Assembly (NCBI RefSeq): GCF_029937855.1
Contig: NZ_JAPYPC010000022.1
Coordinates: forward strand, 1 to 64,000
Source of the DNA: Christiangramia sp.
Lineage (GTDB): Bacteria > Bacteroidota > Bacteroidia > Flavobacteriales > Flavobacteriaceae
Reading direction: 5' to 3'
Length of the DNA: 64,000 nucleotides
Of the stretch, positions 1 through 64,000 are shown piece by piece. Position numbers and translations under genes: made by a program. Numbering within the stretch: position 1 is the first letter of the stretch; each line of letters begins with the position of its first letter. The notes below the pieces were generated by a model that did no database searches, was not told the origin of the DNA, and saw only the letters and a list, made by a program, of their open reading frames with translations.

Positions 1-2
1 TA

Positions 3-230
3 ATGGACAAATTATTGAACGGAATTGATGGGACAGATATCTGTGCCGAAATAAGGAATACCATTCCTATATCAGACACACCCATCCTTATGATGTCGGG
101 CTGGGACGGCGCCAGAAATATCTGTATCGCTGCCGGAGCCACTAATTTTATCGCCAAACCATTTGAGGTGGATAATTTGCTAGAAAGTATTAAAACTACA
201 CTCGATAAAGCAAAGAGTTTTCAAGGTTAA
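3..230 (+). CDS. Response regulator receiver-domain fragment (C-terminal part; gene probably starts before the window)
   Basis: ORF at left edge; LMMSGWDGA...GATNFIAKPFEVDNLLESI resembles the alpha4-beta5 region of REC domains with conserved K-P. Confidence 0.65.
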   Translation: MDKLLNGIDGTDICAEIRNTIPISDTPILMMSGWDGARNICIAAGATNFIAKPFEVDNLLESIKTTLDKAKSFQG

Positions 231-1214
231 AATAAGCCTTTATCCTAAACATGTCATAAAAGCTAGAACTATATTTATTAGTTCTCTGACTAATTTCAGT
301 TGAAATAGGCATCTAATACAATATCTTACCCTTCTGGTTTTTGAATATTTCTTATCATGAAATTATTATTCCTTGTCATTTTTTTAAACAAATAATATTT
401 CTTTCTCAATTATTCAATATCAAAAAAGGATAATTACCCACAAGTACCCATAAAATTATAAGAAGTGGATTCTATATACCATTCATTGTACTTATTCCTT
501 AAACATTCCAATACCACTATGATACTGTTTTTGGAATAAGCCTGCTACAACCTAGGATAATTCATTTAAAATTAAAGAATAAAAGGCGTTTAATAAACTT
601 ATCTGAATATACTTGCCCAAGCTCTAAAATTTAATCCTTTTGTATTTAGCAGAACATTTTTTAGGGGCGCGGTTTTAAGAGTAATTGGTGGTTTTAATTT
701 CCTTACTGGATCTTCCTCGAAAACCTTAATCATTTATTATTTGATTTTGAAGATATCTACATTCTACCAACGTGCATAGAAGACTCTACAGGAAATTTTT
801 TTAATACCGTCAGAAGAAACTAGTGATTTAAAAACTTAATAGTTGTACCACATAGTTCTGAAAAACAAATTCCTTTAACTGATCAAAAAAATTATTCTTA
901 TTTACTACTTACGGATTATTTTCTGCCTCAGCCTTCCTGATCTACCCCTTAGCCGCTGCCATTGTTCCCTTTTCTTAATGCAAAATACCAGGAGATAGAA
1001 GTTAGAGGGACTGCATAAGCCAGTCGGCTACGCTTTCCTTTTTATAAGTATCAGCATCGAAAAGGAAACAGCATACGGCTCTGTAAGAAGTAAATCAAAA
1101 TAGGACCGCTATGAGATCATTGAAAATAAATATCCCCGAAAGAAGTAAAAAAAATCGAAAGAAAAAGCTCCGGATATAAAAAGTAAATCAATTATTCATT
1201 TAAATATTTCAATT

Positions 1215-1575
1215 ATGAAAACGCTTAGAAACAAAGTTCAGTTAATCGGCAATGTAGGGAACGCCCCAGAGATCAAAAACCTTGAAAATGCTAAGAAAGT
1301 AGCAAGCTTTTCAATGGCCACCAATGAATTTTATAAAAATGCTAATGGTGAGAAAATACAGGATACCCAATGGCATAATATCGTTGCTTGGGGTAAAACC
1401 GCAGAGATCATTGAAAACTATGTTGGAAAGGGAAAAGAAATCGCTATTGAAGGTAAACTTTCCTCCCGTTCCTATGAAACCAATGAAGGTGAAACGCTAT
1501 GTAACCGAAGTTATAGCCAGTGAAATTCTTTTGCTGGGAGGTAATGCCGATAATGAAAATGACTCCAGGTCGTAA
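1215..1575 (+). pseudogene. ssb: Frameshifted single-stranded DNA-binding protein (copy 1)
   Basis: MKTLRNKVQLIGNVGNAPEIKNL...WHNIVAWGKTAEI is SSB OB-fold. Frame breaks at gaaggtgaaacgctatgta; the missing C-terminal strand (KRYVTEVIASEILLLGG) continues in the +1 frame. Confidence 0.8.
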
Positions 1576-1587
1576 GGCTTAAAATCA

Positions 1588-1621
1588 AAGAGGGCGTACT
1601 TGCTAATGGTAGCGCCCTCTT
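1588..1621 (+). terminator. Hairpin downstream of ssb copy 1
   Basis: AAGAGGGCG...CGCCCTCTT, 9-bp perfect stem. Confidence 0.5.
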
Positions 1622-1644
1622 ACTAACCTTTAAATTGATTAAAT

Positions 1645-2094
1645 ATGAAAACTAAAGTTAATGAAATAGCAATAAAGTATCAGGGAAACTTTAAAATTTC
1701 CCAGGCTCATAAAATAACCTCTTCCATTTGTGCTGTAGAACTTTTATTTGATACATGGAATAAAGACCAGATTGGACTGCAGGAATGTTTTAAAATCATG
1801 CTGCTTAACAATGCCAATAAGGTAAAAGGAATTTTTCAAGTCTCTACCGGAGGAATTACCGGTACCCTAGTGGATCTTAGAATTGTGTTTGCTGTTATTC
1901 TTAAAAGTTTTACTACCTCTATAATACTTGCACATAACCATCCCAGCGGCACCCTTAGACCCAGTATTGCAGATAAAAGAATCACTGAAAAAATAAAAAA
2001 TGCAGCTATTCCGTTTGACATCAAGGTTCTTGATCATCTTATAATTACGCCAGACGGCAACTATTTTAGTTTTGCTGATGAAGGAATTCTATGA
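1645..2094 (+). CDS. RadC-like JAB/MPN domain protein (copy 1)
   Basis: JAMM-type motif AHNHPSG....S..D, size 149 aa, typical of element-borne RadC proteins. Confidence 0.85.
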   Translation: MKTKVNEIAIKYQGNFKISQAHKITSSICAVELLFDTWNKDQIGLQECFKIMLLNNANKVKGIFQVSTGGITGTLVDLRIVFAVILKSFTTSIILAHNHPSGTLRPSIADKRITEKIKNAAIPFDIKVLDHLIITPDGNYFSFADEGIL

Positions 2095-2114
2095 GCTTTT
2101 TGTCTCAATGTTGG

Positions 2115-2147
2115 AAAGGTGATCTTTTTAAGGTCACCTTTTTTCTT
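2115..2147 (+). terminator. Rho-independent terminator after radC-like copy 1
   Basis: AAAGGTGA...TCACCTTT followed by T-rich tract. Confidence 0.6.
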
Positions 2148-2529
2148 TTATAATATTCTCAACAAAAATATAGAATTCATTAAAAATCGGCGGGGCGATA
2201 TAAAGGAATAGCAAGTTTGATAGTATTATTTGTTCTCTTGTCTATTGTTAACCGAAGACCGGGAATATTGAAACCATTTTAAAGCCGTTTAATTTATTCT
2301 TAATGGTGAAACTAAGGTAGGGAAATCTGTAGCAGTTAGTGAAGGAATTAATTACCATATAGCAATTACTCTTATTCTACTTATGTATATTTAGGTGTAT
2401 AAATCGGAGAGAAAACCGAGCGTTCATAAAAAGTTTTTAAAGGTACTTTTGGGAAGATAAGGTATATTTGGTATCTGGATTTTTTAATCATAGCAAATTT
2501 CATTGCATAGCAACAATTTTTTTACCTCA

Positions 2530-2904
2530 ATGAATACACTAATTTTATTAATAGATGATGATAAAATAACAAATATTGTAAACAGGAAAATCATCCGAAA
2601 AAAAAAGGCTGATGTGATCATTAAAGATTTTCAGACTGCTAATCACGCTTTGGAATTTTTAATGCATAAAAAACCAGAAGATTTTAATGTCATTATATTT
2701 TTAGATATAAATATGCCGGAAATTTCTGGTTGGGAGTTTATTAGCCTTTTAGAGAAAAATATTAAATATAAATATGTATTGTACCTCCTTACCTCCTCAA
2801 TTGACGAAAATGATAAATTAAGATCTGAAAAATTAGCTTCAGTCAGATCTTTCATATCTAAACCCCTAACAATTCAAAAATTGGATAAGTTGGATCTAAT
2901 TTAA
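2530..2904 (+). CDS. Single-domain response regulator (CheY-like)
   Basis: MNTLILLIDDDKITN...IIFLDINMPEISGWEFI...LTSS...FISKPLT: D, T/S and K positions of REC domain. ORF opens at 2503; ATG at 2530 is the likelier start. Confidence 0.85.
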   Translation: MNTLILLIDDDKITNIVNRKIIRKKKADVIIKDFQTANHALEFLMHKKPEDFNVIIFLDINMPEISGWEFISLLEKNIKYKYVLYLLTSSIDENDKLRSEKLASVRSFISKPLTIQKLDKLDLI

Positions 2905-4095
2905 GGTCTTGTTAGCACTATAAAACGATTTTTCAATATCCCTTTCCTCAGCGTAAGTCTTATATAACTTATCGGTAAAGACATCCAATTCTTTGGAAAC
3001 TGTTTGGATGTATCCGCTATATTCCCTTATTTCCTTTTCTTCCATTTTGTCTTTTTCTAATATGGAAGTAAGACTTAATAATGTTGCCACAGGCTTTCGT
3101 AAAACATGAGAAATATCAAAAGCTAATTGTTCCATCTTGTTTTGGTACGCTATTTCTTTTGTGTAATCCTGAATAAAGCCACACCAAATTACCGAATTAT
3201 CATTTTGTTTCTCCGGTATTGCTTTGACCTTCCTCCATTCTATAGTCTTATTTTTATTTATAATGCGAAATTCATCTTCCCAAATTTGAAGATTATTAAA
3301 GGAACTTTGGATTTTTTTCTGCACTCTTGCCAGATCTTCTTCATGGATCAGGCTAAATATCAAATGGGGATCCGTGTATATCTGTTCTCTGGTTACTTCC
3401 GGATTTAATAGCTCTAGCCCCTTACTGATAAAATTAAATGACATTTCACCGTCTTCTGTCATTTTACACTGATAAATCATACCTGGAATTTCATCCGTCA
3501 ATTTTATGAGGTTATCTGTATGAAATTGGATTTTCTGTTGTTGAAGGTGAATCTTCTTTTTATCATTTAGATGATCCATGGCTTTTTTAGCAAGGATCTT
3601 CAAAGCTTTCTTCTGGTTTTCAGATATCTTCCTTGGCTTAGTGTCAATTACACATAGAGTACCTAAAACATTTCCGTTAGGTGTTTCCAGAGGAGCTCCA
3701 GCATAAAAACGAATATGTGGATCTCCTTTAACTAATACGCTGTTTTTAAATCTTTCATCTTTTAAAGAGTCCGAAACAATAAGAACTTCTTTGGGTTGAT
3801 GAAGGGTGTGTTGGCAGAAGGAATCTTTTCTCGATGTTTGAGAAAATGATAATCCACGATGTACTAAAAAATCCTGGGTATCATGCCCGATTAATGTTAT
3901 TAGCGAAATTGGAACATCACAAATTAAAGAAGCTATTTCCGCTAATTCATCCAGCACTTTTTCTTTAGATGATCCCAATATATTATAAGATTGGAGCTCT
4001 TGAATTCTTTCTATTTCTTTCATAATCTCAGGGAAGAATTTTTTATGAGGGCTTTTGACACATATTGATCTAATAGTTTTATAAATAACATGCAA
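2896..4095 (-). CDS. GAF-PAS sensor protein with HisKA-like helix but no HATPase domain
   Basis: GAF-like (LDELAEIASLICDVPISLITLI..FYAGAPLETPNGNVLGTLCVID), PAS_3-like region, LAFDISHVLRKPVATLLSLTSIL DHp-like; ORF ends without N/G1/G2 boxes. Confidence 0.75.
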   Translation of the reverse strand: MHVIYKTIRSICVKSPHKKFFPEIMKEIERIQELQSYNILGSSKEKVLDELAEIASLICDVPISLITLIGHDTQDFLVHRGLSFSQTSRKDSFCQHTLHQPKEVLIVSDSLKDERFKNSVLVKGDPHIRFYAGAPLETPNGNVLGTLCVIDTKPRKISENQKKALKILAKKAMDHLNDKKKIHLQQQKIQFHTDNLIKLTDEIPGMIYQCKMTEDGEMSFNFISKGLELLNPEVTREQIYTDPHLIFSLIHEEDLARVQKKIQSSFNNLQIWEDEFRIINKNKTIEWRKVKAIPEKQNDNSVIWCGFIQDYTKEIAYQNKMEQLAFDISHVLRKPVATLLSLTSILEKDKMEEKEIREYSGYIQTVSKELDVFTDKLYKTYAEERDIEKSFYSANKTLN

Positions 4096-4548
4096 TGAAA
4101 AGTTGGTTCAAAAAGATCCTTTATAATCTTTTTCTATTTGCCGAGTCCTATCGCATCTAGCCAAACAAATCTTTTGAGCTGCCATCCTTTTTTGGTGAGG
4201 CAAATCTGGTCTAGAAATCAGATTAAAGGGGTATAATTTTCATGAAATTTTAACAACCCGTTACTAAAAATTTGGAAGAGATATCCTTTTTTAATAAATC
4301 AAGGTTATAGAAATTACTGGTATTAAACATGCTATTGATTTTATATTAAATTTAAATCTTAATAAAATTACATATTATCGATAATATTCGCGTTTAATCG
4401 ATTTAAAATGATATGTTAAAATTAAATTGTTACCTTATTTTATCGTTTTCCGTTAAATATAAAAGGCTTAGCATTAAACGATCTTAACATATTTTTTTAT
4501 TTTTGAATAGGATCATGAGGTTGAAGAATAATTAAAAATTTAGTTTTC

Positions 4549-4575
4549 AGAGAGAAGTTTTTTTAACTTCTCTCT
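4549..4575 (+). terminator. Orphan strong hairpin (11-bp stem)
   Basis: AGAGAGAAGTT-ttttt-AACTTCTCTCT in ORF-free region upstream of the histidine kinase at 4727. Confidence 0.4.
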
Positions 4576-4726
4576 CTTATTTATAGGAACCATCAGGTCT
4601 TTATAAAAAATTCTTGAGATCATTTAATAAGATAATCATTCTGAATTCAGTTTCGATATCATTAAAGATTTCCTAAAAGTATGTTAAATTTGTACTTATG
4701 CCTTTTTTAAGGAGCATTCAATTCCT

Positions 4727-6244
4727 ATGTCTAAATTATTTGATCATCTAAAATTCAAGCGGAAGAAAAGTTCTAAGAATCTTTCCAATGACAACGCAAA
4801 AAGATTATTGCAAACCGTATTTGATACCACAAACCAGGGAATTGCGGTTTTTAGAACTATTTATGATAATAATGGTTCTATCAAAGATTTCAGATTTATT
4901 AAAGTAAATAAGGTACTTAAGGAAATGTATCTGAATATGGATCCTTTAGGAAAAACCTATTTGGAAACGTCAAAATATGGAGTAGAATTGGGAATTTTCG
5001 ATGCGCTGAAAACCGTCATGAAAACCGGTAATCCTATGGAAGAGGAATTTCATTTTCAAAAAGAAGGTTATAATAACTGGTTCAGAATGACAGTTAAATC
5101 ACAGGACAATCTATTAATTGCCACCATTGAAGATATTACCGCAAGAAAGAGGGAATCTGAGCATCTTCAGGAAACCTTAAGATTTAAAAATCAATTAGAA
5201 CAAACCTCTCTTGAAACGATACTTATTATTAACCTGGATTCCTATAATGTCCGGTATATTAATAAAGATATATTTCCTGACGCGGGAATGACTGTAGAAA
5301 GAATTCAAGGAACTCCATTAACAGAAATCGTCCCTTTTATACATCCTCAGGACCGGGAAAAAATAATTGATTTCCATAAAAATTTAGTTAAATCGGATGA
5401 TCAGGATGTACTTGAAATTGAAGTACGCCTGAAATTAAGGGGAGCTTCCTGGGAATGGTTCAGTGTACGTGGAAAAATTTTTAAGCGGCGAGATGCTAAT
5501 TGGGTGAGCGAATATGTTCTACTGGTGAGAAATATTACAGAGCAGAAAAATACACAATATGATTTATTAAAAGCAGAAAGACTTTCTATACAAGGGGAGG
5601 TTGCCAGGATTTTTGCTCATGAATTGCGCAATCCTTTGGCAAGTATTGGAATGGCTGCCGATATTTTAAACAAAAAATTCACTCCAGGTAAGGAAGAACA
5701 AGTAGGTAATTATATAGGTATTATTTCCAGAAGCACCAAAACTTTGAATAATTTAGTAAATAACCTATTAGATTCTTCCAATTATTCATTGTCTGAATTA
5801 AAGAGAGAAAATCTTGCTGAAATTCTAGATCAAACTCTTGAGAGAGCTTCAGATAGAATTTATTTAGCGGGTATAACCGTGAGAAAGAACTATGCTCCCA
5901 ATTGTTATATCCTGGCAGATAAGGAAAAGCTCATCATCGCTCTACTCAATATTATTGTAAATGCCAGTGAGGCCACTACTCCCGAAAAGGGAATTATAGA
6001 AATAGAAATTAAACAAAATACTACAGATTGTATTCTAAGTATCCGGGATAATGGACATGGCTTAAAGCCAGATGAAATAAACCGCATATTTGATGCTTTT
6101 TATACCAATAAAAATACAGGAGTTGGTGTAGGCTTAACTTCCGTAAAGAATATACTCGAAGAACATGGTGCCCAAATAAATGTAGATAGTAAGCCTAAAG
6201 AGGGTACCTGCTTTAGAATAACTTTTCATACTGCTGATAGTTAA
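4727..6244 (+). CDS. PAS-domain sensor histidine kinase
   Basis: Two PAS-like regions, HELRNPLASI (H-box), NIIVNASEAT (N-box), DNGHGLKPDEI (G1), GVGVGLTSVKNI (G2). Confidence 0.9.
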   Translation: MSKLFDHLKFKRKKSSKNLSNDNAKRLLQTVFDTTNQGIAVFRTIYDNNGSIKDFRFIKVNKVLKEMYLNMDPLGKTYLETSKYGVELGIFDALKTVMKTGNPMEEEFHFQKEGYNNWFRMTVKSQDNLLIATIEDITARKRESEHLQETLRFKNQLEQTSLETILIINLDSYNVRYINKDIFPDAGMTVERIQGTPLTEIVPFIHPQDREKIIDFHKNLVKSDDQDVLEIEVRLKLRGASWEWFSVRGKIFKRRDANWVSEYVLLVRNITEQKNTQYDLLKAERLSIQGEVARIFAHELRNPLASIGMAADILNKKFTPGKEEQVGNYIGIISRSTKTLNNLVNNLLDSSNYSLSELKRENLAEILDQTLERASDRIYLAGITVRKNYAPNCYILADKEKLIIALLNIIVNASEATTPEKGIIEIEIKQNTTDCILSIRDNGHGLKPDEINRIFDAFYTNKNTGVGVGLTSVKNILEEHGAQINVDSKPKEGTCFRITFHTADS

Positions 6245-6617
6245 ATCCTAGGATTACCATTTGGAATTTACTTAAAACAAAAGGTGAGCAAGAATTATTT
6301 CAGCCATAATCTTAGGAGGTTGCTTAGCAGAAGTTTCTGCTCGTGAAAATCGCCTTTTTATTCAGAGCCTTTTTTTATTTTTGGCATGTTATTTTTTCCT
6401 TCTATGGTTTGAAATCGATATTGCAAAATGCTGCTATTTCTGAGTTCAGTGCGCCGGCAAGACTCTTTTCTAAGATATTTCTGATGTGTTTATATTTTAA
6501 TCCCAATGCGGGAATTCAGGCGTCTAAGCATCTTCCTGTATGTTGCTAACTCTTTGCACCCAGCATCATACTGGTTTCATCTCTTTTTATTTTTACCGAA
6601 AGTATTTTCGGTTTATT

Positions 6618-8432
6618 TCAGGACATTTGAACGGAATACCCGTTCAACCGGGACTGCAACAGTGAAACTTCGGCTTCGGCCAACTTAAGGAAATCCTGAA
6701 ATTTTTGCTTTTCACAGATTATCCCTTCCTTCAGCAAAGCCCTGTAATACTCAATCCCGCTCATCAGGTTTTCACAAAACCCCTTCCATTCCCTGATCTT
6801 CCTTTTGCCTGGTGAATTTTCTTCTGCCAGCTGCTCTTTTATAAAATTCAGGTATAACTGAAGTTCTTTTACAAAAAAATGTGGCCTGTTTTTATTCGCC
6901 ATGATATCCGTCCGTCCGTAAATGTGGTCGGTCATTTCTTTTAAACTTATCTTTCTATTGAAATTAACGATATTGGGGCCCGGGCAAACAGTGACCGAGT
7001 GCTGTTTTTTGAGGAACGGCACCTGATATTTGATCGATGCCGCGTTGCTCAATCCAACACACAGACATTCCTTGCTAATGATCTCATTCATTTTGTGGTC
7101 ATGTTCTGCTGCCGGAAGGTTTAAACCCTCAAGCTCCGCTATTTTCCTTTTCTGGTATTTCCTAGAGGCGGTGCAAATTGGTTCTTTGGTGAACTCTGTA
7201 TTGGAAATAAGGAACTTTTCGGTACAGGGGCTTCCGGGCACAGCATTTTTCAATCTATCCAACCTTTCGGTTTCGCCGGAGGTACCTTTCAGGTAATTGA
7301 AGCCTACTCCCAGAGGAGAAGATTTACTTCGTATCACATCTTTTTCGCCAGATTTGAGCAGTAATCCAAGAGTTTCATCATCAACCGTAGTGGCTTCGGG
7401 ACACAATAAAAATGGGGTTCCCCAGCCCGTTCCGTCTATTCTGTAATGTCGGTGCAGCAAGTTATCTTCTTCAGCGGTACCAATCCCACCCTGAACCGTG
7501 ATCTTTATTGGGTGTGGCCTGGAAAATACAGGTTTGCCCTTTTCTTTCAGGGCTACGGAATAGAGGCTGAAAAGACTTTCTGCCAATTCTTCCTTTTTCT
7601 CACTGAATTCTTTCAATATTGGCCCCATCAATAATCCCTGGGTTGCGAACACATGCCCGCCACAGTTCAATCCCGATTCTATTCTGAATTCACTGACCCA
7701 AATTCCTTTTTTAGCCAGGTATTTTCCCTGGATGAGGGCCGAACGATAATCACTTACTTTGATGATCACCTTTTTCCTAAATTCCCCCCATGCCGAAGCA
7801 TCGAAGTCACTGAAATTTTCAAGGTAGTTATACAACCTGGGGTTCATTCCCGCTGAAAATATGATCCCCGAATTATCTAGGTTGCTTTGGGCGTAGGCTT
7901 TTAAAGAAATAAGGGCATCAGAGCCATTCTCCAGTGGCAAACCTTCATTATCAAGATTATTCTTGTCCACCTTGGTCATTACATTCACCTCTATGCCGCC
8001 GGGAACTATTAATTTCTTCAGGCTTTCTAGTAAGCTCTTCCTTTCCTGCTCATTTTCAGTTGAAAGTAATTTGAGGTATTTTACTTTTAACTTATTACCA
8101 TCGGGCAACATTTCAAAATATTTGCAAAATTCAGAACCGGTTTCAAGAGCAGAAGCTTTTATTTTATCAATCTTCGAATGCACCAGTTTCTGCACAAGAT
8201 TTAAATAGTCTGTGATCCGCCGGGCGCGATAATCTGGCTCATTTACTGAAATTGGAATATATTCCTCTTTATTTTCTGTGTAATAATGCTTCCGCATCAT
8301 TTCGATCAGGTTGTCTTCAATAATGGAGATGGCTGATGTGATACCGTAGCAGGCAACCTTTACCGGTGAATCTATAGAATATGCGAGCCCCATTACCGGA
8401 ATATGGAAACTATGTGGTGAGGTTATTTGCAT
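6618..8432 (-). CDS. Conserved hypothetical protein, 604 aa, possible TIM-barrel/nitronate-monooxygenase-like flavoprotein
   Basis: Long intact ORF; motifs ESGLNCGGHVFATQGLLMGPIL, VQGGIGTAEEDNLL, DGTGWGTPFLLCPEA. Confidence 0.6.
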   Translation of the reverse strand: MQITSPHSFHIPVMGLAYSIDSPVKVACYGITSAISIIEDNLIEMMRKHYYTENKEEYIPISVNEPDYRARRITDYLNLVQKLVHSKIDKIKASALETGSEFCKYFEMLPDGNKLKVKYLKLLSTENEQERKSLLESLKKLIVPGGIEVNVMTKVDKNNLDNEGLPLENGSDALISLKAYAQSNLDNSGIIFSAGMNPRLYNYLENFSDFDASAWGEFRKKVIIKVSDYRSALIQGKYLAKKGIWVSEFRIESGLNCGGHVFATQGLLMGPILKEFSEKKEELAESLFSLYSVALKEKGKPVFSRPHPIKITVQGGIGTAEEDNLLHRHYRIDGTGWGTPFLLCPEATTVDDETLGLLLKSGEKDVIRSKSSPLGVGFNYLKGTSGETERLDRLKNAVPGSPCTEKFLISNTEFTKEPICTASRKYQKRKIAELEGLNLPAAEHDHKMNEIISKECLCVGLSNAASIKYQVPFLKKQHSVTVCPGPNIVNFNRKISLKEMTDHIYGRTDIMANKNRPHFFVKELQLYLNFIKEQLAEENSPGKRKIREWKGFCENLMSGIEYYRALLKEGIICEKQKFQDFLKLAEAEVSLLQSRLNGYSVQMS

Positions 8433-8516
8433 TTTTTAGAATTTTAATCCTCAAAGATGCACTATTGAATTTCTAAGAAACATGATGAATATCATATTAA
8501 CCAGGATGTTTAAAAT

Positions 8517-8760
8517 TTAAAAATCCTTCCGCTTTGCCATTCGGTTGATGATGGCTACGGGGATAATTACCCAAAGCGAAAGAATTACCGAGGAAAGGAT
8601 AATTCCAAAACTGGTGCCGAAGAATTTCTGAAACACGGCAACAGTATAGCCCAAAAGTGTGGAAATATCCAGCTTCAGCAAAATCAACAGATGGGGAAAG
8701 GTCTACGGGGTTCAGCATTATGGCGGTCAGCGAATATTGCAAATAGTGATTTCCTCATCG
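8517..8760 (-). pseudogene. Remnant of NosY-like ABC-2 permease (C-terminus)
   Basis: Reverse translation gives LDISTLLGYTVAVFQKFFGTSFGIILSSVILSLWVIIPVAIINRMAKRKDF*; the upstream AIMLNPVDLS is in a shifted frame. Confidence 0.55.
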
Positions 8761-9141
8761 ATGCCACCAAAGGAAGCTTTTATTCAATTTTTGCTACTGC
8801 TTTGGACGGGGTATCTCTTCGGGATTTTTGTTGACTCACCATACAACTAGTCCCTCTCATTCTCTTTTTTATAATGCGAAAAAACAACATCCGATCCTGG
8901 ACAGCGGCATAAAGCCGCTTCGGCTTTGCCTGCTCTTTTTATACGCTTTACCAGGCCCATCTGTTGTGAGTATAATAAGCATCAAAAAAGGTAATGTGAG
9001 GGCTCTATAAGAAGTAAGTCAAAATCTATAATCATGGAATCGATACAAACACAAAAAATAGCAATAGCACAAAAAAAATCAAAAAAGGAAAATGCTCTGG
9101 ATATAAAAAGTAAATCAATTATTCATTTAAATATTTCAATT

Positions 9142-9502
9142 ATGAAAACGCTTAGAAACAAAGTTCAGTTAATCGGCAATGTAGGGAACGCCCCAGAGAT
9201 CAAAAACCTTGAAAATGCTAAGAAAGTAGCAAGCTTTTCAATGGCCACCAATGAATTTTATAAAAATGCTAATGGTGAGAAAATACAGGATACCCAATGG
9301 CATAATATCGTTGCTTGGGGTAAAACCGCAGAGATCATTGAAAACTATGTTGGAAAGGGAAAAGAAATCGCTATTGAAGGTAAACTTTCCTCCCGTTCCT
9401 ATGAAACCAATGAAGGTGAAACGCTATGTAACCGAAGTTATAGCCAGTGAAATTCTTTTGCTGGGAGGTAATGCCGTTAATGAAAATGACTCCAGGTCGT
9501 AA
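9142..9502 (+). pseudogene. ssb: Frameshifted single-stranded DNA-binding protein (copy 2, same lesion)
   Basis: Same gaaggtgaaacgctatgta junction and frame break as copy 1. The ORF opens at 9034; the ATG matching copy 1 is at 9142. Confidence 0.8.
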
Positions 9503-9514
9503 GGCTTAAAATCA

Positions 9515-9549
9515 AAGAGGGCGTACTTGCTCATGGTAGCGCCCTCTTT
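9515..9549 (+). terminator. Hairpin downstream of ssb copy 2
   Basis: AAGAGGGCG...CGCCCTCTT followed by TT. Confidence 0.5.
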
Positions 9550-9577
9550 TCATTACTAACCTTTAAATTGATAAAAT

Positions 9578-10027
9578 ATGAAAACTAAAGTTAATGAAAT
9601 CGCGATAAAATATCAGGGAAACTTTAAAATTTCTCAGGCTCCTAAAATAACCTCTTCCCTCTGTGCTACAACACTTTTATTTGAAACATGGAATAAAGAC
9701 CAGATTGGACTGCAGGAATGTTTTAAAATCATGCTGCTTAACAATGCGAATAAGGTGAAAGGAATTTTTCAAGTCTCTACCGGAGGAATTACCGGTACCT
9801 TAGTGGATCTTAGAATTGTGTTTGCTGTTATTCTTAAAAGTCTTACTACATCCATAATACTGGCGCATAACCATCCCAGCGGCACCCTTAGACCCAGTAT
9901 TGCAGATAAAAGAATCACCGAGAAAATAAAAAATGCAGCGATTCTATTTGATATAAAAGTCCTTGATCATTTAATATTAACCCCTGACGGCAACTATTTT
10001 AGTTTTGCCGATGAAGGCATTCTATGA
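9578..10027 (+). CDS. RadC-like JAB domain protein (copy 2)
   Basis: AHNHPSG motif; colinear with copy 1. Confidence 0.85.
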   Translation: MKTKVNEIAIKYQGNFKISQAPKITSSLCATTLLFETWNKDQIGLQECFKIMLLNNANKVKGIFQVSTGGITGTLVDLRIVFAVILKSLTTSIILAHNHPSGTLRPSIADKRITEKIKNAAILFDIKVLDHLILTPDGNYFSFADEGIL

Positions 10028-10203
10028 GCTTTTTTTGTCCCAATGTTGGAAAGGTGGTCTTTTTAAGGTCACCTTTTTTCTTTTATAATATTCTCAACAA
10101 AATTTAGAATTCATTGAATTTTAAAAAATTCTTTGTCGTCTGGTATCTTAAAATCAGTTTTCAATTCTTTTAAACCAACACCTTCAAATTAACTTCTAAA
10201 AAA

Positions 10204-10259
10204 ATCGGCGGGGCCGATAAAAAGGAAGAGCAAGAGGGTAACCCGCGATGCGAGGTTAC
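10204..10259 (+). promoter_or_regulatory. Candidate oriT/nic region upstream of mobilization genes
   Basis: Perfect hairpin ATCGGC-GGG-GCCGAT (10204-10218) and inverted repeat GTAACC...GGTTAC (10238-10259) just upstream of the relaxase operon. Confidence 0.45.
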
Positions 10260-10394
10260 GGTCGATTTTTCAATGGAGATACAGTCAAATGACCGCTTTT
10301 GATTGCAGAAAAAATAGAATGAATAAAAGAGTTGAAAGTTTTTTATGAAAAAATCTCCTCAGCCCAGTAAAACCGGTAAATTTTTTATGAAAAA

Positions 10395-10931
10395 ATGGAT
10401 TTAGGATATGAAAATGAACCTTTCCAGGGGTTAAGAATTAAAGCATCCGTCGCCGAAAAATTCAGGCAGTATGCCAGGAAGTTATCGAAATCACAATCGA
10501 TGACCTTACTACTTATGCTCGACTTTTTTGAAATTAATGCTATTTCACCCAAAGAAAAAATAGGTCCTAAAATACAAACGCTCGAATCTTTTATCAAAAA
10601 ACGGATCAATGCCCTGGTTGCTATTATCCGTGATATAGAACAACAGCAAACCGTGCCCACCAAAGCCATGTTGGAAGCCCTCTTTGAAGGGCTTCCTGTG
10701 CAAACTCGTAAAAAGGTCATTCCCTCATTCGAAGAAGCTTTTAAGAACCTGGAAAGAACCCCGGCCTCGCTTCCAAAGATCTCTTCCGAAACGGATCATA
10801 AGGATATCCGGAATATCCTAAGAAAAGTAGAAACAGTCAAACCGCCCTTTGGCAAAGCGTATTATAAACTTACCCTTGATCCTGAAGAGGTCAAGCGTCT
10901 AAAAACCAAGTACCATGTATATCACGATTAG
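10395..10931 (+). CDS. BfmA/BtgA-family mobilization protein
   Basis: Position and sequence style (GLRIKASVAEKFRQYARKLSKSQSMTLLLMLDFFE); 17-bp overlap with the relaxase ORF. Confidence 0.7.
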   Translation: MDLGYENEPFQGLRIKASVAEKFRQYARKLSKSQSMTLLLMLDFFEINAISPKEKIGPKIQTLESFIKKRINALVAIIRDIEQQQTVPTKAMLEALFEGLPVQTRKKVIPSFEEAFKNLERTPASLPKISSETDHKDIRNILRKVETVKPPFGKAYYKLTLDPEEVKRLKTKYHVYHD

Positions 10932-11934
10932 CCCCCAGAAATTAGGTGCTCAGTATTCTTCCAGCGTAGCCGATTTTGTTGACTACCTGGAAAAAGAAAA
11001 TACAGATCGCCTGCCTCAGCAAAAAGAACTATTCTTTAACCAAACCCAGGATTCCATTCCTCGGAAGGAAGTGATCCGGGAGATCGATGGCAATACGGCC
11101 AAACTCAAATCCACCGAACCTCGCTACTATTCCCTTACAATTAATCCCTCCCAGCGGGAGCTACAACACATCAAAAATAATCCGGCTAAACTAAAAGCAT
11201 ATATCCGGGAAACCATGAAAGACTATGCCGCTTGTTTTAACCGGGAAATCAATGGCAGACCGGTTCAAGTATCGGATATTAAATACTACGCGAAAATCGA
11301 ATATACTCGGACCTATAAAGAAACTGACAAGGAAATCCGGGAAAATTCCCCCTACTCCAATAGAATTGCTAAACTGCAAAACGATATCCGAAAAGTAGAT
11401 CGTGGAGAGGTTTCTGGTTCCATTAAAGGTTTAGAAAAAGAGATCAGCCGTCTTCAAAGGGAAGCACGCCACAAGCTGGACGGGCAGATAATCGAACAGG
11501 GCATGCAAAAACAGGGAAGTCAGATGCATGTTCATTTGATCGTTAGCCGGAAGGATATGTCCAATTCCGTAAGTATTTCACCAGGGAGTAAATACAAAGC
11601 CTCTGAAGTGGTCTTCCGTGGCAAAGAAATCAAACGTGGATTTGACCGGGATAAATTCTTTGAAAAAACGGAAATGCGATTTGATAAACAGTTCGGTTAT
11701 AAGCGCAATTTCGTGGAAGCCTATACCTCCCGGAAAACGCTGATTAAATCTCCGAAACAATATTATTCCAACCTGCTAAAACTACCAACTTCCGAACGGA
11801 AACTGGCCATGCAACTGATCAAAACCGCCGGGGTCGCCCTGCCCAAAATCCCGGATGCAAAAGTCCGTTTTGCAATCAAACAGCTTCAAAAAGCCATTGA
11901 AATCGGTATGAAATCCAGCTCCATAGGCTATTAA
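10915..11934 (+). CDS. MobB/DUF5712-type relaxase
   Basis: MYITISPQKLGAQYSSSVADFVDYLEKEN start; conserved QMHVHLIVSRKD motif. Confidence 0.8.
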   Translation: MYITISPQKLGAQYSSSVADFVDYLEKENTDRLPQQKELFFNQTQDSIPRKEVIREIDGNTAKLKSTEPRYYSLTINPSQRELQHIKNNPAKLKAYIRETMKDYAACFNREINGRPVQVSDIKYYAKIEYTRTYKETDKEIRENSPYSNRIAKLQNDIRKVDRGEVSGSIKGLEKEISRLQREARHKLDGQIIEQGMQKQGSQMHVHLIVSRKDMSNSVSISPGSKYKASEVVFRGKEIKRGFDRDKFFEKTEMRFDKQFGYKRNFVEAYTSRKTLIKSPKQYYSNLLKLPTSERKLAMQLIKTAGVALPKIPDAKVRFAIKQLQKAIEIGMKSSSIGY

Positions 11935-11945
11935 AATAGATAATT

Positions 11946-13523
11946 ATGATACTACATCTTCTATTCGCTTCCAGTTTTATTTCCCTGGGTTTCTGGGGAA
12001 TTGCCAGGTTATACCGTTTTGGTCATATTATGAACCTCTTGCTCATTGCATTGCTCGCCTATATCGTGTACCTCGATACCTGTTACAACTGGATTACAAG
12101 TGCACTAATAATACTACCGCTGGTACTCATAAGTACTTTAATATATGCAGTCACTGGCACTGGCACCCATGAAAAAATCCCTAAAAAATACCGGGTTAAA
12201 TTCTCTCTTAATTCCGGCAGCCTACAGATTCAAAATCTAAGGCGCGGAGTCTCTATTACAGGCGCTGCCGGTAGCGGTAAAACCGAAAGTGTAGTTTTTA
12301 ACTTTATCAGGCACCTGTATAAATATGAATTTTGCGGGATTATCCATGATTATAAGAATTTTGAGCTTACCGAACTGGCTTACCCATTCTATAAAAAATC
12401 AGGGATTCCTTTTTCTATTATTTCGTTCGATCCCGTCTATCAAAAAGTTAATCCTATAGCACCTCATTATCTACCTGATGAGGAAAGCGTAAATGAAGTT
12501 GCCCGGGTACTTATGGAGAACTTACTGGAGCAAAAGGATCAATACGCCTCCGGCTCTACCCGGTTTTTTAATGATGCCGTGGAAGGTATTCTGAGTGGGC
12601 TCATCTGGAAACTGCGCACCTATCATCCCAAATATTGTACCCTGCCGCATCTTATTGCTTTGTATCAACTAATGACTAGTGAGCAGCTTATTTCTTTCCT
12701 AAGCTCTGATTTTACTTCCCGGGCGATGGCAGATGCCTTTATCAGCGGGGCCGATTCGGAGCGGCAGACAGCCGCGGTAAAAGGCACCCTGGCCAACGCT
12801 TTTAAAAAGATCAGTACCCGGAAAATATTCTTTTGCCTCTCCGGGAATGAAATAGCCCTGGACATCAATAATCCTGAAAACCCGGGGGTGATTTCTCTTG
12901 TTAATAATCCCAAACTGGATTCAGCTTACTCTCCTATCATTGCTACCATCATGCATACCGTAATTAAACAGATGAGTGTCCGCAACCGCCAAAGTGCTTT
13001 TATCCTTATGGAGGAAGCTCCGACCATTCGCCTTCTCAATATGCACCGGGTGCCGGCCACCCTGCGTAGCTATGACATTACTACCTTATACATCATGCAG
13101 GATAAGATTCAGAATGACCTGCTTTATGGGGATAAGGCCAGTAAGGCTATCTTAAGTAATCTCTCTTATCAGTTCTTCGGAAAAGCAAATGATCCTGCCA
13201 CCGCGAAATACTATGAGCAGTTTTTTGAACTGGTAAAACGAGATCAAATCAGTATTAGTAAAGGAGGAAACCTGAATTTTGATACTCGAATTACCAAAAC
13301 CAAACGGGAAGTTTCCAAACTACGTGCTGATCTATTTTTTAGGTTAAAACCGGGGGAATTTGTAGCCTATGCAGACGGAAAGGAAAAATTAGTGAAATTT
13401 AAAAGAGAAAAGCTACATAAAGAACTTCCTGTCAAATTTGAAGGACATTCTGAGAAAGATATCGAGGAAAATTTTAAACGCATCTATACGGATGCACAAA
13501 ACCTTATCCAGCAAATATTTTAA
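11946..13523 (+). CDS. Type IV coupling protein (VirD4/TraG-like)
   Basis: N-terminal TM helices; Walker A GAAGSGKTESVV; Walker B-like FILMEEAPT. Confidence 0.85.
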   Translation: MILHLLFASSFISLGFWGIARLYRFGHIMNLLLIALLAYIVYLDTCYNWITSALIILPLVLISTLIYAVTGTGTHEKIPKKYRVKFSLNSGSLQIQNLRRGVSITGAAGSGKTESVVFNFIRHLYKYEFCGIIHDYKNFELTELAYPFYKKSGIPFSIISFDPVYQKVNPIAPHYLPDEESVNEVARVLMENLLEQKDQYASGSTRFFNDAVEGILSGLIWKLRTYHPKYCTLPHLIALYQLMTSEQLISFLSSDFTSRAMADAFISGADSERQTAAVKGTLANAFKKISTRKIFFCLSGNEIALDINNPENPGVISLVNNPKLDSAYSPIIATIMHTVIKQMSVRNRQSAFILMEEAPTIRLLNMHRVPATLRSYDITTLYIMQDKIQNDLLYGDKASKAILSNLSYQFFGKANDPATAKYYEQFFELVKRDQISISKGGNLNFDTRITKTKREVSKLRADLFFRLKPGEFVAYADGKEKLVKFKREKLHKELPVKFEGHSEKDIEENFKRIYTDAQNLIQQIF

Positions 13524-13554
13524 TCGCTACTTTGCCCCGGAGTTTATTCGTGCA

Positions 13555-13583
13555 TATTTCAATTTTGTATCAGAATTGAAATA
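13555..13583 (+). terminator. Hairpin after mobilization operon
   Basis: TATTTCAATT-N9-AATTGAAATA, 10-bp perfect stem; weak U tract. Confidence 0.4.
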
Positions 13584-13809
13584 ATTATTATTTGAAATTA
13601 TTTGCTTTTTCAAGCTTTAAATACTGTTCTTATATATTTAATCTTATCCAAGTCCAAGCAAATCGTAAGGTAAAATATTATAGATGTGGATAAAGGCACT
13701 TTATGCATTTTTTCTACTGTACTTTCCTCCTCTTCAAATTTACTATGGAACTTATTTTTAAAGTTTTATAGTCCGTGGTAAGGGGTGGGGCGATTATATA
13801 ATATATAAT

Positions 13810-16512
13810 TTAGAGGTTATATTTTATCGAAAGCATTAAAATCCGTGGCTGAATGCTATAGCTGCTCGTGATACTAAAATTTTCATTAAAACTATCCCGA
13901 TTGATTTCCTGTACATTAAGTAGGTTGGAGGTATTCAAACTAAACTCATAGGCACTTCCCTGCTTTTGATAATATAACCTGGCATTTAAAAAAGAATATT
14001 TGTTCGCGACCGTGCCCTCCGAATCATAATAATTAAAATAACTATAATCTGCCGTGAAAGTAAAATCATTCAGGAAATTATATTCTATATTGGCAAATGG
14101 CCTGTGGGTTAAAAATATGCTTTCTCTATCTCCATTTTTATATGCATTTCTTGAAAAATTATAGCCAATATTAAAATTTGGGGCAGATTTAAAATTTGTT
14201 CCCAAACTCAATTCATGATTTTGAGAAAAATTTCTGGTCTCCTTATTTAGATCATTTACCACTGTATTTAGAGTATTAAATGAGATACTGCTTTCCACAT
14301 CCACGTTCAATTTTCTAAACTTTTTCTGAAAACTTCCATTTGCAGATAAACTTTCATCAATAAAATCGCTATTGATTACAGAAGTCACCTGATTTATATT
14401 TTCTAAAAAAGTATTGTTTCTTATTGCATCTATCCTTTTACTGTAGCTTAAGTTACCATACAAACTGGTAAAATTAAACATACTGAGATTTGAATAATTC
14501 AAATTAAAGTTATGAAAAATCCCATTTTCCACCTCCCTGTTTCCCCTGAACAACCTGTTATAATTATTGAAAATAAAGCCTTCCGCCACCTTATTAATAT
14601 CGGCGAAATCGGCGATTTTATCGTAGGTGAAAACTAAACTCTCACTCGCCCGAAATTGAGCTTTCGCATGAAAATTGGGTAAAAGCATATTGTTGTTATT
14701 TTTATATCTGCCTTGTAGGTCGCTTAGCGCAGTGTGAAAAGTATGGAGGGTAAAACCTGGGGTGAAGGTGAAAATCCCTGTTTTCAGTTTATACTTTACT
14801 CCAAGGAAAATATCGGAAAAGCTATATTTTATATTATTTATAAAATCCTGATCTTCTATATAATTGGTGCTCTCTTCATCTGTAATTTCAAAAATAGATG
14901 AATTGAATTCTTGTTTGCTATAGGTACTTCCAAGATTGATATTAATATTACTTAAATCATTTATTATATGGTAATAATCAATTTTAGCATCCAATTTATT
15001 GGTTCGTATCAATCTGTTTTGATTAATGTTAAAGCTCGCTTGATCTTCGGTCAAAGGCAGAATGGACTTAAAAGGTTGTAACCCTAAAATCGCATTATAA
15101 AAAGGGTCTTCATCCTGATATAAATGTTGAAAATAACCCGCAAAGATATTAGCGGTGTTAAGGGTATAATACGTATTGATATTTTGATTTATGGAAATCG
15201 GTGAATTTCTTTTATTTTCTAGAATGGGATTTTTTACGCTTTCATTCTCATTGGAAAATTCAGATATGGTCTCTCCATTTTCTTGTTGTTGAATATTTTT
15301 CAGGAAAAAATCATAATCAAGTTGAAAGTTGTTACCGGGTTTATAAACAGTGCTGAATTTGAATAATCCTAACCGGTTTTGTTGATCGTTTATATTAGAA
15401 ACCGATTCGGTTGCCCCGGTTTGTATATACTTCTTAATAGCATTTTGTATAAATTGGGTTTTATTATCACTGTAGATGGAAAATGCGCTAAAACTAATTT
15501 TTTCTGACAATTGGTGCGTGGCATTTGCTGCACCAAAATAGCTTTGTAATTCGTTGGCACGATCGTTTTGGGCCATTAAAAAGCCCAGCCCGCTATCACT
15601 GATGTTAAATGAAGTTCCCTCACCCTTATTAAAATTTCTAAATCCTCCAGTAAATCTGAAGTAATCCATAAATGTAAAAGGTACATCCCCTGTATTGTTG
15701 CTTTTTCCAATTAAATTCACACTGGTTTCCGGACTGTAATAAAACAACTTGGAACTGCCCAGGTATCTTGTTTTCTCACCGTAACCTACACCGCCTTCAA
15801 AATCGCCAAACCAAAAGTTCTCTTTTCCTTCTTTTAATTTAATATTGATGGCAATATTGTCTCCGTCATTTCCCAGACCCCGCATTTGATCCACTTCATT
15901 GAAATTTTTCAGAACTTCTACTTTGCTTAAGGCATCGGCAGGAATATTTTCGGTAGCCAGCTTAGAGTCACCGTCAAAAAAATCTTTCCCGTCTATCATT
16001 ACTTTGGAAACATTTTTACCTTCCACTTTAATACTCCCATTATCATCTATCTGTATTCCGGGTAGCTTTTTAAGTACATCTCCCAGTTTTCTCTCATTGC
16101 CGGTTGTAAAAGAATCAGTATTATAAACAATGGTATCTCCCCGAACTACTACCGGCATTTCATATACAAGTTCAACATCATCTAATTGATTTTCATCCGG
16201 GTGCAAAATAATTTCCAATACATCCAGTGTAAGATTTTTTGTCAAATCAACTTCAATCGAAACCGGTTTCATACCCAGGTAAGTGACATTGAATAAATAA
16301 ATAATTTCTGTTGGCAGGGAGATAGAAAATTCCCCTTTATAATTGGTTATGGCATAATCCTGCATACTACCATTTGAGCTTTGTGTAGCTATGATATTGG
16401 CCATTTCCAGGCCGTTGCCCAAACTGTCTTTTACAGTCCCCGAAATTTTTACGTTTTGAGCGTTTAAGAAAGTACATAGGAGTAGTGATGAAAACAACAG
16501 AAGTTTTTTCAT
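13810..16512 (-). CDS. Outer-membrane beta-barrel protein with CarboxypepD_reg-like and plug domains (TonB-dependent receptor type)
   Basis: Signal peptide; KISGTVKDSLGNGLEMANIIA; plug-like LGDVLKKLPGIQIDDNGSIKVEGKNVSKVMIDGKDFF; long beta-rich C-terminus. Confidence 0.85.
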   Translation of the reverse strand: MKKLLLFSSLLLCTFLNAQNVKISGTVKDSLGNGLEMANIIATQSSNGSMQDYAITNYKGEFSISLPTEIIYLFNVTYLGMKPVSIEVDLTKNLTLDVLEIILHPDENQLDDVELVYEMPVVVRGDTIVYNTDSFTTGNERKLGDVLKKLPGIQIDDNGSIKVEGKNVSKVMIDGKDFFDGDSKLATENIPADALSKVEVLKNFNEVDQMRGLGNDGDNIAINIKLKEGKENFWFGDFEGGVGYGEKTRYLGSSKLFYYSPETSVNLIGKSNNTGDVPFTFMDYFRFTGGFRNFNKGEGTSFNISDSGLGFLMAQNDRANELQSYFGAANATHQLSEKISFSAFSIYSDNKTQFIQNAIKKYIQTGATESVSNINDQQNRLGLFKFSTVYKPGNNFQLDYDFFLKNIQQQENGETISEFSNENESVKNPILENKRNSPISINQNINTYYTLNTANIFAGYFQHLYQDEDPFYNAILGLQPFKSILPLTEDQASFNINQNRLIRTNKLDAKIDYYHIINDLSNININLGSTYSKQEFNSSIFEITDEESTNYIEDQDFINNIKYSFSDIFLGVKYKLKTGIFTFTPGFTLHTFHTALSDLQGRYKNNNNMLLPNFHAKAQFRASESLVFTYDKIADFADINKVAEGFIFNNYNRLFRGNREVENGIFHNFNLNYSNLSMFNFTSLYGNLSYSKRIDAIRNNTFLENINQVTSVINSDFIDESLSANGSFQKKFRKLNVDVESSISFNTLNTVVNDLNKETRNFSQNHELSLGTNFKSAPNFNIGYNFSRNAYKNGDRESIFLTHRPFANIEYNFLNDFTFTADYSYFNYYDSEGTVANKYSFLNARLYYQKQGSAYEFSLNTSNLLNVQEINRDSFNENFSITSSYSIQPRILMLSIKYNL

Positions 16513-16568
16513 ATGATCATTAATATAAGGTTGAAAATCTGAGTTTCTGGTTAGCTTTAAAAAGTAGG

Positions 16569-17390
16569 TTATTGGCCACTGGAAGTTTTAACCGAAATTA
16601 TTTTATGTCCATCCTTTGTTCGACCGGAATTTCGTTCTATCCATTCCTTATTTTTTTCCTCCTGAATAGTATTAAATTCCTCTTTCTTCACCACCTTTCC
16701 TTTTGAAGGCACTTCTATACTGAATTCTTCTGAAGGATTTATAACAATTTCAGTACATAATAAGGACATTTTATCCTCCTGCACCTCCAGAATTAAACCG
16801 GGCAGGCCCCAATAGCCTGCAGGCCCGATGCTAACGGGAATTTCTGGCGTGTACCAGGCGGTGGTGGTTACCTGCTTTTTAGTTTCCTCCATTCCATCTT
16901 CTTCGGTATTAAATTTTTGTACTGTCACCTCTCGTGTATGAGTCGCTTTATAAGCTGTATAGCTGCCTATCTTTTTTGTCTCCCTTTCCAGGGTCCAATC
17001 CAGAGGTTTTAGGGAATCTTTAATCAAAAAAAGTTTCCCCATAAATTCCGTTTGATTTATATATTTTTTGTCGGCTATATTCCTATACACAATATCATTC
17101 CCTCCGGTTATTTTAATTTTAATGCCATTAGATTGAGTTGAAGGAGCATCCAGTTTTTCGTTTTCGGTGTAAATTGATTCTATTCCGTCAAACTTTAGGG
17201 TGTAGTCCTTCTGAAATTGACGATTTAATTGCTCCTGAATACTTTTATTTATTTCATTACTTACTTTACTGCTATCCATTTTGATTTCTACATTGCGTTT
17301 GGACTTATAAACTGCAATGCCCTGAAATTTTTGACAGAAAATAAATTGGGTGCTAAAAAAAGCAACAAGGATAAAAATGATTGTTTTCAT
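16569..17390 (-). CDS. GLPGLI family protein
   Basis: Signal peptide and the defining motif GYWGLPGLILEV. Confidence 0.92.
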   Translation of the reverse strand: MKTIIFILVAFFSTQFIFCQKFQGIAVYKSKRNVEIKMDSSKVSNEINKSIQEQLNRQFQKDYTLKFDGIESIYTENEKLDAPSTQSNGIKIKITGGNDIVYRNIADKKYINQTEFMGKLFLIKDSLKPLDWTLERETKKIGSYTAYKATHTREVTVQKFNTEEDGMEETKKQVTTTAWYTPEIPVSIGPAGYWGLPGLILEVQEDKMSLLCTEIVINPSEEFSIEVPSKGKVVKKEEFNTIQEEKNKEWIERNSGRTKDGHKIISVKTSSGQ

Positions 17391-17506
17391 GATGTTAGTT
17401 ATTATTATTTATAGTTTCAAAGTTGGTAAAAGCAAGGCTTGGATTAGGTTAACTAAGGTTAACGAGTGTTAAGCGTTTTGGAAAAAAGCTTTAAAATATC
17501 CTACTT

Positions 17507-19015
17507 TTGAGTATGCATAACCGCAATTATAAAGCAATACTCTATTTTATAGGGTTGGTGATCTTAGTCACACTTTCCATACAACTTTATTGGAACTACA
17601 AAAATTTCCAATCTGGAAAACAACAGTTGATCAATGAAGTACAAACAAGCCTGGACAATGCCATTGATGCTTATTATGTTGATCTTGCCGATAGAAATAC
17701 GGTAGGATTAACTTTAAATGATGGTGGGGATATTACAAAAAGTAGCCGGTTGGATAGCTTATATAAATTTTTGGACAAATCAAAAACAGATTTAATAAGC
17801 AGCCTGGATAGCTTAGATCCTAAAAAATTGGAGGGGCTTAAAATATTCAAAAGCTCCACATTTAACGATACTTCCTATCCAGATTTAAAAAAGTTCACCT
17901 TTTCTAGCAAGAATAAAGCTGCTCAGGATAGTCTTTTCGGATCCGTGAAAAAATTAAGATTTCCTAAAGACAGTATTTTTAAATTAGCGTCTAAAGTAAT
18001 TATATCTATCACCACCGATACCTTACAAATCTCCGATCTAAATAATTTTATAGATGAACAGTTACAACAAAAAAATATAGAAACCGGCTATGGCTATGTT
18101 TTCGAAAATAACAGCGGTGACGTCCAGGAACATAATCTCCAAATTAGGGATAATGCAAGTCTTAGCACCACTTCTAAATCAGCTTATTTACCGAAAAAAA
18201 GTTCATTTAAATTTTATTTTAACCCCAATACAGGACTTATATTAAAACGTAATATGATGGGTTTACTGCTCTCGGCAATCTTAATGTGTTGCGTAGTAGG
18301 TTGTTTATTATTTATGCTCAAAGTTATAAATCGACAAAAGCAATTGGCAGAGATAAAAAATGATTTAATCGGCAATATCACCCATGAGTTTAAAACCCCT
18401 ATTGCTACCATAAAAGCTGCTTTGGAAGGTATAACCAATTTTAATAAAAATAACGATCCGGTAAAAACCAGGAATTACCTCGAAATTTCCAATGCCCAAC
18501 TGGGGAAACTACAGATGATGGTAGAAAAATTATTGGAAACCGCCACGTTAGACGGGGATCAACTAAAACTGAAAAAAGAAGAAGTTTCTGTCGATGTATT
18601 AGTAAAAGAATTAGTAATGAAACATCAAAGGTTAGCATCAAACAAGAATTTTTATTTGAAGCAGAACCTAAAGAAAACCTGGATACTGGCAGACCCGTTT
18701 CATCTGGAAAATGCTTTGAACAATATTCTGGACAATGCTGTAAAATATGGAGGAGATGAGATCAATATTCAACTACAGGATTTTTCTGGAAATATTAAAA
18801 TTACCATTGAAGATTCTGGAAAAATGCTAACTAAAGAACAGGCTGATAAGGTTTTTGAAAAATTTTACAGGGTTCCGCATGGAAATATGCACGATATAAA
18901 AGGCTTTGGAATTGGTCTTTATTATACCTTAAAAGTTATAGAAAAACATCACGGACAAATCCATCTTGAGATTAAACCGAATACTAAATTCACAATTTTC
19001 CTGCCTCATGAATAA
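17507..19015 (+). CDS. Membrane sensor histidine kinase
   Basis: Two TM segments; NITHEFKTPIATI H-box; NALNNILDNAVKYG N-box; GFGIGLYY G2. Confidence 0.92.
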   Translation: MSMHNRNYKAILYFIGLVILVTLSIQLYWNYKNFQSGKQQLINEVQTSLDNAIDAYYVDLADRNTVGLTLNDGGDITKSSRLDSLYKFLDKSKTDLISSLDSLDPKKLEGLKIFKSSTFNDTSYPDLKKFTFSSKNKAAQDSLFGSVKKLRFPKDSIFKLASKVIISITTDTLQISDLNNFIDEQLQQKNIETGYGYVFENNSGDVQEHNLQIRDNASLSTTSKSAYLPKKSSFKFYFNPNTGLILKRNMMGLLLSAILMCCVVGCLLFMLKVINRQKQLAEIKNDLIGNITHEFKTPIATIKAALEGITNFNKNNDPVKTRNYLEISNAQLGKLQMMVEKLLETATLDGDQLKLKKEEVSVDVLVKELVMKHQRLASNKNFYLKQNLKKTWILADPFHLENALNNILDNAVKYGGDEINIQLQDFSGNIKITIEDSGKMLTKEQADKVFEKFYRVPHGNMHDIKGFGIGLYYTLKVIEKHHGQIHLEIKPNTKFTIFLPHE

Positions 19016-19694
19016 AAAAATTCAGGTTCTGCTAGCAGAAGATGAACCTTCCTTGGCTCAAATTGTCAAAGAAAGTTTAGAGACCCGGGACTTTCAGGTG
19101 ATCTGGGCAGACAACGGTCTACTTGCCCTTGAAAAATTTCATCAGCAACAACCGGAAATATTGGTTCTAGATGTGATGATGCCGAAAAAAGACGGATTTA
19201 CTCTGGCCAAAGAAATCAGAAAAATTAATGACACCATTCCAATTATATTTCTCACTGCTAAATCTCAAACCGAAGACGTGGTAGAAGGCTTTAGTATCGG
19301 AGGCAATGACTACCTGAAGAAGCCTTTTAGTATGGAGGAATTGATAGTTAGAATGAATAATCTTCTAAATCGGAAAAAACAACAACTCGAACATGCAATT
19401 ATTGAAATTGGAGATTATAAATTCGATTTTCCTAAACAAACGCTGCAATATAAAGAAGAGGAGAAAAAATTATTGACCCATCGTGAAGCTCATCTCCTTT
19501 TCCACCTCAGTAAGAATAAAAATAAATTACTGGATAGATCTCTAATATTAAATAAACTATGGGGTAATGATGATTTCTTTAGTGCTAGAAGTATGGATGT
19601 TTTTATATCAAAACTTCGAAAAAAGCTGGCAAGGGATAAAACCATTCAAATAGTAAATGTTCGCAGTTATGGATATAAGATAATTTATGACTAA
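19008..19694 (+). CDS. OmpR-family response regulator
   Basis: REC (LLAEDEPSL, LVLDVMMPKKDGF, LKKPFS) and winged-helix Trans_reg_C end. ORF opens at 18966; ATG at 19008 overlaps the kinase stop. Confidence 0.92.
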   Translation: MNKKIQVLLAEDEPSLAQIVKESLETRDFQVIWADNGLLALEKFHQQQPEILVLDVMMPKKDGFTLAKEIRKINDTIPIIFLTAKSQTEDVVEGFSIGGNDYLKKPFSMEELIVRMNNLLNRKKQQLEHAIIEIGDYKFDFPKQTLQYKEEEKKLLTHREAHLLFHLSKNKNKLLDRSLILNKLWGNDDFFSARSMDVFISKLRKKLARDKTIQIVNVRSYGYKIIYD

Positions 19695-19926
19695 AATTTA
19701 TGTATGATATATTAATAGAAAAAAGGTAGGAGCGCAGTGATTGGTCTAAAGTAAAGAGCTATAACCTGTCCTAAAAAAAATATTATACAAGAATATCAAA
19801 TTAAAATTACACACTCAAACCAAGAACTTATCAACACTAAAACGTTTTCGTATATGGTATTCTTACTTTATTCGGTTTAAATATGTGAAGTTTTCATAAT
19901 TTATAAAAAACCTAAATCTATATATT

Positions 19927-21306
19927 ATGAAATTTACAAATTACTTATTGGCACTGGGACTACTATTGGGACTGTTCAGTTCCTGTGAAAAAGCAGAAGT
20001 TCCTGGCGAAATTCCGGCAGATGAAATACATTCCGCTATGCCTAAAGAAAAGCACGGAAACTTTTCAAAGGCTCCAATAGGAAGTAAAGTTATGATGCAG
20101 GCTTTTTATTGGGATGTTCCGGCCGGGGGCACCTGGTGGGAAACGATTTCCTCAAAAATTCCTTCCTGGAAGAACGCTGGAATCGATGCAATCTGGCTCC
20201 CTCCGGCATCAAAAGCACAAAACGGCCCTTTTTCTATGGGATATGATCCTTTTGATTATTATGATTTTGGAGATTATGACCAGATGGGATCTGTTGAAAC
20301 CAGGTTCGGATCCAGAAATGAATTGGAATCCCTGATTAGTACCGCGCATAATAATAATATTAGCGTCATAGCGGATATTGTATTGAATCATAATAGTGGA
20401 GGTGCACTCGAAGACAATCCATTTACCGGAACCTCGACATATACAGATTACGATCCGGCCTCCGGCCTATTTTACAGATCCGCAACAGATTTTCATCCAA
20501 ACGATTATCATAACAATGATTCAGGAGCTTTTGGTGGTTTTGCGGATTTATGTCATGACAAAGCATACGTGCAGGACTGGCTATGGAATAAAACCAATTC
20601 AGTAGCTAAGTACTATAAAAATACTATGGGATTTGACGGGTGGCGATTTGACTATGTAAAAGGCTTTGCCCCCTGGGTGGTGAATGTCTGGACTAATGAA
20701 GTTGGTGGTTTTGCCATAGGAGAATTATGGGATGGAAATGCTTCAGTTTTAGAAGCATGGGTAGATCAATCAGGTGCATCTGCATTTGACTTTGCCTGCT
20801 ATTACCGTATGAAAGATGCATTCGAAGGAAATGATCTGACAAAGCTTCAGGGGGATATGTTATGGAAAAGAAGGCCTACAAAGGCAGTAACTTTTGTAGC
20901 CAATCATGATACTGATGAAATTTACAACGGTAAATTACTCGCCTACGCCTACATACTCACTCATGAGGGTTATCCCACTGTCTTTTACAGCGATTACGAA
21001 GAATGGCTTGATAAGAATAAACTTAACAACTTAATATGGATTCATAACAATAAAGCGGGAGGCTCAACCTCAATATTGCATGCAGATCAGGATGAATATG
21101 TGGCTAGACGAAATGGTAATCCGGGTCTGATAGTTTATATAAATAATAGTAGTTCCAGGAAGGAAAGATGGGTATCTACTAATTGGAATTCTAGTAGAAT
21201 AAAAGATTTTACCGGAAATTCCGGTTGGGAACCGATAACTCAAGCTGATGGTTGGGTTAAAATAGAAGTGCCGGCTAAAAGCTATTCGATTTGGTCTACC
21301 AAATAA
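19927..21306 (+). CDS. GH13 alpha-amylase lipoprotein
   Basis: Lipobox-like SSCEKA; GH13 regions DIVLNH, GWRFDYVKG, IGELWDG, FVANHDTD. Confidence 0.93.
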   Translation: MKFTNYLLALGLLLGLFSSCEKAEVPGEIPADEIHSAMPKEKHGNFSKAPIGSKVMMQAFYWDVPAGGTWWETISSKIPSWKNAGIDAIWLPPASKAQNGPFSMGYDPFDYYDFGDYDQMGSVETRFGSRNELESLISTAHNNNISVIADIVLNHNSGGALEDNPFTGTSTYTDYDPASGLFYRSATDFHPNDYHNNDSGAFGGFADLCHDKAYVQDWLWNKTNSVAKYYKNTMGFDGWRFDYVKGFAPWVVNVWTNEVGGFAIGELWDGNASVLEAWVDQSGASAFDFACYYRMKDAFEGNDLTKLQGDMLWKRRPTKAVTFVANHDTDEIYNGKLLAYAYILTHEGYPTVFYSDYEEWLDKNKLNNLIWIHNNKAGGSTSILHADQDEYVARRNGNPGLIVYINNSSSRKERWVSTNWNSSRIKDFTGNSGWEPITQADGWVKIEVPAKSYSIWSTK

Positions 21307-21322
21307 TTTTAAATCAAAATGA

Positions 21323-21352
21323 AGAAGTGTATCCTCCTGGGGTTACACTTCT
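21323..21352 (+). terminator. Terminator after alpha-amylase
   Basis: AGAAGTGTA...TACACTTCT 9-bp stem then cttt. Confidence 0.55.
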
Positions 21353-21428
21353 CTTTACTTCATTTCCCTACATTCAAAACCAATATTACCTTAAACGCCT
21401 GGCAAGTCTATGGTACTGGGAACTAATA

Positions 21429-22229
21429 CTACAGCATTAATTTTAAATATCTATTGCCTTTTGTCTCAGTCAGCCCTATTTTTAGCTTTTCATTAGAGCC
21501 AATGGTAAATTTAGGGTAGGTTATTACAAAATGAAGCTTTTCTGCTTTATGTATTTTTTCCGGAAGCCTGTAGCTATATATTGGTTGAATTATTAATTTT
21601 TGAAATGAACTTTTCCTGTTTTTCCTTCCCTGTACTTTATAAAGCTCCACGGTATTAATTTCATAATCAATATTAGAGTTATTTTCAATAGCATATTTTA
21701 CAAAAACATGATCTCCGTAATGATTGATGGATTTCACTTCCAGTCTTAACCCATATTTTCGTTTCACCTTTATTCTTCCTATGGAAGCCTTAAGGTAATA
21801 TTTTGAGAGGTTTTTAAAATAACTTTCATTCTTTAAAGCGTAGGTAGACTTACCAAATTCTTTTTCAATGACCGTTTTCCCCTTTAAAGATTTCGGAGGA
21901 TTTATCTGCTCTTTTGCTGAAATAAAATAATTAAACCTGGAAAGTGTATCCTGATACTTCAGGATATAGGAATAGACACCGCCATCCTCTGTGCGGATTA
22001 ACAAATTACTATCCAGCCCCGGTTTGCCCTGGAGTAGGCCAAGGCTGTCTGGTGCCGCCACGTTATAGCTAAACACAAAATCCTCCGAACCTGTTACCGC
22101 CTGCTCAATTGGTGCGGGCATAATAAAGGCTACGTTCTGATTTTGATTACAATAGATAGTTGCTATTTGCTCCTGCGCAAAACTTATCGCCGTGAAGCAT
22201 AATACATATCCTAAAATAATTCTTTTCAT
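21429..22229 (-). CDS. traN: Conjugative transposon protein TraN (DUF4138)
   Basis: Signal peptide, TraN-like sequence; position at end of tra operon. Confidence 0.8.
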   Translation of the reverse strand: MKRIILGYVLCFTAISFAQEQIATIYCNQNQNVAFIMPAPIEQAVTGSEDFVFSYNVAAPDSLGLLQGKPGLDSNLLIRTEDGGVYSYILKYQDTLSRFNYFISAKEQINPPKSLKGKTVIEKEFGKSTYALKNESYFKNLSKYYLKASIGRIKVKRKYGLRLEVKSINHYGDHVFVKYAIENNSNIDYEINTVELYKVQGRKNRKSSFQKLIIQPIYSYRLPEKIHKAEKLHFVITYPKFTIGSNEKLKIGLTETKGNRYLKLML

Positions 22230-23140
22230 AATACTGGTTTTAAATAAAGTTGATACTGGTGAAGCACCTTCACCTTTACATTGCGGTTGCTACGCTGGAA
22301 AATACTCTTAAGACCGCTAACCTGTGGAACACCTGAAATATTAATATCCTGGATCAGATCATCGATCACTTCCGTGGTCGCCTGACTACGAAAACTGTTT
22401 TCGATATAGATACCTTCCTGACCATCTGAAATATCATACGCTTTTAATGCGGTTTTTAAATCTTCAGTGGGATGTATGTTTAGTAAGAGCCGGTTCGCCT
22501 TAAAACTGCAGTTCGCATATATAATGCTGTTTTTGGTTAGGGTATCTGATTCATGGATAAAATCCTCGGTAAATCGTAGCTCAAGACGTTGATCTTTTCG
22601 CACTACCTGGTTCCCATTTACTTCGGCCCGTATTAATAACTTTCCCGTTGGTGATTGTTGAACATTTTTTTGCTGAGAAGCCAAGAAAAATGAGCGGTGG
22701 CCATGACCTATACTAAATACTGGATCTTTTGGCGATATCACAACCAAGGGTGTTTTCACCGTATCCTTCTCCAGGATACTCTTAAACGATTCCAGGTGAT
22801 AATCTTCTGGCTCCGGACCACTGGCCAAAATACTATCCATTAATTTTATTTTCTCTTTCTCTTCCAGGTAAGGATCATAAAGGCCATCCTTATCGATCAA
22901 CTTTTCATCATATATACTCGGAGCGATGCCGGATCTTGTTTCTTTTAAATTATCCACCGCCTCCTTCCGGCTCTCATAATCTTTTTGACTCTCCTCCAAT
23001 AGCGGTACTTTAGGCTGCTCCAGGGTTTCGGTTTCTTCGGAATCCTCACTGAATAACATAAATCCGTAGATCCCGATAAACGTGATTATTAATAGCACCA
23101 CGATACCGAATACAAATTTTTTCTTATCTAGGTTCATCAT
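22226..23140 (-). CDS. traM: Conjugative transposon protein TraM
   Basis: N-terminal TM, Pro/Glu-rich linker; syntenic between TraK and TraN. Confidence 0.8.
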   Translation of the reverse strand: MMNLDKKKFVFGIVVLLIITFIGIYGFMLFSEDSEETETLEQPKVPLLEESQKDYESRKEAVDNLKETRSGIAPSIYDEKLIDKDGLYDPYLEEKEKIKLMDSILASGPEPEDYHLESFKSILEKDTVKTPLVVISPKDPVFSIGHGHRSFFLASQQKNVQQSPTGKLLIRAEVNGNQVVRKDQRLELRFTEDFIHESDTLTKNSIIYANCSFKANRLLLNIHPTEDLKTALKAYDISDGQEGIYIENSFRSQATTEVIDDLIQDINISGVPQVSGLKSIFQRSNRNVKVKVLHQYQLYLKPVL

Positions 23141-23741
23141 TTAATTTTTTTAAACTGTTTTCGAAATAATTAGTAATTAATAATCCATGGGGATTCCTGG
23201 GGAAATGACGATCTACCCGGATTAGTTCGCCGCTGGTAACTAATTCATACCGGTCGATAATACTGCCCCGGTTGATCTCAAAATGAACTTTTGTTTTAAA
23301 GGCATACGGAGCTTTGGTCATATCAATTTTTGAATCCAGCCTGGTAACTTTTTGCACCAGGGCATATTGCAATAGCCGGTTGTAAACGCCATCCTCCCTT
23401 TTCTGCCGATATACTTCATCTACCGACTGGTTGCCCAGCCATAAGGCTTTCTCCAGGTTGGACTCATAATTGCTGGTGTTGAGATCATAAAAATATCGGT
23501 GGAACAAATCCAGGTGAGAAAGGCTTTCCACTACCAGGTGTTCCTTTTTATCAGTTAATTTCAATGGTATAACCATTCCATTGCTATCTATCGCAAAAGC
23601 TTTATCTAGCATCTCCTGGTATACCTTTCGTACCTGGTATATGGAGATCATACTGCTGGAAAAAGCAATAATGATGACTGATAATACAATAAAGCGGTTT
23701 AACCGGAGTACGTTGTAAATATGTGTATAAGGTGTTTTCAT
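23124..23741 (-). CDS. traK: Conjugative transposon protein TraK
   Basis: Single N-terminal TM, VirB8-like size; synteny. Confidence 0.8.
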   Translation of the reverse strand: MKTPYTHIYNVLRLNRFIVLSVIIIAFSSSMISIYQVRKVYQEMLDKAFAIDSNGMVIPLKLTDKKEHLVVESLSHLDLFHRYFYDLNTSNYESNLEKALWLGNQSVDEVYRQKREDGVYNRLLQYALVQKVTRLDSKIDMTKAPYAFKTKVHFEINRGSIIDRYELVTSGELIRVDRHFPRNPHGLLITNYFENSLKKLNDEPR

Positions 23742-23788
23742 ATGTTCTAATCGTTAGGTTTATTAAATTTTAAATATCCTCTCTCGGG

Positions 23789-24613
23789 TTAAGCTGTGAA
23801 TAATCGAAATGTAAAATTGATCGCTCTATGGTATAATTTGAACTTGAGTAGCAAAATAAAGGCTACGGATCCCAACTGAATCACCGGGGCCAGAATACTG
23901 CCGTCCACATCCTCACCTACCAGGTTAGGCCAGAAATTAACATTTATGGCTTCATATAACTGGTTTATAAAAATATTGACTAGGAAAAATGCCGGAACGA
24001 TCATATAAACGGCAGCGTATAGCTTAAAAAACCGGTAACCCATCTCCCTGAATTTCTCAAATACGGCTAAACTAATCACCAGGGGAAACAACACCTGCAT
24101 CAGACCCAGGATGAAAAACCGTTCCGCAAGGAACAAGGGATAAATAAAAAGATCCATGATCCATAAGAACAAGCTGAGGATAAAGGCAATCATCTTCATC
24201 GGGTAAAATGGGGTGACCAGATACTCATACAACATAGCCAGAGCTTTGCTCCCGGCTTCAATCAGGCTGATATCCTTTTCGACTTCCATATCTTGTAGCT
24301 GTAAAGGAACCAGGGCTGGTGCAGTATTACGGAACTGGTTTTCGATGCCCACCAGGATACCATCAAAAACTGCCAGTATTTCCGTAGAAAACACAACCAG
24401 CAATACCACCATAAAATTCTTTATTAGCCCTCCCGGGCTTAAGCCCCAGGTATATCCCTCACTACTTACCGCCCCCTCGTGGTATTTTTTAATAATGTTT
24501 ACCAGGAACAATAAAACTGCCAGGCCTTTCATACCCGCGATTGTGTACTGCGAGAAATCGGTTTCCTTGATCGTATTGAATACGGCATCAATATATTCCA
24601 GTCCCAGATCCAT
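23789..24613 (-). CDS. traJ: Conjugative transposon protein TraJ (VirB6-like)
   Basis: Multi-TM protein; synteny. Confidence 0.78.
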   Translation of the reverse strand: MDLGLEYIDAVFNTIKETDFSQYTIAGMKGLAVLLFLVNIIKKYHEGAVSSEGYTWGLSPGGLIKNFMVVLLVVFSTEILAVFDGILVGIENQFRNTAPALVPLQLQDMEVEKDISLIEAGSKALAMLYEYLVTPFYPMKMIAFILSLFLWIMDLFIYPLFLAERFFILGLMQVLFPLVISLAVFEKFREMGYRFFKLYAAVYMIVPAFFLVNIFINQLYEAINVNFWPNLVGEDVDGSILAPVIQLGSVAFILLLKFKLYHRAINFTFRLFTA

Positions 24614-24618
24614 TGCTC

Positions 24619-25188
24619 TTAATATTGGGTCTCACGACTGTTAATGGCCTCGGTGGCTTTGCGAAAATCAATAATGAGCTGATAGCGTCTTTTTTTGAGC
24701 TCGATCTCACTGGCCATCTCCCGAGAGCGCATACGCTGCGCCTCTAGAATTTCCAGGCGTTCAGCATCGGTCATATTCAGGTAATTATTGGTGAGTAGCT
24801 CTTGCATAAAGCCTAGATCTTCCAGGGCACGAGCTACAAGACTGTTGAAAGAGTCACTTATCCGATCCACTTCATCTGGACGGATATAGGGAGAATTAAG
24901 AATATCTCGCAGATCATTCTCCACTGTTTCATAGAGTCGTTGATTATTTTCAATGATTTCCCGTACGGCTTTTAACTGCTTGATGATAGAACTAACCTTT
25001 TCGATCCGTTCTTTTTGTTCTTTTAAAAAATTTGCCGCTTTTAAAAGTTGAGAGGTCTGTTTGGCCGATTCGATCAATTGCTGACCAAGAGCCAGGAAAT
25101 TGGTATTGTCGTATACCGGCATTCCCTGTGCTTTCAAATTGGTAGTACCTGCCATTGCAAGTGCCACCACGAGTATTAGTTTTTTCAT
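24619..25188 (-). CDS. traI: TraI-like conjugal transfer protein (VirB5-like)
   Basis: Signal peptide plus coiled-coil protein located between TraG and TraJ. Confidence 0.65.
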   Translation of the reverse strand: MKKLILVVALAMAGTTNLKAQGMPVYDNTNFLALGQQLIESAKQTSQLLKAANFLKEQKERIEKVSSIIKQLKAVREIIENNQRLYETVENDLRDILNSPYIRPDEVDRISDSFNSLVARALEDLGFMQELLTNNYLNMTDAERLEILEAQRMRSREMASEIELKKRRYQLIIDFRKATEAINSRETQY

Positions 25189-27593
25189 GATTTATTGTTT
25201 ATAAAATGAGTAATTGCTTTTTCCATGGACTTATGCTGTTCATAGAGCGCCATGAGAGTGTCACTTTCTTTTCCGTCGGTGAGATAAGCGGCGTAAACTT
25301 CCGGGGATACCTCTAACCTAAAAATGTTGCTTTCTCTGCCGATCTTGATAAACATCTCTGTATATTTCCGCTCTCCTTTTAGATTATTACGAATAGAATT
25401 CAATTGGTTAAGATCATGGGCTGACAGGTTTAACCGGCGGTGTAATGCGCCATAACCTTTTTCATTATGCAGGCTATAGATCACCTGAGTGTTTTCCAGA
25501 ATACTGGCAGCCGTAGAATTATCGGGGAGCTGGTTGATGGATTGTAATATGATGCCGATAGCACCATTTTGTTTTCGGATGGCCTGGTAATAAAACTCTA
25601 CACTCTCCAATACATTCTCAAACTTCAGTTGTTTGGCGAATTCATCGAACAGTATAATGCCCCGCTCCGATCTGTTCTTCCAGATCGTACGTTGAATGGC
25701 AGATTTAATAAGCTTAAGCATAACCGAAAGGATTTCCTTATTATCCTTTACCTCGTCCAACTCGAAGATGATCATTCGTTTGTCCTCCAGTCTATAGGTC
25801 TGGTCTTCCTTGTTTTCAAAAAGGAAACTGTAAATTCCACCAGCCCGATACTCGGACATGATATGCAGGAAATGACCCGGATCGAAATATTCTTTTGCAA
25901 TTGCCAGAGCGTCGGTAAGGTACTCCTGTAATCCTTCTACATATTGGCAAAAGCTTTCCAGGCAATGGGGCCGTTTTTCATCCTGGTAGTAACTGAAAAT
26001 TATTTTTTTCAGGGCAACCTGCCGCTCCCTGGCGACCTGGAGGCCCGAAGAAGAGAGCTCCAGTAGAAACCCGGTTAGGTCCTCCACCTGCTGCGGGCCC
26101 AGGTCATCTGGATGTTGAATATAAAATGGATTAATACCTAAACTTTTGCCCGGCTCATAGCGTAAGATGACATGCTTATCCGGGTAAAGTTTAGCAAATT
26201 TGGAATAGGAACCTCCAAGGTCAATGATGACCAGTCTGGTTCCTTCTTCAAAAAACTGGCGAAGGATATTATTGGCCAAAAAAGATTTTCCTTCCCCGGT
26301 GGGTGCAAAAATTGCAAAATTACGTGCCTTTATCCTTTTCTTCCCCTCATCCCATACATCCTTCTTCACCGGAATATTGAAAAGCCGGTCATTAAAAAGG
26401 ATGCCCTCGCTATCGGAGCGATAACTCGTATTGTTGATCCACAGGCAAAGGGCGTGTTTAAGATCGGTGACATACAGATCGTCCTCAGGGAATTCTGTGG
26501 AAAAACCGAAAAAGCCCGATAGGAAATACCTGTGCAGGGAAGATCCTGCTGGTTGGTAAGGGATGATATCCAGTTCTTTTAATGCGCCCTTTATACTGCT
26601 CAGTGTATTGGATAATTTGTACTGATCCTGCCCCCAACACAACACACTGGTCTGTCCTCTGATGATCCGGGCCTGGTCATCACGACTCACCGTGTCCAGG
26701 ATAGCTTCGATCTTCTCCAGGATGATCTTATTCTGGGTCCCGAAGTTGATACTCTTTAGCAGTTCTTCCCGCTTTTTATTAAGGGTTCCCAGCCATCGGT
26801 TTCGATCATCAAGATAGATCAGTTGATTCACCACATGATCGGTTTGTAGATCCAGCCCTACTCCATCGATAAAACCCTGATGGAAACTGATATCATCGGA
26901 AGTGAACCTTGGGTTAATTTTACTGGTATATACGCTATCACCAAAGCACAATTCATTGTTAATGGATAGGATCCCATATAATTTATCGCCAATGGAAAGA
27001 TCCTTTCCATTCATAATCACGTCGGTATCCGATCCCTCGTTAAACCCATTGAAATAAGCATTGGTAAGACATGTTACCTCAGAATTATTTAATGGCTGCA
27101 ACCGGAAATTTCCAGAGTTTCCCAAAAAATTTACCGCATCCTTTACCCCCTGCTCAAAAACACCGGCGGCATGATTCAGCTGCCTGGGTATATTTTTAGG
27201 AACACCGGTGAATGGATTTCCAGCAGAAGCCTTATTAAAATTTTTATTTTTTGGCCAGCTGAAAAACAGGTAGGATTCATGAGAAAGCATTTCCCTCCCT
27301 TCAAAATAGGTTTTGGTAGATCTAGCCAGGAAGGTTTCGCTAGGCAAGTCCTTGGCATTGTAACCTCCCTTTCGATAAATATCCTGCTTATGCACTACAG
27401 TACCCGCAGGTAATGTCTTCAATGCCTGAAACCAGGTAGCATGGAGCTTTTCAAAATCCTTTTCAGATAAGGAATAAATCTCAGGAAGCTCCAGCCGATA
27501 AGCCATGCAAATATTTCCATTAGCCAAAAAGACCAGGTTTCCTTCCTGGTGAATTATTGGATATTTTGTGCGTAGATTAATCTTTGTAGCCAT
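25185..27593 (-). CDS. traG: Conjugation ATPase TraG (VirB4-like)
   Basis: Walker A APTGEGKSFLANNIL; Walker B-like GIILFDEFAK; 802 aa. Confidence 0.92.
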   Translation of the reverse strand: MATKINLRTKYPIIHQEGNLVFLANGNICMAYRLELPEIYSLSEKDFEKLHATWFQALKTLPAGTVVHKQDIYRKGGYNAKDLPSETFLARSTKTYFEGREMLSHESYLFFSWPKNKNFNKASAGNPFTGVPKNIPRQLNHAAGVFEQGVKDAVNFLGNSGNFRLQPLNNSEVTCLTNAYFNGFNEGSDTDVIMNGKDLSIGDKLYGILSINNELCFGDSVYTSKINPRFTSDDISFHQGFIDGVGLDLQTDHVVNQLIYLDDRNRWLGTLNKKREELLKSINFGTQNKIILEKIEAILDTVSRDDQARIIRGQTSVLCWGQDQYKLSNTLSSIKGALKELDIIPYQPAGSSLHRYFLSGFFGFSTEFPEDDLYVTDLKHALCLWINNTSYRSDSEGILFNDRLFNIPVKKDVWDEGKKRIKARNFAIFAPTGEGKSFLANNILRQFFEEGTRLVIIDLGGSYSKFAKLYPDKHVILRYEPGKSLGINPFYIQHPDDLGPQQVEDLTGFLLELSSSGLQVARERQVALKKIIFSYYQDEKRPHCLESFCQYVEGLQEYLTDALAIAKEYFDPGHFLHIMSEYRAGGIYSFLFENKEDQTYRLEDKRMIIFELDEVKDNKEILSVMLKLIKSAIQRTIWKNRSERGIILFDEFAKQLKFENVLESVEFYYQAIRKQNGAIGIILQSINQLPDNSTAASILENTQVIYSLHNEKGYGALHRRLNLSAHDLNQLNSIRNNLKGERKYTEMFIKIGRESNIFRLEVSPEVYAAYLTDGKESDTLMALYEQHKSMEKAITHFINNKS

Positions 27594-27855
27594 CGATACC
27601 TAATTGTTTATTGGAGAGTAATTCAATTCTTGAACTTACCGTGGAGAATAAAACCCTGGTCTTTGCTCGGAGCAGGAAAATATAAAGCCCCATGTTCCAA
27701 CCGATAAGCAGAATGATCATGACCAGGTTAAATGAAAAGATGATCAGCAGTAGAGAGGCGATCACAGAGGTCATCTGGACTGCAAAACTCCCTACGGCTA
27801 ATCCAAAGATCAATGCCTTTTTTCGAATATCGCGATATATAGTAAAGCGCTTCAT
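27577..27855 (-). CDS. traF: TraF (DUF4133-like) small membrane protein
   Basis: Two TM segments; synteny between TraE and TraG. Confidence 0.78.
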   Translation of the reverse strand: MKRFTIYRDIRKKALIFGLAVGSFAVQMTSVIASLLLIIFSFNLVMIILLIGWNMGLYIFLLRAKTRVLFSTVSSRIELLSNKQLGIDGYKD

Positions 27856-28142
27856 TAGACAACAATCCCCATTAAATAAGTGAATATCCCAACCACTGCA
27901 CCGGCGATAAGTACAAAGACCAGCACCCGGGTGATCCCTTTTTTCAGATCAGCATTCTCTCCAAAAAAATGACCGGCATTAAATAGGAAACCGATTAAAA
28001 AGATAACCCCCAGAATGATCGGAAAAACCGACCTTATGGTATCAGAAATATCTGCTACTGATTGTTCTATCCCGCCTATCTGTGCGAAGAGCGGGAAGAA
28101 CGTAAGGGACAAAAAAAGACTCAGGTAGTGTTTGTTTTTCAT
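27855..28142 (-). CDS. traE: TraE (DUF4134, VirB2-like pilin-type)
   Basis: Signal peptide, two TM segments; first gene of tra operon. Confidence 0.8.
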   Translation of the reverse strand: MKNKHYLSLFLSLTFFPLFAQIGGIEQSVADISDTIRSVFPIILGVIFLIGFLFNAGHFFGENADLKKGITRVLVFVLIAGAVVGIFTYLMGIVV

Positions 28143-28581
28143 GGCTGACGGTTTTTGATTAAAAAGTTTTTCTAATCTATAACCGACTAACCAACAAACA
28201 CTTAAAACATATTACTATTAACAGGAGGCAAGCTTTACTTTTATGGAGTCTACATTAAAACTTTAAATAATTTGCGAATTGAAAAATCAAAAATCACCAA
28301 TTCATAGCAATTGGATTTATTTGGATTTGTTTCAGGTATTCAGTGGGAAATGTAGTAACAGAAAGTCTATAAATGGACAAAGGGAACAACAATGATCGCA
28401 TTGAAGTTCCCTTTGATTATCATAATTTCTGACTAGCATTACCTACTCAGTCAACGGGTATATTCTCAGCTCAACTAAATGAAGCACCCCGTATATGATG
28501 TTATAAATATAAATAAGATTTAGATAAAAAAGGGGTTTGAATTGAGCTTTATAAATAGTTTAACCATAGCGTTAAAACTAT

Positions 28582-29967
28582 TTAAAAGTTTAAGCTAATT
28601 GTTGCTCCCCCATCCAAATTATTGTTGGCTTGAATCTTTCCTCCATGTAATGTCATAATTTGTTTGGATAAGCTCAAGCCTATTCCACTTCCCTCCTTTT
28701 TTGTAGTAAAAAACGGCACAAAAGCTGCCTCTTTTATTTCTTCAGAAATACCGATGCCATTATCTTTAACTCTAATAAATAAACGACCATCCATTTTCTT
28801 TCCGGCAGAAACCTGCACTTCAGGATGCTTTTGTTCGATACTCGCTTCTATGCCATTTAATATTAGATTAATAAGCACCTGCTCCATAAGATAAGAATCC
28901 ATCTCAATTTCCAGTCCTTCATCTAAAAGATGGAAGGATAATTTGGCATTCGTATTCTTAAGCTGACTTTGCATTAAATGCTTCAGATCATTAAATAATT
29001 CCTTAAGCTTAACCGTCTCTAAATTAAGACTTGTTACTTTATTAAGACTCCGATAGGTTTTGGCAAATTTCAATAAACCTTCACTTCGTTTTTCAATACT
29101 GGAGAGTCCGGCATTAAGATCATCTACATCCAGCTTATTTATAGAAGGTTTTTCACGATGCATTTGTACCTGTAACTTAAGTGTATTGGCAAGCGAAGAA
29201 ATTGGCGCTATTGAATTCATGATCTCATGCGTCATGACACTAAGTAATTTTTTCCAGGCTTCAGATTCTGTTTTATTCAGGGTTTCTTCAATATTATGCA
29301 CTACCACAAGCTTAAAACTTTTCTCTTCTATACTGAAAATACTATTTGAAAGCAACACCTTAATCGTTTCCCTTTTTACATTAAGATCTACTGTGGTAGG
29401 CTTGGAATAAAACTTATTAAACAAAATTTCATATACCTGCGAATTTCTGCTTGAAACAAATTGAATGTTCTTAAAAGAAGGAAAATCAAGTGTATCCTGA
29501 AAGGATTCATTAGACCATAGTACCTTTCCACTCTCCGTTTCATAGGCAAGAATTCCTATATCTACCAGTTCGAGTATTTTTTGAAGATAGAGATACTGGG
29601 TCTCTTTCTCAGAATTTATCTCTCGAACTACCTGGTTTACGGTATTGAAGCCTTCATAAAATCGTTGAATATCTTTGGTTTTGTTTGCTGTTAAATATCT
29701 CCTGGAAAAATCCCTGTATTTTACAGATTCGAAAAAATCATCAATTACTTCAAACCTTTTGCTCAGGAACCTGAAAAATTCATAAACTATAGTAATGAGC
29801 ACTAACAGAATGATGCTTGTGACTAGATACCAATTCTCAAAAACGCACCATATGCCAACACCAAGGAAAAAAACCAAGATCAAAATCCGAAGGAGGATAC
29901 CGGTATGATAGGTCTTAAAGGTCATATTTATCCAATCTCCGGTATAATGCGGCCCGGGTAATTCCAA
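28582..29967 (-). CDS. NtrY-like sensor histidine kinase
   Basis: Two TM segments, PAS, VMTHEIMNSIAPIS H-box, NLILNGIEAS, DNGIGIS, GSGIGLSLSK. Likely start at 29925 (MTFKTYH). Confidence 0.9.
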   Translation of the reverse strand: MELPGPHYTGDWINMTFKTYHTGILLRILILVFFLGVGIWCVFENWYLVTSIILLVLITIVYEFFRFLSKRFEVIDDFFESVKYRDFSRRYLTANKTKDIQRFYEGFNTVNQVVREINSEKETQYLYLQKILELVDIGILAYETESGKVLWSNESFQDTLDFPSFKNIQFVSSRNSQVYEILFNKFYSKPTTVDLNVKRETIKVLLSNSIFSIEEKSFKLVVVHNIEETLNKTESEAWKKLLSVMTHEIMNSIAPISSLANTLKLQVQMHREKPSINKLDVDDLNAGLSSIEKRSEGLLKFAKTYRSLNKVTSLNLETVKLKELFNDLKHLMQSQLKNTNAKLSFHLLDEGLEIEMDSYLMEQVLINLILNGIEASIEQKHPEVQVSAGKKMDGRLFIRVKDNGIGISEEIKEAAFVPFFTTKKEGSGIGLSLSKQIMTLHGGKIQANNNLDGGATISLNF

Positions 29968-31261
29968 GTTCTTTGGCCGATTTTGAAATATTTCCTTTAT
30001 TCTTGTCGATCACCGTAAGAATAGTATTTTTTTCAACTGTTTCCAATCGCATATCATGAATTTCTTCAGACTGCAACCGGCTTTCAATAGGAGAAAAAGA
30101 TAGATCGGTACCTCTAAGCAAATTTGTATCTGCCATGATCACCGCTCGTTCAATAACAAATTGTAATTCCCGTACATTCCCTGGAAATTGATGTTCCTTC
30201 AGCTTCTTTAAAAAGCCTGGATCTAATTTAAAAGGGCCTTTATTGTATTTTTCTGAATATAACTCCAGGAAATGATGGGTAAGAAGCGTGATATCTGTAC
30301 CCCTTTCTCGAAGCGGAGGGATGATAAGATCTACCGTATTGATACGATAAACAAGATCTTTTCTGAATTTGCTTTCATCGGATAGTTCTAAAATATCCAG
30401 ATTCGTCGCGCAGATAAGCCGGATATCAACAGGGATATTTTCATTAGATCCCAGCGGTGTAATATGTCTGTTTTGCAAGACAGTTAGCAACCTGGCCTGT
30501 TGCCTTAAACTAATATTCCCTATTTCATCTAGAAACAAAGTACCTCCGTTTGCGGCTTCAAAACGACCTTTCCTATCCTCTCGGGCATCTGTAAATGCGC
30601 CTTTCTTATATCCAAAAAGCTCACTTTCAAATAAGGAAGACGTGAGGGCACCAACGTCAACTTTAACGAACGGTTTGTTTTTGCGATTGGAATTTTCATG
30701 GATTGCTTTCGCCACAAGATCCTTCCCGGTACCATTTTCTCCTAAGATCAGGATATTTGCATCGGTAGGGGCCACCTTTTCAATTTTTGAAAATACCTGC
30801 TGAATCTCTTCGCTTTCACCAATAATCTTAGTGCCTTCAAAACGCGGCTTTGCAGATTTTGATCCATTCTTTCTTTTAACCTGCACCATCTCGCGGATGG
30901 ATTCTATCACTTTTTGGTTCTGCCAGGGTTTTACTATAAAATCTGATGCCCCCTCTTTTAAAGACCTTATAGCAAGATCTATATCACCATAGGCGGTGAT
31001 GAGGATTACATCGGTATCTGGAACAATATTTTTTATTTTATTAAGCCAGAAAATACCTTCATTCCCGGTATTCACCAGGCCATTGAAATTCATATCCAGA
31101 ATGACCACATCAAATTTCTTTGTTGAAATTAAGGAAATTAGATTTCCAGGGTTCTTTTCCGTTGCAATTTCAGCAACAAAAGGTTTCAGTAATAAACGTA
31201 AAGCAGTGAGCACATCTGCATCGTCATCTATTGCAAGTATTTTAGCATCTTTGAGCTGCAT
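29915..31261 (-). CDS. NtrC-type sigma-54 response regulator
   Basis: REC domain (AIDDDADVL, VVILDMNF), AAA+ (GENGTGKDLVAKAIH, GAFTDA, GGTLFLDEIGN), C-terminal Fis-type HTH. Confidence 0.93.
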   Translation of the reverse strand: MQLKDAKILAIDDDADVLTALRLLLKPFVAEIATEKNPGNLISLISTKKFDVVILDMNFNGLVNTGNEGIFWLNKIKNIVPDTDVILITAYGDIDLAIRSLKEGASDFIVKPWQNQKVIESIREMVQVKRKNGSKSAKPRFEGTKIIGESEEIQQVFSKIEKVAPTDANILILGENGTGKDLVAKAIHENSNRKNKPFVKVDVGALTSSLFESELFGYKKGAFTDAREDRKGRFEAANGGTLFLDEIGNISLRQQARLLTVLQNRHITPLGSNENIPVDIRLICATNLDILELSDESKFRKDLVYRINTVDLIIPPLRERGTDITLLTHHFLELYSEKYNKGPFKLDPGFLKKLKEHQFPGNVRELQFVIERAVIMADTNLLRGTDLSFSPIESRLQSEEIHDMRLETVEKNTILTVIDKNKGNISKSAKELGITRAALYRRLDKYDL

Positions 31262-31316
31262 GACACAATATTACGATTTTCTTTAAAGGCTGGTCAAGTT
31301 TCAAATGCAGAAATAA

Positions 31317-31438
31317 TTCGATTTATAAAATTGTATTGTAATCGAACAGCAAGTGTATCAAAACCGAACACTCACCGCACATCATTACAATGTAAAACAT
31401 TGAATACCATTCATTTATAACTGTGGCACTATATTGCC
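31317..31438 (+). promoter_or_regulatory. Candidate sigma-54 promoter and upstream activator site for the MacB-type export operon
   Basis: TGGCAC-TATA-TTGCC at 31424-31438 (spacer one base short of consensus); inverted repeat TTCGAT-N18-ATCGAA at 31317-31346. Confidence 0.45.
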
Positions 31439-31466
31439 TTTTAACTAACCGGAAATAAAAATTTAC

Positions 31467-32720
31467 ATGGATATACCTTTAGAAAAGAAACGATTCACAC
31501 CTAAGAGAATAGCAATTATTGCCGGAATTGTCATTATTGCAAGCCTCATAATTTTTGTTCTATTCTCCTCTACTGGCAACTCCAAACTCAATGTTGAAAA
31601 AGAACGGATCACTATAAGTGAAGTTCAAAAAGGCAATTTCCAGGAGAATATCCCAGTAAATGGTGTCGTGCTTCCTATTAAAACAATCTATCTTGATGCA
31701 ATGGAAGGTGGTCGTGTGGAAGAGCGTTTTGTCGAAGATGGTGCGATGATGGAAAAAGGAGAGCCCATTATAAGATTATCCAACACAGATCTTGAACTAA
31801 GTCTGGTAAACCAGGAAACGCAAGTATATAATTTACTTACACAGATACAGAGGACTCAAAACGCATCAAGACAAAATACAATTAATAGGCTGAACCAGTT
31901 GACCGATGTAAAAAATAGTTTAAAGGAAGCCAAACGGATATACGAATTGAATTCTAAATTATACAAAAAAGGGGCAATTGGGAGACAGGATTACGAGGAA
32001 TCAAAAAATAATTATAATTATCAGCAGGAACGCCTGGATCTTACTCAGAAAGTCCTGGAACAGGATTCGATTTCTTCTAAATTGGAAACCGGACAGGCTC
32101 AGGAATCTTATAATAGAACCAAAAAAGCCTTGGAGTTGATGCGCAGAAAAGTGGGTGACCTGGTTGTAAAAGCACCGGTTGATGGGCAGCTTACCGCATT
32201 GGATGCGGAAATCGGCCAGTCAAAATCAAAAGGTGAACGACTGGGCCAGATAGATGTAGTATCCGGTTATAAAGTTCGTGCCGAAATCGATGAGCATTAT
32301 ATTTCAAGGATTTTCAACGGGCAGCGTGGAACTTTTAATTTTAACGGTAAAGAATATGATTTGGAAATCAAAAAAGTCTTTACCCAGGTTTCAAATGGGC
32401 GGTTTCAGGTGGACATGCATTTTGTGGAAGAAGTGCCGGAAAATATACGGCGTGGGCAGAGTCTCCAGATTAAACTGGCACTAAGCCAGGAAAAAGAAGC
32501 CATTTTGGTTTCCAAGGGAGGATTTTTTCAGCAAACCGGTGGAAACTGGATTTTTAAAATAAATGAGGACGAGGAAACTGCATATAAAACCTCGATTCGT
32601 TTAGGTAGCCAGAACACTGAATATTATGAAGTTTTAGAAGGAATCAATCCCGGGGACCGGGTAATTACGTCGAGTTATTCAAATTTTGGAGATATTGACG
32701 AACTTGTCATCAACGAATAA
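31467..32720 (+). CDS. HlyD/MacA-type periplasmic adaptor (MFP)
   Basis: N-terminal TM, biotinyl-lipoyl-like and coiled-coil regions; VVKAPVDGQLTALDAEIGQ. Confidence 0.9.
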   Translation: MDIPLEKKRFTPKRIAIIAGIVIIASLIIFVLFSSTGNSKLNVEKERITISEVQKGNFQENIPVNGVVLPIKTIYLDAMEGGRVEERFVEDGAMMEKGEPIIRLSNTDLELSLVNQETQVYNLLTQIQRTQNASRQNTINRLNQLTDVKNSLKEAKRIYELNSKLYKKGAIGRQDYEESKNNYNYQQERLDLTQKVLEQDSISSKLETGQAQESYNRTKKALELMRRKVGDLVVKAPVDGQLTALDAEIGQSKSKGERLGQIDVVSGYKVRAEIDEHYISRIFNGQRGTFNFNGKEYDLEIKKVFTQVSNGRFQVDMHFVEEVPENIRRGQSLQIKLALSQEKEAILVSKGGFFQQTGGNWIFKINEDEETAYKTSIRLGSQNTEYYEVLEGINPGDRVITSSYSNFGDIDELVINE

Positions 32721-32764
32721 AACATCATCACTCATTCATCAAAAAACGGACAAATACTTTTAAA

Positions 32765-33454
32765 ATGATAAAGATCACCAACTTAGAAAAATACTATAAA
32801 ACCGAAGAAGTACAAACCATTGCGCTTAATAAGCTTTCTTTTGAAGTAAAAGAAGGAGAATTTGCGGCTATTATGGGACCATCCGGGTGTGGAAAATCAA
32901 CCTTATTAAATATTCTTGGAATGCTGGATGATCCTGATGGCGGAAGTTATCTTTTCAACGGAACTGAAGTCGCTGGCTTTAATGAGCGCCAGAGAGCGAA
33001 ACTTAGAAAGCACAATATTGGTTTTGTTTTCCAGAGTTTCAACCTTATTGATGAACTGAGTGTTTTTGAAAATGTAGAGCTTCCGCTTATCTATACCGGG
33101 GTAAAACCCGCTGAACGAAAAGAGCGTGTACATGAGGTGTTGGAAAAAATGCAGATTATGCATCGCAGAAAACATTTTCCGCAGCAGTTATCGGGAGGAC
33201 AGCAACAGCGAGTTGCTGTAGCCAGAGCCGTGGTAAATAACCCAAAGATCATCCTTGCCGATGAACCTACGGGTAACCTGGACAGCAGCAACGGGAATGA
33301 AGTCATGGACCTACTTACAGAACTCAACGAAGCGGGAACTACCATCATCATGGTAACCCACAGCGAACACGACGCCAAATTCAGCCACCGAATCATCAGG
33401 ATGCTGGATGGGCAAAAAGTAACAGAGAATTTGCTGGCTGAATTTAAAAGTTAA
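32765..33454 (+). CDS. MacB/LolD-type ABC ATPase (canonical motifs)
   Basis: GPSGCGKST, LSGGQQQRVAVARA, ILADEPTGNLDS, VTHS. Confidence 0.95.
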   Translation: MIKITNLEKYYKTEEVQTIALNKLSFEVKEGEFAAIMGPSGCGKSTLLNILGMLDDPDGGSYLFNGTEVAGFNERQRAKLRKHNIGFVFQSFNLIDELSVFENVELPLIYTGVKPAERKERVHEVLEKMQIMHRRKHFPQQLSGGQQQRVAVARAVVNNPKIILADEPTGNLDSSNGNEVMDLLTELNEAGTTIIMVTHSEHDAKFSHRIIRMLDGQKVTENLLAEFKS

Positions 33455-33485
33455 CGAAGGTCATTCATCAATCAAAAACGATCAA

Positions 33486-35867
33486 ATGTTCAAAAACTAT
33501 TTTAAAATAGCGTGGCGGAGTATCTGGAAAAACAGTCTTTACAGCAGTCTTAACATCATAGGTCTTAGTTTTGGTCTTGCAAGCGTCATGACGCTCATCT
33601 TTGTAATCTATGCTTATTACGATGCAGATGCTGTATTGAAAAATAAGGAACAGCTCTATTATCTGCAGAGTGTCTCCACGGATGGGGAAACTTATATGCA
33701 AACCACTTATCCACTTCTTGGGGAAATTGTAAAAAACTCTCCGGAAATTGAGGCAGCTACTCACATTCAGGGATGGAATTCACCCAAATTCAGCTTTCAG
33801 GATAAAAAATTATGGGGAAATACAAGGTATGTAGACACCAGTTTTTTTCAGGTTTTTACACTTCCTTTGAAATATGGTGATCCTGAAACTGCACTAGACG
33901 AAAAATTTTCGGTAGTAATTTCCGAAGATAAATCGCAGCAGCTATTTGGTGATTCCAACCCTATGGGAAAGACTATACAGGCAGATGACAGCATCAACCT
34001 CACGGTTACCGGTGTTCTGGAGCCTTTATCAAATTACGCTTCTATTGATGCCGATATTCTTCTAAATACTTCCCTTTTAATGGATCAACCGGGGTTTAGT
34101 GAAAATGCAAACTGGTATAATTCTTTTGCGGAAAACTATATAAAGCTCAAAAAAGATAGCGATATTCCAAAACTTGAGAACAGAATCAAAGATCTCGTTT
34201 TCCTGAATTATGCCGAGCCTTCCGATCTAAAAATGATTCAGGCACAAAGCTTTTCAAATTTACGAGAGGCAAATAATCCGATGGTGGGAACCATACTAAC
34301 CGGCGCCTTTGCCACTGCCTTTTTTGTATTATTGATCGTATTGGTAAATCTCCTAAACTTGAATACTTCCATCATATACAGCAGGACGAAAGAAATTGCC
34401 ATTAGAAAAATAACCGGGGGCCGAAAAAGAGATCTCCTTATACGCTTTTGTATAGAAAATGGCCTTATCGTATTTATCTCTATGATAATGGGCCTGCTTC
34501 TTTTTAAGATTATACTGCTTCCCGGCCTTAATGAAATTATAGGAAACCAATTTGGTACTGTCCATTTCGATTTTATAAATGATCTTGATGTCCTGTTAAT
34601 TTTTATAGGCTTAGGAATCGTAATAAGTCTCATAGCTGGAATACTGCCATCTTTAAAATTTGTTTCCATTCCCGTGGCAACTGCCATAAAAGGAAAACTG
34701 AACTTTTCAGGTAAAAACTTATTCGTTAGAAACACCTTCATCACAATACAGTTTGCGCTGGCGATCATTTTTATTTGTATGGCTTTGGTGCTAAATCGCC
34801 AGATTGATTTCATGAAAAATTCACCCCTGGGCTTCAATGAAAACAACGTAAGCCTCATTCCTCTCAATTTGGAGATACATGATCAGAAAACTGCAGGTGC
34901 CCATTTTAATTCAATTTTGAATAAGTTAAGGATGAATCCTTATGTAAAGGGTATTTCAACCACATCCATGATTCCTTCAGCCTATCACTATAACTATAAT
35001 ACTTATTACGAGCCTGAAACGGGGCAGGAGGTCAAACTACGGCATACCGGTGCAGATGTAGGTTACGTTGAAACCTATCAAATTTCATTAGCCGAAGGTG
35101 AAAATTTCAGAAATGAAAATTATGATAAGGAGTCACCCTCGATTATGATCAATCAGAAAGCTATGGAAGCTTTGGGTTGGAAATCTATAAAAAATAAATA
35201 TTTAAAGGAAAAAAATGGCGATGCAATTTACAATGTTGTGGGGGTTATGGAGGATTTTCATTATCAAGACATGCAACGTAAAATCGAACCGCTGCTCCAT
35301 TGGAATACGAACGAACCGAGGCTTGAAGGGAATAGTTACCTAAGCATAAGAATAGATCCCGCTCACAAGACAGCAATTCTTAATGATCTAAAAAATGAGA
35401 TCAAAAACGCATTTCCGGAAAGCGAAATTGAAAGCTTTGATATCAAGGAAAAATTAAGCGCCCAGTACACCCTGATCGAAGGTATTTTGAAAACTGTAAA
35501 TTATGTGGCTTTTCTCGCAATAATCATTTCCTGCCTGGGAATGTTCGGACTTATTTCCCTTATCGCAAAGAAACGTGTGAAGGAAATTGGAATACGAAAA
35601 ACTCTAGGAGCTAGTGCAAAAAAGATCGTATTCCTGCTTTCAAAAGATTTCATCAAACTGGTGCTTATCTCAGCTCTACTGGCATTACCACTTACCTGGT
35701 TATTAATGACTGTCTGGTTACAAGATTTTGCCTATCGTATTGATCTTCACTGGTGGATTTTCGCGGCCGGTGGGATAATCGCACTTGCTATTACATCTGC
35801 CACCGTTGGCTTTCAAGCCATTAAAGCAGCATTAGCTAACCCTGTAAAATCTTTAAGAACAGAATAA
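33486..35867 (+). CDS. FtsX/MacB-type ABC permease 1
   Basis: FKNYFKIAWRSIWKN start, REIAIRKITGG, KEIGIRKTLGAS, NPVKSLRTE end. Confidence 0.93.
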   Translation: MFKNYFKIAWRSIWKNSLYSSLNIIGLSFGLASVMTLIFVIYAYYDADAVLKNKEQLYYLQSVSTDGETYMQTTYPLLGEIVKNSPEIEAATHIQGWNSPKFSFQDKKLWGNTRYVDTSFFQVFTLPLKYGDPETALDEKFSVVISEDKSQQLFGDSNPMGKTIQADDSINLTVTGVLEPLSNYASIDADILLNTSLLMDQPGFSENANWYNSFAENYIKLKKDSDIPKLENRIKDLVFLNYAEPSDLKMIQAQSFSNLREANNPMVGTILTGAFATAFFVLLIVLVNLLNLNTSIIYSRTKEIAIRKITGGRKRDLLIRFCIENGLIVFISMIMGLLLFKIILLPGLNEIIGNQFGTVHFDFINDLDVLLIFIGLGIVISLIAGILPSLKFVSIPVATAIKGKLNFSGKNLFVRNTFITIQFALAIIFICMALVLNRQIDFMKNSPLGFNENNVSLIPLNLEIHDQKTAGAHFNSILNKLRMNPYVKGISTTSMIPSAYHYNYNTYYEPETGQEVKLRHTGADVGYVETYQISLAEGENFRNENYDKESPSIMINQKAMEALGWKSIKNKYLKEKNGDAIYNVVGVMEDFHYQDMQRKIEPLLHWNTNEPRLEGNSYLSIRIDPAHKTAILNDLKNEIKNAFPESEIESFDIKEKLSAQYTLIEGILKTVNYVAFLAIIISCLGMFGLISLIAKKRVKEIGIRKTLGASAKKIVFLLSKDFIKLVLISALLALPLTWLLMTVWLQDFAYRIDLHWWIFAAGGIIALAITSATVGFQAIKAALANPVKSLRTE

Positions 35868-35881
35868 TCAAATCCTTCATC

Positions 35882-38299
35882 ATGATCAGGAACTATTTAA
35901 AAATAGCTTTACGAAATCTCTGGAAAGAAAAAACCTTTACCGGACTGAATGTTATTGGTCTTACAGTAGCCTTTGGAGTAGCATTCCTGTTATGCGCTTA
36001 TGCACTTTTTGAACTTTCCTATGATCAATTCCACGAAAACAAGGATTCTATTTATCAGGTGTATACCAACCAGGAAACACCACAAGGGACCGAATCCAGC
36101 GATTCCAATCCGGTCCCTTTTGCAGCAGCCTTACAATCTGAAGTTCCAGGGGTTAAAAAAATTTCGCGGTATACCAGCGGTGGCCCTGCGGTAAGATATA
36201 ATGATAAAACTTTTAGAATTAGTGCTGTTTGGGTGGATCCAGATTTTTTTGATATGTTCACATTTCCCGTTATTCAGGGGAAAAGCGAAAACCCTCTTTC
36301 CGAAAAGACCTCTATGGCCCTTACAGAGGAAACCGCAGCCCGCCTCTTCGGCGATGAGAATCCACTGGGTAAAACACTGGAGCTTCAACAAAATGGGGAA
36401 CAGGTTCCTGTTACAGTTACAGCCGTTCTGGAAAATTATCCTGCTTCCAGTTCCATAGGTTTCGAAGCAGTCTTTAACTTTAAAAACCTACCAAACAGAG
36501 TATATGCAGATAATATAGATCGGTGGGACAAGCACAATCATAACGTGTACCTACAGCTTGATAATAGTATTTCTATTGAACAGTTTGAAAATTCAACCAA
36601 AACTTTTTCTGAATTACATTTCGCCAATGACATAAACAATGCAAAAAGGGATGGTGCGCAGGCCAATCCTGATGGAAATTATCGACAAATAAAGTTACTT
36701 CCTGTACCCGACCGCAGTTTTGTGAGCATTGAGAAAGGGGTATTGAGCGTAAGCAAAACTTTGCAATACCTGATTTTGGCAATTGCCTTGCTGATTTTAT
36801 TTATTGCCAGTGTGAATTTTATAAATATGAGCATTGCCAAAGGTGCCAACCGTTTACGCGAAATAGGAATGCGTAAGACCCTGGGTGCGGGCAAAAGTCA
36901 ATTATTCTTGCAATTTTGGGGAGAAAGTCTCATAATATTTATGATTTCAATAGTACTGGGTGCTTTACTTGCTTCGGCCTTGTTAAAACCATTTCAGGAT
37001 TTATTCAGGACCGAAGCTTCATTGCAGGTCATACTCCATCCAGGTAACATTTTAGTCCTTTCTCTAAGCCTTTTACTTATTACATTCATCGCTGGCGGTT
37101 ATCCTGCTTTGTTAATGAGCAAACTGGGAATATTGCAAGCCTTAAAAGGCAAAATGAAGGCGACCGGCAAAAATAAGGTTCGAGACGTATTAATAATTAT
37201 ACAGTTTAGTATAGCAATTGTGTTGATCAGTGGAACGCTTGTTCTCTGGAATCAGTTGGAATTTATGCGGTCTAAGGAGCTTGGGTTTAATAAAGAGCAG
37301 GTTATTTCTTTACCTATAAGCAGTTCGAAAAGTGATAAGCAAATTCTACAACTCCTTCGCGATGAACTGCAAACCAATCCAAATATTCTTAGTGTTTCGG
37401 CCTCGAATAATATTTTGGGTATGGGTAAAGATAGGACTTCGATGACCAGTGTGATGGGATTCGAATACCAGGGCCGCGAGGTAAAAACAAATATACTCGC
37501 AGTAGATTATGATTATACAGAGACATTGAATATAAATGTTTTAGAGGGCCGAACATTCAGCCGGAATTATGCAGCTGATAGTTTATCTGTTGTTATCAAT
37601 GAGTCTATGGCAAAACAATTTACTGAAGAAAATCCGCTCGAAATTAATCTTAATATAGATGACAAGCTATTCAAAGTTATAGGCGTAATAGAAGATTTCC
37701 ATTTTCAAGATCTTAATAAAGAAATTGAGCCCCTCAGCCTTTTCATGAATCAAAGCAGTGCATTGCGATATGCCTATATAAAAGTCAAACCAGGAAACCT
37801 TTCCGGAGCCTACGACGAGATAAAATCGACATGGAATAAAATTGAACCTGAACGGGAATTTTTAGGTTCTTTCCTGGATGAAAATATTGACCGTACCCTC
37901 ATGAAAGAACGTACGATGACCACTATGATAAGCAGTGGTTCCATCCTCGCGATTATGTTAAGCTGTATAGGCCTTTTTGCTATATCATTACTGGTCGTAT
38001 CACAAAGACGTAAAGAAATTGGAATTAGAAAAGTCGTCGGTGCCAGTGTGGGTAAGATCACCCTGATGCTAACCTCAGATTTTCTAAAACTCGTTGGGAT
38101 TGCATTTTTGATCGCTACCCCAATTGCCTGGTATTTCAGTAGGGAATGGCTACAAAATTATCCCTATCGGATCGATCTGAATATCTGGATCTTCCTTTTC
38201 GCGGGTATCATCGCTATAGGAATTGCCATTTTCACCATCAGTTTCAGGACGATCAAGGCAGCCATTCAGAACCCGGTTAAAAGTTTAAGAACTGAATAA
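35882..38299 (+). CDS. FtsX/MacB-type ABC permease 2
   Basis: LREIGMRKTLGAG, KEIGIRKVVGAS, NPVKSLRTE end. Confidence 0.93.
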   Translation: MIRNYLKIALRNLWKEKTFTGLNVIGLTVAFGVAFLLCAYALFELSYDQFHENKDSIYQVYTNQETPQGTESSDSNPVPFAAALQSEVPGVKKISRYTSGGPAVRYNDKTFRISAVWVDPDFFDMFTFPVIQGKSENPLSEKTSMALTEETAARLFGDENPLGKTLELQQNGEQVPVTVTAVLENYPASSSIGFEAVFNFKNLPNRVYADNIDRWDKHNHNVYLQLDNSISIEQFENSTKTFSELHFANDINNAKRDGAQANPDGNYRQIKLLPVPDRSFVSIEKGVLSVSKTLQYLILAIALLILFIASVNFINMSIAKGANRLREIGMRKTLGAGKSQLFLQFWGESLIIFMISIVLGALLASALLKPFQDLFRTEASLQVILHPGNILVLSLSLLLITFIAGGYPALLMSKLGILQALKGKMKATGKNKVRDVLIIIQFSIAIVLISGTLVLWNQLEFMRSKELGFNKEQVISLPISSSKSDKQILQLLRDELQTNPNILSVSASNNILGMGKDRTSMTSVMGFEYQGREVKTNILAVDYDYTETLNINVLEGRTFSRNYAADSLSVVINESMAKQFTEENPLEINLNIDDKLFKVIGVIEDFHFQDLNKEIEPLSLFMNQSSALRYAYIKVKPGNLSGAYDEIKSTWNKIEPEREFLGSFLDENIDRTLMKERTMTTMISSGSILAIMLSCIGLFAISLLVVSQRRKEIGIRKVVGASVGKITLMLTSDFLKLVGIAFLIATPIAWYFSREWLQNYPYRIDLNIWIFLFAGIIAIGIAIFTISFRTIKAAIQNPVKSLRTE

Positions 38300-38323
38300 T
38301 CCAGACCTAAAAACATATAAAAA

Positions 38324-40708
38324 ATGTTTAGAAATAATTTTAAAATAGCGTTGAGAAGCCTGAAAAAAAATAAGGCATATACTGCTATCAATATCCTGGG
38401 GCTGGCGGCCGGAATGGCGAGTTTCATTATTGTTCTTCTAGCTCTTAATTATGAACTGAGTTATGATACCTGGGATCCAGAACTCCGGCAAGTTCATAAA
38501 GTGTCCATGCGTGTAAAAGATGAAATTTTTGAAGCAACCCCTGCACCATTAGCCTCTTTTCTCAATGAGAAATATCCCAAAGTGGAAGCAGCTACTTCCC
38601 TTCAGGGAACTGGTGAATACGAAATACTTATAAGTGCAAATGAAAAAAGTATTTATCAAAAAGGATTTACCTCAGCAGACTCTCTCTTTTTACAGGTTTT
38701 TCCTTATCATCTAAGTCAGGGAAACAGGACTACGGCATTCAATGCTCCAAATGCTGTTTTAATCAGTGAGGAACTTTCGCAGAAACTCTTTGGGGATGCA
38801 AATCCCATGGGAGAGACCATTAAGGTTTTTAATGTCATGGAAGGTGTGATCACAGGCGTCATGGAATTACCGGAAACACCCTCTCATCGTAATATGCATC
38901 TCGTAATGCGAGACCCATACGAACAACAGAACTTTTTCTGGAATAATCATTCTTATGAGACTTATATCAAACTTCACCAACAAATTCCTGAACTTGAACT
39001 AGAAAAAGACCTCAATAGGATCTATTTTGAAGAGCGAATATTGCAAGATGAAAATTTAAAGGAAGCTTATAAAAAATCGGATAACAAAACTATCCTATTT
39101 ACTGATTCGGTTCCCGATATTCAAAATTTTTCGAAATACGGTTCCAGTAATATTAAAACAATTTCTATACTTTTTATCCTGGCAGTTCTCCTCCTTCTAA
39201 TAGGGGCAATTAATTTCAGTAATCTTACGGTAGCCAAATCTCTAGGAAGAACCCAGGAAATTGGAGTTAGAAAGGTCCTGGGATCAGGACGAAAAAACCT
39301 GATTTTTCAGTTTATGAGTGAAACGTCCTTACAATGTGCTATTAGTTTAATCATAGCACTAAGTGTTGTTTTGATAAGTTTACCCTATATCAATAGTTCC
39401 CTTAATCTTCAGTTAAGCTTTTGGGCACAAAATTCCTGGTCTTTATTCCTCCAGATTGGTCTTTGCCTTTTTATCCTTGTTTTACTTTCGGGCATATATC
39501 CATCTTTTTATCTCTCTGGGTTTAAAATTGTGAATGTTCTAAAAGGAAATATTTCTTTTGGAAATAAGGAATGGAGTTTTAGAAATATACTGGTGATATT
39601 TCAATTTATGGTAACGGTCTTTTTTGTTATTGTCATTTTGGGAGTAAACAAACAGCTCCATTTTATTCAAAACAAAGATAAAGGATTTACCGGGGAGCAG
39701 GTCATGCGTATTGAGGCTACACAACCTACCCGGGAGGAGGGCTTTCAGCAAGCACGAAACGCACTACTTTCCATACCCGGGGTTAGTAGTATCTCAAAAA
39801 CAACTACAGTACCCGGCGATAAAATAGCAGATTCTTCTACCTATAATTTTGACTATAAAGGTGAGAAAATAAGAATGGGATCGGTAAAGGTAAGCACCGA
39901 TTATTTTAAAACTTTGGAAGTTCCATTACTTGCGGGACGATATTTTAATGAATCTTTTGCAGATCAAAATACCCGTAACGCAATTATTAATGAAACTGCA
40001 GCAAGAAAATTATCTTCTAACCCTATTGGAGAAACCATTTCGTTTGGCGGATGTGATGAAGGAACTGTCAAGATAGTGGGAATAGTAAATGATATAAACG
40101 TACACGGTTTCCAGTCTAATGTGAAACCCGCTGTCTATACTATTGAAAATAAAGCCTGCATGTACCAGTCTGGTGGAGCTATCCTGGTAAAACTCAAATC
40201 AGATAATATTAATTCATCCATAACCGAAATACAAGAGGAATGGAAACTAATTGAACCTGATTTCCCTCTGCGATATTCCTTTCTGGATGCAAATTTTGAA
40301 AAGTTATTTAGTTCTTATTTAAGGCTGGAAAAGATCATTAGCTTTTTTGGTGGCATTGCCATCTTAATTTCAATCATGGGCCTATTTGCCTTAACCGCTT
40401 TTATGATTAGGCAGCGAAATAAAGAAATAGGGATACGAAAAGTTTTAGGGGCAAATATTAAAGATCTTACTGCGCTTTTAGGCAGAGATTTTTTAATCCT
40501 GGTATTTATAGCAAGCTTAATAGCCATTCCCATAGGATATTGGGCGCTTAACGAGTGGCTTCAGGATTTTGCTTATAGAACCACGATTCAATGGTGGATT
40601 TTTGTGACAGCGGCATCTACTGTATTTTTAATTGCACTTTCCATCGTGAGCTTCCAAACTGTAAAAACCGCTTTACAAAATCCTGTGAAAAGTCTCAGAA
40701 CGGAATAA
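38324..40708 (+). CDS. FtsX/MacB-type ABC permease 3
   Basis: QEIGVRKVLGSG, KEIGIRKVLGAN, NPVKSLRTE end. Confidence 0.93.
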   Translation: MFRNNFKIALRSLKKNKAYTAINILGLAAGMASFIIVLLALNYELSYDTWDPELRQVHKVSMRVKDEIFEATPAPLASFLNEKYPKVEAATSLQGTGEYEILISANEKSIYQKGFTSADSLFLQVFPYHLSQGNRTTAFNAPNAVLISEELSQKLFGDANPMGETIKVFNVMEGVITGVMELPETPSHRNMHLVMRDPYEQQNFFWNNHSYETYIKLHQQIPELELEKDLNRIYFEERILQDENLKEAYKKSDNKTILFTDSVPDIQNFSKYGSSNIKTISILFILAVLLLLIGAINFSNLTVAKSLGRTQEIGVRKVLGSGRKNLIFQFMSETSLQCAISLIIALSVVLISLPYINSSLNLQLSFWAQNSWSLFLQIGLCLFILVLLSGIYPSFYLSGFKIVNVLKGNISFGNKEWSFRNILVIFQFMVTVFFVIVILGVNKQLHFIQNKDKGFTGEQVMRIEATQPTREEGFQQARNALLSIPGVSSISKTTTVPGDKIADSSTYNFDYKGEKIRMGSVKVSTDYFKTLEVPLLAGRYFNESFADQNTRNAIINETAARKLSSNPIGETISFGGCDEGTVKIVGIVNDINVHGFQSNVKPAVYTIENKACMYQSGGAILVKLKSDNINSSITEIQEEWKLIEPDFPLRYSFLDANFEKLFSSYLRLEKIISFFGGIAILISIMGLFALTAFMIRQRNKEIGIRKVLGANIKDLTALLGRDFLILVFIASLIAIPIGYWALNEWLQDFAYRTTIQWWIFVTAASTVFLIALSIVSFQTVKTALQNPVKSLRTE

Positions 40709-40715
40709 ACAAACC

Positions 40716-40746
40716 AAACCTTAAGTTTTTAAAACTTGTAAGGTTT
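40716..40746. repeat. REP-like palindrome in permease array (1)
   Basis: AAACCTTAAGTTTTTAAAACTTGTAAGGTTT, near-perfect palindrome. Confidence 0.65.
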
Positions 40747-40761
40747 AATATCACCGAAATA

Positions 40762-43137
40762 ATGTTTAGAAATTACTTAAAAATAGCGTGGAGGAACATT
40801 AGAAAAAATAAGCTTTTCAGCTTTATTAATATCGGTGGCCTGTCACTTGGCCTTACAGCCTGTATCCTTATTATGTTCTATGTTTCTCATGAACGTAGCT
40901 ATGACATATTCCATGCAGATTCAGATAGAATATTTCAATTAGAAGGAAAAGCAAAATTTGGAGATCAAACCATTTATATGCAGAACTTTAATCAGGTAGT
41001 TGCAGATGCCATGGTTGAAAACTCTCCTTCCGTTGAATCAGGCCTCCGAATAAATTCGGAATATAAACCGGTAGTAGTAAAACCCATGGAAAGAAAATCT
41101 CAGAGTTTTTCTGAGCCAAATTTCTTTTATACCGATGAGAATTTCTTCAATTTCTTTTCTTTCAATCTTCTTCAGGGAAATAAAGAAATTGTTTTAGCGA
41201 AGCCATTCAGCTTGGTCATTTCCGAAGACATAGCAAAGAAATATTTTGGACAAAGCGATCCCATAGGGCAAAAACTCGAAATTATAAAGGATAGTACTTA
41301 TCAGTTTCAGATAACCGGAATAGCCGAAAACAGCCCCTCGAATTCCAGCATTCATTATGATTTTATCACTTCTATTGCTACCATGGAAAAAATGAAAGAG
41401 AATGAACGCGATTTCAGCTCTCAAATTTTTCAGGGTGGGTCTTTTGCAACTTTTCTAAAACTTGACACTAGCGAAAACATACAATCAGTTATTGGAACTG
41501 CTCAAAAACTCAGTACAAATGCTAATAATAAATCAAAAGATGAGTATTCTCTGGAGCCATTAGAAGATAAACATTTAAAGTCTGGAAATGATAACGGCAT
41601 AAAATATCTGGATGTATTTCCCCTTATCGCCCTGTTTATTTTATTACTTGCACTAATTAATTATATGAGTATTACCACTGCGCGCGCTAATTCCAGGGCA
41701 AAAGAAATAGCTGTGAGAAAAGTAAATGGTGCAGATAAAAAAAATATAGCGTTTCAGTTTTATGTGGAATCTGCTTTATACGTTAGCGTGTCATTTATAA
41801 TAGCAGGAATATTAAGTTATATTTTTGAAAGACCATTTTTTAATTTACTGAATATTGATATTGACGGTGTCTTCTTTTTCCATCCAATATTTCTGATTAT
41901 CCTTGGTACAATCTATCTTGTAAGTATACTATTAGCCGGTATATATCCTTCCATTGTAATGTCTTCCTTTAACCCAATAGAAAACTTTAGAAAAAAATCT
42001 CCTGGAAAATTTGGTGGAAACTTAATTAGAAAAATTTGCACAACGGCTCAGTTTACTATAGCCGTAGTTTTAATTATCGGCGGTATTATAATAAAACAAC
42101 AAATGGATTATTTAAAAACCTTAAATACCGGCTTGGATCGTTCCGAAATTTTAATGGTGCCTCTACAAAAAAGCATGGGAAATAATTCTCGTGCATTTAG
42201 AAATGAGATTGAAAAAATTCCTGGAATAAAAAGTACTGCTATTTCAAAAAATCAAATTTATGATGGATATGATATATTTTTCGCTTCTGCTGAAAATACA
42301 GAGTCATTAGCCCTTCCTCTAATGCAGGTAGATGATAATTTCCTGGAGGTTCTTGAAGTAAAATGGCAATTAACGCCGGTAAATAAAGAATTGATAACCG
42401 CTGAGAAAAAAATAATAATAAATGAATCAGCAATTGAAAAATTTAGCCTTAGCCCAGATCCCAGAGGGGAGTTTATAGAATTGGCGGGAAGCCCTCAAGA
42501 AATTGTGGGCGTAGTGAATGACTTTAATTATGCTTCCCTTGAAGACCCTATAGATGCCCTGGGACTTAAAATATCAAAACGAAACCAATTTTCAGGGACA
42601 GGCTGCCTATATATAAAATATAGCAACACCGTAAACCTGCCGGGTCTTATTTCCAAAATATCTGATAGTTATACTAGATACGATTCGGAAACACCATTAG
42701 AATATCAATTTATGGACGATAAATTCAATGCCCTCTTTAAATCTGAAGAGCGCTTAGCAACAATGTTTGGTTTTTTTATCATATTGACTATAATAATTGC
42801 TGGACTAGGACTTTTAGGGCTTGCAGCTTTTTCGGCGCAACAAAGAGTTAAAGAGATTGGAGTTCGAAAAGTTTTAGGGGCCAGTGTATTCCAGATAACC
42901 AGGTTATTATCAAAAGATTTCATCAAACTTACAGCATTAGCAGTTTTAATTGCATCACCAGTGGCTTGGTTTCTAGCAACTAAATGGCTTGAGGATTTTG
43001 CCTACCAAACGAAAATTGAATGGCCGGTATTTGTATTTTCAGGATTATTTGCGGTATCTCTAACCTTATTTATTGTGTGCTTTCAGGCACTAAAAACAGC
43101 CATGCAAAACCCGGTTAAAAGCCTTAAGACAGAGTAA
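40762..43137 (+). CDS. FtsX/MacB-type ABC permease 4
   Basis: MFRNYLKIAWRNIRKNK start at 40762 (ORF track opens at 40591 inside permease 3); KEIGVRKVLGAS; NPVKSLKTE. Confidence 0.92.
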   Translation: MFRNYLKIAWRNIRKNKLFSFINIGGLSLGLTACILIMFYVSHERSYDIFHADSDRIFQLEGKAKFGDQTIYMQNFNQVVADAMVENSPSVESGLRINSEYKPVVVKPMERKSQSFSEPNFFYTDENFFNFFSFNLLQGNKEIVLAKPFSLVISEDIAKKYFGQSDPIGQKLEIIKDSTYQFQITGIAENSPSNSSIHYDFITSIATMEKMKENERDFSSQIFQGGSFATFLKLDTSENIQSVIGTAQKLSTNANNKSKDEYSLEPLEDKHLKSGNDNGIKYLDVFPLIALFILLLALINYMSITTARANSRAKEIAVRKVNGADKKNIAFQFYVESALYVSVSFIIAGILSYIFERPFFNLLNIDIDGVFFFHPIFLIILGTIYLVSILLAGIYPSIVMSSFNPIENFRKKSPGKFGGNLIRKICTTAQFTIAVVLIIGGIIIKQQMDYLKTLNTGLDRSEILMVPLQKSMGNNSRAFRNEIEKIPGIKSTAISKNQIYDGYDIFFASAENTESLALPLMQVDDNFLEVLEVKWQLTPVNKELITAEKKIIINESAIEKFSLSPDPRGEFIELAGSPQEIVGVVNDFNYASLEDPIDALGLKISKRNQFSGTGCLYIKYSNTVNLPGLISKISDSYTRYDSETPLEYQFMDDKFNALFKSEERLATMFGFFIILTIIIAGLGLLGLAAFSAQQRVKEIGVRKVLGASVFQITRLLSKDFIKLTALAVLIASPVAWFLATKWLEDFAYQTKIEWPVFVFSGLFAVSLTLFIVCFQALKTAMQNPVKSLKTE

Positions 43138-43159
43138 ATCATCCATCAAAAACTTCATC

Positions 43160-45598
43160 ATGATCAGAAATTATTTCAAAATTGCGTGGCGGCATATCTG
43201 GAAACATAAAATATTCTCATTGATCAATATCATTAGCCTTGCCATAGGTTTAAGTGCCTCCTTTGTAATAGGGATGATGGTGTACTATGATTTTACCTTT
43301 GACAAATTTCATCCCGATGGTGATCGTACATACAGAGTTACTACTCAATTTAATGATCCTGAAGGTGGCCGTGTTAGTGCTGGGATTCCGTTTCCATTAG
43401 TTGATGTGGTTAAAAATGATGTTACAGGATTAGAAACAGCCGCTTTTTTCCACCAATTCCAATCAGTTAATGTAAAACCTACGGGAACTGAGGAGCTATT
43501 CAAACAACAGGATTTTGTGGTATTTGCTGACCAAGGCTATTTTGAATTACTCGAATACCAATGGCTTGCTGGCTCCCCCCAAAAAACATTATCTAAGCCC
43601 AATGAGGTTGTACTTACAGAAGATAGAGCAAGACTCTATTTCCCTAATTTATCCCCATCCCAAGTAATGGGAAAAACATTAAATTATAATGACTCTATAC
43701 CTGCAGTCGTTACTGGAGTAATAGCAGATTTTAAAGAACGTAGTGATATAATCTTTCAAGAGTTCCTATCACTACATACGGCTCCTCAAACCAATATTGC
43801 CCATCAAATATCAGGTAATAACTGGTATGGTGTTTACAATACATCGCAACTCTGGGTCAAACTTGAGAAGAAAACTTTATTAAATAACTTCCAGGCTCAA
43901 TTGGATGATATCGCAGAAAAACATCAAATGAAAGAAGATGTGAAATCAGGATCAACCCGTGAATTTCACATTCAACCTTTAACGAATCTGCACTTTAATA
44001 ACGAATTAGGTATTTACGATCCAGAAACGGCTGTAGCAGATAAGAAAGTTCTCTTCATGTTAGGATTGGTAGCACTGTTTTTATTGCTATTAGGATGTGC
44101 TAATTTCATCAATCTTAATACCGCACAAGCCTCAAAAAGAGCCAAAGAAATAGGCATTAGAAAAACACTGGGAAGTTCCAAAGGCCAGTTAATCTTTCAA
44201 TTTTTGGGAGAGACATTTTTGCTGACAATTTTTGCTGGGATTGTATCGGTCCTTTTATCTTTTTGGCTTTTAAGAATCTTTGATGATTTTATAGCCGAAG
44301 GCATTGATATATCCCTATTGATGAACCCAGTCATCTTGTTCTTGATAGGATTATTACTCGTTATAGTAACCATTACGGCAGGATTTTATCCAGGAATTAT
44401 TTTGTCAAAATTTAAGCCCGTGCGTGTGTTAAAAGGAAAAAATACAGAAGCTGGCAGTAAAAACGAACTTAGAAAATTCCTTACCATATTCCAGTTTACC
44501 ATCGCTTTTGTCTTTATTATCTCTACAATTTTAGTTGGTAAACAGATTAGTTTCTTGATCAATAAGGATATGGGTTTTAAAACTGAATCTGTTGCTTTTA
44601 TGGAGACACCTTATTATCTTTCTAGTTCAGACAAACAAGAACTTCTCGCCCAAAAGCTTGCAAATCTATCCGCGCTTAAAAAAGTAAGTTTAGGCGGTCA
44701 GTCGCCAGCTTCTTTTGATCAATCTACTACTTTTTTTATCTCCAATCATGATGGGATAGAAAGAAAAACAAGTGTACGCATGCTTTTTGGCGATACAGAA
44801 TACCTCGATCTGTATGAAATCCCAATACTTGCTGGTAGAACACCCTTAAATGACACTATTAAAGAAATAGTCATTAATACAAAAGCCCTTGAAAAAATGG
44901 GATTCACAAACCCAAGTAAAGCTTTAAACCAAACGGTGACCTCTGGCGGCGTTCCCTATTCCATTACAGGAGTGATGGCTGATTTCAATCAAGGCTCCCT
45001 CAAACAAGAGATTGAACCCATGGCATTTGTCGGCGGTATGTGGCACTCTAGTTTTGAGGTCATTCATTTTAGCTTTTCTACTGAAAATTACGAGGACTTA
45101 AGCACCACGTTGGCACAAGTAGAAAACACGTATAAAGAGGTTTACCCTGAAGAAACGGTTGATCTAAAATTTATGGATGAAACTATCCTTACCTTTTATA
45201 AAAAAGAACAAAGCATGTCAAAACTCATTACTTGGGCTATGGCTCTTTCGGTTTTGATAAGTTGTCTGGGACTTCTAGGATTAGTAATTCACACCACAGA
45301 ACGCCGTACGAAGGAAATAGGAATTCGCAAGGTGCTAGGCGCATCTATTAGGCAGATCAACATCATTTTGTGCAAGGACTTTTTGATCTTAATCGTAATA
45401 GCTTTTGTTATTGCAGCCCCCATTACATATTGGTTACTTAATGATTGGCTACAGGATTTTGCCAATAGAACGGAACTGAGCTGGTGGATCTTTGCCGGTG
45501 GTGGTTTTTTTATGATTGTTTTAGCTCTGGCTGTAATGAGTGTAAAAACAATAAGTACAGCATTACAAAAACCCGTTAAAAACCTAAGAACTGAATAA
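43160..45598 (+). CDS. FtsX/MacB-type ABC permease 5
   Basis: MIRNYFKIAWRHIWKHK start; KEIGIRKTLGSS, KEIGIRKVLGAS; PVKNLRTE. Confidence 0.93.
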   Translation: MIRNYFKIAWRHIWKHKIFSLINIISLAIGLSASFVIGMMVYYDFTFDKFHPDGDRTYRVTTQFNDPEGGRVSAGIPFPLVDVVKNDVTGLETAAFFHQFQSVNVKPTGTEELFKQQDFVVFADQGYFELLEYQWLAGSPQKTLSKPNEVVLTEDRARLYFPNLSPSQVMGKTLNYNDSIPAVVTGVIADFKERSDIIFQEFLSLHTAPQTNIAHQISGNNWYGVYNTSQLWVKLEKKTLLNNFQAQLDDIAEKHQMKEDVKSGSTREFHIQPLTNLHFNNELGIYDPETAVADKKVLFMLGLVALFLLLLGCANFINLNTAQASKRAKEIGIRKTLGSSKGQLIFQFLGETFLLTIFAGIVSVLLSFWLLRIFDDFIAEGIDISLLMNPVILFLIGLLLVIVTITAGFYPGIILSKFKPVRVLKGKNTEAGSKNELRKFLTIFQFTIAFVFIISTILVGKQISFLINKDMGFKTESVAFMETPYYLSSSDKQELLAQKLANLSALKKVSLGGQSPASFDQSTTFFISNHDGIERKTSVRMLFGDTEYLDLYEIPILAGRTPLNDTIKEIVINTKALEKMGFTNPSKALNQTVTSGGVPYSITGVMADFNQGSLKQEIEPMAFVGGMWHSSFEVIHFSFSTENYEDLSTTLAQVENTYKEVYPEETVDLKFMDETILTFYKKEQSMSKLITWAMALSVLISCLGLLGLVIHTTERRTKEIGIRKVLGASIRQINIILCKDFLILIVIAFVIAAPITYWLLNDWLQDFANRTELSWWIFAGGGFFMIVLALAVMSVKTISTALQKPVKNLRTE

Positions 45599-45605
45599 AC
45601 AAAAC

Positions 45606-45635
45606 AACCTCACAGGTTTGGAAACTTGTGAGGTT
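45606..45635. repeat. REP-like palindrome in permease array (2)
   Basis: AACCTCACAGGTTTGGAAACTTGTGAGGTT. Confidence 0.65.
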
Positions 45636-45649
45636 TAAAAACATTTATC

Positions 45650-48055
45650 ATGATCCGAAATTATCTTAAAACCGGCTCGCGGAATATCATCAAGAACAAA
45701 GGTACATTTGCAGTAAATATTATCGGGCTAGCACTTGGAATAGCGTCAGTGATCATGATTATGCTGTATGTATTGGATGAACTAAGTTATGATCGTTTCA
45801 ACGAAAAGGCAGATCAGATAGTTCGGGTGGTTTTTAAAGCTGAAGTGAACGGAGAACAAATGAACGAAGCCGTAGTGATGGCTCCTGTCGCGCAAACCTT
45901 GAAAAATGATCTACCGGAAGTGACTCAAGCAACCCGGCTGGCAAAATCCTATAACAATCGTCTGGAACATAAGGGTATTTATTACGGCCAAAGCGAATTG
46001 GGATATGTTGACCCTAATTTCTTTGATGTATTTACACTGCCTATCATCAATGGAAACAAAAATACCCCGCTCGATGAACCCAATTCTGTGGTTATTTCTG
46101 AATCTTTAGCTAAAAATATCTTTGGTAATACCGAGCCCATAGGAAAAACGATCACAGTTTCAAACCGGGATGAGCAATTATACGTTTCCGGGGTAATGAA
46201 AGATATTCCGAAGAATTCTCATTTTCACTTTGACTTGCTGGTTTCCACACTTGGATATGATCAGGCACAAAAGACGAGCTGGATGGAATCAGATTTTTTT
46301 ACATACCTGGTCTTAAAGGAAGGTGCCGAAGTTGCTGAAGTAGAAGCAAAATTACCCGCAATCACTAAGAAATACATGGGACCGCAAATGATGGAGGCTA
46401 TTGGAATGTCTTACGAAGAATTTCAAAAGGATAATGATATAGGACTTTTTCTTCAACCTTTAACTGATATTCACCTGCATTCAGATTTTTCTGATGCAAC
46501 CACCCTTGAACAAGGTGGTGATATCAAATATGTTTATATTTTTAGTGCTATTGCTATTTTTATGCTGGTCATCGCATGTATTAATTTTATGAACCTGGCT
46601 ACGGCCTCTGCATCCAAACGGTCAAAAGAAGTAGGCATTCGAAAAGTACTTGGATCTAATAAAAATCAGCTTATTTATCAGTTTTTAGCGGAAGCTTTTA
46701 TCTCAACGATTATCGCCGCTGTCCTGGCAAGTGTTCTTTTCGCTTTGTCCATCCCATTTTTTAATCAGCTCGCAGGAAAAACCATCGAATTTTCTACCAT
46801 ATTAAACCCGGCATACCTCCTCTCCCTTTTAGGTTTAATCTTTCTGATTACTATACTGGCAGGCGCTTATCCTGCATTTTACCTATCTTCTTTTAATCCG
46901 CTAAATGCCTTAAAGTCGAAATTTTCAGGAAACGGTTCAGGAATACGTAGCGGACTTGTAGTCTTTCAGTTTGTGATTTCTGCAGGGCTTATTCTGGCGA
47001 CTTTAGTAGTGAGGGAACAAATGAACTATATTCAAAATAAGGATCTCGGATACGAAAAAGATCAGCTCCTGGTAATCAAGGACACCTATCTTTTGGAGAA
47101 TAATGAAGATAATTTTATCCAAGAGATCGAAAATGATCCCCGTGTAGCTAGTGTTACCCATTCTGCATTCGTACCGGCCGGGGAAAGTGATAATGAAGTA
47201 GGAGGAACTTTCCAAAACGGTGAATTTTTACGCCGAATGTATTTCTATAATGTTGACGAGAATTATATCCCAACCTTGGGAATGGAATTATTGCAGGGGC
47301 GAAATTTTTCAAAAGAATTTGGTGATGAAAGTGATAAGGTGATTATTAACGAAAAAGCTGCTGAAATCCTTGGCTTTGGAAAAGATGCCGTGGGCAAAAC
47401 CTTTCAGAGAGATACCCGGGAAGGTTTGAAAGACATCACTGTAATGGGGGTAATTAAAAATTTCAACTGGAAATCATTGCACCAGGAAATAGAACCGCTC
47501 ATTCTGAAAAAGAATCCATACGGCGGAGTCATCTTAAGATCAAAATCAGCCAATATGTCGGGGATTATTGAAAAGCTGAATTCTACTTGGAATCAATATA
47601 ATCCAAGGGAAGTTTTGAACTATAGTGTGCTGGACGACTCATTTCAACATACCTATTTAAAAGAACGTAAAATGGGAACCATTCTTACACTCTTCGCGAT
47701 TCTCACCATTATCGTTGCCTGTCTTGGATTATTTGGCCTGGTAACTTTTACTGCAGAACAGCGATTTAAAGAGATTGGTATTAGAAAAGTTCTGGGATCT
47801 TCTGCAACACAAATTGTAGCACTTTTATCAAAAGACTTCCTAAAATTGGTGGCTGTCTCTTTCTTGATCGCTTTCCCGCTATGTTTCTATTTAATGAACA
47901 GGTGGTTACAGGATTTCGCCTACCGGATCAATATTCAATGGTATTTATTTGTGTTGGCTGCCGTGATCACATTAGGAATCGCCTTTCTCACCATTGGAAT
48001 AAAGAGTTTTAGGGCGGCCAGCATCAATCCTATTAAAAGTTTAAAAACCGAATAA
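45650..48055 (+). CDS. FtsX/MacB-type ABC permease 6
   Basis: KEVGIRKVLGSN, KEIGIRKVLGSS; NPIKSLKTE. Confidence 0.93.
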   Translation: MIRNYLKTGSRNIIKNKGTFAVNIIGLALGIASVIMIMLYVLDELSYDRFNEKADQIVRVVFKAEVNGEQMNEAVVMAPVAQTLKNDLPEVTQATRLAKSYNNRLEHKGIYYGQSELGYVDPNFFDVFTLPIINGNKNTPLDEPNSVVISESLAKNIFGNTEPIGKTITVSNRDEQLYVSGVMKDIPKNSHFHFDLLVSTLGYDQAQKTSWMESDFFTYLVLKEGAEVAEVEAKLPAITKKYMGPQMMEAIGMSYEEFQKDNDIGLFLQPLTDIHLHSDFSDATTLEQGGDIKYVYIFSAIAIFMLVIACINFMNLATASASKRSKEVGIRKVLGSNKNQLIYQFLAEAFISTIIAAVLASVLFALSIPFFNQLAGKTIEFSTILNPAYLLSLLGLIFLITILAGAYPAFYLSSFNPLNALKSKFSGNGSGIRSGLVVFQFVISAGLILATLVVREQMNYIQNKDLGYEKDQLLVIKDTYLLENNEDNFIQEIENDPRVASVTHSAFVPAGESDNEVGGTFQNGEFLRRMYFYNVDENYIPTLGMELLQGRNFSKEFGDESDKVIINEKAAEILGFGKDAVGKTFQRDTREGLKDITVMGVIKNFNWKSLHQEIEPLILKKNPYGGVILRSKSANMSGIIEKLNSTWNQYNPREVLNYSVLDDSFQHTYLKERKMGTILTLFAILTIIVACLGLFGLVTFTAEQRFKEIGIRKVLGSSATQIVALLSKDFLKLVAVSFLIAFPLCFYLMNRWLQDFAYRINIQWYLFVLAAVITLGIAFLTIGIKSFRAASINPIKSLKTE

Positions 48056-48065
48056 ATATAGTAAT

Positions 48066-48830
48066 ATGAAAAAGTCAGTTTTAATTAAAAGCAAATTATT
48101 GATCGTTTTATTGATAAACGTTTTCAGTTTCAATTTAAGCAATGCTCAATCTGAAACAGTTGAAGTTTCCAGCTTTTCTGAAGTTACGATAAGTCCTTAT
48201 ATCGAAGTGGTCTTCAAAGAATCTGATGAAGAATCTGTGGTAATCGAATATTCCCGGATTGAGCGCAACAAGATCAATATAGAAAATGATGGAAAGGAAC
48301 TGCATATTTACCTGGAAGATGCTAAGATCGTTTCAAAAGAAGAAGAGGTTGAGATAAATGGTCGTGAAATGGATCGCTCTATTTATAAAGGTACAGAAGT
48401 ACGCATTACGGTAAATTATAAGCAGCTAGAAGAAGTTGAAATTCGCAGTGAAGAACAAATCACATTCGAAAATCCAATCAATACTGAAGACTTTGACCTG
48501 GACATATATGGCTCTACCAAAGTCTTTTTTGAAAGTATCACTGCTAAAGATTTTAAGGTTGCCATTTATGGAGAAAGCTATCTGGAGGTAAAAGGTGGAA
48601 ATGTAGGGTTTCAACACTACCGTTGTTACGGAAAAAGCGAGATACATACGATTGATCTTCTTTCTAAAGAGACCAAAATTGCTGCATATGGAAACAACCA
48701 TATCATCGTAAATGTTTCTGAAAAACTAAAAGTTTCTGCATTTGGCGAAGCGAGAATTCAATATAAAGGGAACGCCAAAGTGAATAACGGACTCAAAATA
48801 GGAGAAACCGTCATTCAAAAAATCGATTAA
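48066..48830 (+). CDS. Secreted GIN-domain (DUF2807) protein
   Basis: Signal peptide; repetitive beta-helix-like pattern (FDLDIYGSTKVFF, FKVAIYGESYLEV, ETKIAAYGNNHIIV, LKVSAFGEARIQY). Confidence 0.8.
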   Translation: MKKSVLIKSKLLIVLLINVFSFNLSNAQSETVEVSSFSEVTISPYIEVVFKESDEESVVIEYSRIERNKINIENDGKELHIYLEDAKIVSKEEEVEINGREMDRSIYKGTEVRITVNYKQLEEVEIRSEEQITFENPINTEDFDLDIYGSTKVFFESITAKDFKVAIYGESYLEVKGGNVGFQHYRCYGKSEIHTIDLLSKETKIAAYGNNHIIVNVSEKLKVSAFGEARIQYKGNAKVNNGLKIGETVIQKID

Positions 48831-48849
48831 ATCATCGAAATATTCATCT

Positions 48850-51234
48850 ATGTTTAAAAATTTCATCAAAATATCCTGGCGAAGAATTAAAGCCGACAAA
48901 ACATTTTCATTCATCAATATTCTTGGGCTGGCTATAGGCCTTACCATTACGCTTCTTTTGTTCCTTTTTGTTATGCAGGAACGCAGTTTTGACCAGATGT
49001 ATGTGAATAAAGAGCGTATCTACCGGGTAATCTTCCATACAACCGATAAGCGAGACAATGAGATCTGGGCAACTGTACCCGCCGCATTGAAACCGGCCGC
49101 TTCTGAAGAAATTCCGGAAGTTGAAAGATCTGCCAGACTTTGGGATCATGATTTCGGAAAAACAGCCTCTATTGAAGCTAATCAAGAACAATTTACCGAG
49201 CCTAAATTGTATTATGCCGATCGTGAATTCTTTGATATTTTTCAACTGGAATTTATTCATGGTAGCGCACAGAATCAACTGGAAAAACCAAATAGCATCG
49301 TCCTTTCAGAGTCAACTGCTAAAAAATATTTCGGTAATGCTAATCCCATTGGGGAGATCATTAGTATCGATAACAAAAAGAAAATGGAAGTGACCGGAGT
49401 TTATAAGGATTTCCCCTCAAATTCCAGCCTGGATGGAAATATGATCGCTTCTTTTAGTTCGGTAGGTTTTTATAATGATCCCACGTGGGGAAATGCCAGT
49501 TTCGAAACTTATTTTTTATTAACTGAAAATGCTGATGTAGCTTCTGTTCGTAATAAATTACAGGATGTGGTAGACACCAATGTTCCAAAGGAAGATCAAT
49601 GGTACACCCTGGGATTACAACCTTTAGAAAGAATGCATCTCTTTTCTTCGAATATAAAAAGTGCTTATTCTTCTAAAATCGGGAGTATCGAAGAGGTAAG
49701 GAATTTTAGCCTGCTGGCAATTTTAATTCTGCTTATTGCATGTATTAATTATATGAACCTGGCCACCGCAAGATCTCAAAAAAGCACGAAAGATGTGGGC
49801 ATCAATAAAACCCTGGGAGCTCCCAGCAAGTTACTTATCCTACGATTTTTTACGGAAACCGGGTTTGTTACCTTGCTCGCTATTATCCTATCTATCATCC
49901 TGACGGTCACAACGATTCCACTTTTTGAAAATATTGTGGGTACAGAACTTTCCCTTCACTTTCTATGGTCATTCCAATTCATAGCGGCGATCATCGGGAT
50001 TTGGATTATTACCACTTTTATAGCGGGTTCTTTTCCTGCCTTTCACCTTTCAAAATTCTCCCCCATGGAGGTTATTAGGTCTGGAAAGGATAAAGAGAGT
50101 TTTACCGCGCTGCTAAGAAAAGGACTGGTAGTTGTTCAGTTTTCAGCTTCTATTATTTTGATCATCAGTGCTATTGTAATCTACAATCAGCTGGAGTTTA
50201 TACGGAATAAAAACCTTGGTTATAACCCCGAAAACACCCTGGCTGTATCTATTGCTGCGGTGAATTCTGAAAATGAGCAGGAAACATTAATTAAAGAATT
50301 TGAAGTGCTGCCTGAAGTTTCTTCTGCTACTATGACCCAGGGATATCCGGGCATTTCAGTAAGTGGTCGTTCGCTCTATAAAAATATGAATTCAGATGAG
50401 GCGATGTCCCTGCAAACCAATCGTGCGACAGGAGGTGTTGTTGAAACTTTACAGCTAAAATTACTCGCTGGAAAAGATCTTCCAGAAAATAAACAGGAAG
50501 GAGATTCGATCGTAGACGTGGTACTAAATAAAAAAGCGGTGGAATTTCTGGGAATAAGTCCGCAGGAAGCCATAGGCAAAAATCTTATTGCGCAACTTGG
50601 ACCTAACGCTTACGTAATAGGAGTAGTAGATGATTTCAATTTTTCCTCCCTGCGGTCTCCAATTGGCGGCTATGCTTTTAATAATGGTTTTGAACCTCTA
50701 AGGTATATGCTCGTTCGTTTTAAAACCGAAGATCTTCCCGAAACTTTAGATAGTTTTAAAAATCGATTTAACCAGGTAGTTCCGTCTTCTGCATTCGATT
50801 ATAATTTCCTGGACAAGAATGTAGAAAAAATGTACGAAAGGGATCAGCGTACCGCCTCCATCGCCCTGACCTTTGCCGGACTGGCAATTTTTGTAGCCTG
50901 CCTTGGTTTATTTGGACTTGCTGCCTTTATGGCTGAACAGCGCACTAAGGAAATAGGAGTTCGAAAAGTACTGGGTGCAAGTGTAGCTGGTATCACCAGG
51001 TTACTCACTAAAGACTTTATCAAACTGGTTTTAATTGCGCTGATCATTGGTTTTCCTATGGCCTATTGGCTTGTTAACAAATGGCTTCAGGAGTTTGTAT
51101 ACCGTATAGAAATCAATTATCAAATTTTCTTATATGCCGGGATCATAGCAATTTTTATTGCACTGGCCACGGTTAGTTTTCAGGCGATAAAAGCCGCAAT
51201 TTCAAATCCTGTAAATTCATTACGCAACGAATAA
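48850..51234 (+). CDS. FtsX/MacB-type ABC permease 7
   Basis: MFKNFIKISWRRIKADK; KDVGINKTLGAP, KEIGVRKVLGAS; NPVNSLRNE. Confidence 0.93.
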   Translation: MFKNFIKISWRRIKADKTFSFINILGLAIGLTITLLLFLFVMQERSFDQMYVNKERIYRVIFHTTDKRDNEIWATVPAALKPAASEEIPEVERSARLWDHDFGKTASIEANQEQFTEPKLYYADREFFDIFQLEFIHGSAQNQLEKPNSIVLSESTAKKYFGNANPIGEIISIDNKKKMEVTGVYKDFPSNSSLDGNMIASFSSVGFYNDPTWGNASFETYFLLTENADVASVRNKLQDVVDTNVPKEDQWYTLGLQPLERMHLFSSNIKSAYSSKIGSIEEVRNFSLLAILILLIACINYMNLATARSQKSTKDVGINKTLGAPSKLLILRFFTETGFVTLLAIILSIILTVTTIPLFENIVGTELSLHFLWSFQFIAAIIGIWIITTFIAGSFPAFHLSKFSPMEVIRSGKDKESFTALLRKGLVVVQFSASIILIISAIVIYNQLEFIRNKNLGYNPENTLAVSIAAVNSENEQETLIKEFEVLPEVSSATMTQGYPGISVSGRSLYKNMNSDEAMSLQTNRATGGVVETLQLKLLAGKDLPENKQEGDSIVDVVLNKKAVEFLGISPQEAIGKNLIAQLGPNAYVIGVVDDFNFSSLRSPIGGYAFNNGFEPLRYMLVRFKTEDLPETLDSFKNRFNQVVPSSAFDYNFLDKNVEKMYERDQRTASIALTFAGLAIFVACLGLFGLAAFMAEQRTKEIGVRKVLGASVAGITRLLTKDFIKLVLIALIIGFPMAYWLVNKWLQEFVYRIEINYQIFLYAGIIAIFIALATVSFQAIKAAISNPVNSLRNE

Positions 51235-51248
51235 ATAAATTTTAAAAA

Positions 51249-51914
51249 ATGCTAAAATTAGAACACATTTATAAATGGGTTTCAGCCGGCGGGAGAAGAA
51301 TTTTTCTACTGAACGACCTAAGTCTGAAGGTTGAAAAAGGAGAGTTTCTTTCTGTGATGGGTCCTTCTGGATCTGGAAAATCAACTTTATTGAACATAAT
51401 TGCCATGCTGGACGAATTCCAGGAAGGAGAATATTATTTCGAAGAGGAGGCTATTCATCAATTGAAATCGAAAAAGCGAACAGAGATTTTTAACCAAAAT
51501 ATTGGCTTTATTTTCCAGGCATATCATTTACTGGATGATCTCACTGTCTATGAAAATATTGAAACTCCCCTACTTTATAAAAATGTAAAGAGTTCAGAAA
51601 GGAAGGCCCTCGTGGGAGATATTCTGGATCGTTTTAACATTGTAGGTAAGAAGGATCTTTTCCCACATCAGCTAAGTGGGGGACAGCAGCAACTGGTAGG
51701 AATAGCCAGGGCGCTAATAATAAAGCCAAAACTCATTCTTGCCGATGAACCTACCGGAAATTTAAATTCTAAGCAAAGCGACGAGATCATGCAACTATTT
51801 CAAGATCTAAATAAAGAAGGGGTTACGATCATCCAGGCAACCCATTCTGAAAGTAATGCCAAATATGGTTCCAGAACTATACACCTATTAGACGGAAGCG
51901 TCTCCAAAAAATAA
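51249..51914 (+). CDS. MacB/LolD-type ABC ATPase 2 (variant motifs)
   Basis: GPSGSGKST, LSGGQQQLVGIARA, LADEPTGNLNSKQ, ATHS. Confidence 0.93.
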   Translation: MLKLEHIYKWVSAGGRRIFLLNDLSLKVEKGEFLSVMGPSGSGKSTLLNIIAMLDEFQEGEYYFEEEAIHQLKSKKRTEIFNQNIGFIFQAYHLLDDLTVYENIETPLLYKNVKSSERKALVGDILDRFNIVGKKDLFPHQLSGGQQQLVGIARALIIKPKLILADEPTGNLNSKQSDEIMQLFQDLNKEGVTIIQATHSESNAKYGSRTIHLLDGSVSKK

Positions 51915-51924
51915 ACTTATCATT

Positions 51925-53331
51925 TTGAAAAAATTCATCATTCTATTTATTATCATCACCCACGGAATCTATGCTCAGAATTCTTCTGAAAAAGCATTAT
52001 CACTAGAAGAATGTATTCAGATCGCATTGGAAAATAATATTGATCTGGAAAGATCTAAACTGCGATCAGAAACAGAGGAACTCAATTTCCGTGGAACCAA
52101 ATCTGATGTTCTACCTGCCATAAACGCTAGTTATAGTTACGCAGTAACTAAAGGGCGGAGTATTGATCCCTTCACCAATGATGTAATAGATCAACAATTT
52201 AATTATAGTAATGCCGGTTTGCGATTGAATACACAAATTTTTAATGGATTTGAATTAAGGAATAGTATCCAGCGGGACCGTTTCAATATGCAAGCCGCAG
52301 AGGCGGAAAAAGAAGCCGTCAGGCAGCAATTGGTACTGGACGTTACACTTGCATATTTTCAGATTTTAAATAATCGAGACCTCCTCAGGATTACAAAGTT
52401 AAGACTAAAAAGTACCGAACAGCAAATGGAAAGGATCAAAAGCCTGTATGATGAAGGAGAAGGGAATCCTGCTGATTATAGTGATATCAAAGGACAACTA
52501 GGTAGCGATATGTCCGCTGTAATAGCTACAGAAAATCAACTAAAGCAGTCAAAACTCAATCTCGCCCTACTAATAAATTTAGATTCTAAAATTAACATCG
52601 AGGAGTTCCACGTATTGCCAGAAATGCAGGAATATGCTTTATCTGCGGAAGAAATTTATTCCGAGTCACTGGAAAATCTGGAAGTTTTTGAGGGACAGCG
52701 ATTACGAATAAATGCTGCAGAAGAAGATGTAGCGGTAGCGCGATCTTTATTTTCCCCGCAAATTTCCCTTTTTGCCCAGCTTAACACTAATTATTCAAGC
52801 CTGGCCAGCTTATTAAATGAAACCGGAACCCAGATCGTAGAAACCGGACAGTTTATTAGTATTGACGGTATTAATTATGCCGTTCAGACCAACCAGAGCC
52901 AGTTCTCCCAGCAGGATATCCCTTATTTCGATCAGCTCAATAATAACCTCAGCAGTGTTGCAGGCATTAGTGTGGATATCCCGATTTTCAATGGATTCAG
53001 AGCAAAGAGACAGGTAGCCTTAAAGAAGATCCAGCTGGATGATGAGCGACTTCAATTGGAAAATACAAAGAATGAATATTTACAAGCGATTAAACAGGCG
53101 CTTTCTGATATGAATACGGCTTACGAGGATTATTTTTTACTCCAGGAACAGGTTGCAGCTTATGAAGAATCCTACGAGATAAACGAAATCAGGTTTCAAA
53201 ACGGTGTTTCTAATCTTGTTGCATACATCATAAGCAAAAATAATCTGGATCGTTCAAGAATCAATCTTGCAAATGCTAAATACGAATATTTAATTCGTAC
53301 AAAGATTCTTGATTATTACCGGGGGCTTTAA
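51925..53331 (+). CDS. TolC-family outer membrane efflux protein
   Basis: Signal peptide; LSLEECIQIALENNIDL; coiled-coil repeat typical of OEP family. Confidence 0.92.
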   Translation: MKKFIILFIIITHGIYAQNSSEKALSLEECIQIALENNIDLERSKLRSETEELNFRGTKSDVLPAINASYSYAVTKGRSIDPFTNDVIDQQFNYSNAGLRLNTQIFNGFELRNSIQRDRFNMQAAEAEKEAVRQQLVLDVTLAYFQILNNRDLLRITKLRLKSTEQQMERIKSLYDEGEGNPADYSDIKGQLGSDMSAVIATENQLKQSKLNLALLINLDSKINIEEFHVLPEMQEYALSAEEIYSESLENLEVFEGQRLRINAAEEDVAVARSLFSPQISLFAQLNTNYSSLASLLNETGTQIVETGQFISIDGINYAVQTNQSQFSQQDIPYFDQLNNNLSSVAGISVDIPIFNGFRAKRQVALKKIQLDDERLQLENTKNEYLQAIKQALSDMNTAYEDYFLLQEQVAAYEESYEINEIRFQNGVSNLVAYIISKNNLDRSRINLANAKYEYLIRTKILDYYRGL

Positions 53332-54482
53332 TTTACTTCAATCCATAGTAGTGGATGTTCACTTGCCTGCTGTCTTTTTTCCTTTAATGTTGGATACACC
53401 ACCCATTGCGAGGGAAAACCTGCCCAAATGCCCCTGCGATTAATTCCGGCACTTTGCACACGCTTAAACAATTTCGGAGACATAAGTATGTAATCTTGTT
53501 GTCGCATATTAATACCTTTTCGATAAGCACCCAATCGATGGTATTCGGTTTTAGATTTATCCATAGGGCTCTGAAAATTGGGATGGCGACAAAGATCTTT
53601 TAAATCGGTTTCCTGTAAAATAGGGGCCAGCGAATAGCAATAGGCAGGGGCATGAAAAGTGCCCATTACCAAGATATTTTCAATTCCTCTTTTACGAACA
53701 GCTTGGTATAATTCGGTGATTCTTTTACTTTGTTTCAAACGTTGTTCATCTGCCTTCTCCTTATCCTCATTAGCATCCTGCAATTGAGCAGACAAAATCC
53801 ACAACCGCTCCTTTCCCGGCAAAATGATTTCATATGAAAGGCAATTCCGTTTGAAAATCAACTCTCCATATTCATCCTTATCTTCGGTAAACAGGCAAAG
53901 ATTTTCTATTTTGTATCCTTTTTTTAGCAAAAGCCCCTGCTCTACTCCTTTGAGATCATTTCCCGGCACGACCACAATACTCTGATAATTTAAATTCGGG
54001 TATTCCGGCAATATCCTTTTATTTAGACGCATCAAACTCTCCCTATCTTCAATTTCCTGTAACAGAAGTATATCAGCCCTTGTCTCTGCAAGCAGTCGAG
54101 CTTTATGAACAATGGACATTGGATCAAGAGCTCTGTTCATCAGCTCCACCCATCCATTCCACCTATTTGCCGATGTGGCTTTTTCTGAAACCGGATACTC
54201 ATAACCTCGCGCATACACCGAAGCTCCTCGGCTACGTAAAAGGGCATATCTGTTATTGTCCATTTTATCAAAACTTAGAAGGAATGAGAGTTCCTGCATA
54301 CGATCCAGATCACTAGTATTTTTAAAACGTTTGTTTACTAATCGATCCATCTCCGAGATCCAATTCAGTACACACCGGTTTGTCGGTTTCTCCAGCAGAC
54401 TTCGGTGCCGGAAAAATAAATTCTGAATATTTAAAAATGCTATTTTCATACTATTTTCTTTTATCAATGCTATCGGGTTCAA
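53328..54482 (-). CDS. Endonuclease/exonuclease/phosphatase-fold protein, catalytic motifs degenerate
   Basis: MKIAFLNIQNLF (likely true start near 54449) and LLLQEIED retained; GDFN replaced by GTFH. Confidence 0.65.
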   Translation of the reverse strand: MNPIALIKENSMKIAFLNIQNLFFRHRSLLEKPTNRCVLNWISEMDRLVNKRFKNTSDLDRMQELSFLLSFDKMDNNRYALLRSRGASVYARGYEYPVSEKATSANRWNGWVELMNRALDPMSIVHKARLLAETRADILLLQEIEDRESLMRLNKRILPEYPNLNYQSIVVVPGNDLKGVEQGLLLKKGYKIENLCLFTEDKDEYGELIFKRNCLSYEIILPGKERLWILSAQLQDANEDKEKADEQRLKQSKRITELYQAVRKRGIENILVMGTFHAPAYCYSLAPILQETDLKDLCRHPNFQSPMDKSKTEYHRLGAYRKGINMRQQDYILMSPKLFKRVQSAGINRRGIWAGFPSQWVVYPTLKEKRQQASEHPLLWIEVN

Positions 54483-55107
54483 AAGCCACTAAATTGAAAA
54501 GTTGCCGCATTCGGCTCCGCACCCTTGAGCCGTACTTTTCTTCCAGTTCTTCAGCATTTAGATTTGTGGTAACATGGGTTTTTACTTTATGTTCTAGAAA
54601 CAATTCGTACCGGGAAAGCATAATCTCACCTATCACATTACAATCCTTGCCATAATATTTTCCTAAAGGTTCTACCCCCATGTCATCAAAACACAGAAAA
54701 CTGTTACTCCCATAATCTTCAATGATTTTATATCCGATATGATTAAATCCGAAAACAATATTCCTACAGGGAATTACCTCATAGCTCCTTTGGTGCGGCA
54801 CCAGGTAGCGGAGTAGCTTCATCAGGCTGGTTTTACCACAACCTACAGGACCGCTTAACAGCAAGCCTTTATCCGGATTAAGCTTATATTTTCCGCAGTT
54901 CTTGGGATCACGGATGAAATAATTACAGAGCCGATGTATTAAGCCATGGTCTTCCGGGTAAATTCTGAACTGCTGTCCGAATAATAACTTGCCTTTCGCC
55001 TCCAGATATATCAGTATTTTTTTGAAATCATAGATCATTTCTTCACCGTTATAATTTCCCAGGCTGTATTCCATACCGCCTTCCTTGATTTTAGAGGGGT
55101 TGATCAT
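54451..55107 (-). CDS. DnaC/IstB-like ATPase
   Basis: Walker A LLSGPVGCGKTSLMKLL; SFLCFDDMGVEPLG; THVTTNL. Confidence 0.75.
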   Translation of the reverse strand: MINPSKIKEGGMEYSLGNYNGEEMIYDFKKILIYLEAKGKLLFGQQFRIYPEDHGLIHRLCNYFIRDPKNCGKYKLNPDKGLLLSGPVGCGKTSLMKLLRYLVPHQRSYEVIPCRNIVFGFNHIGYKIIEDYGSNSFLCFDDMGVEPLGKYYGKDCNVIGEIMLSRYELFLEHKVKTHVTTNLNAEELEEKYGSRVRSRMRQLFNLVAFEPDSIDKRK

Positions 55108-55855
55108 ATCTCTTGATTTTTTTGGTTTTTAGATTATCTTGATATCCAACATCCTCCTCAACTGGTTTTTTAAAAGCACGTCCCATCCAGGATATAGCTA
55201 TAGCTTGCCAGTCCCGAATTTTCTGTCCGTTGCTCGTCTTCCAGTGCTGATCCTGGTAATACTCAAAAAATCTTTTTCCTTCATCAGCAGAAAAACCTTT
55301 TTCTTTAAAAAACTTTACAACAGCCTCCTTGCCATTTGGCAGTTTATTATTGTTTACCTGTTTATTACTGTTTAAGGGAGATACTGGAACTGGTTCAGTA
55401 CTTGTCTCCTCCTGGCCCACTACTTGTCCATTACTCATATCATGCTTATCCTCTACTTGATCGCTACTTGTACCAGTCTTGTTTTTAACTCCTCCAATAC
55501 TAGTATTAAACTCGTCTTCTAACTGTTCCAATCTTGGATCATAGTCTGCCCCATTGGGCAGGGTAGTTTTAAAAACGACCATGCTCACTTTACTGCTCTT
55601 ATATGGGTTCTTGGTAGGGAAATAATGAATGTAACCCCACTCATTGAGCTGAACCAGACAGCCATGATAACTGCTTTTTGAAGCTATTTTTGAAACCCGC
55701 ATGATATCGTTACGATTTATAAAAAATTCACTGGCGAACCGGCTAAAATTCCATTCCTGGAACAAGGCCATATATAAGCTGATATGGGTGGCATTGAGAC
55801 GGTCATCATCATAGAATTTTTCGTAGACTGCGTTAAGTAGTTTGATATAATTCAT
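55091..55855 (-). CDS. Replication-initiator/DnaD-like or winged-helix plasmid-type protein
   Basis: N-terminal LNATHISLYMALFQEWN...SKSSYHGCLVQLNEWGYIHYF wHTH pattern; overlaps DnaC-like ORF. Confidence 0.5.
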   Translation of the reverse strand: MNYIKLLNAVYEKFYDDDRLNATHISLYMALFQEWNFSRFASEFFINRNDIMRVSKIASKSSYHGCLVQLNEWGYIHYFPTKNPYKSSKVSMVVFKTTLPNGADYDPRLEQLEDEFNTSIGGVKNKTGTSSDQVEDKHDMSNGQVVGQEETSTEPVPVSPLNSNKQVNNNKLPNGKEAVVKFFKEKGFSADEGKRFFEYYQDQHWKTSNGQKIRDWQAIAISWMGRAFKKPVEEDVGYQDNLKTKKIKRYDQPL

Positions 55856-55858
55856 CTT

Positions 55859-56140
55859 CTAAAAATTATTGTTGATCTTGTTATTGGTAAGTATCTCTTG
55901 AATATCCAAGGCATCGTAGTAGATAATCCCGCCCATCTTAGTAAATGGTAAAGTTCCATTCACCCGAAAATTCTGGAGAGTACCGGGTGAGATTTTAAGC
56001 ATTTCCATAACTTCGGTGGACTTTAGCCATTTTTTGGCTATGACTCCTTTTTGCTGCTTTTTGAACAATTCTTTAATTTCTGAAAGCAATTCTTTTTTGA
56101 AGGCTTTCAGGTCTTCGGTGGTAATAATACTTGCTGGCAT
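55859..56140 (-). CDS. Helix-turn-helix (MerR/excisionase-like) DNA-binding protein
   Basis: WLKSTEVMEMLKISPGTLQNFRVNGTLPFTKMGGIIYYD. Confidence 0.8.
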   Translation of the reverse strand: MPASIITTEDLKAFKKELLSEIKELFKKQQKGVIAKKWLKSTEVMEMLKISPGTLQNFRVNGTLPFTKMGGIIYYDALDIQEILTNNKINNNF

Positions 56141-56156
56141 AATAAAACGTTTTTAA

Positions 56157-56197
56157 AAATCCCACCACAGGTGATACATTTTAAAGCAGTGGGATTT
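56157..56197. promoter_or_regulatory. Inverted repeat in the leader of the HTH gene
   Basis: AAATCCCAC...GTGGGATTT, 9-bp perfect arms. Confidence 0.4.
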
Positions 56198-57007
56198 AAG
56201 TTGAATTGATTTTCGTTTTACAAATTTGCCATGGATTGGGGGTATTCTTTCCCAATACGGATCGGACTACGAAGAATTTTAACAATATAAAATTTGAAGG
56301 CAGATACTATGAAATAACATAGTAATCAACAGAGAAACCACGAAGAATTATCATTCAAAGGAAGGAGAACAGTATAATTGAAAAATCGTAGTCAGGTACG
56401 TATACCGAAAAAATAAGTTTTAGGAAAATTTGAAAAGAATAAGAAAGCAAGAATATAATAATTTTTTAAATCTGTTTAACAGATTACTATAATAATTTTA
56501 CTGTGGAATTTTTTACTTTTATTTTGTAATACTTTGGATTATTATAAAATAAATCGATCTTATATACCTACCTTAGAGCGATATATTATTTTTCTTCCTT
56601 TTAATTCCTAGCAAAAAATCGCCCCCCGGCTTTTTTATTTTTCGAAGTCAGTTATTGAAAATAATTCACCATAAAATAAGCTTTATAACTATTAATTATA
56701 AGCCTACTATTTCTTATCTTACTAAATTTTTTGGGAATGTTGATGATGTTTTAGGAGGTGGATTTGCAATTATCGCTGTTATAGTGTTGATTTTATTTTA
56801 TAAAACCTTCAAATAATGACTTCTTGCTTTTATTCCTATAAAATGAAATAATATTCATCGCTGGATTATTTCCTTCGCTATCTCCTAGGCCTGTAATAAT
56901 TTATATGGGTACGATAATAAAAACGCTTAAATTCACTTTTTCTGAAAATGGCATTTCTCAATTATTGGTCAACCCCATACTATGTTTTAAGAATTGTAAC
57001 ACCTTCT

Positions 57008-57184
57008 TTAAAAATCTATACAGGATTCCTTTTTCTCTTTCCGGCTTTTAAGAATTTCTAATTCTTTCATCTCCCTATCGATAGTTTCCTGATAGGTTTT
57101 ATTCTGCTTTAGCATTTTCCACCATAGAATAACTGCTATGATAACTACAATCGTCCCCACTATATAATATATCCATAATATCAT
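57008..57184 (-). CDS. Small single-pass membrane protein, 58 aa (below the ORF-track cutoff)
   Basis: MILWIYYIVGTIVVIIAVILWWKMLKQNKTYQETIDREMKELEILKSRKEKKESCIDF*: one TM helix then charged coiled-coil-like tail. Confidence 0.5.
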   Translation of the reverse strand: MILWIYYIVGTIVVIIAVILWWKMLKQNKTYQETIDREMKELEILKSRKEKKESCIDF

Positions 57185-57454
57185 GCCAATCCATTTTATT
57201 TCATCAAGGTGGATACCTCTTAAAGTTTCTTATTTTTTTCTTAAATATTCCAAGAGAACCTATTTTATGTTAAAAACAGAATAGTAAAAATAACCTAACC
57301 TGGGCATAAGTTTTAACTATATAAAACTAGTAATTAACACTTTACACAACTATAATTGAAAATCATAAGTCGTATATTCTCTAATCCTTCTTCGCATTTT
57401 CCTTCTATATAAAAAAATATATTCTAAGTTAGAACACCTCTAGAAGGTCAATAA

Positions 57455-58339
57455 TTAAACCTCATCATCACGAAGCATTTTCTGTTCCAACTGTTGGGAT
57501 AACTCGTTAAGATATTTAAGACGATTGCCTTTGCGAGCTTTGATTTCAGAATAAGTTTTATAAATATTATCGAGTTTGATATTGAAAAAATCCTCGAAAG
57601 AAGTGCCAATAGTTTGAAGATCTATAGCTCCATGGTTAAGGTCTCCAGTTGCATAAATGGCATAGATAAGTTCGACAAGGGCTGTTTTCGACCCAGACCA
57701 TAGCAATACCTTATGCTGTTTCTCGGAATACAGCGAGGCATTACCGGGCTGCAGTTCCTGCAAGCACTCCCGGATGTAATGGATGAAGCGATATAATGCC
57801 TGCACTTTAGCCCATAACATATCATGTGAGGTTGCAAATTCTGGGTACTGGTAATAATTTATCGTTGGGGTAAAGGGGAAGTTATCCCTAAAATTTCGGG
57901 AAAAAAACTGGTGGTCCAGGTAATTATGGTTTTGTTCCATATAATGTACAAAGTCATTATTCTGAGCAAAAAACTTATTGACCTTTTTAATCTCCTTTTC
58001 CAGAAAGCGTATTTTATGACATGCCCCTGCTTTTGGGATGGTAAGCTCACAGGTGCGTACCTCTGTAAAGTAAATAAGATAGCTCATGGGAAATGGTTTG
58101 ATATTTCTAAAAAAATCAATCTCCGAAGGAGTATCTTCAAAATCCTCTTTTTCTACCCTATATTGTAATTGTGAAAGCACCTCATTACATAAGCGAATTC
58201 CTGCCTCAGATTTTTTCAAATGGGAATCACCGGATTTGATAATCCGGTCCAGTTCTTCTGAAAATAAAGTCATTGCCTCCTCAAACATTAGGTTAGTATT
58301 TATGGAAAACAGATAATAACGTTGCTGAGCGTTCTTCAA
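57455..58339 (-). CDS. rteC: RteC-domain regulator
   Basis: 294 aa; WSGSKTALVELIYAIYATGDLNHGAIDLQTIGTSFEDFFNIKLDNIYKTYSEIKARKGNRLKYL resembles RteC C-terminus. Confidence 0.85.
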   Translation of the reverse strand: MKNAQQRYYLFSINTNLMFEEAMTLFSEELDRIIKSGDSHLKKSEAGIRLCNEVLSQLQYRVEKEDFEDTPSEIDFFRNIKPFPMSYLIYFTEVRTCELTIPKAGACHKIRFLEKEIKKVNKFFAQNNDFVHYMEQNHNYLDHQFFSRNFRDNFPFTPTINYYQYPEFATSHDMLWAKVQALYRFIHYIRECLQELQPGNASLYSEKQHKVLLWSGSKTALVELIYAIYATGDLNHGAIDLQTIGTSFEDFFNIKLDNIYKTYSEIKARKGNRLKYLNELSQQLEQKMLRDDEV

Positions 58340-58383
58340 TATCGCTTTAAGTTGTAGGGAATAATTATTTGGTTGGTTTTTTA

Positions 58384-60789
58384 TTAATCGTTTCTTAGCC
58401 AGTCAAGAGCTTCCAGGGCAAAGTTATCCCTGGTCTGCAAGTATGCGCATTTTTGTAAAACTTTAGCTCCTACTTTGCGCTTTTCAAAACCAGCGGTTAG
58501 TCCAAAATCAATTCTTGTGCTACCCAACTCCTTGGCTCTTAAAATGGTTTGGTATAAAAGCTGCCTGTATATATTGTACTCCCTGGAATATTTGTAATCC
58601 ATTCCCACAACCGCCGGTGTATATATATTGTTGGAATTTTTATAGCAAAACATAACTCCTACCAGGCTCCTATCTTCCTTTAGATACACCAGTATAAATT
58701 CCCATTGGAAAGACTCATTCATATGCTCAAATAACTCAAAGGGGTAATTAAAGGTGTTGAGTCCTAAATTATTCTCTTTTACGCCCAAATAAAGGTCATA
58801 GCATTTATCTAGTTCTCCTTTTGGTAATTCCCTATTAATACGGATTTGGAGCTTTTTAGTAAAGGCTTCAATATCTTTTCTGAAATGCTTTCTGGAACTC
58901 TTGCTTAATTGTTCCATATATTCTGACTGATCCTCCCAATTAAATTCTGTAAAGACTGCTGCTTCAGGCATGGCAATTTGAACAAAACCCTTATTATGGA
59001 GAAAATCTTTTATAGCCTTATTATGAGGATCGAAATCCCGGAGGATTAAATATTGTGGTTGTAATTTTTTTTCTAATTTTTCCACTTGTTGGAGTAGCAA
59101 ATTTAATGCTTCCTGCCAGTTCGTTTTTTCCTGACATAGGTATAAGTGTTCGCCTTCAGTAATCATGGAACCCATACATAAGCAAGAACTGGTATGGAGA
59201 TAAGGATTAATCTGCCTTTCTTTTTCCAGTTTCACAGAAACCGATTTGGGTGCCAGCATATCTTCTTTCCACAATCCGAAAGAAAAAAAGGTTGCTAAAA
59301 TGCACTTGCCTTTCGCATCCTTTACCAAATAATAAAAGAATTGATAATTATGTTCAGGCAAATTATTAGAAGTAAATACACTCTCTAAAGATTTAAGGCC
59401 CTCCCAATCATAAAAGCCATTTCCACCCACAGTTTCATTCCATAGTTTCGGATTAATCTGCTCTATTGAATCATAAGTCTCTACAGTAAGATTTGATTTA
59501 GAAGGATGTTTTTCCCGTAATTTATTGTGAGTCTTTCCAAATGCGAAGTTGACACGCTCTAAACTGGTATGGGTATCCTCAAGAGCTTTTGGAAAATTTT
59601 CTACAATAGCCTCCACAAGTCCTTTAATTTCTTCTTTCTCATTGCTTCGGGACACCGTGATTCGGAGTCCGGTGTTTTTAACTGGAACTGCTGGAAAAAT
59701 CCCTGTATTCACATAATAACCAGCCTTTATAAGTCGATTAACTAAATTAAAACCTGTTTCCGGCATACCTGCTCCTATATAGAATATGGGCGAATCATTA
59801 TCAAAAATTAAAGGGAGGTCGGTTTTTTTCAAACACTGATTGAAAAAAGCTATTCGCTCAAAAAGCTCCTCCTGCATTGTATAAATTTCATCACTCAAGT
59901 GAATTTTTGCCGAAGCTATGGCCGCCCCAACAGAACCAGGTTCCAACTGAACTGAAAATGTTAGTGGTCCTCCAAAATTTTTAATCCTCTGATGGATTTT
60001 CCTATCGTTGCAAACCATGACTGCTCCACTGGCACCAAATGTTTTGCTCAGCGTACCAAAAAGAATAACCCTGTCTGGCAACTCTTTTAAAACGCTCATA
60101 ACATATCCGCTACCGTGTTTGCCTTTCCAACTCATGCCATGTACATCATCAAAATAAATATGAAGCTGAGGGTACTTGTTGGATAACTGCATTAATTCTT
60201 CAATTGGTGCATAATCTCCATACATGGAATACATGCCATCAGCCATGTACCAAATCTTGTCACATTTAGATTGGAGCTTCCTAATTTTATCTTCCAGCAT
60301 TTCCAGGTTATTATGGCGAATCATTTCTACGGGAACTGAACGAAGCTTTAAAGGATTTACCGCACTCTGCACACTCCAATGGACCTGGTGGTCCAGTATA
60401 ACGCCATCACCATCATCCACCACCGAGGGGATGACGCCTAAATGGCCAAGCGTACTATTTTTTGTTATTACTACAGGGCTGCCATAAATATCATACATCA
60501 GGGATTCCAGTTCGGCATATAACGGATGAGAAACATAGGATTTCGAAAGAGGGAATTGAGTTCCATACGCCTCTATCGCTTTAATAGCTCCTTGTTTTAA
60601 TCGGTAATCCTGTTCCAGGCCTAAGTAACCGGTTGTACCAAAGTGAAAAAGCTTTTTTCCTTTGATTTGAATTTGCCTGCCATCAAAGTTCTCTCCTTCC
60701 GCATATAAGTGTAATGCTCCAGATTCTTTTGCATTGGTCATTACATCTATAACGGTGTTCAGTAAATTATTGTGTTTAATTTTTGCCAT
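58384..60789 (-). CDS. Alpha-oxoamine synthase/aminotransferase class I-II fused to GNAT-type acyltransferase
   Basis: Fold-type I PLP motifs (YFDDVHGMSWKG, LFGTLSKTFGASGAV with PLP lysine); C-terminal ~400 aa GNAT-like (SRKHFRKDIEAF...DFGLTAGFEKRKVGAK). Confidence 0.82.
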   Translation of the reverse strand: MAKIKHNNLLNTVIDVMTNAKESGALHLYAEGENFDGRQIQIKGKKLFHFGTTGYLGLEQDYRLKQGAIKAIEAYGTQFPLSKSYVSHPLYAELESLMYDIYGSPVVITKNSTLGHLGVIPSVVDDGDGVILDHQVHWSVQSAVNPLKLRSVPVEMIRHNNLEMLEDKIRKLQSKCDKIWYMADGMYSMYGDYAPIEELMQLSNKYPQLHIYFDDVHGMSWKGKHGSGYVMSVLKELPDRVILFGTLSKTFGASGAVMVCNDRKIHQRIKNFGGPLTFSVQLEPGSVGAAIASAKIHLSDEIYTMQEELFERIAFFNQCLKKTDLPLIFDNDSPIFYIGAGMPETGFNLVNRLIKAGYYVNTGIFPAVPVKNTGLRITVSRSNEKEEIKGLVEAIVENFPKALEDTHTSLERVNFAFGKTHNKLREKHPSKSNLTVETYDSIEQINPKLWNETVGGNGFYDWEGLKSLESVFTSNNLPEHNYQFFYYLVKDAKGKCILATFFSFGLWKEDMLAPKSVSVKLEKERQINPYLHTSSCLCMGSMITEGEHLYLCQEKTNWQEALNLLLQQVEKLEKKLQPQYLILRDFDPHNKAIKDFLHNKGFVQIAMPEAAVFTEFNWEDQSEYMEQLSKSSRKHFRKDIEAFTKKLQIRINRELPKGELDKCYDLYLGVKENNLGLNTFNYPFELFEHMNESFQWEFILVYLKEDRSLVGVMFCYKNSNNIYTPAVVGMDYKYSREYNIYRQLLYQTILRAKELGSTRIDFGLTAGFEKRKVGAKVLQKCAYLQTRDNFALEALDWLRND

Positions 60790-60860
60790 TATTTCTTGTT
60801 TTAGCCTCTATGAAGCTAACAAAAGAATCTTTAAATCAGAGCTTTGAGGAATTATATGAC

Positions 60861-60894
60861 TTTTAAGGCAAAATGTAAACTTTAAAGGCAAATG
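60861..60894. promoter_or_regulatory. Repeated operator-like motif (TTTTAAGGCAAAATG and CTTTAAAGGCAAATG)
   Basis: Two similar copies in the divergent promoter region; the second copy is identical to 62347-62361. Confidence 0.5.
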
Positions 60895-61010
60895 GCTGTA
60901 AAATCTATTAGTTTAAGCTTATTTTCATTATACAGCTAATTAAAAGAAGGTTTTTACCTACAAATTGATAGATTTTATTTCATAACTTAGGATATGCAAT
61001 AGGACAACAG

Positions 61011-61379
61011 ATGATTAATGGTGAAGATTATGCGCACTTTTGGATAGAAGAGGGTATTCTGCACTTTGTTTACAAACCAAATACCGTAATAGATCTAAAT
61101 GCTGCCAAAGCGGTTGTAAAAACAAGGCTACGTTTTCAGAATGGCGTACCCTATCCTATTTTGTGCGATATTAGACTATTAAAAACTGCCAGTAAACCGG
61201 CAAGAGAATATCTTGCCGAAAAAGGTTGTTTTAATGCTCTTGCGGTCGCTTTTGTCATAGATAAAGCATACTCTGGCACTTTAATTAAGGCTTTTATAAA
61301 TATCAGTAACCCTTCAGTCCCTACCAAAGAGTTTACAACAATCCCCGAAGCATTGGGGTTCTTATATAAATATAATTAA
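61011..61379 (+). CDS. STAS/SpoIIAA-like (DUF7793-type) protein
   Basis: 122 aa, ICDIRLLKTASKPAREYLAEKGCFNALAVAFVID. Confidence 0.6.
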   Translation: MINGEDYAHFWIEEGILHFVYKPNTVIDLNAAKAVVKTRLRFQNGVPYPILCDIRLLKTASKPAREYLAEKGCFNALAVAFVIDKAYSGTLIKAFINISNPSVPTKEFTTIPEALGFLYKYN

Positions 61380-61399
61380 CTCTCGTAAATTTATATGTT

Positions 61400-62317
61400 A
61401 TGCATAGCGCTAAATCCCCTGGTAGGGTACAGGAAATCCTGAATTTTATTACAGAAATCACCTTAGGAAATTATACCTACACGCTTCCCTTAAGAAACCA
61501 AAAAACTGAACTCGAACAAATAGTTCTTTCCTTAAATACAATGGTAGAAGAAATAGATACTGCGGTGCATCAAATTAATCTTGAAAAGAGTAAGGAGGTA
61601 ATTGAAAATATTGTCTTCAACCTTGATCGCAATCTTCATATTATTTCTTATTCTGACAACGTTGGCGCAATTTTAAATTATTCAAAAGATGATTTGATAA
61701 ATAAACCTGTGAAATTAGCATTAAGTGAAGAAACAAAACTACCTGAAGATCTTTTTGACCTGCTAAAACATGCCATAGAAAAAAATCTTTCCTTTAAAGT
61801 CGAGTTTAGACACCAGAGTGGCTATTTATGGTCTGGTGACGGTTACCTGCACCAAATGGTTGCCAATGGGAAGAAAACCTATACGCTGTCCGTTTTCAAA
61901 GCCGTTTATCAAAATGATAAACTAAAGAAGGATTCTAAAAATCAGAAACCAGGCACTCAAAAATACCCAAGCGAATACCGTAGTTTATTGTTACGAGACC
62001 AACGTGCTTTAGTAAGAAAGCTCCATAAATACGTAATGCAAAGGCTGGATAGAAAATTACAAAAATTACCGGTAATTGCCGGAGAAGTTGGTGGGAGTGT
62101 AAGTAAAATAAAGGTGATTTTTAAGCGTGCATATGGCGATACAATTTATGCCTTTCACCTGCGCAAGCGATTGGAAAAAGCGTATACATTGATTAAAAGT
62201 TCCAGTACACCCATTAATGAGATTGCCGAAGAATGTGGTTTTAAAAGTTTTTCTCATTTCTCAAGATCCTTCAAAAAAGAGCACGGCATGACACCTTCAC
62301 AGGCCAGGAAATTCTGA
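61400..62317 (+). CDS. PAS-domain AraC-family regulator
   Basis: C-terminal INEIAEECGFKSFSHFSRSFKKEHGMTPSQARKF; central PAS-like region. Confidence 0.9.
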   Translation: MHSAKSPGRVQEILNFITEITLGNYTYTLPLRNQKTELEQIVLSLNTMVEEIDTAVHQINLEKSKEVIENIVFNLDRNLHIISYSDNVGAILNYSKDDLINKPVKLALSEETKLPEDLFDLLKHAIEKNLSFKVEFRHQSGYLWSGDGYLHQMVANGKKTYTLSVFKAVYQNDKLKKDSKNQKPGTQKYPSEYRSLLLRDQRALVRKLHKYVMQRLDRKLQKLPVIAGEVGGSVSKIKVIFKRAYGDTIYAFHLRKRLEKAYTLIKSSSTPINEIAEECGFKSFSHFSRSFKKEHGMTPSQARKF

Positions 62318-62346
62318 ATTAATATCTTTTGAGACCATTTAAAATT

Positions 62347-62373
62347 CTTTAAAGGCAAATGAAAAAGCCTTTA
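62347..62373. promoter_or_regulatory. CTTTAAAGGCAAATG motif plus inverted TAAAGGC-N10-GCCTTTA
   Basis: Exact 15-bp match to 60880-60894, upstream of the small secreted protein gene. Confidence 0.5.
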
Positions 62374-62464
62374 TATACGGAACTTTATATCAAATCTTAA
62401 TGCGCAGTAAGTAGGAGAAACCGAAAATCCTGTAAAGAGTAGGTCTTATTTAAAATTTAATATT

Positions 62465-62752
62465 ATGAAAAAGCTAATTTTAATTCCCTTTTTGTCACTT
62501 CTGGTTGTTCTAGGAATGTCCTTTACAAATTTTGACAACGAGGACGAAAAGAAAATTGAAACGACTGCTTCCGATTATGTTTTGAACAACGGAACCTGGC
62601 AAGCAATTCCGGAACAAAACTGTAACCAGGGAAATGAAACCTGTAGGGTACAATTTGGCGAAGGTGGTCCTGTCTTTGACGTGTATGATGAAATGGATTT
62701 GAGTACACTTAAAGAAAGTCCTGTTCCAGAACCAACTATTATTAATCCTTAA
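62465..62752 (+). CDS. Small secreted protein (DUF6520-like)
   Basis: Signal peptide; CNQGNETCRVQFG motif. Confidence 0.7.
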   Translation: MKKLILIPFLSLLVVLGMSFTNFDNEDEKKIETTASDYVLNNGTWQAIPEQNCNQGNETCRVQFGEGGPVFDVYDEMDLSTLKESPVPEPTIINP

Positions 62753-62776
62753 ATTGTAATAGTTGATCGTTAAAGT

Positions 62777-62808
62777 AAAAGCACATCGTTTTAGAACGAT
62801 GTGCTTTT
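62777..62808. terminator. Bidirectional terminator
   Basis: AAAAGCACATCGTT-ttag-AACGATGTGCTTTT, 14-bp perfect stem between convergent genes. Confidence 0.85.
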
Positions 62809-62838
62809 CTATTTTTAATTAATTCAAACCAGTGGTGC

Positions 62839-64000
62839 TTATTTTAACATGTTCCGATGATAATCTTTAGGAACTATCAGGAATTTCTGAAGATTCTCTT
62901 TCGTGAGATATTTTCCGGCAGCAGCATCAATATCTTCAAGGCTAATGAAATGTTCCAGCATTGCTCCGTATTTTAAAACCATCTCCTGTGGATCTTCTCC
63001 AACATATATCGAATGTTTTAGGTAATCTGGCCAGAAATTAAAATATCCAAAACTCCCTAACCGGCTTCCAAAAGCAGCCTTTTCATCCTTAAGCGCGGTT
63101 TTAAGCCAATCCCGATCTACTCCATTTTGCTTAAGTTCTTGGAATTCTTTCAAAGCATATCTAATCATATTTTTTTCATTTCCCAAATCGCTGTCAAAAA
63201 TTATTTGAAATGCATATATTCCTTCTCTAAAGTCTATCCAATCTCCTGTTGCCCGGGGACTATAACTCCCTATACGTAATTTTCTCCTAATTCTTTGGTT
63301 AAGTGCTTTAGACAAAACTTCCAACTCAGCTCTGGTTTTTATGTCTGTAGAAACCTTAACAGGTAAATATAGATGGATAAATGCCTGATTCAGATTTTTA
63401 AGTTTAATTGTTTGCTCCATTTTATTTAAGGGGAATTGTGATCGATCTTGCCCCTTTTTACTCCTTTTTTTCTTGGCAGGAAGAGCTGATAAATACTTTA
63501 CTAAAGTTGATTCTATTTTTTCTTTATTGAAATCTCCGGTAATTATAAAAGTACTACCTGTAAAATCTGCAAAGCAATTATCATAAGCAGTGAATACATT
63601 TTCCAATTTGAGCTTCTTTATATCGGCCGCTGTCATTTTTGGTAATTCTGGATACCATGTTTGGTTAATTTCCTCATAGTAAAATTCAGAGCTACCTCTT
63701 GCTACATTACCTTTAAAATATTCCAGCTCTTTTTCTTTCCAGATTTCAAACGCCTGAACATCTTTTCTAGGTTTCTCTAGATACAAATAGAGAAGGCTTA
63801 GGAGGTTTTCCAAGTTCTCCACCTTGGAGCTGGCATTGATTATTTGAAAATCTTTAGTAATTTCAAAATTTATTGCCAGTCCGTTATCTTGCATATACCT
63901 TTCAATTTCAAATTTATTATACTCCCCCGCTCCACTGAATTGTACAACATCCGGGGCTACCTCTGCAGCCAGATATTCACTTCTTTTCTTGAGCGGGATT
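62839..64000 (-). CDS. M16-family peptidase, partial (C-terminal domain; 5' end beyond window)
   Basis: Peptidase_M16_C-like sequence; the reading frame stays open from the annotated ATG to the window edge (IPLKKRSEYLAAEVAPDVVQFSGAGEYNKFEIERYMQDN). Confidence 0.8.
   Translation of the reverse strand, partial: IPLKKRSEYLAAEVAPDVVQFSGAGEYNKFEIERYMQDNGLAINFEITKDFQIINASSKVENLENLLSLLYLYLEKPRKDVQAFEIWKEKELEYFKGNVARGSSEFYYEEINQTWYPELPKMTAADIKKLKLENVFTAYDNCFADFTGSTFIITGDFNKEKIESTLVKYLSALPAKKKRSKKGQDRSQFPLNKMEQTIKLKNLNQAFIHLYLPVKVSTDIKTRAELEVLSKALNQRIRRKLRIGSYSPRATGDWIDFREGIYAFQIIFDSDLGNEKNMIRYALKEFQELKQNGVDRDWLKTALKDEKAAFGSRLGSFGYFNFWPDYLKHSIYVGEDPQEMVLKYGAMLEHFISLEDIDAAAGKYLTKENLQKFLIVPKDYHRNMLK

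Follow-up and report, generated by a model that had tools for sequence, protein, structure and literature searches.

To our knowledge, tripartite ABC exporters are described as having one permease per pump. The window analysed here, a stretch of 64,000 nucleotides from Christiangramia sp., carries seven permease genes beside a single periplasmic adaptor and a single TolC-like protein, and raises the question of how so many permeases are served by so few partners. A preliminary description had proposed either alternative modules competing for shared ATPase, adaptor and TolC, or heteromeric complexes. We favour alternative modules, though not necessarily competing ones, with a probability of about 0.6: judging from sequence comparison, the locus would encode a modular, sigma-54-switched tripartite ABC exporter in which interchangeable permeases share one ATPase (ABC1), one adaptor (MFP) and one outer-membrane factor (OEP).

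Gene content of the locus

Every gene of the array (31467-53331) that had been announced was found, intact and in one orientation, with intergenic gaps of 10-53 bp: one MFP, ABC1, seven permeases of ~800 aa, a GIN-domain protein, ABC2 and one TolC-like protein. The unit also takes in a divergent histidine kinase (HK) and sigma-54 regulator (28582-31261), overlooked in the preliminary description, and the 205-bp promoter region between the regulator and the MFP.

28582..29967, minus strand: HK, histidine kinase (HATPase_c), two TM helices with a very short loop
29915..31261, minus strand: NtrC-type sigma-54 response regulator (receiver, Sigma54_activat, Fis HTH)
31343..31371, plus strand: upstream site CGAACA-N3-AGTGT-N8-CGAACAC, putative regulator site
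31424..31438, plus strand: sigma-54 -24/-12 promoter TGGCACTATATTGCC, 43 bp 5' of the MFP start codon
31467..32720, plus strand: MFP, HlyD/MacA-like periplasmic adaptor (HlyD domain match)
32765..33454, plus strand: ABC1, DarD/LolD/MacB-like ATPase, presumably shared
33486..35867, plus strand: P1, permease, 8 TM, two periplasmic domains (AF2 model, pLDDT 86.1)
35882..38299, plus strand: P2, permease
38324..40708, plus strand: P3, permease
40762..43137, plus strand: P4, permease, start corrected
43160..45598, plus strand: P5, permease
45650..48055, plus strand: P6, permease (AF2 model, pLDDT 84.9)
48066..48830, plus strand: GIN-domain (DUF2807) protein, probably exported, an optional part
48850..51234, plus strand: P7, permease
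51249..51914, plus strand: ABC2, second ATPase lineage, motifs intact
51925..53331, plus strand: OEP, TolC-like outer-membrane factor

The start of P4 is ATG 40762 (MFRNYLKIAWRN...), as the mechanical ORF start at 40591 would overlap P3. The OEP stop overlaps by 4 bp with the stop of a convergent ICE gene (53328-54482). An Rfam search gave no match within the array, and the ~21.9-kb operon is presumably read as a single transcript.

The permeases are fused, and diverge in the periplasm

The permeases had been called split MacB-type. They are MacB-like but not split: each consists of two MacB-like halves fused in one chain, with 8 TM and two periplasmic domains, and a domain search assigned two MacB_PCD and two FtsX stretches to P1. 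This fused 8-TM chain rules out split MacB half-transporters. With MacB_PCD and FtsX domains, four-TM units and a LolD/MacB-like ATPase, the array is a variant of the Type VII (MacB/FtsX), MacB-like ABC exporters. In fold the permeases resemble YbbP, MacB, LolE and BceB, and the nearest full-length fold of P6 is YbbP (9ge6). Since a permease is a fused double MacB unit, one permease with two ATPase copies should form a complete transporter.

The shared N- and C-terminal motifs reported for the seven permeases recur across 55 aligned permeases, with M1, K7, R11, N793, P794, S797, L798 and E801 present in at least 90% of them. Alignment, as had been suggested, identified the periplasmic domains as the most diverged parts: mean identity among the seven window permeases is 0.47 in the ATPase-facing parts and 0.35 in the TM parts, falling to 0.24 in one periplasmic domain and 0.22 in the other. 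The same trend, highest facing the ATPase and lowest in the periplasm, holds across the 55 permeases.

Most permeases (338 of 356) are closer to a permease of another genome than to those of their own array, which rules out recent tandem duplication and points to old repertoires rather than recent amplification. P2 groups with permeases of Nonlabens and Cryomorpha and with P2 of genome G321, not with congeners, while the closest relative of P5 is found in Gillisia limnaea (82%). Within the genus P6 and P7 hardly vary, so the permeases need not all be equivalent. Among the matches listed, full-length fused permeases of the genus occur exclusively inside arrays; the 16 array-less congeners gave half-size permease matches only.

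Permease sets vary on a conserved chassis

The unit occurs phylum-wide in Bacteroidota, its conserved chassis accompanied by 1-13 permeases. Its permease sets are modular: 62 distinct sets were counted among 67 arrays, units with a single permease exist (G267, G227, G429, G717), and an H. volaticus plasmid carries three permeases with one ATPase. A constant chassis with 1-13 differing parts in relatives suggests a mix-and-match pump, although lineages that each lost different members of a once larger ancestral repertoire could also show such modularity. The OEP was undetected in many of the sampled class- and phylum-level arrays and on the H. volaticus plasmid; the outer-membrane channel may therefore often come from elsewhere. 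We found no functional study of such arrays in the open-access literature.

Together with arrays that have ABC1 as their only close-match ATPase, the one-permease units and the 62 sets in 67 arrays support alternative modules and disfavour the heteromeric complexes of the preliminary description. That several permeases lie in one apparent operon would agree with an obligate assembly of several of them around one adaptor and channel. However, each permease already comprises two half-transporter units with 8 TM, one-permease arrays exist, and the sets vary freely, which makes obligate heteromers very doubtful.

Two ATPases, one of them exceptionally conserved

ABC1 and ABC2 both have intact Walker A, LSGGQ, Walker B (ILADEPT) and H-loop motifs. 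Identity of ABC1 to the window protein is 88% in the family and 82% in the class, far above that of FtsE (80/60), LolD (75/62) and the MacB-type ATPase (77/63) from the same genomes; ABC2 reaches 73/69 and the MFP 70/59. In each of the 38 genomes compared outside the genus, ABC1 had a higher identity than LolD. Among the sampled arrays, eight that hold 2-8 permeases have ABC1 as the only close-match ATPase nearby; one of them is G463, with eight permeases, for which >11 kb beyond the array was checked. Both observations speak indirectly for a shared ABC1, though its strong conservation could also have some other cause. In a region-wise comparison of ABC1 with ABC2 the helical subdomain was not singled out (0.895 vs 0.901) and so adds nothing to the argument for sharing. 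Within the family, arrays with more permeases tended to have a higher ABC1 identity (Spearman 0.46, p 0.018), but this was one of several looks and we do not rely on it.

ABC2 is a separate, conserved and intact lineage, and in most arrays its gene belongs to the operon; labour may thus be divided between the ATPases, some permeases being driven by ABC1 and others by ABC2, as two interleaved exporters with MFP and OEP in common. In line with this, arrays lacking ABC2 mostly have 1-3 permeases where the end of the array was reached. Yet ABC2 is also missing from arrays with five and eight permeases (G693, G463), and over 48 arrays the position directly 5' of ABC2 is filled by permeases from 19 different clusters, which leaves ABC2 with no fixed permease partner. 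We consider such a division unlikely.

A probable dedicated sigma-54 switch

The HK has no periplasmic sensor domain, and its layout of two TM helices with a short loop recurs in most orthologues of the sampled arrays. The upstream site is strongly conserved across genera: its strict motif was present in 11 of 49 regulator-MFP intergenic regions (0.0 expected) and a looser form in 15 of 49 (0.01 expected). In seven of eight array-bearing congeners searched it occurs once per genome, 5' of the MFP, and it was missing from the 17 other relatives searched. It is probably the binding site of the NtrC-type regulator. The sigma-54 promoter is likewise conserved; 34 of the 49 regions reached the threshold score, where shuffled sequences give an expectation of 9.8, and the matches lie mostly 38-57 bp 5' of the MFP. 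This rules out chance occurrence.

A sensor-less two-TM kinase encoded with a transporter is a trait shared with Bce-type detection modules, and by analogy the stimulus of the HK may be transporter activity. Export could then fall to some permeases, while others served chiefly as ligand sensors that report to the HK. The kinase layout in most orthologues, the genome-unique site 5' of the MFP and the BceB-like permease fold would fit; however, the regulator is NtrC-type, not OmpR-type, and the permeases have 8 TM and two periplasmic domains where BceB has 10 TM and one extracellular domain. Such a sensor-plus-pump arrangement is improbable.

The conjugative element as carrier

The preliminary description placed the array on a conjugative element, and the window holds the tra genes, relaxase, coupling protein and RteC of a Tra-type Bacteroidota ICE, of which the array is cargo.

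10915-13523: relaxase DUF5712 and T4CP
21429-28142: TraE/F/G/I/J/K/M/N
57455-58339: RteC

Elsewhere co-occurrence with conjugation genes was rare, as only 2 of 67 other distinct array neighbourhoods contain tra homologues. This rules out a system defined by the ICE: arrays usually lie away from conjugation genes, and the conjugative setting is no part of the system. That arrays are common without mobile genes, named beforehand as a counter-finding, thus speaks against the ICE link and leaves the array itself untouched. The presence of arrays on an ICE and plasmids could also mean that redundant paralogues were retained by chance on mobile DNA. Against such inert accumulation, the seven window ORFs are intact, a truncated permease was seen in only two sampled arrays (G192, G631), and chassis and upstream site are strongly conserved across genera; we regard it as scarcely credible.

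Proposed mechanism

We propose that interchangeable fused permeases draw on one chassis of MFP, ABC1 and OEP, usually with ABC2 as well. Being two Type VII half-transporters in one chain, each of them would pair with two copies of ABC1 (or ABC2) as an alternative pump, its conserved cytosolic loops and termini fitting the common motor and its periplasmic domains docking to the MFP. A periplasmic or inner-membrane substrate would be driven through the OEP by mechanotransmission, with the diverged periplasmic domains setting the substrate; as to its nature, we would guess at antimicrobial peptides, lipids or other envelope-active compounds. The HK would phosphorylate the regulator, which would bind at 31343 and fire the promoter at 31424, so that expression of the 21.9-kb operon is switched on when needed.

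More tentatively, and with chances slightly below even, this may be a general Bacteroidota platform, in which one ATPase, adaptor and regulator energise exchangeable, complete fused permeases and the substrate range grows as genomes acquire or exchange permease cassettes, with ICEs and plasmids among the carriers. Such a unit has been seen riding on both a conjugative element and a plasmid. If true, as many as 13 permeases to one ATPase and adaptor, an own sigma-54 switch and near-genome-specific sets would represent a different route to export range, and dozens of Bacteroidota genes now annotated anonymously as 'ABC transporter permease' or ADOP would become parts of one system.

Comparison with known systems

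The best named matches of the MFP and both ATPases are the DarBCD families (darobactin export; NF038008/NF038010/NF038007), which likewise combine an adaptor, a separate ATPase and a fused ~780-aa permease. However, the curated cut-offs were missed (permease 179/700, adaptor 188/450, ATPase 299/375 bits), and the array has seven permeases, two ATPases and its own sigma-54 switch; neither a daropeptide precursor nor a synthase was noticed. ADOP (TIGR03434) are also multi-copy fused permeases and match over the full length of 800 residues, but P1 and P6 scored 258-300 bits, and no permease in 40 genomes exceeded the cut-off of 622. Moreover, ADOP are orphans, whereas the permeases described here sit with ABC1, ABC2, adaptor and TolC. 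Many RAST 'ADOP' copies (28 and 33), their function not given, were noted in Dyadobacter (PMC11573002).

The array resembles MacAB-TolC in its tripartite plan, with HlyD-type adaptor and TolC-type channel in the operon, in its MacB_PCD/FtsX domains and in fold. MacB, however, is an ATPase-fused 4-TM homodimer with one permease per system (PMC5985334), in contrast to the separate ABC1 and ABC2 and the 8 TM and two periplasmic domains in one chain found here; P6 and P1 reached 55-72 bits with the MacB model (cut-off 966). By its described gene make-up, several FtsX-type permeases with one ATPase, the P. gingivalis operon PG0682-PG0685 (PMC12040651, PMC10101095) is comparable but smaller, and we found only expression data for it. 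YbbAP(-TesA) shares the fused two-unit permease, the separate ATPase and the nearest full-length fold (9ge6); its stoichiometry is two ATPases to one fused permease, and YbbP has two additional linking TM helices (PMC12646458). Unlike the array, YbbAP(-TesA) has one permease and neither adaptor nor TolC. Group II ECF transporters and MsmK are examples of import with a shared ATPase, and by analogy the platform proposed here would be their Type VII export counterpart.

Gene content and regulation

The co-directional cluster at 31467-53331 (21.9 kb) encodes an adaptor (MFP), an ATPase (ABC1), six permeases (P1-P6), a GIN-domain protein, a seventh permease (P7), a second ATPase (ABC2) and a TolC-like protein (OEP). 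Every ORF is intact, both ATPases have full motif sets, and the intergenic gaps are 10-53 bp with the P4 start taken as 40762. The preliminary description of this cluster is confirmed as to its extent, intactness and direction, but had left out a histidine kinase (HK) and NtrC-type sigma-54 response regulator (RR), which we count as part of the unit because the same pair lies divergent beside the MFP in most sampled arrays.

Regulatory features beside the MFP:
28582-31261: HK and NtrC-type regulator, divergent from the array
31343-31371: CGAACA-N3-AGTGT-N8-CGAACAC, upstream of the sigma-54 element; recurs in several genera
31424-31438: sigma-54 -24/-12 element TGGCACTATATTGCC, between RR and MFP, 43 bp before the MFP

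Most relatives have a comparable sigma-54 element at about this distance from the MFP: 34 of 49 regions exceed the threshold, against an expectation of 9.8. In a search of 25 genomes, the upstream site was found once per genome, at the array, in seven of eight array-bearing congeners, and was absent from all 17 other genomes; it is lacking in G005, an array-bearing relative with HK-RR displaced from the MFP. The site is probably bound by the NtrC-type regulator. Since the HK has two TM helices with almost no loop between them, its sensing does not involve a periplasmic domain.

A proposed shared ATPase for many permeases

In eight of the sampled arrays, with two, three, five or eight permeases, ABC1 is the sole closely matching ATPase in the 40 kb covered, and an array on a Hymenobacter volaticus plasmid combines three permeases with one ATPase. 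Mean identity of ABC1 is 88% within the family and 82% within the class, compared to those of three control ATPases of the same genomes: 80 and 60% for FtsE, 75 and 62% for LolD, and 77 and 63% for a MacB-type ATPase. This conservation cannot be put down to transfer of the entire locus, since its other parts are conserved to no unusual degree (MFP 70 and 59%). Among permease regions, the ATPase-facing parts are most alike and the periplasmic domains least. Together, ABC1 conservation, the ABC1-only arrays and the permease pattern are compatible with one motor constrained by many partners.

Distribution and exchange

MFP relatives (E <= 1e-40) were detected in 96 of 301 sampled family genomes and 121 of 396 phylum genomes. 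Besides the window we compared 67 distinct neighbourhoods. Whole genomes supplied 60, and nine came from named genomes (Gillisia, Gramella AN32, Cryomorpha, Dokdonia, Nonlabens, Flaviramulus, Cyclobacterium, Mucilaginibacter); two of the total were duplicates. The layout HK-RR / MFP-ABC1-permeases-(GIN)-ABC2-OEP recurs, with ABC2, GIN and OEP being optional. Permeases number 1 to 13 per array, the high counts being minima as several large arrays run past the end of the sampled stretch. Permease-cluster sets differ widely (62 among 67 arrays, the window counted in and one neighbourhood without permeases excluded), and 338 of 356 permeases have their nearest relative in another genome, not within their own array.

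Within the genus Christiangramia the unit has a scattered distribution (9 of 25 genomes); among the matches listed, full-length fused permeases occur inside arrays only. P2 of the window groups with Nonlabens, Cryomorpha and the relative G321 (support 100/98 and 100/100), apart from the five congeneric P2s, while its ABC2 shows 85-92% identity to those of congeners and 79% to that of Nonlabens. On these groupings, P2 would be a cassette exchanged or differentially kept.

The array is flanked by traE (ending at 28142) and an RteC-HTH-rep-dnaC module gene (from 53328), all of which lie on a Tra-type ICE; the earlier placement on a conjugative element is confirmed. Because this ICE backbone is widespread, with a dnaC relative present in 93 of 301 family genomes, and traE lies about 1 kb from dnaC in the relative G192, the array is most simply read as cargo inserted between traE and the dnaC module. 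Elsewhere in the sampled neighbourhoods, arrays lie near tra homologues in G321 and G260 only. Two congeners, G013 and G017, have a 17.5-kb array in common with 98.6% DNA identity despite diverged flanks (matching only in short pieces, 88-93%), which suggests recent exchange.

Other settings were also noted. An mnmE-like gene lies near the array in G012 and G009, in the latter with an integrase-like gene (judged by eye) in between, a possible island site. On the H. volaticus plasmid (NZ_CP095069.1) a sigma-54 regulator and HK are divergent from the MFP; the array has no TolC-type gene and no second ATPase directly after the permeases. Elsewhere in the window, an SSB-like/RadC-like gene pair is present twice (1215-2094, 9034-10027; proteins nearly identical), bracketing a 7-kb stretch. 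The 604-aa protein encoded at 6618-8432 matches nothing in Pfam at E 0.001. What appears to be more ICE cargo occupies 13810-19694: a histidine kinase/response regulator pair and, divergent from it, genes for a TonB-type outer-membrane protein and a Porph_ging-family protein. An alpha-amylase with a C-terminal domain (19927-21306) adjoins the tra operon, and an 801-aa fusion of class I/II aminotransferase and acetyltransferase/FemAB-like domains (58384-60789) adjoins RteC.

Comparison with known systems

Each window permease (~800 aa) consists of two MacB/FtsX halves, for which 8 TM helices in all are predicted; exactly 8 are predicted for 316 of 360 permeases of sampled arrays. AlphaFold2 models were confident (pLDDT 86.1 for P1, 84.9 for P6), and the nearest full-length fold to P6 in the PDB was YbbP, followed by MacB, LolE and BceB. 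In YbbAP two ATPases go with each fused permease (PMC12646458), so a single array permease should by itself make up the whole transmembrane part.

The array matches no named family above cut-off; scores with the models for ADOP, DarBCD and MacB are all too low. Multi-copy ADOP has been noted in Dyadobacter (PMC11573002), and transcript data exist for a smaller operon of P. gingivalis (PMC12040651, PMC10101095); no functional account of such arrays was found in the open-access literature. A review of the MacB family (PMC5985334) does not list an 8-TM fusion that lacks linking helices. The array would work like a MacAB-type pump, with which it shares the tripartite working plan. However, it differs in two features that were checked, the separate ATPase and the fused 8-TM permease, which rule it out as a member of MacAB.
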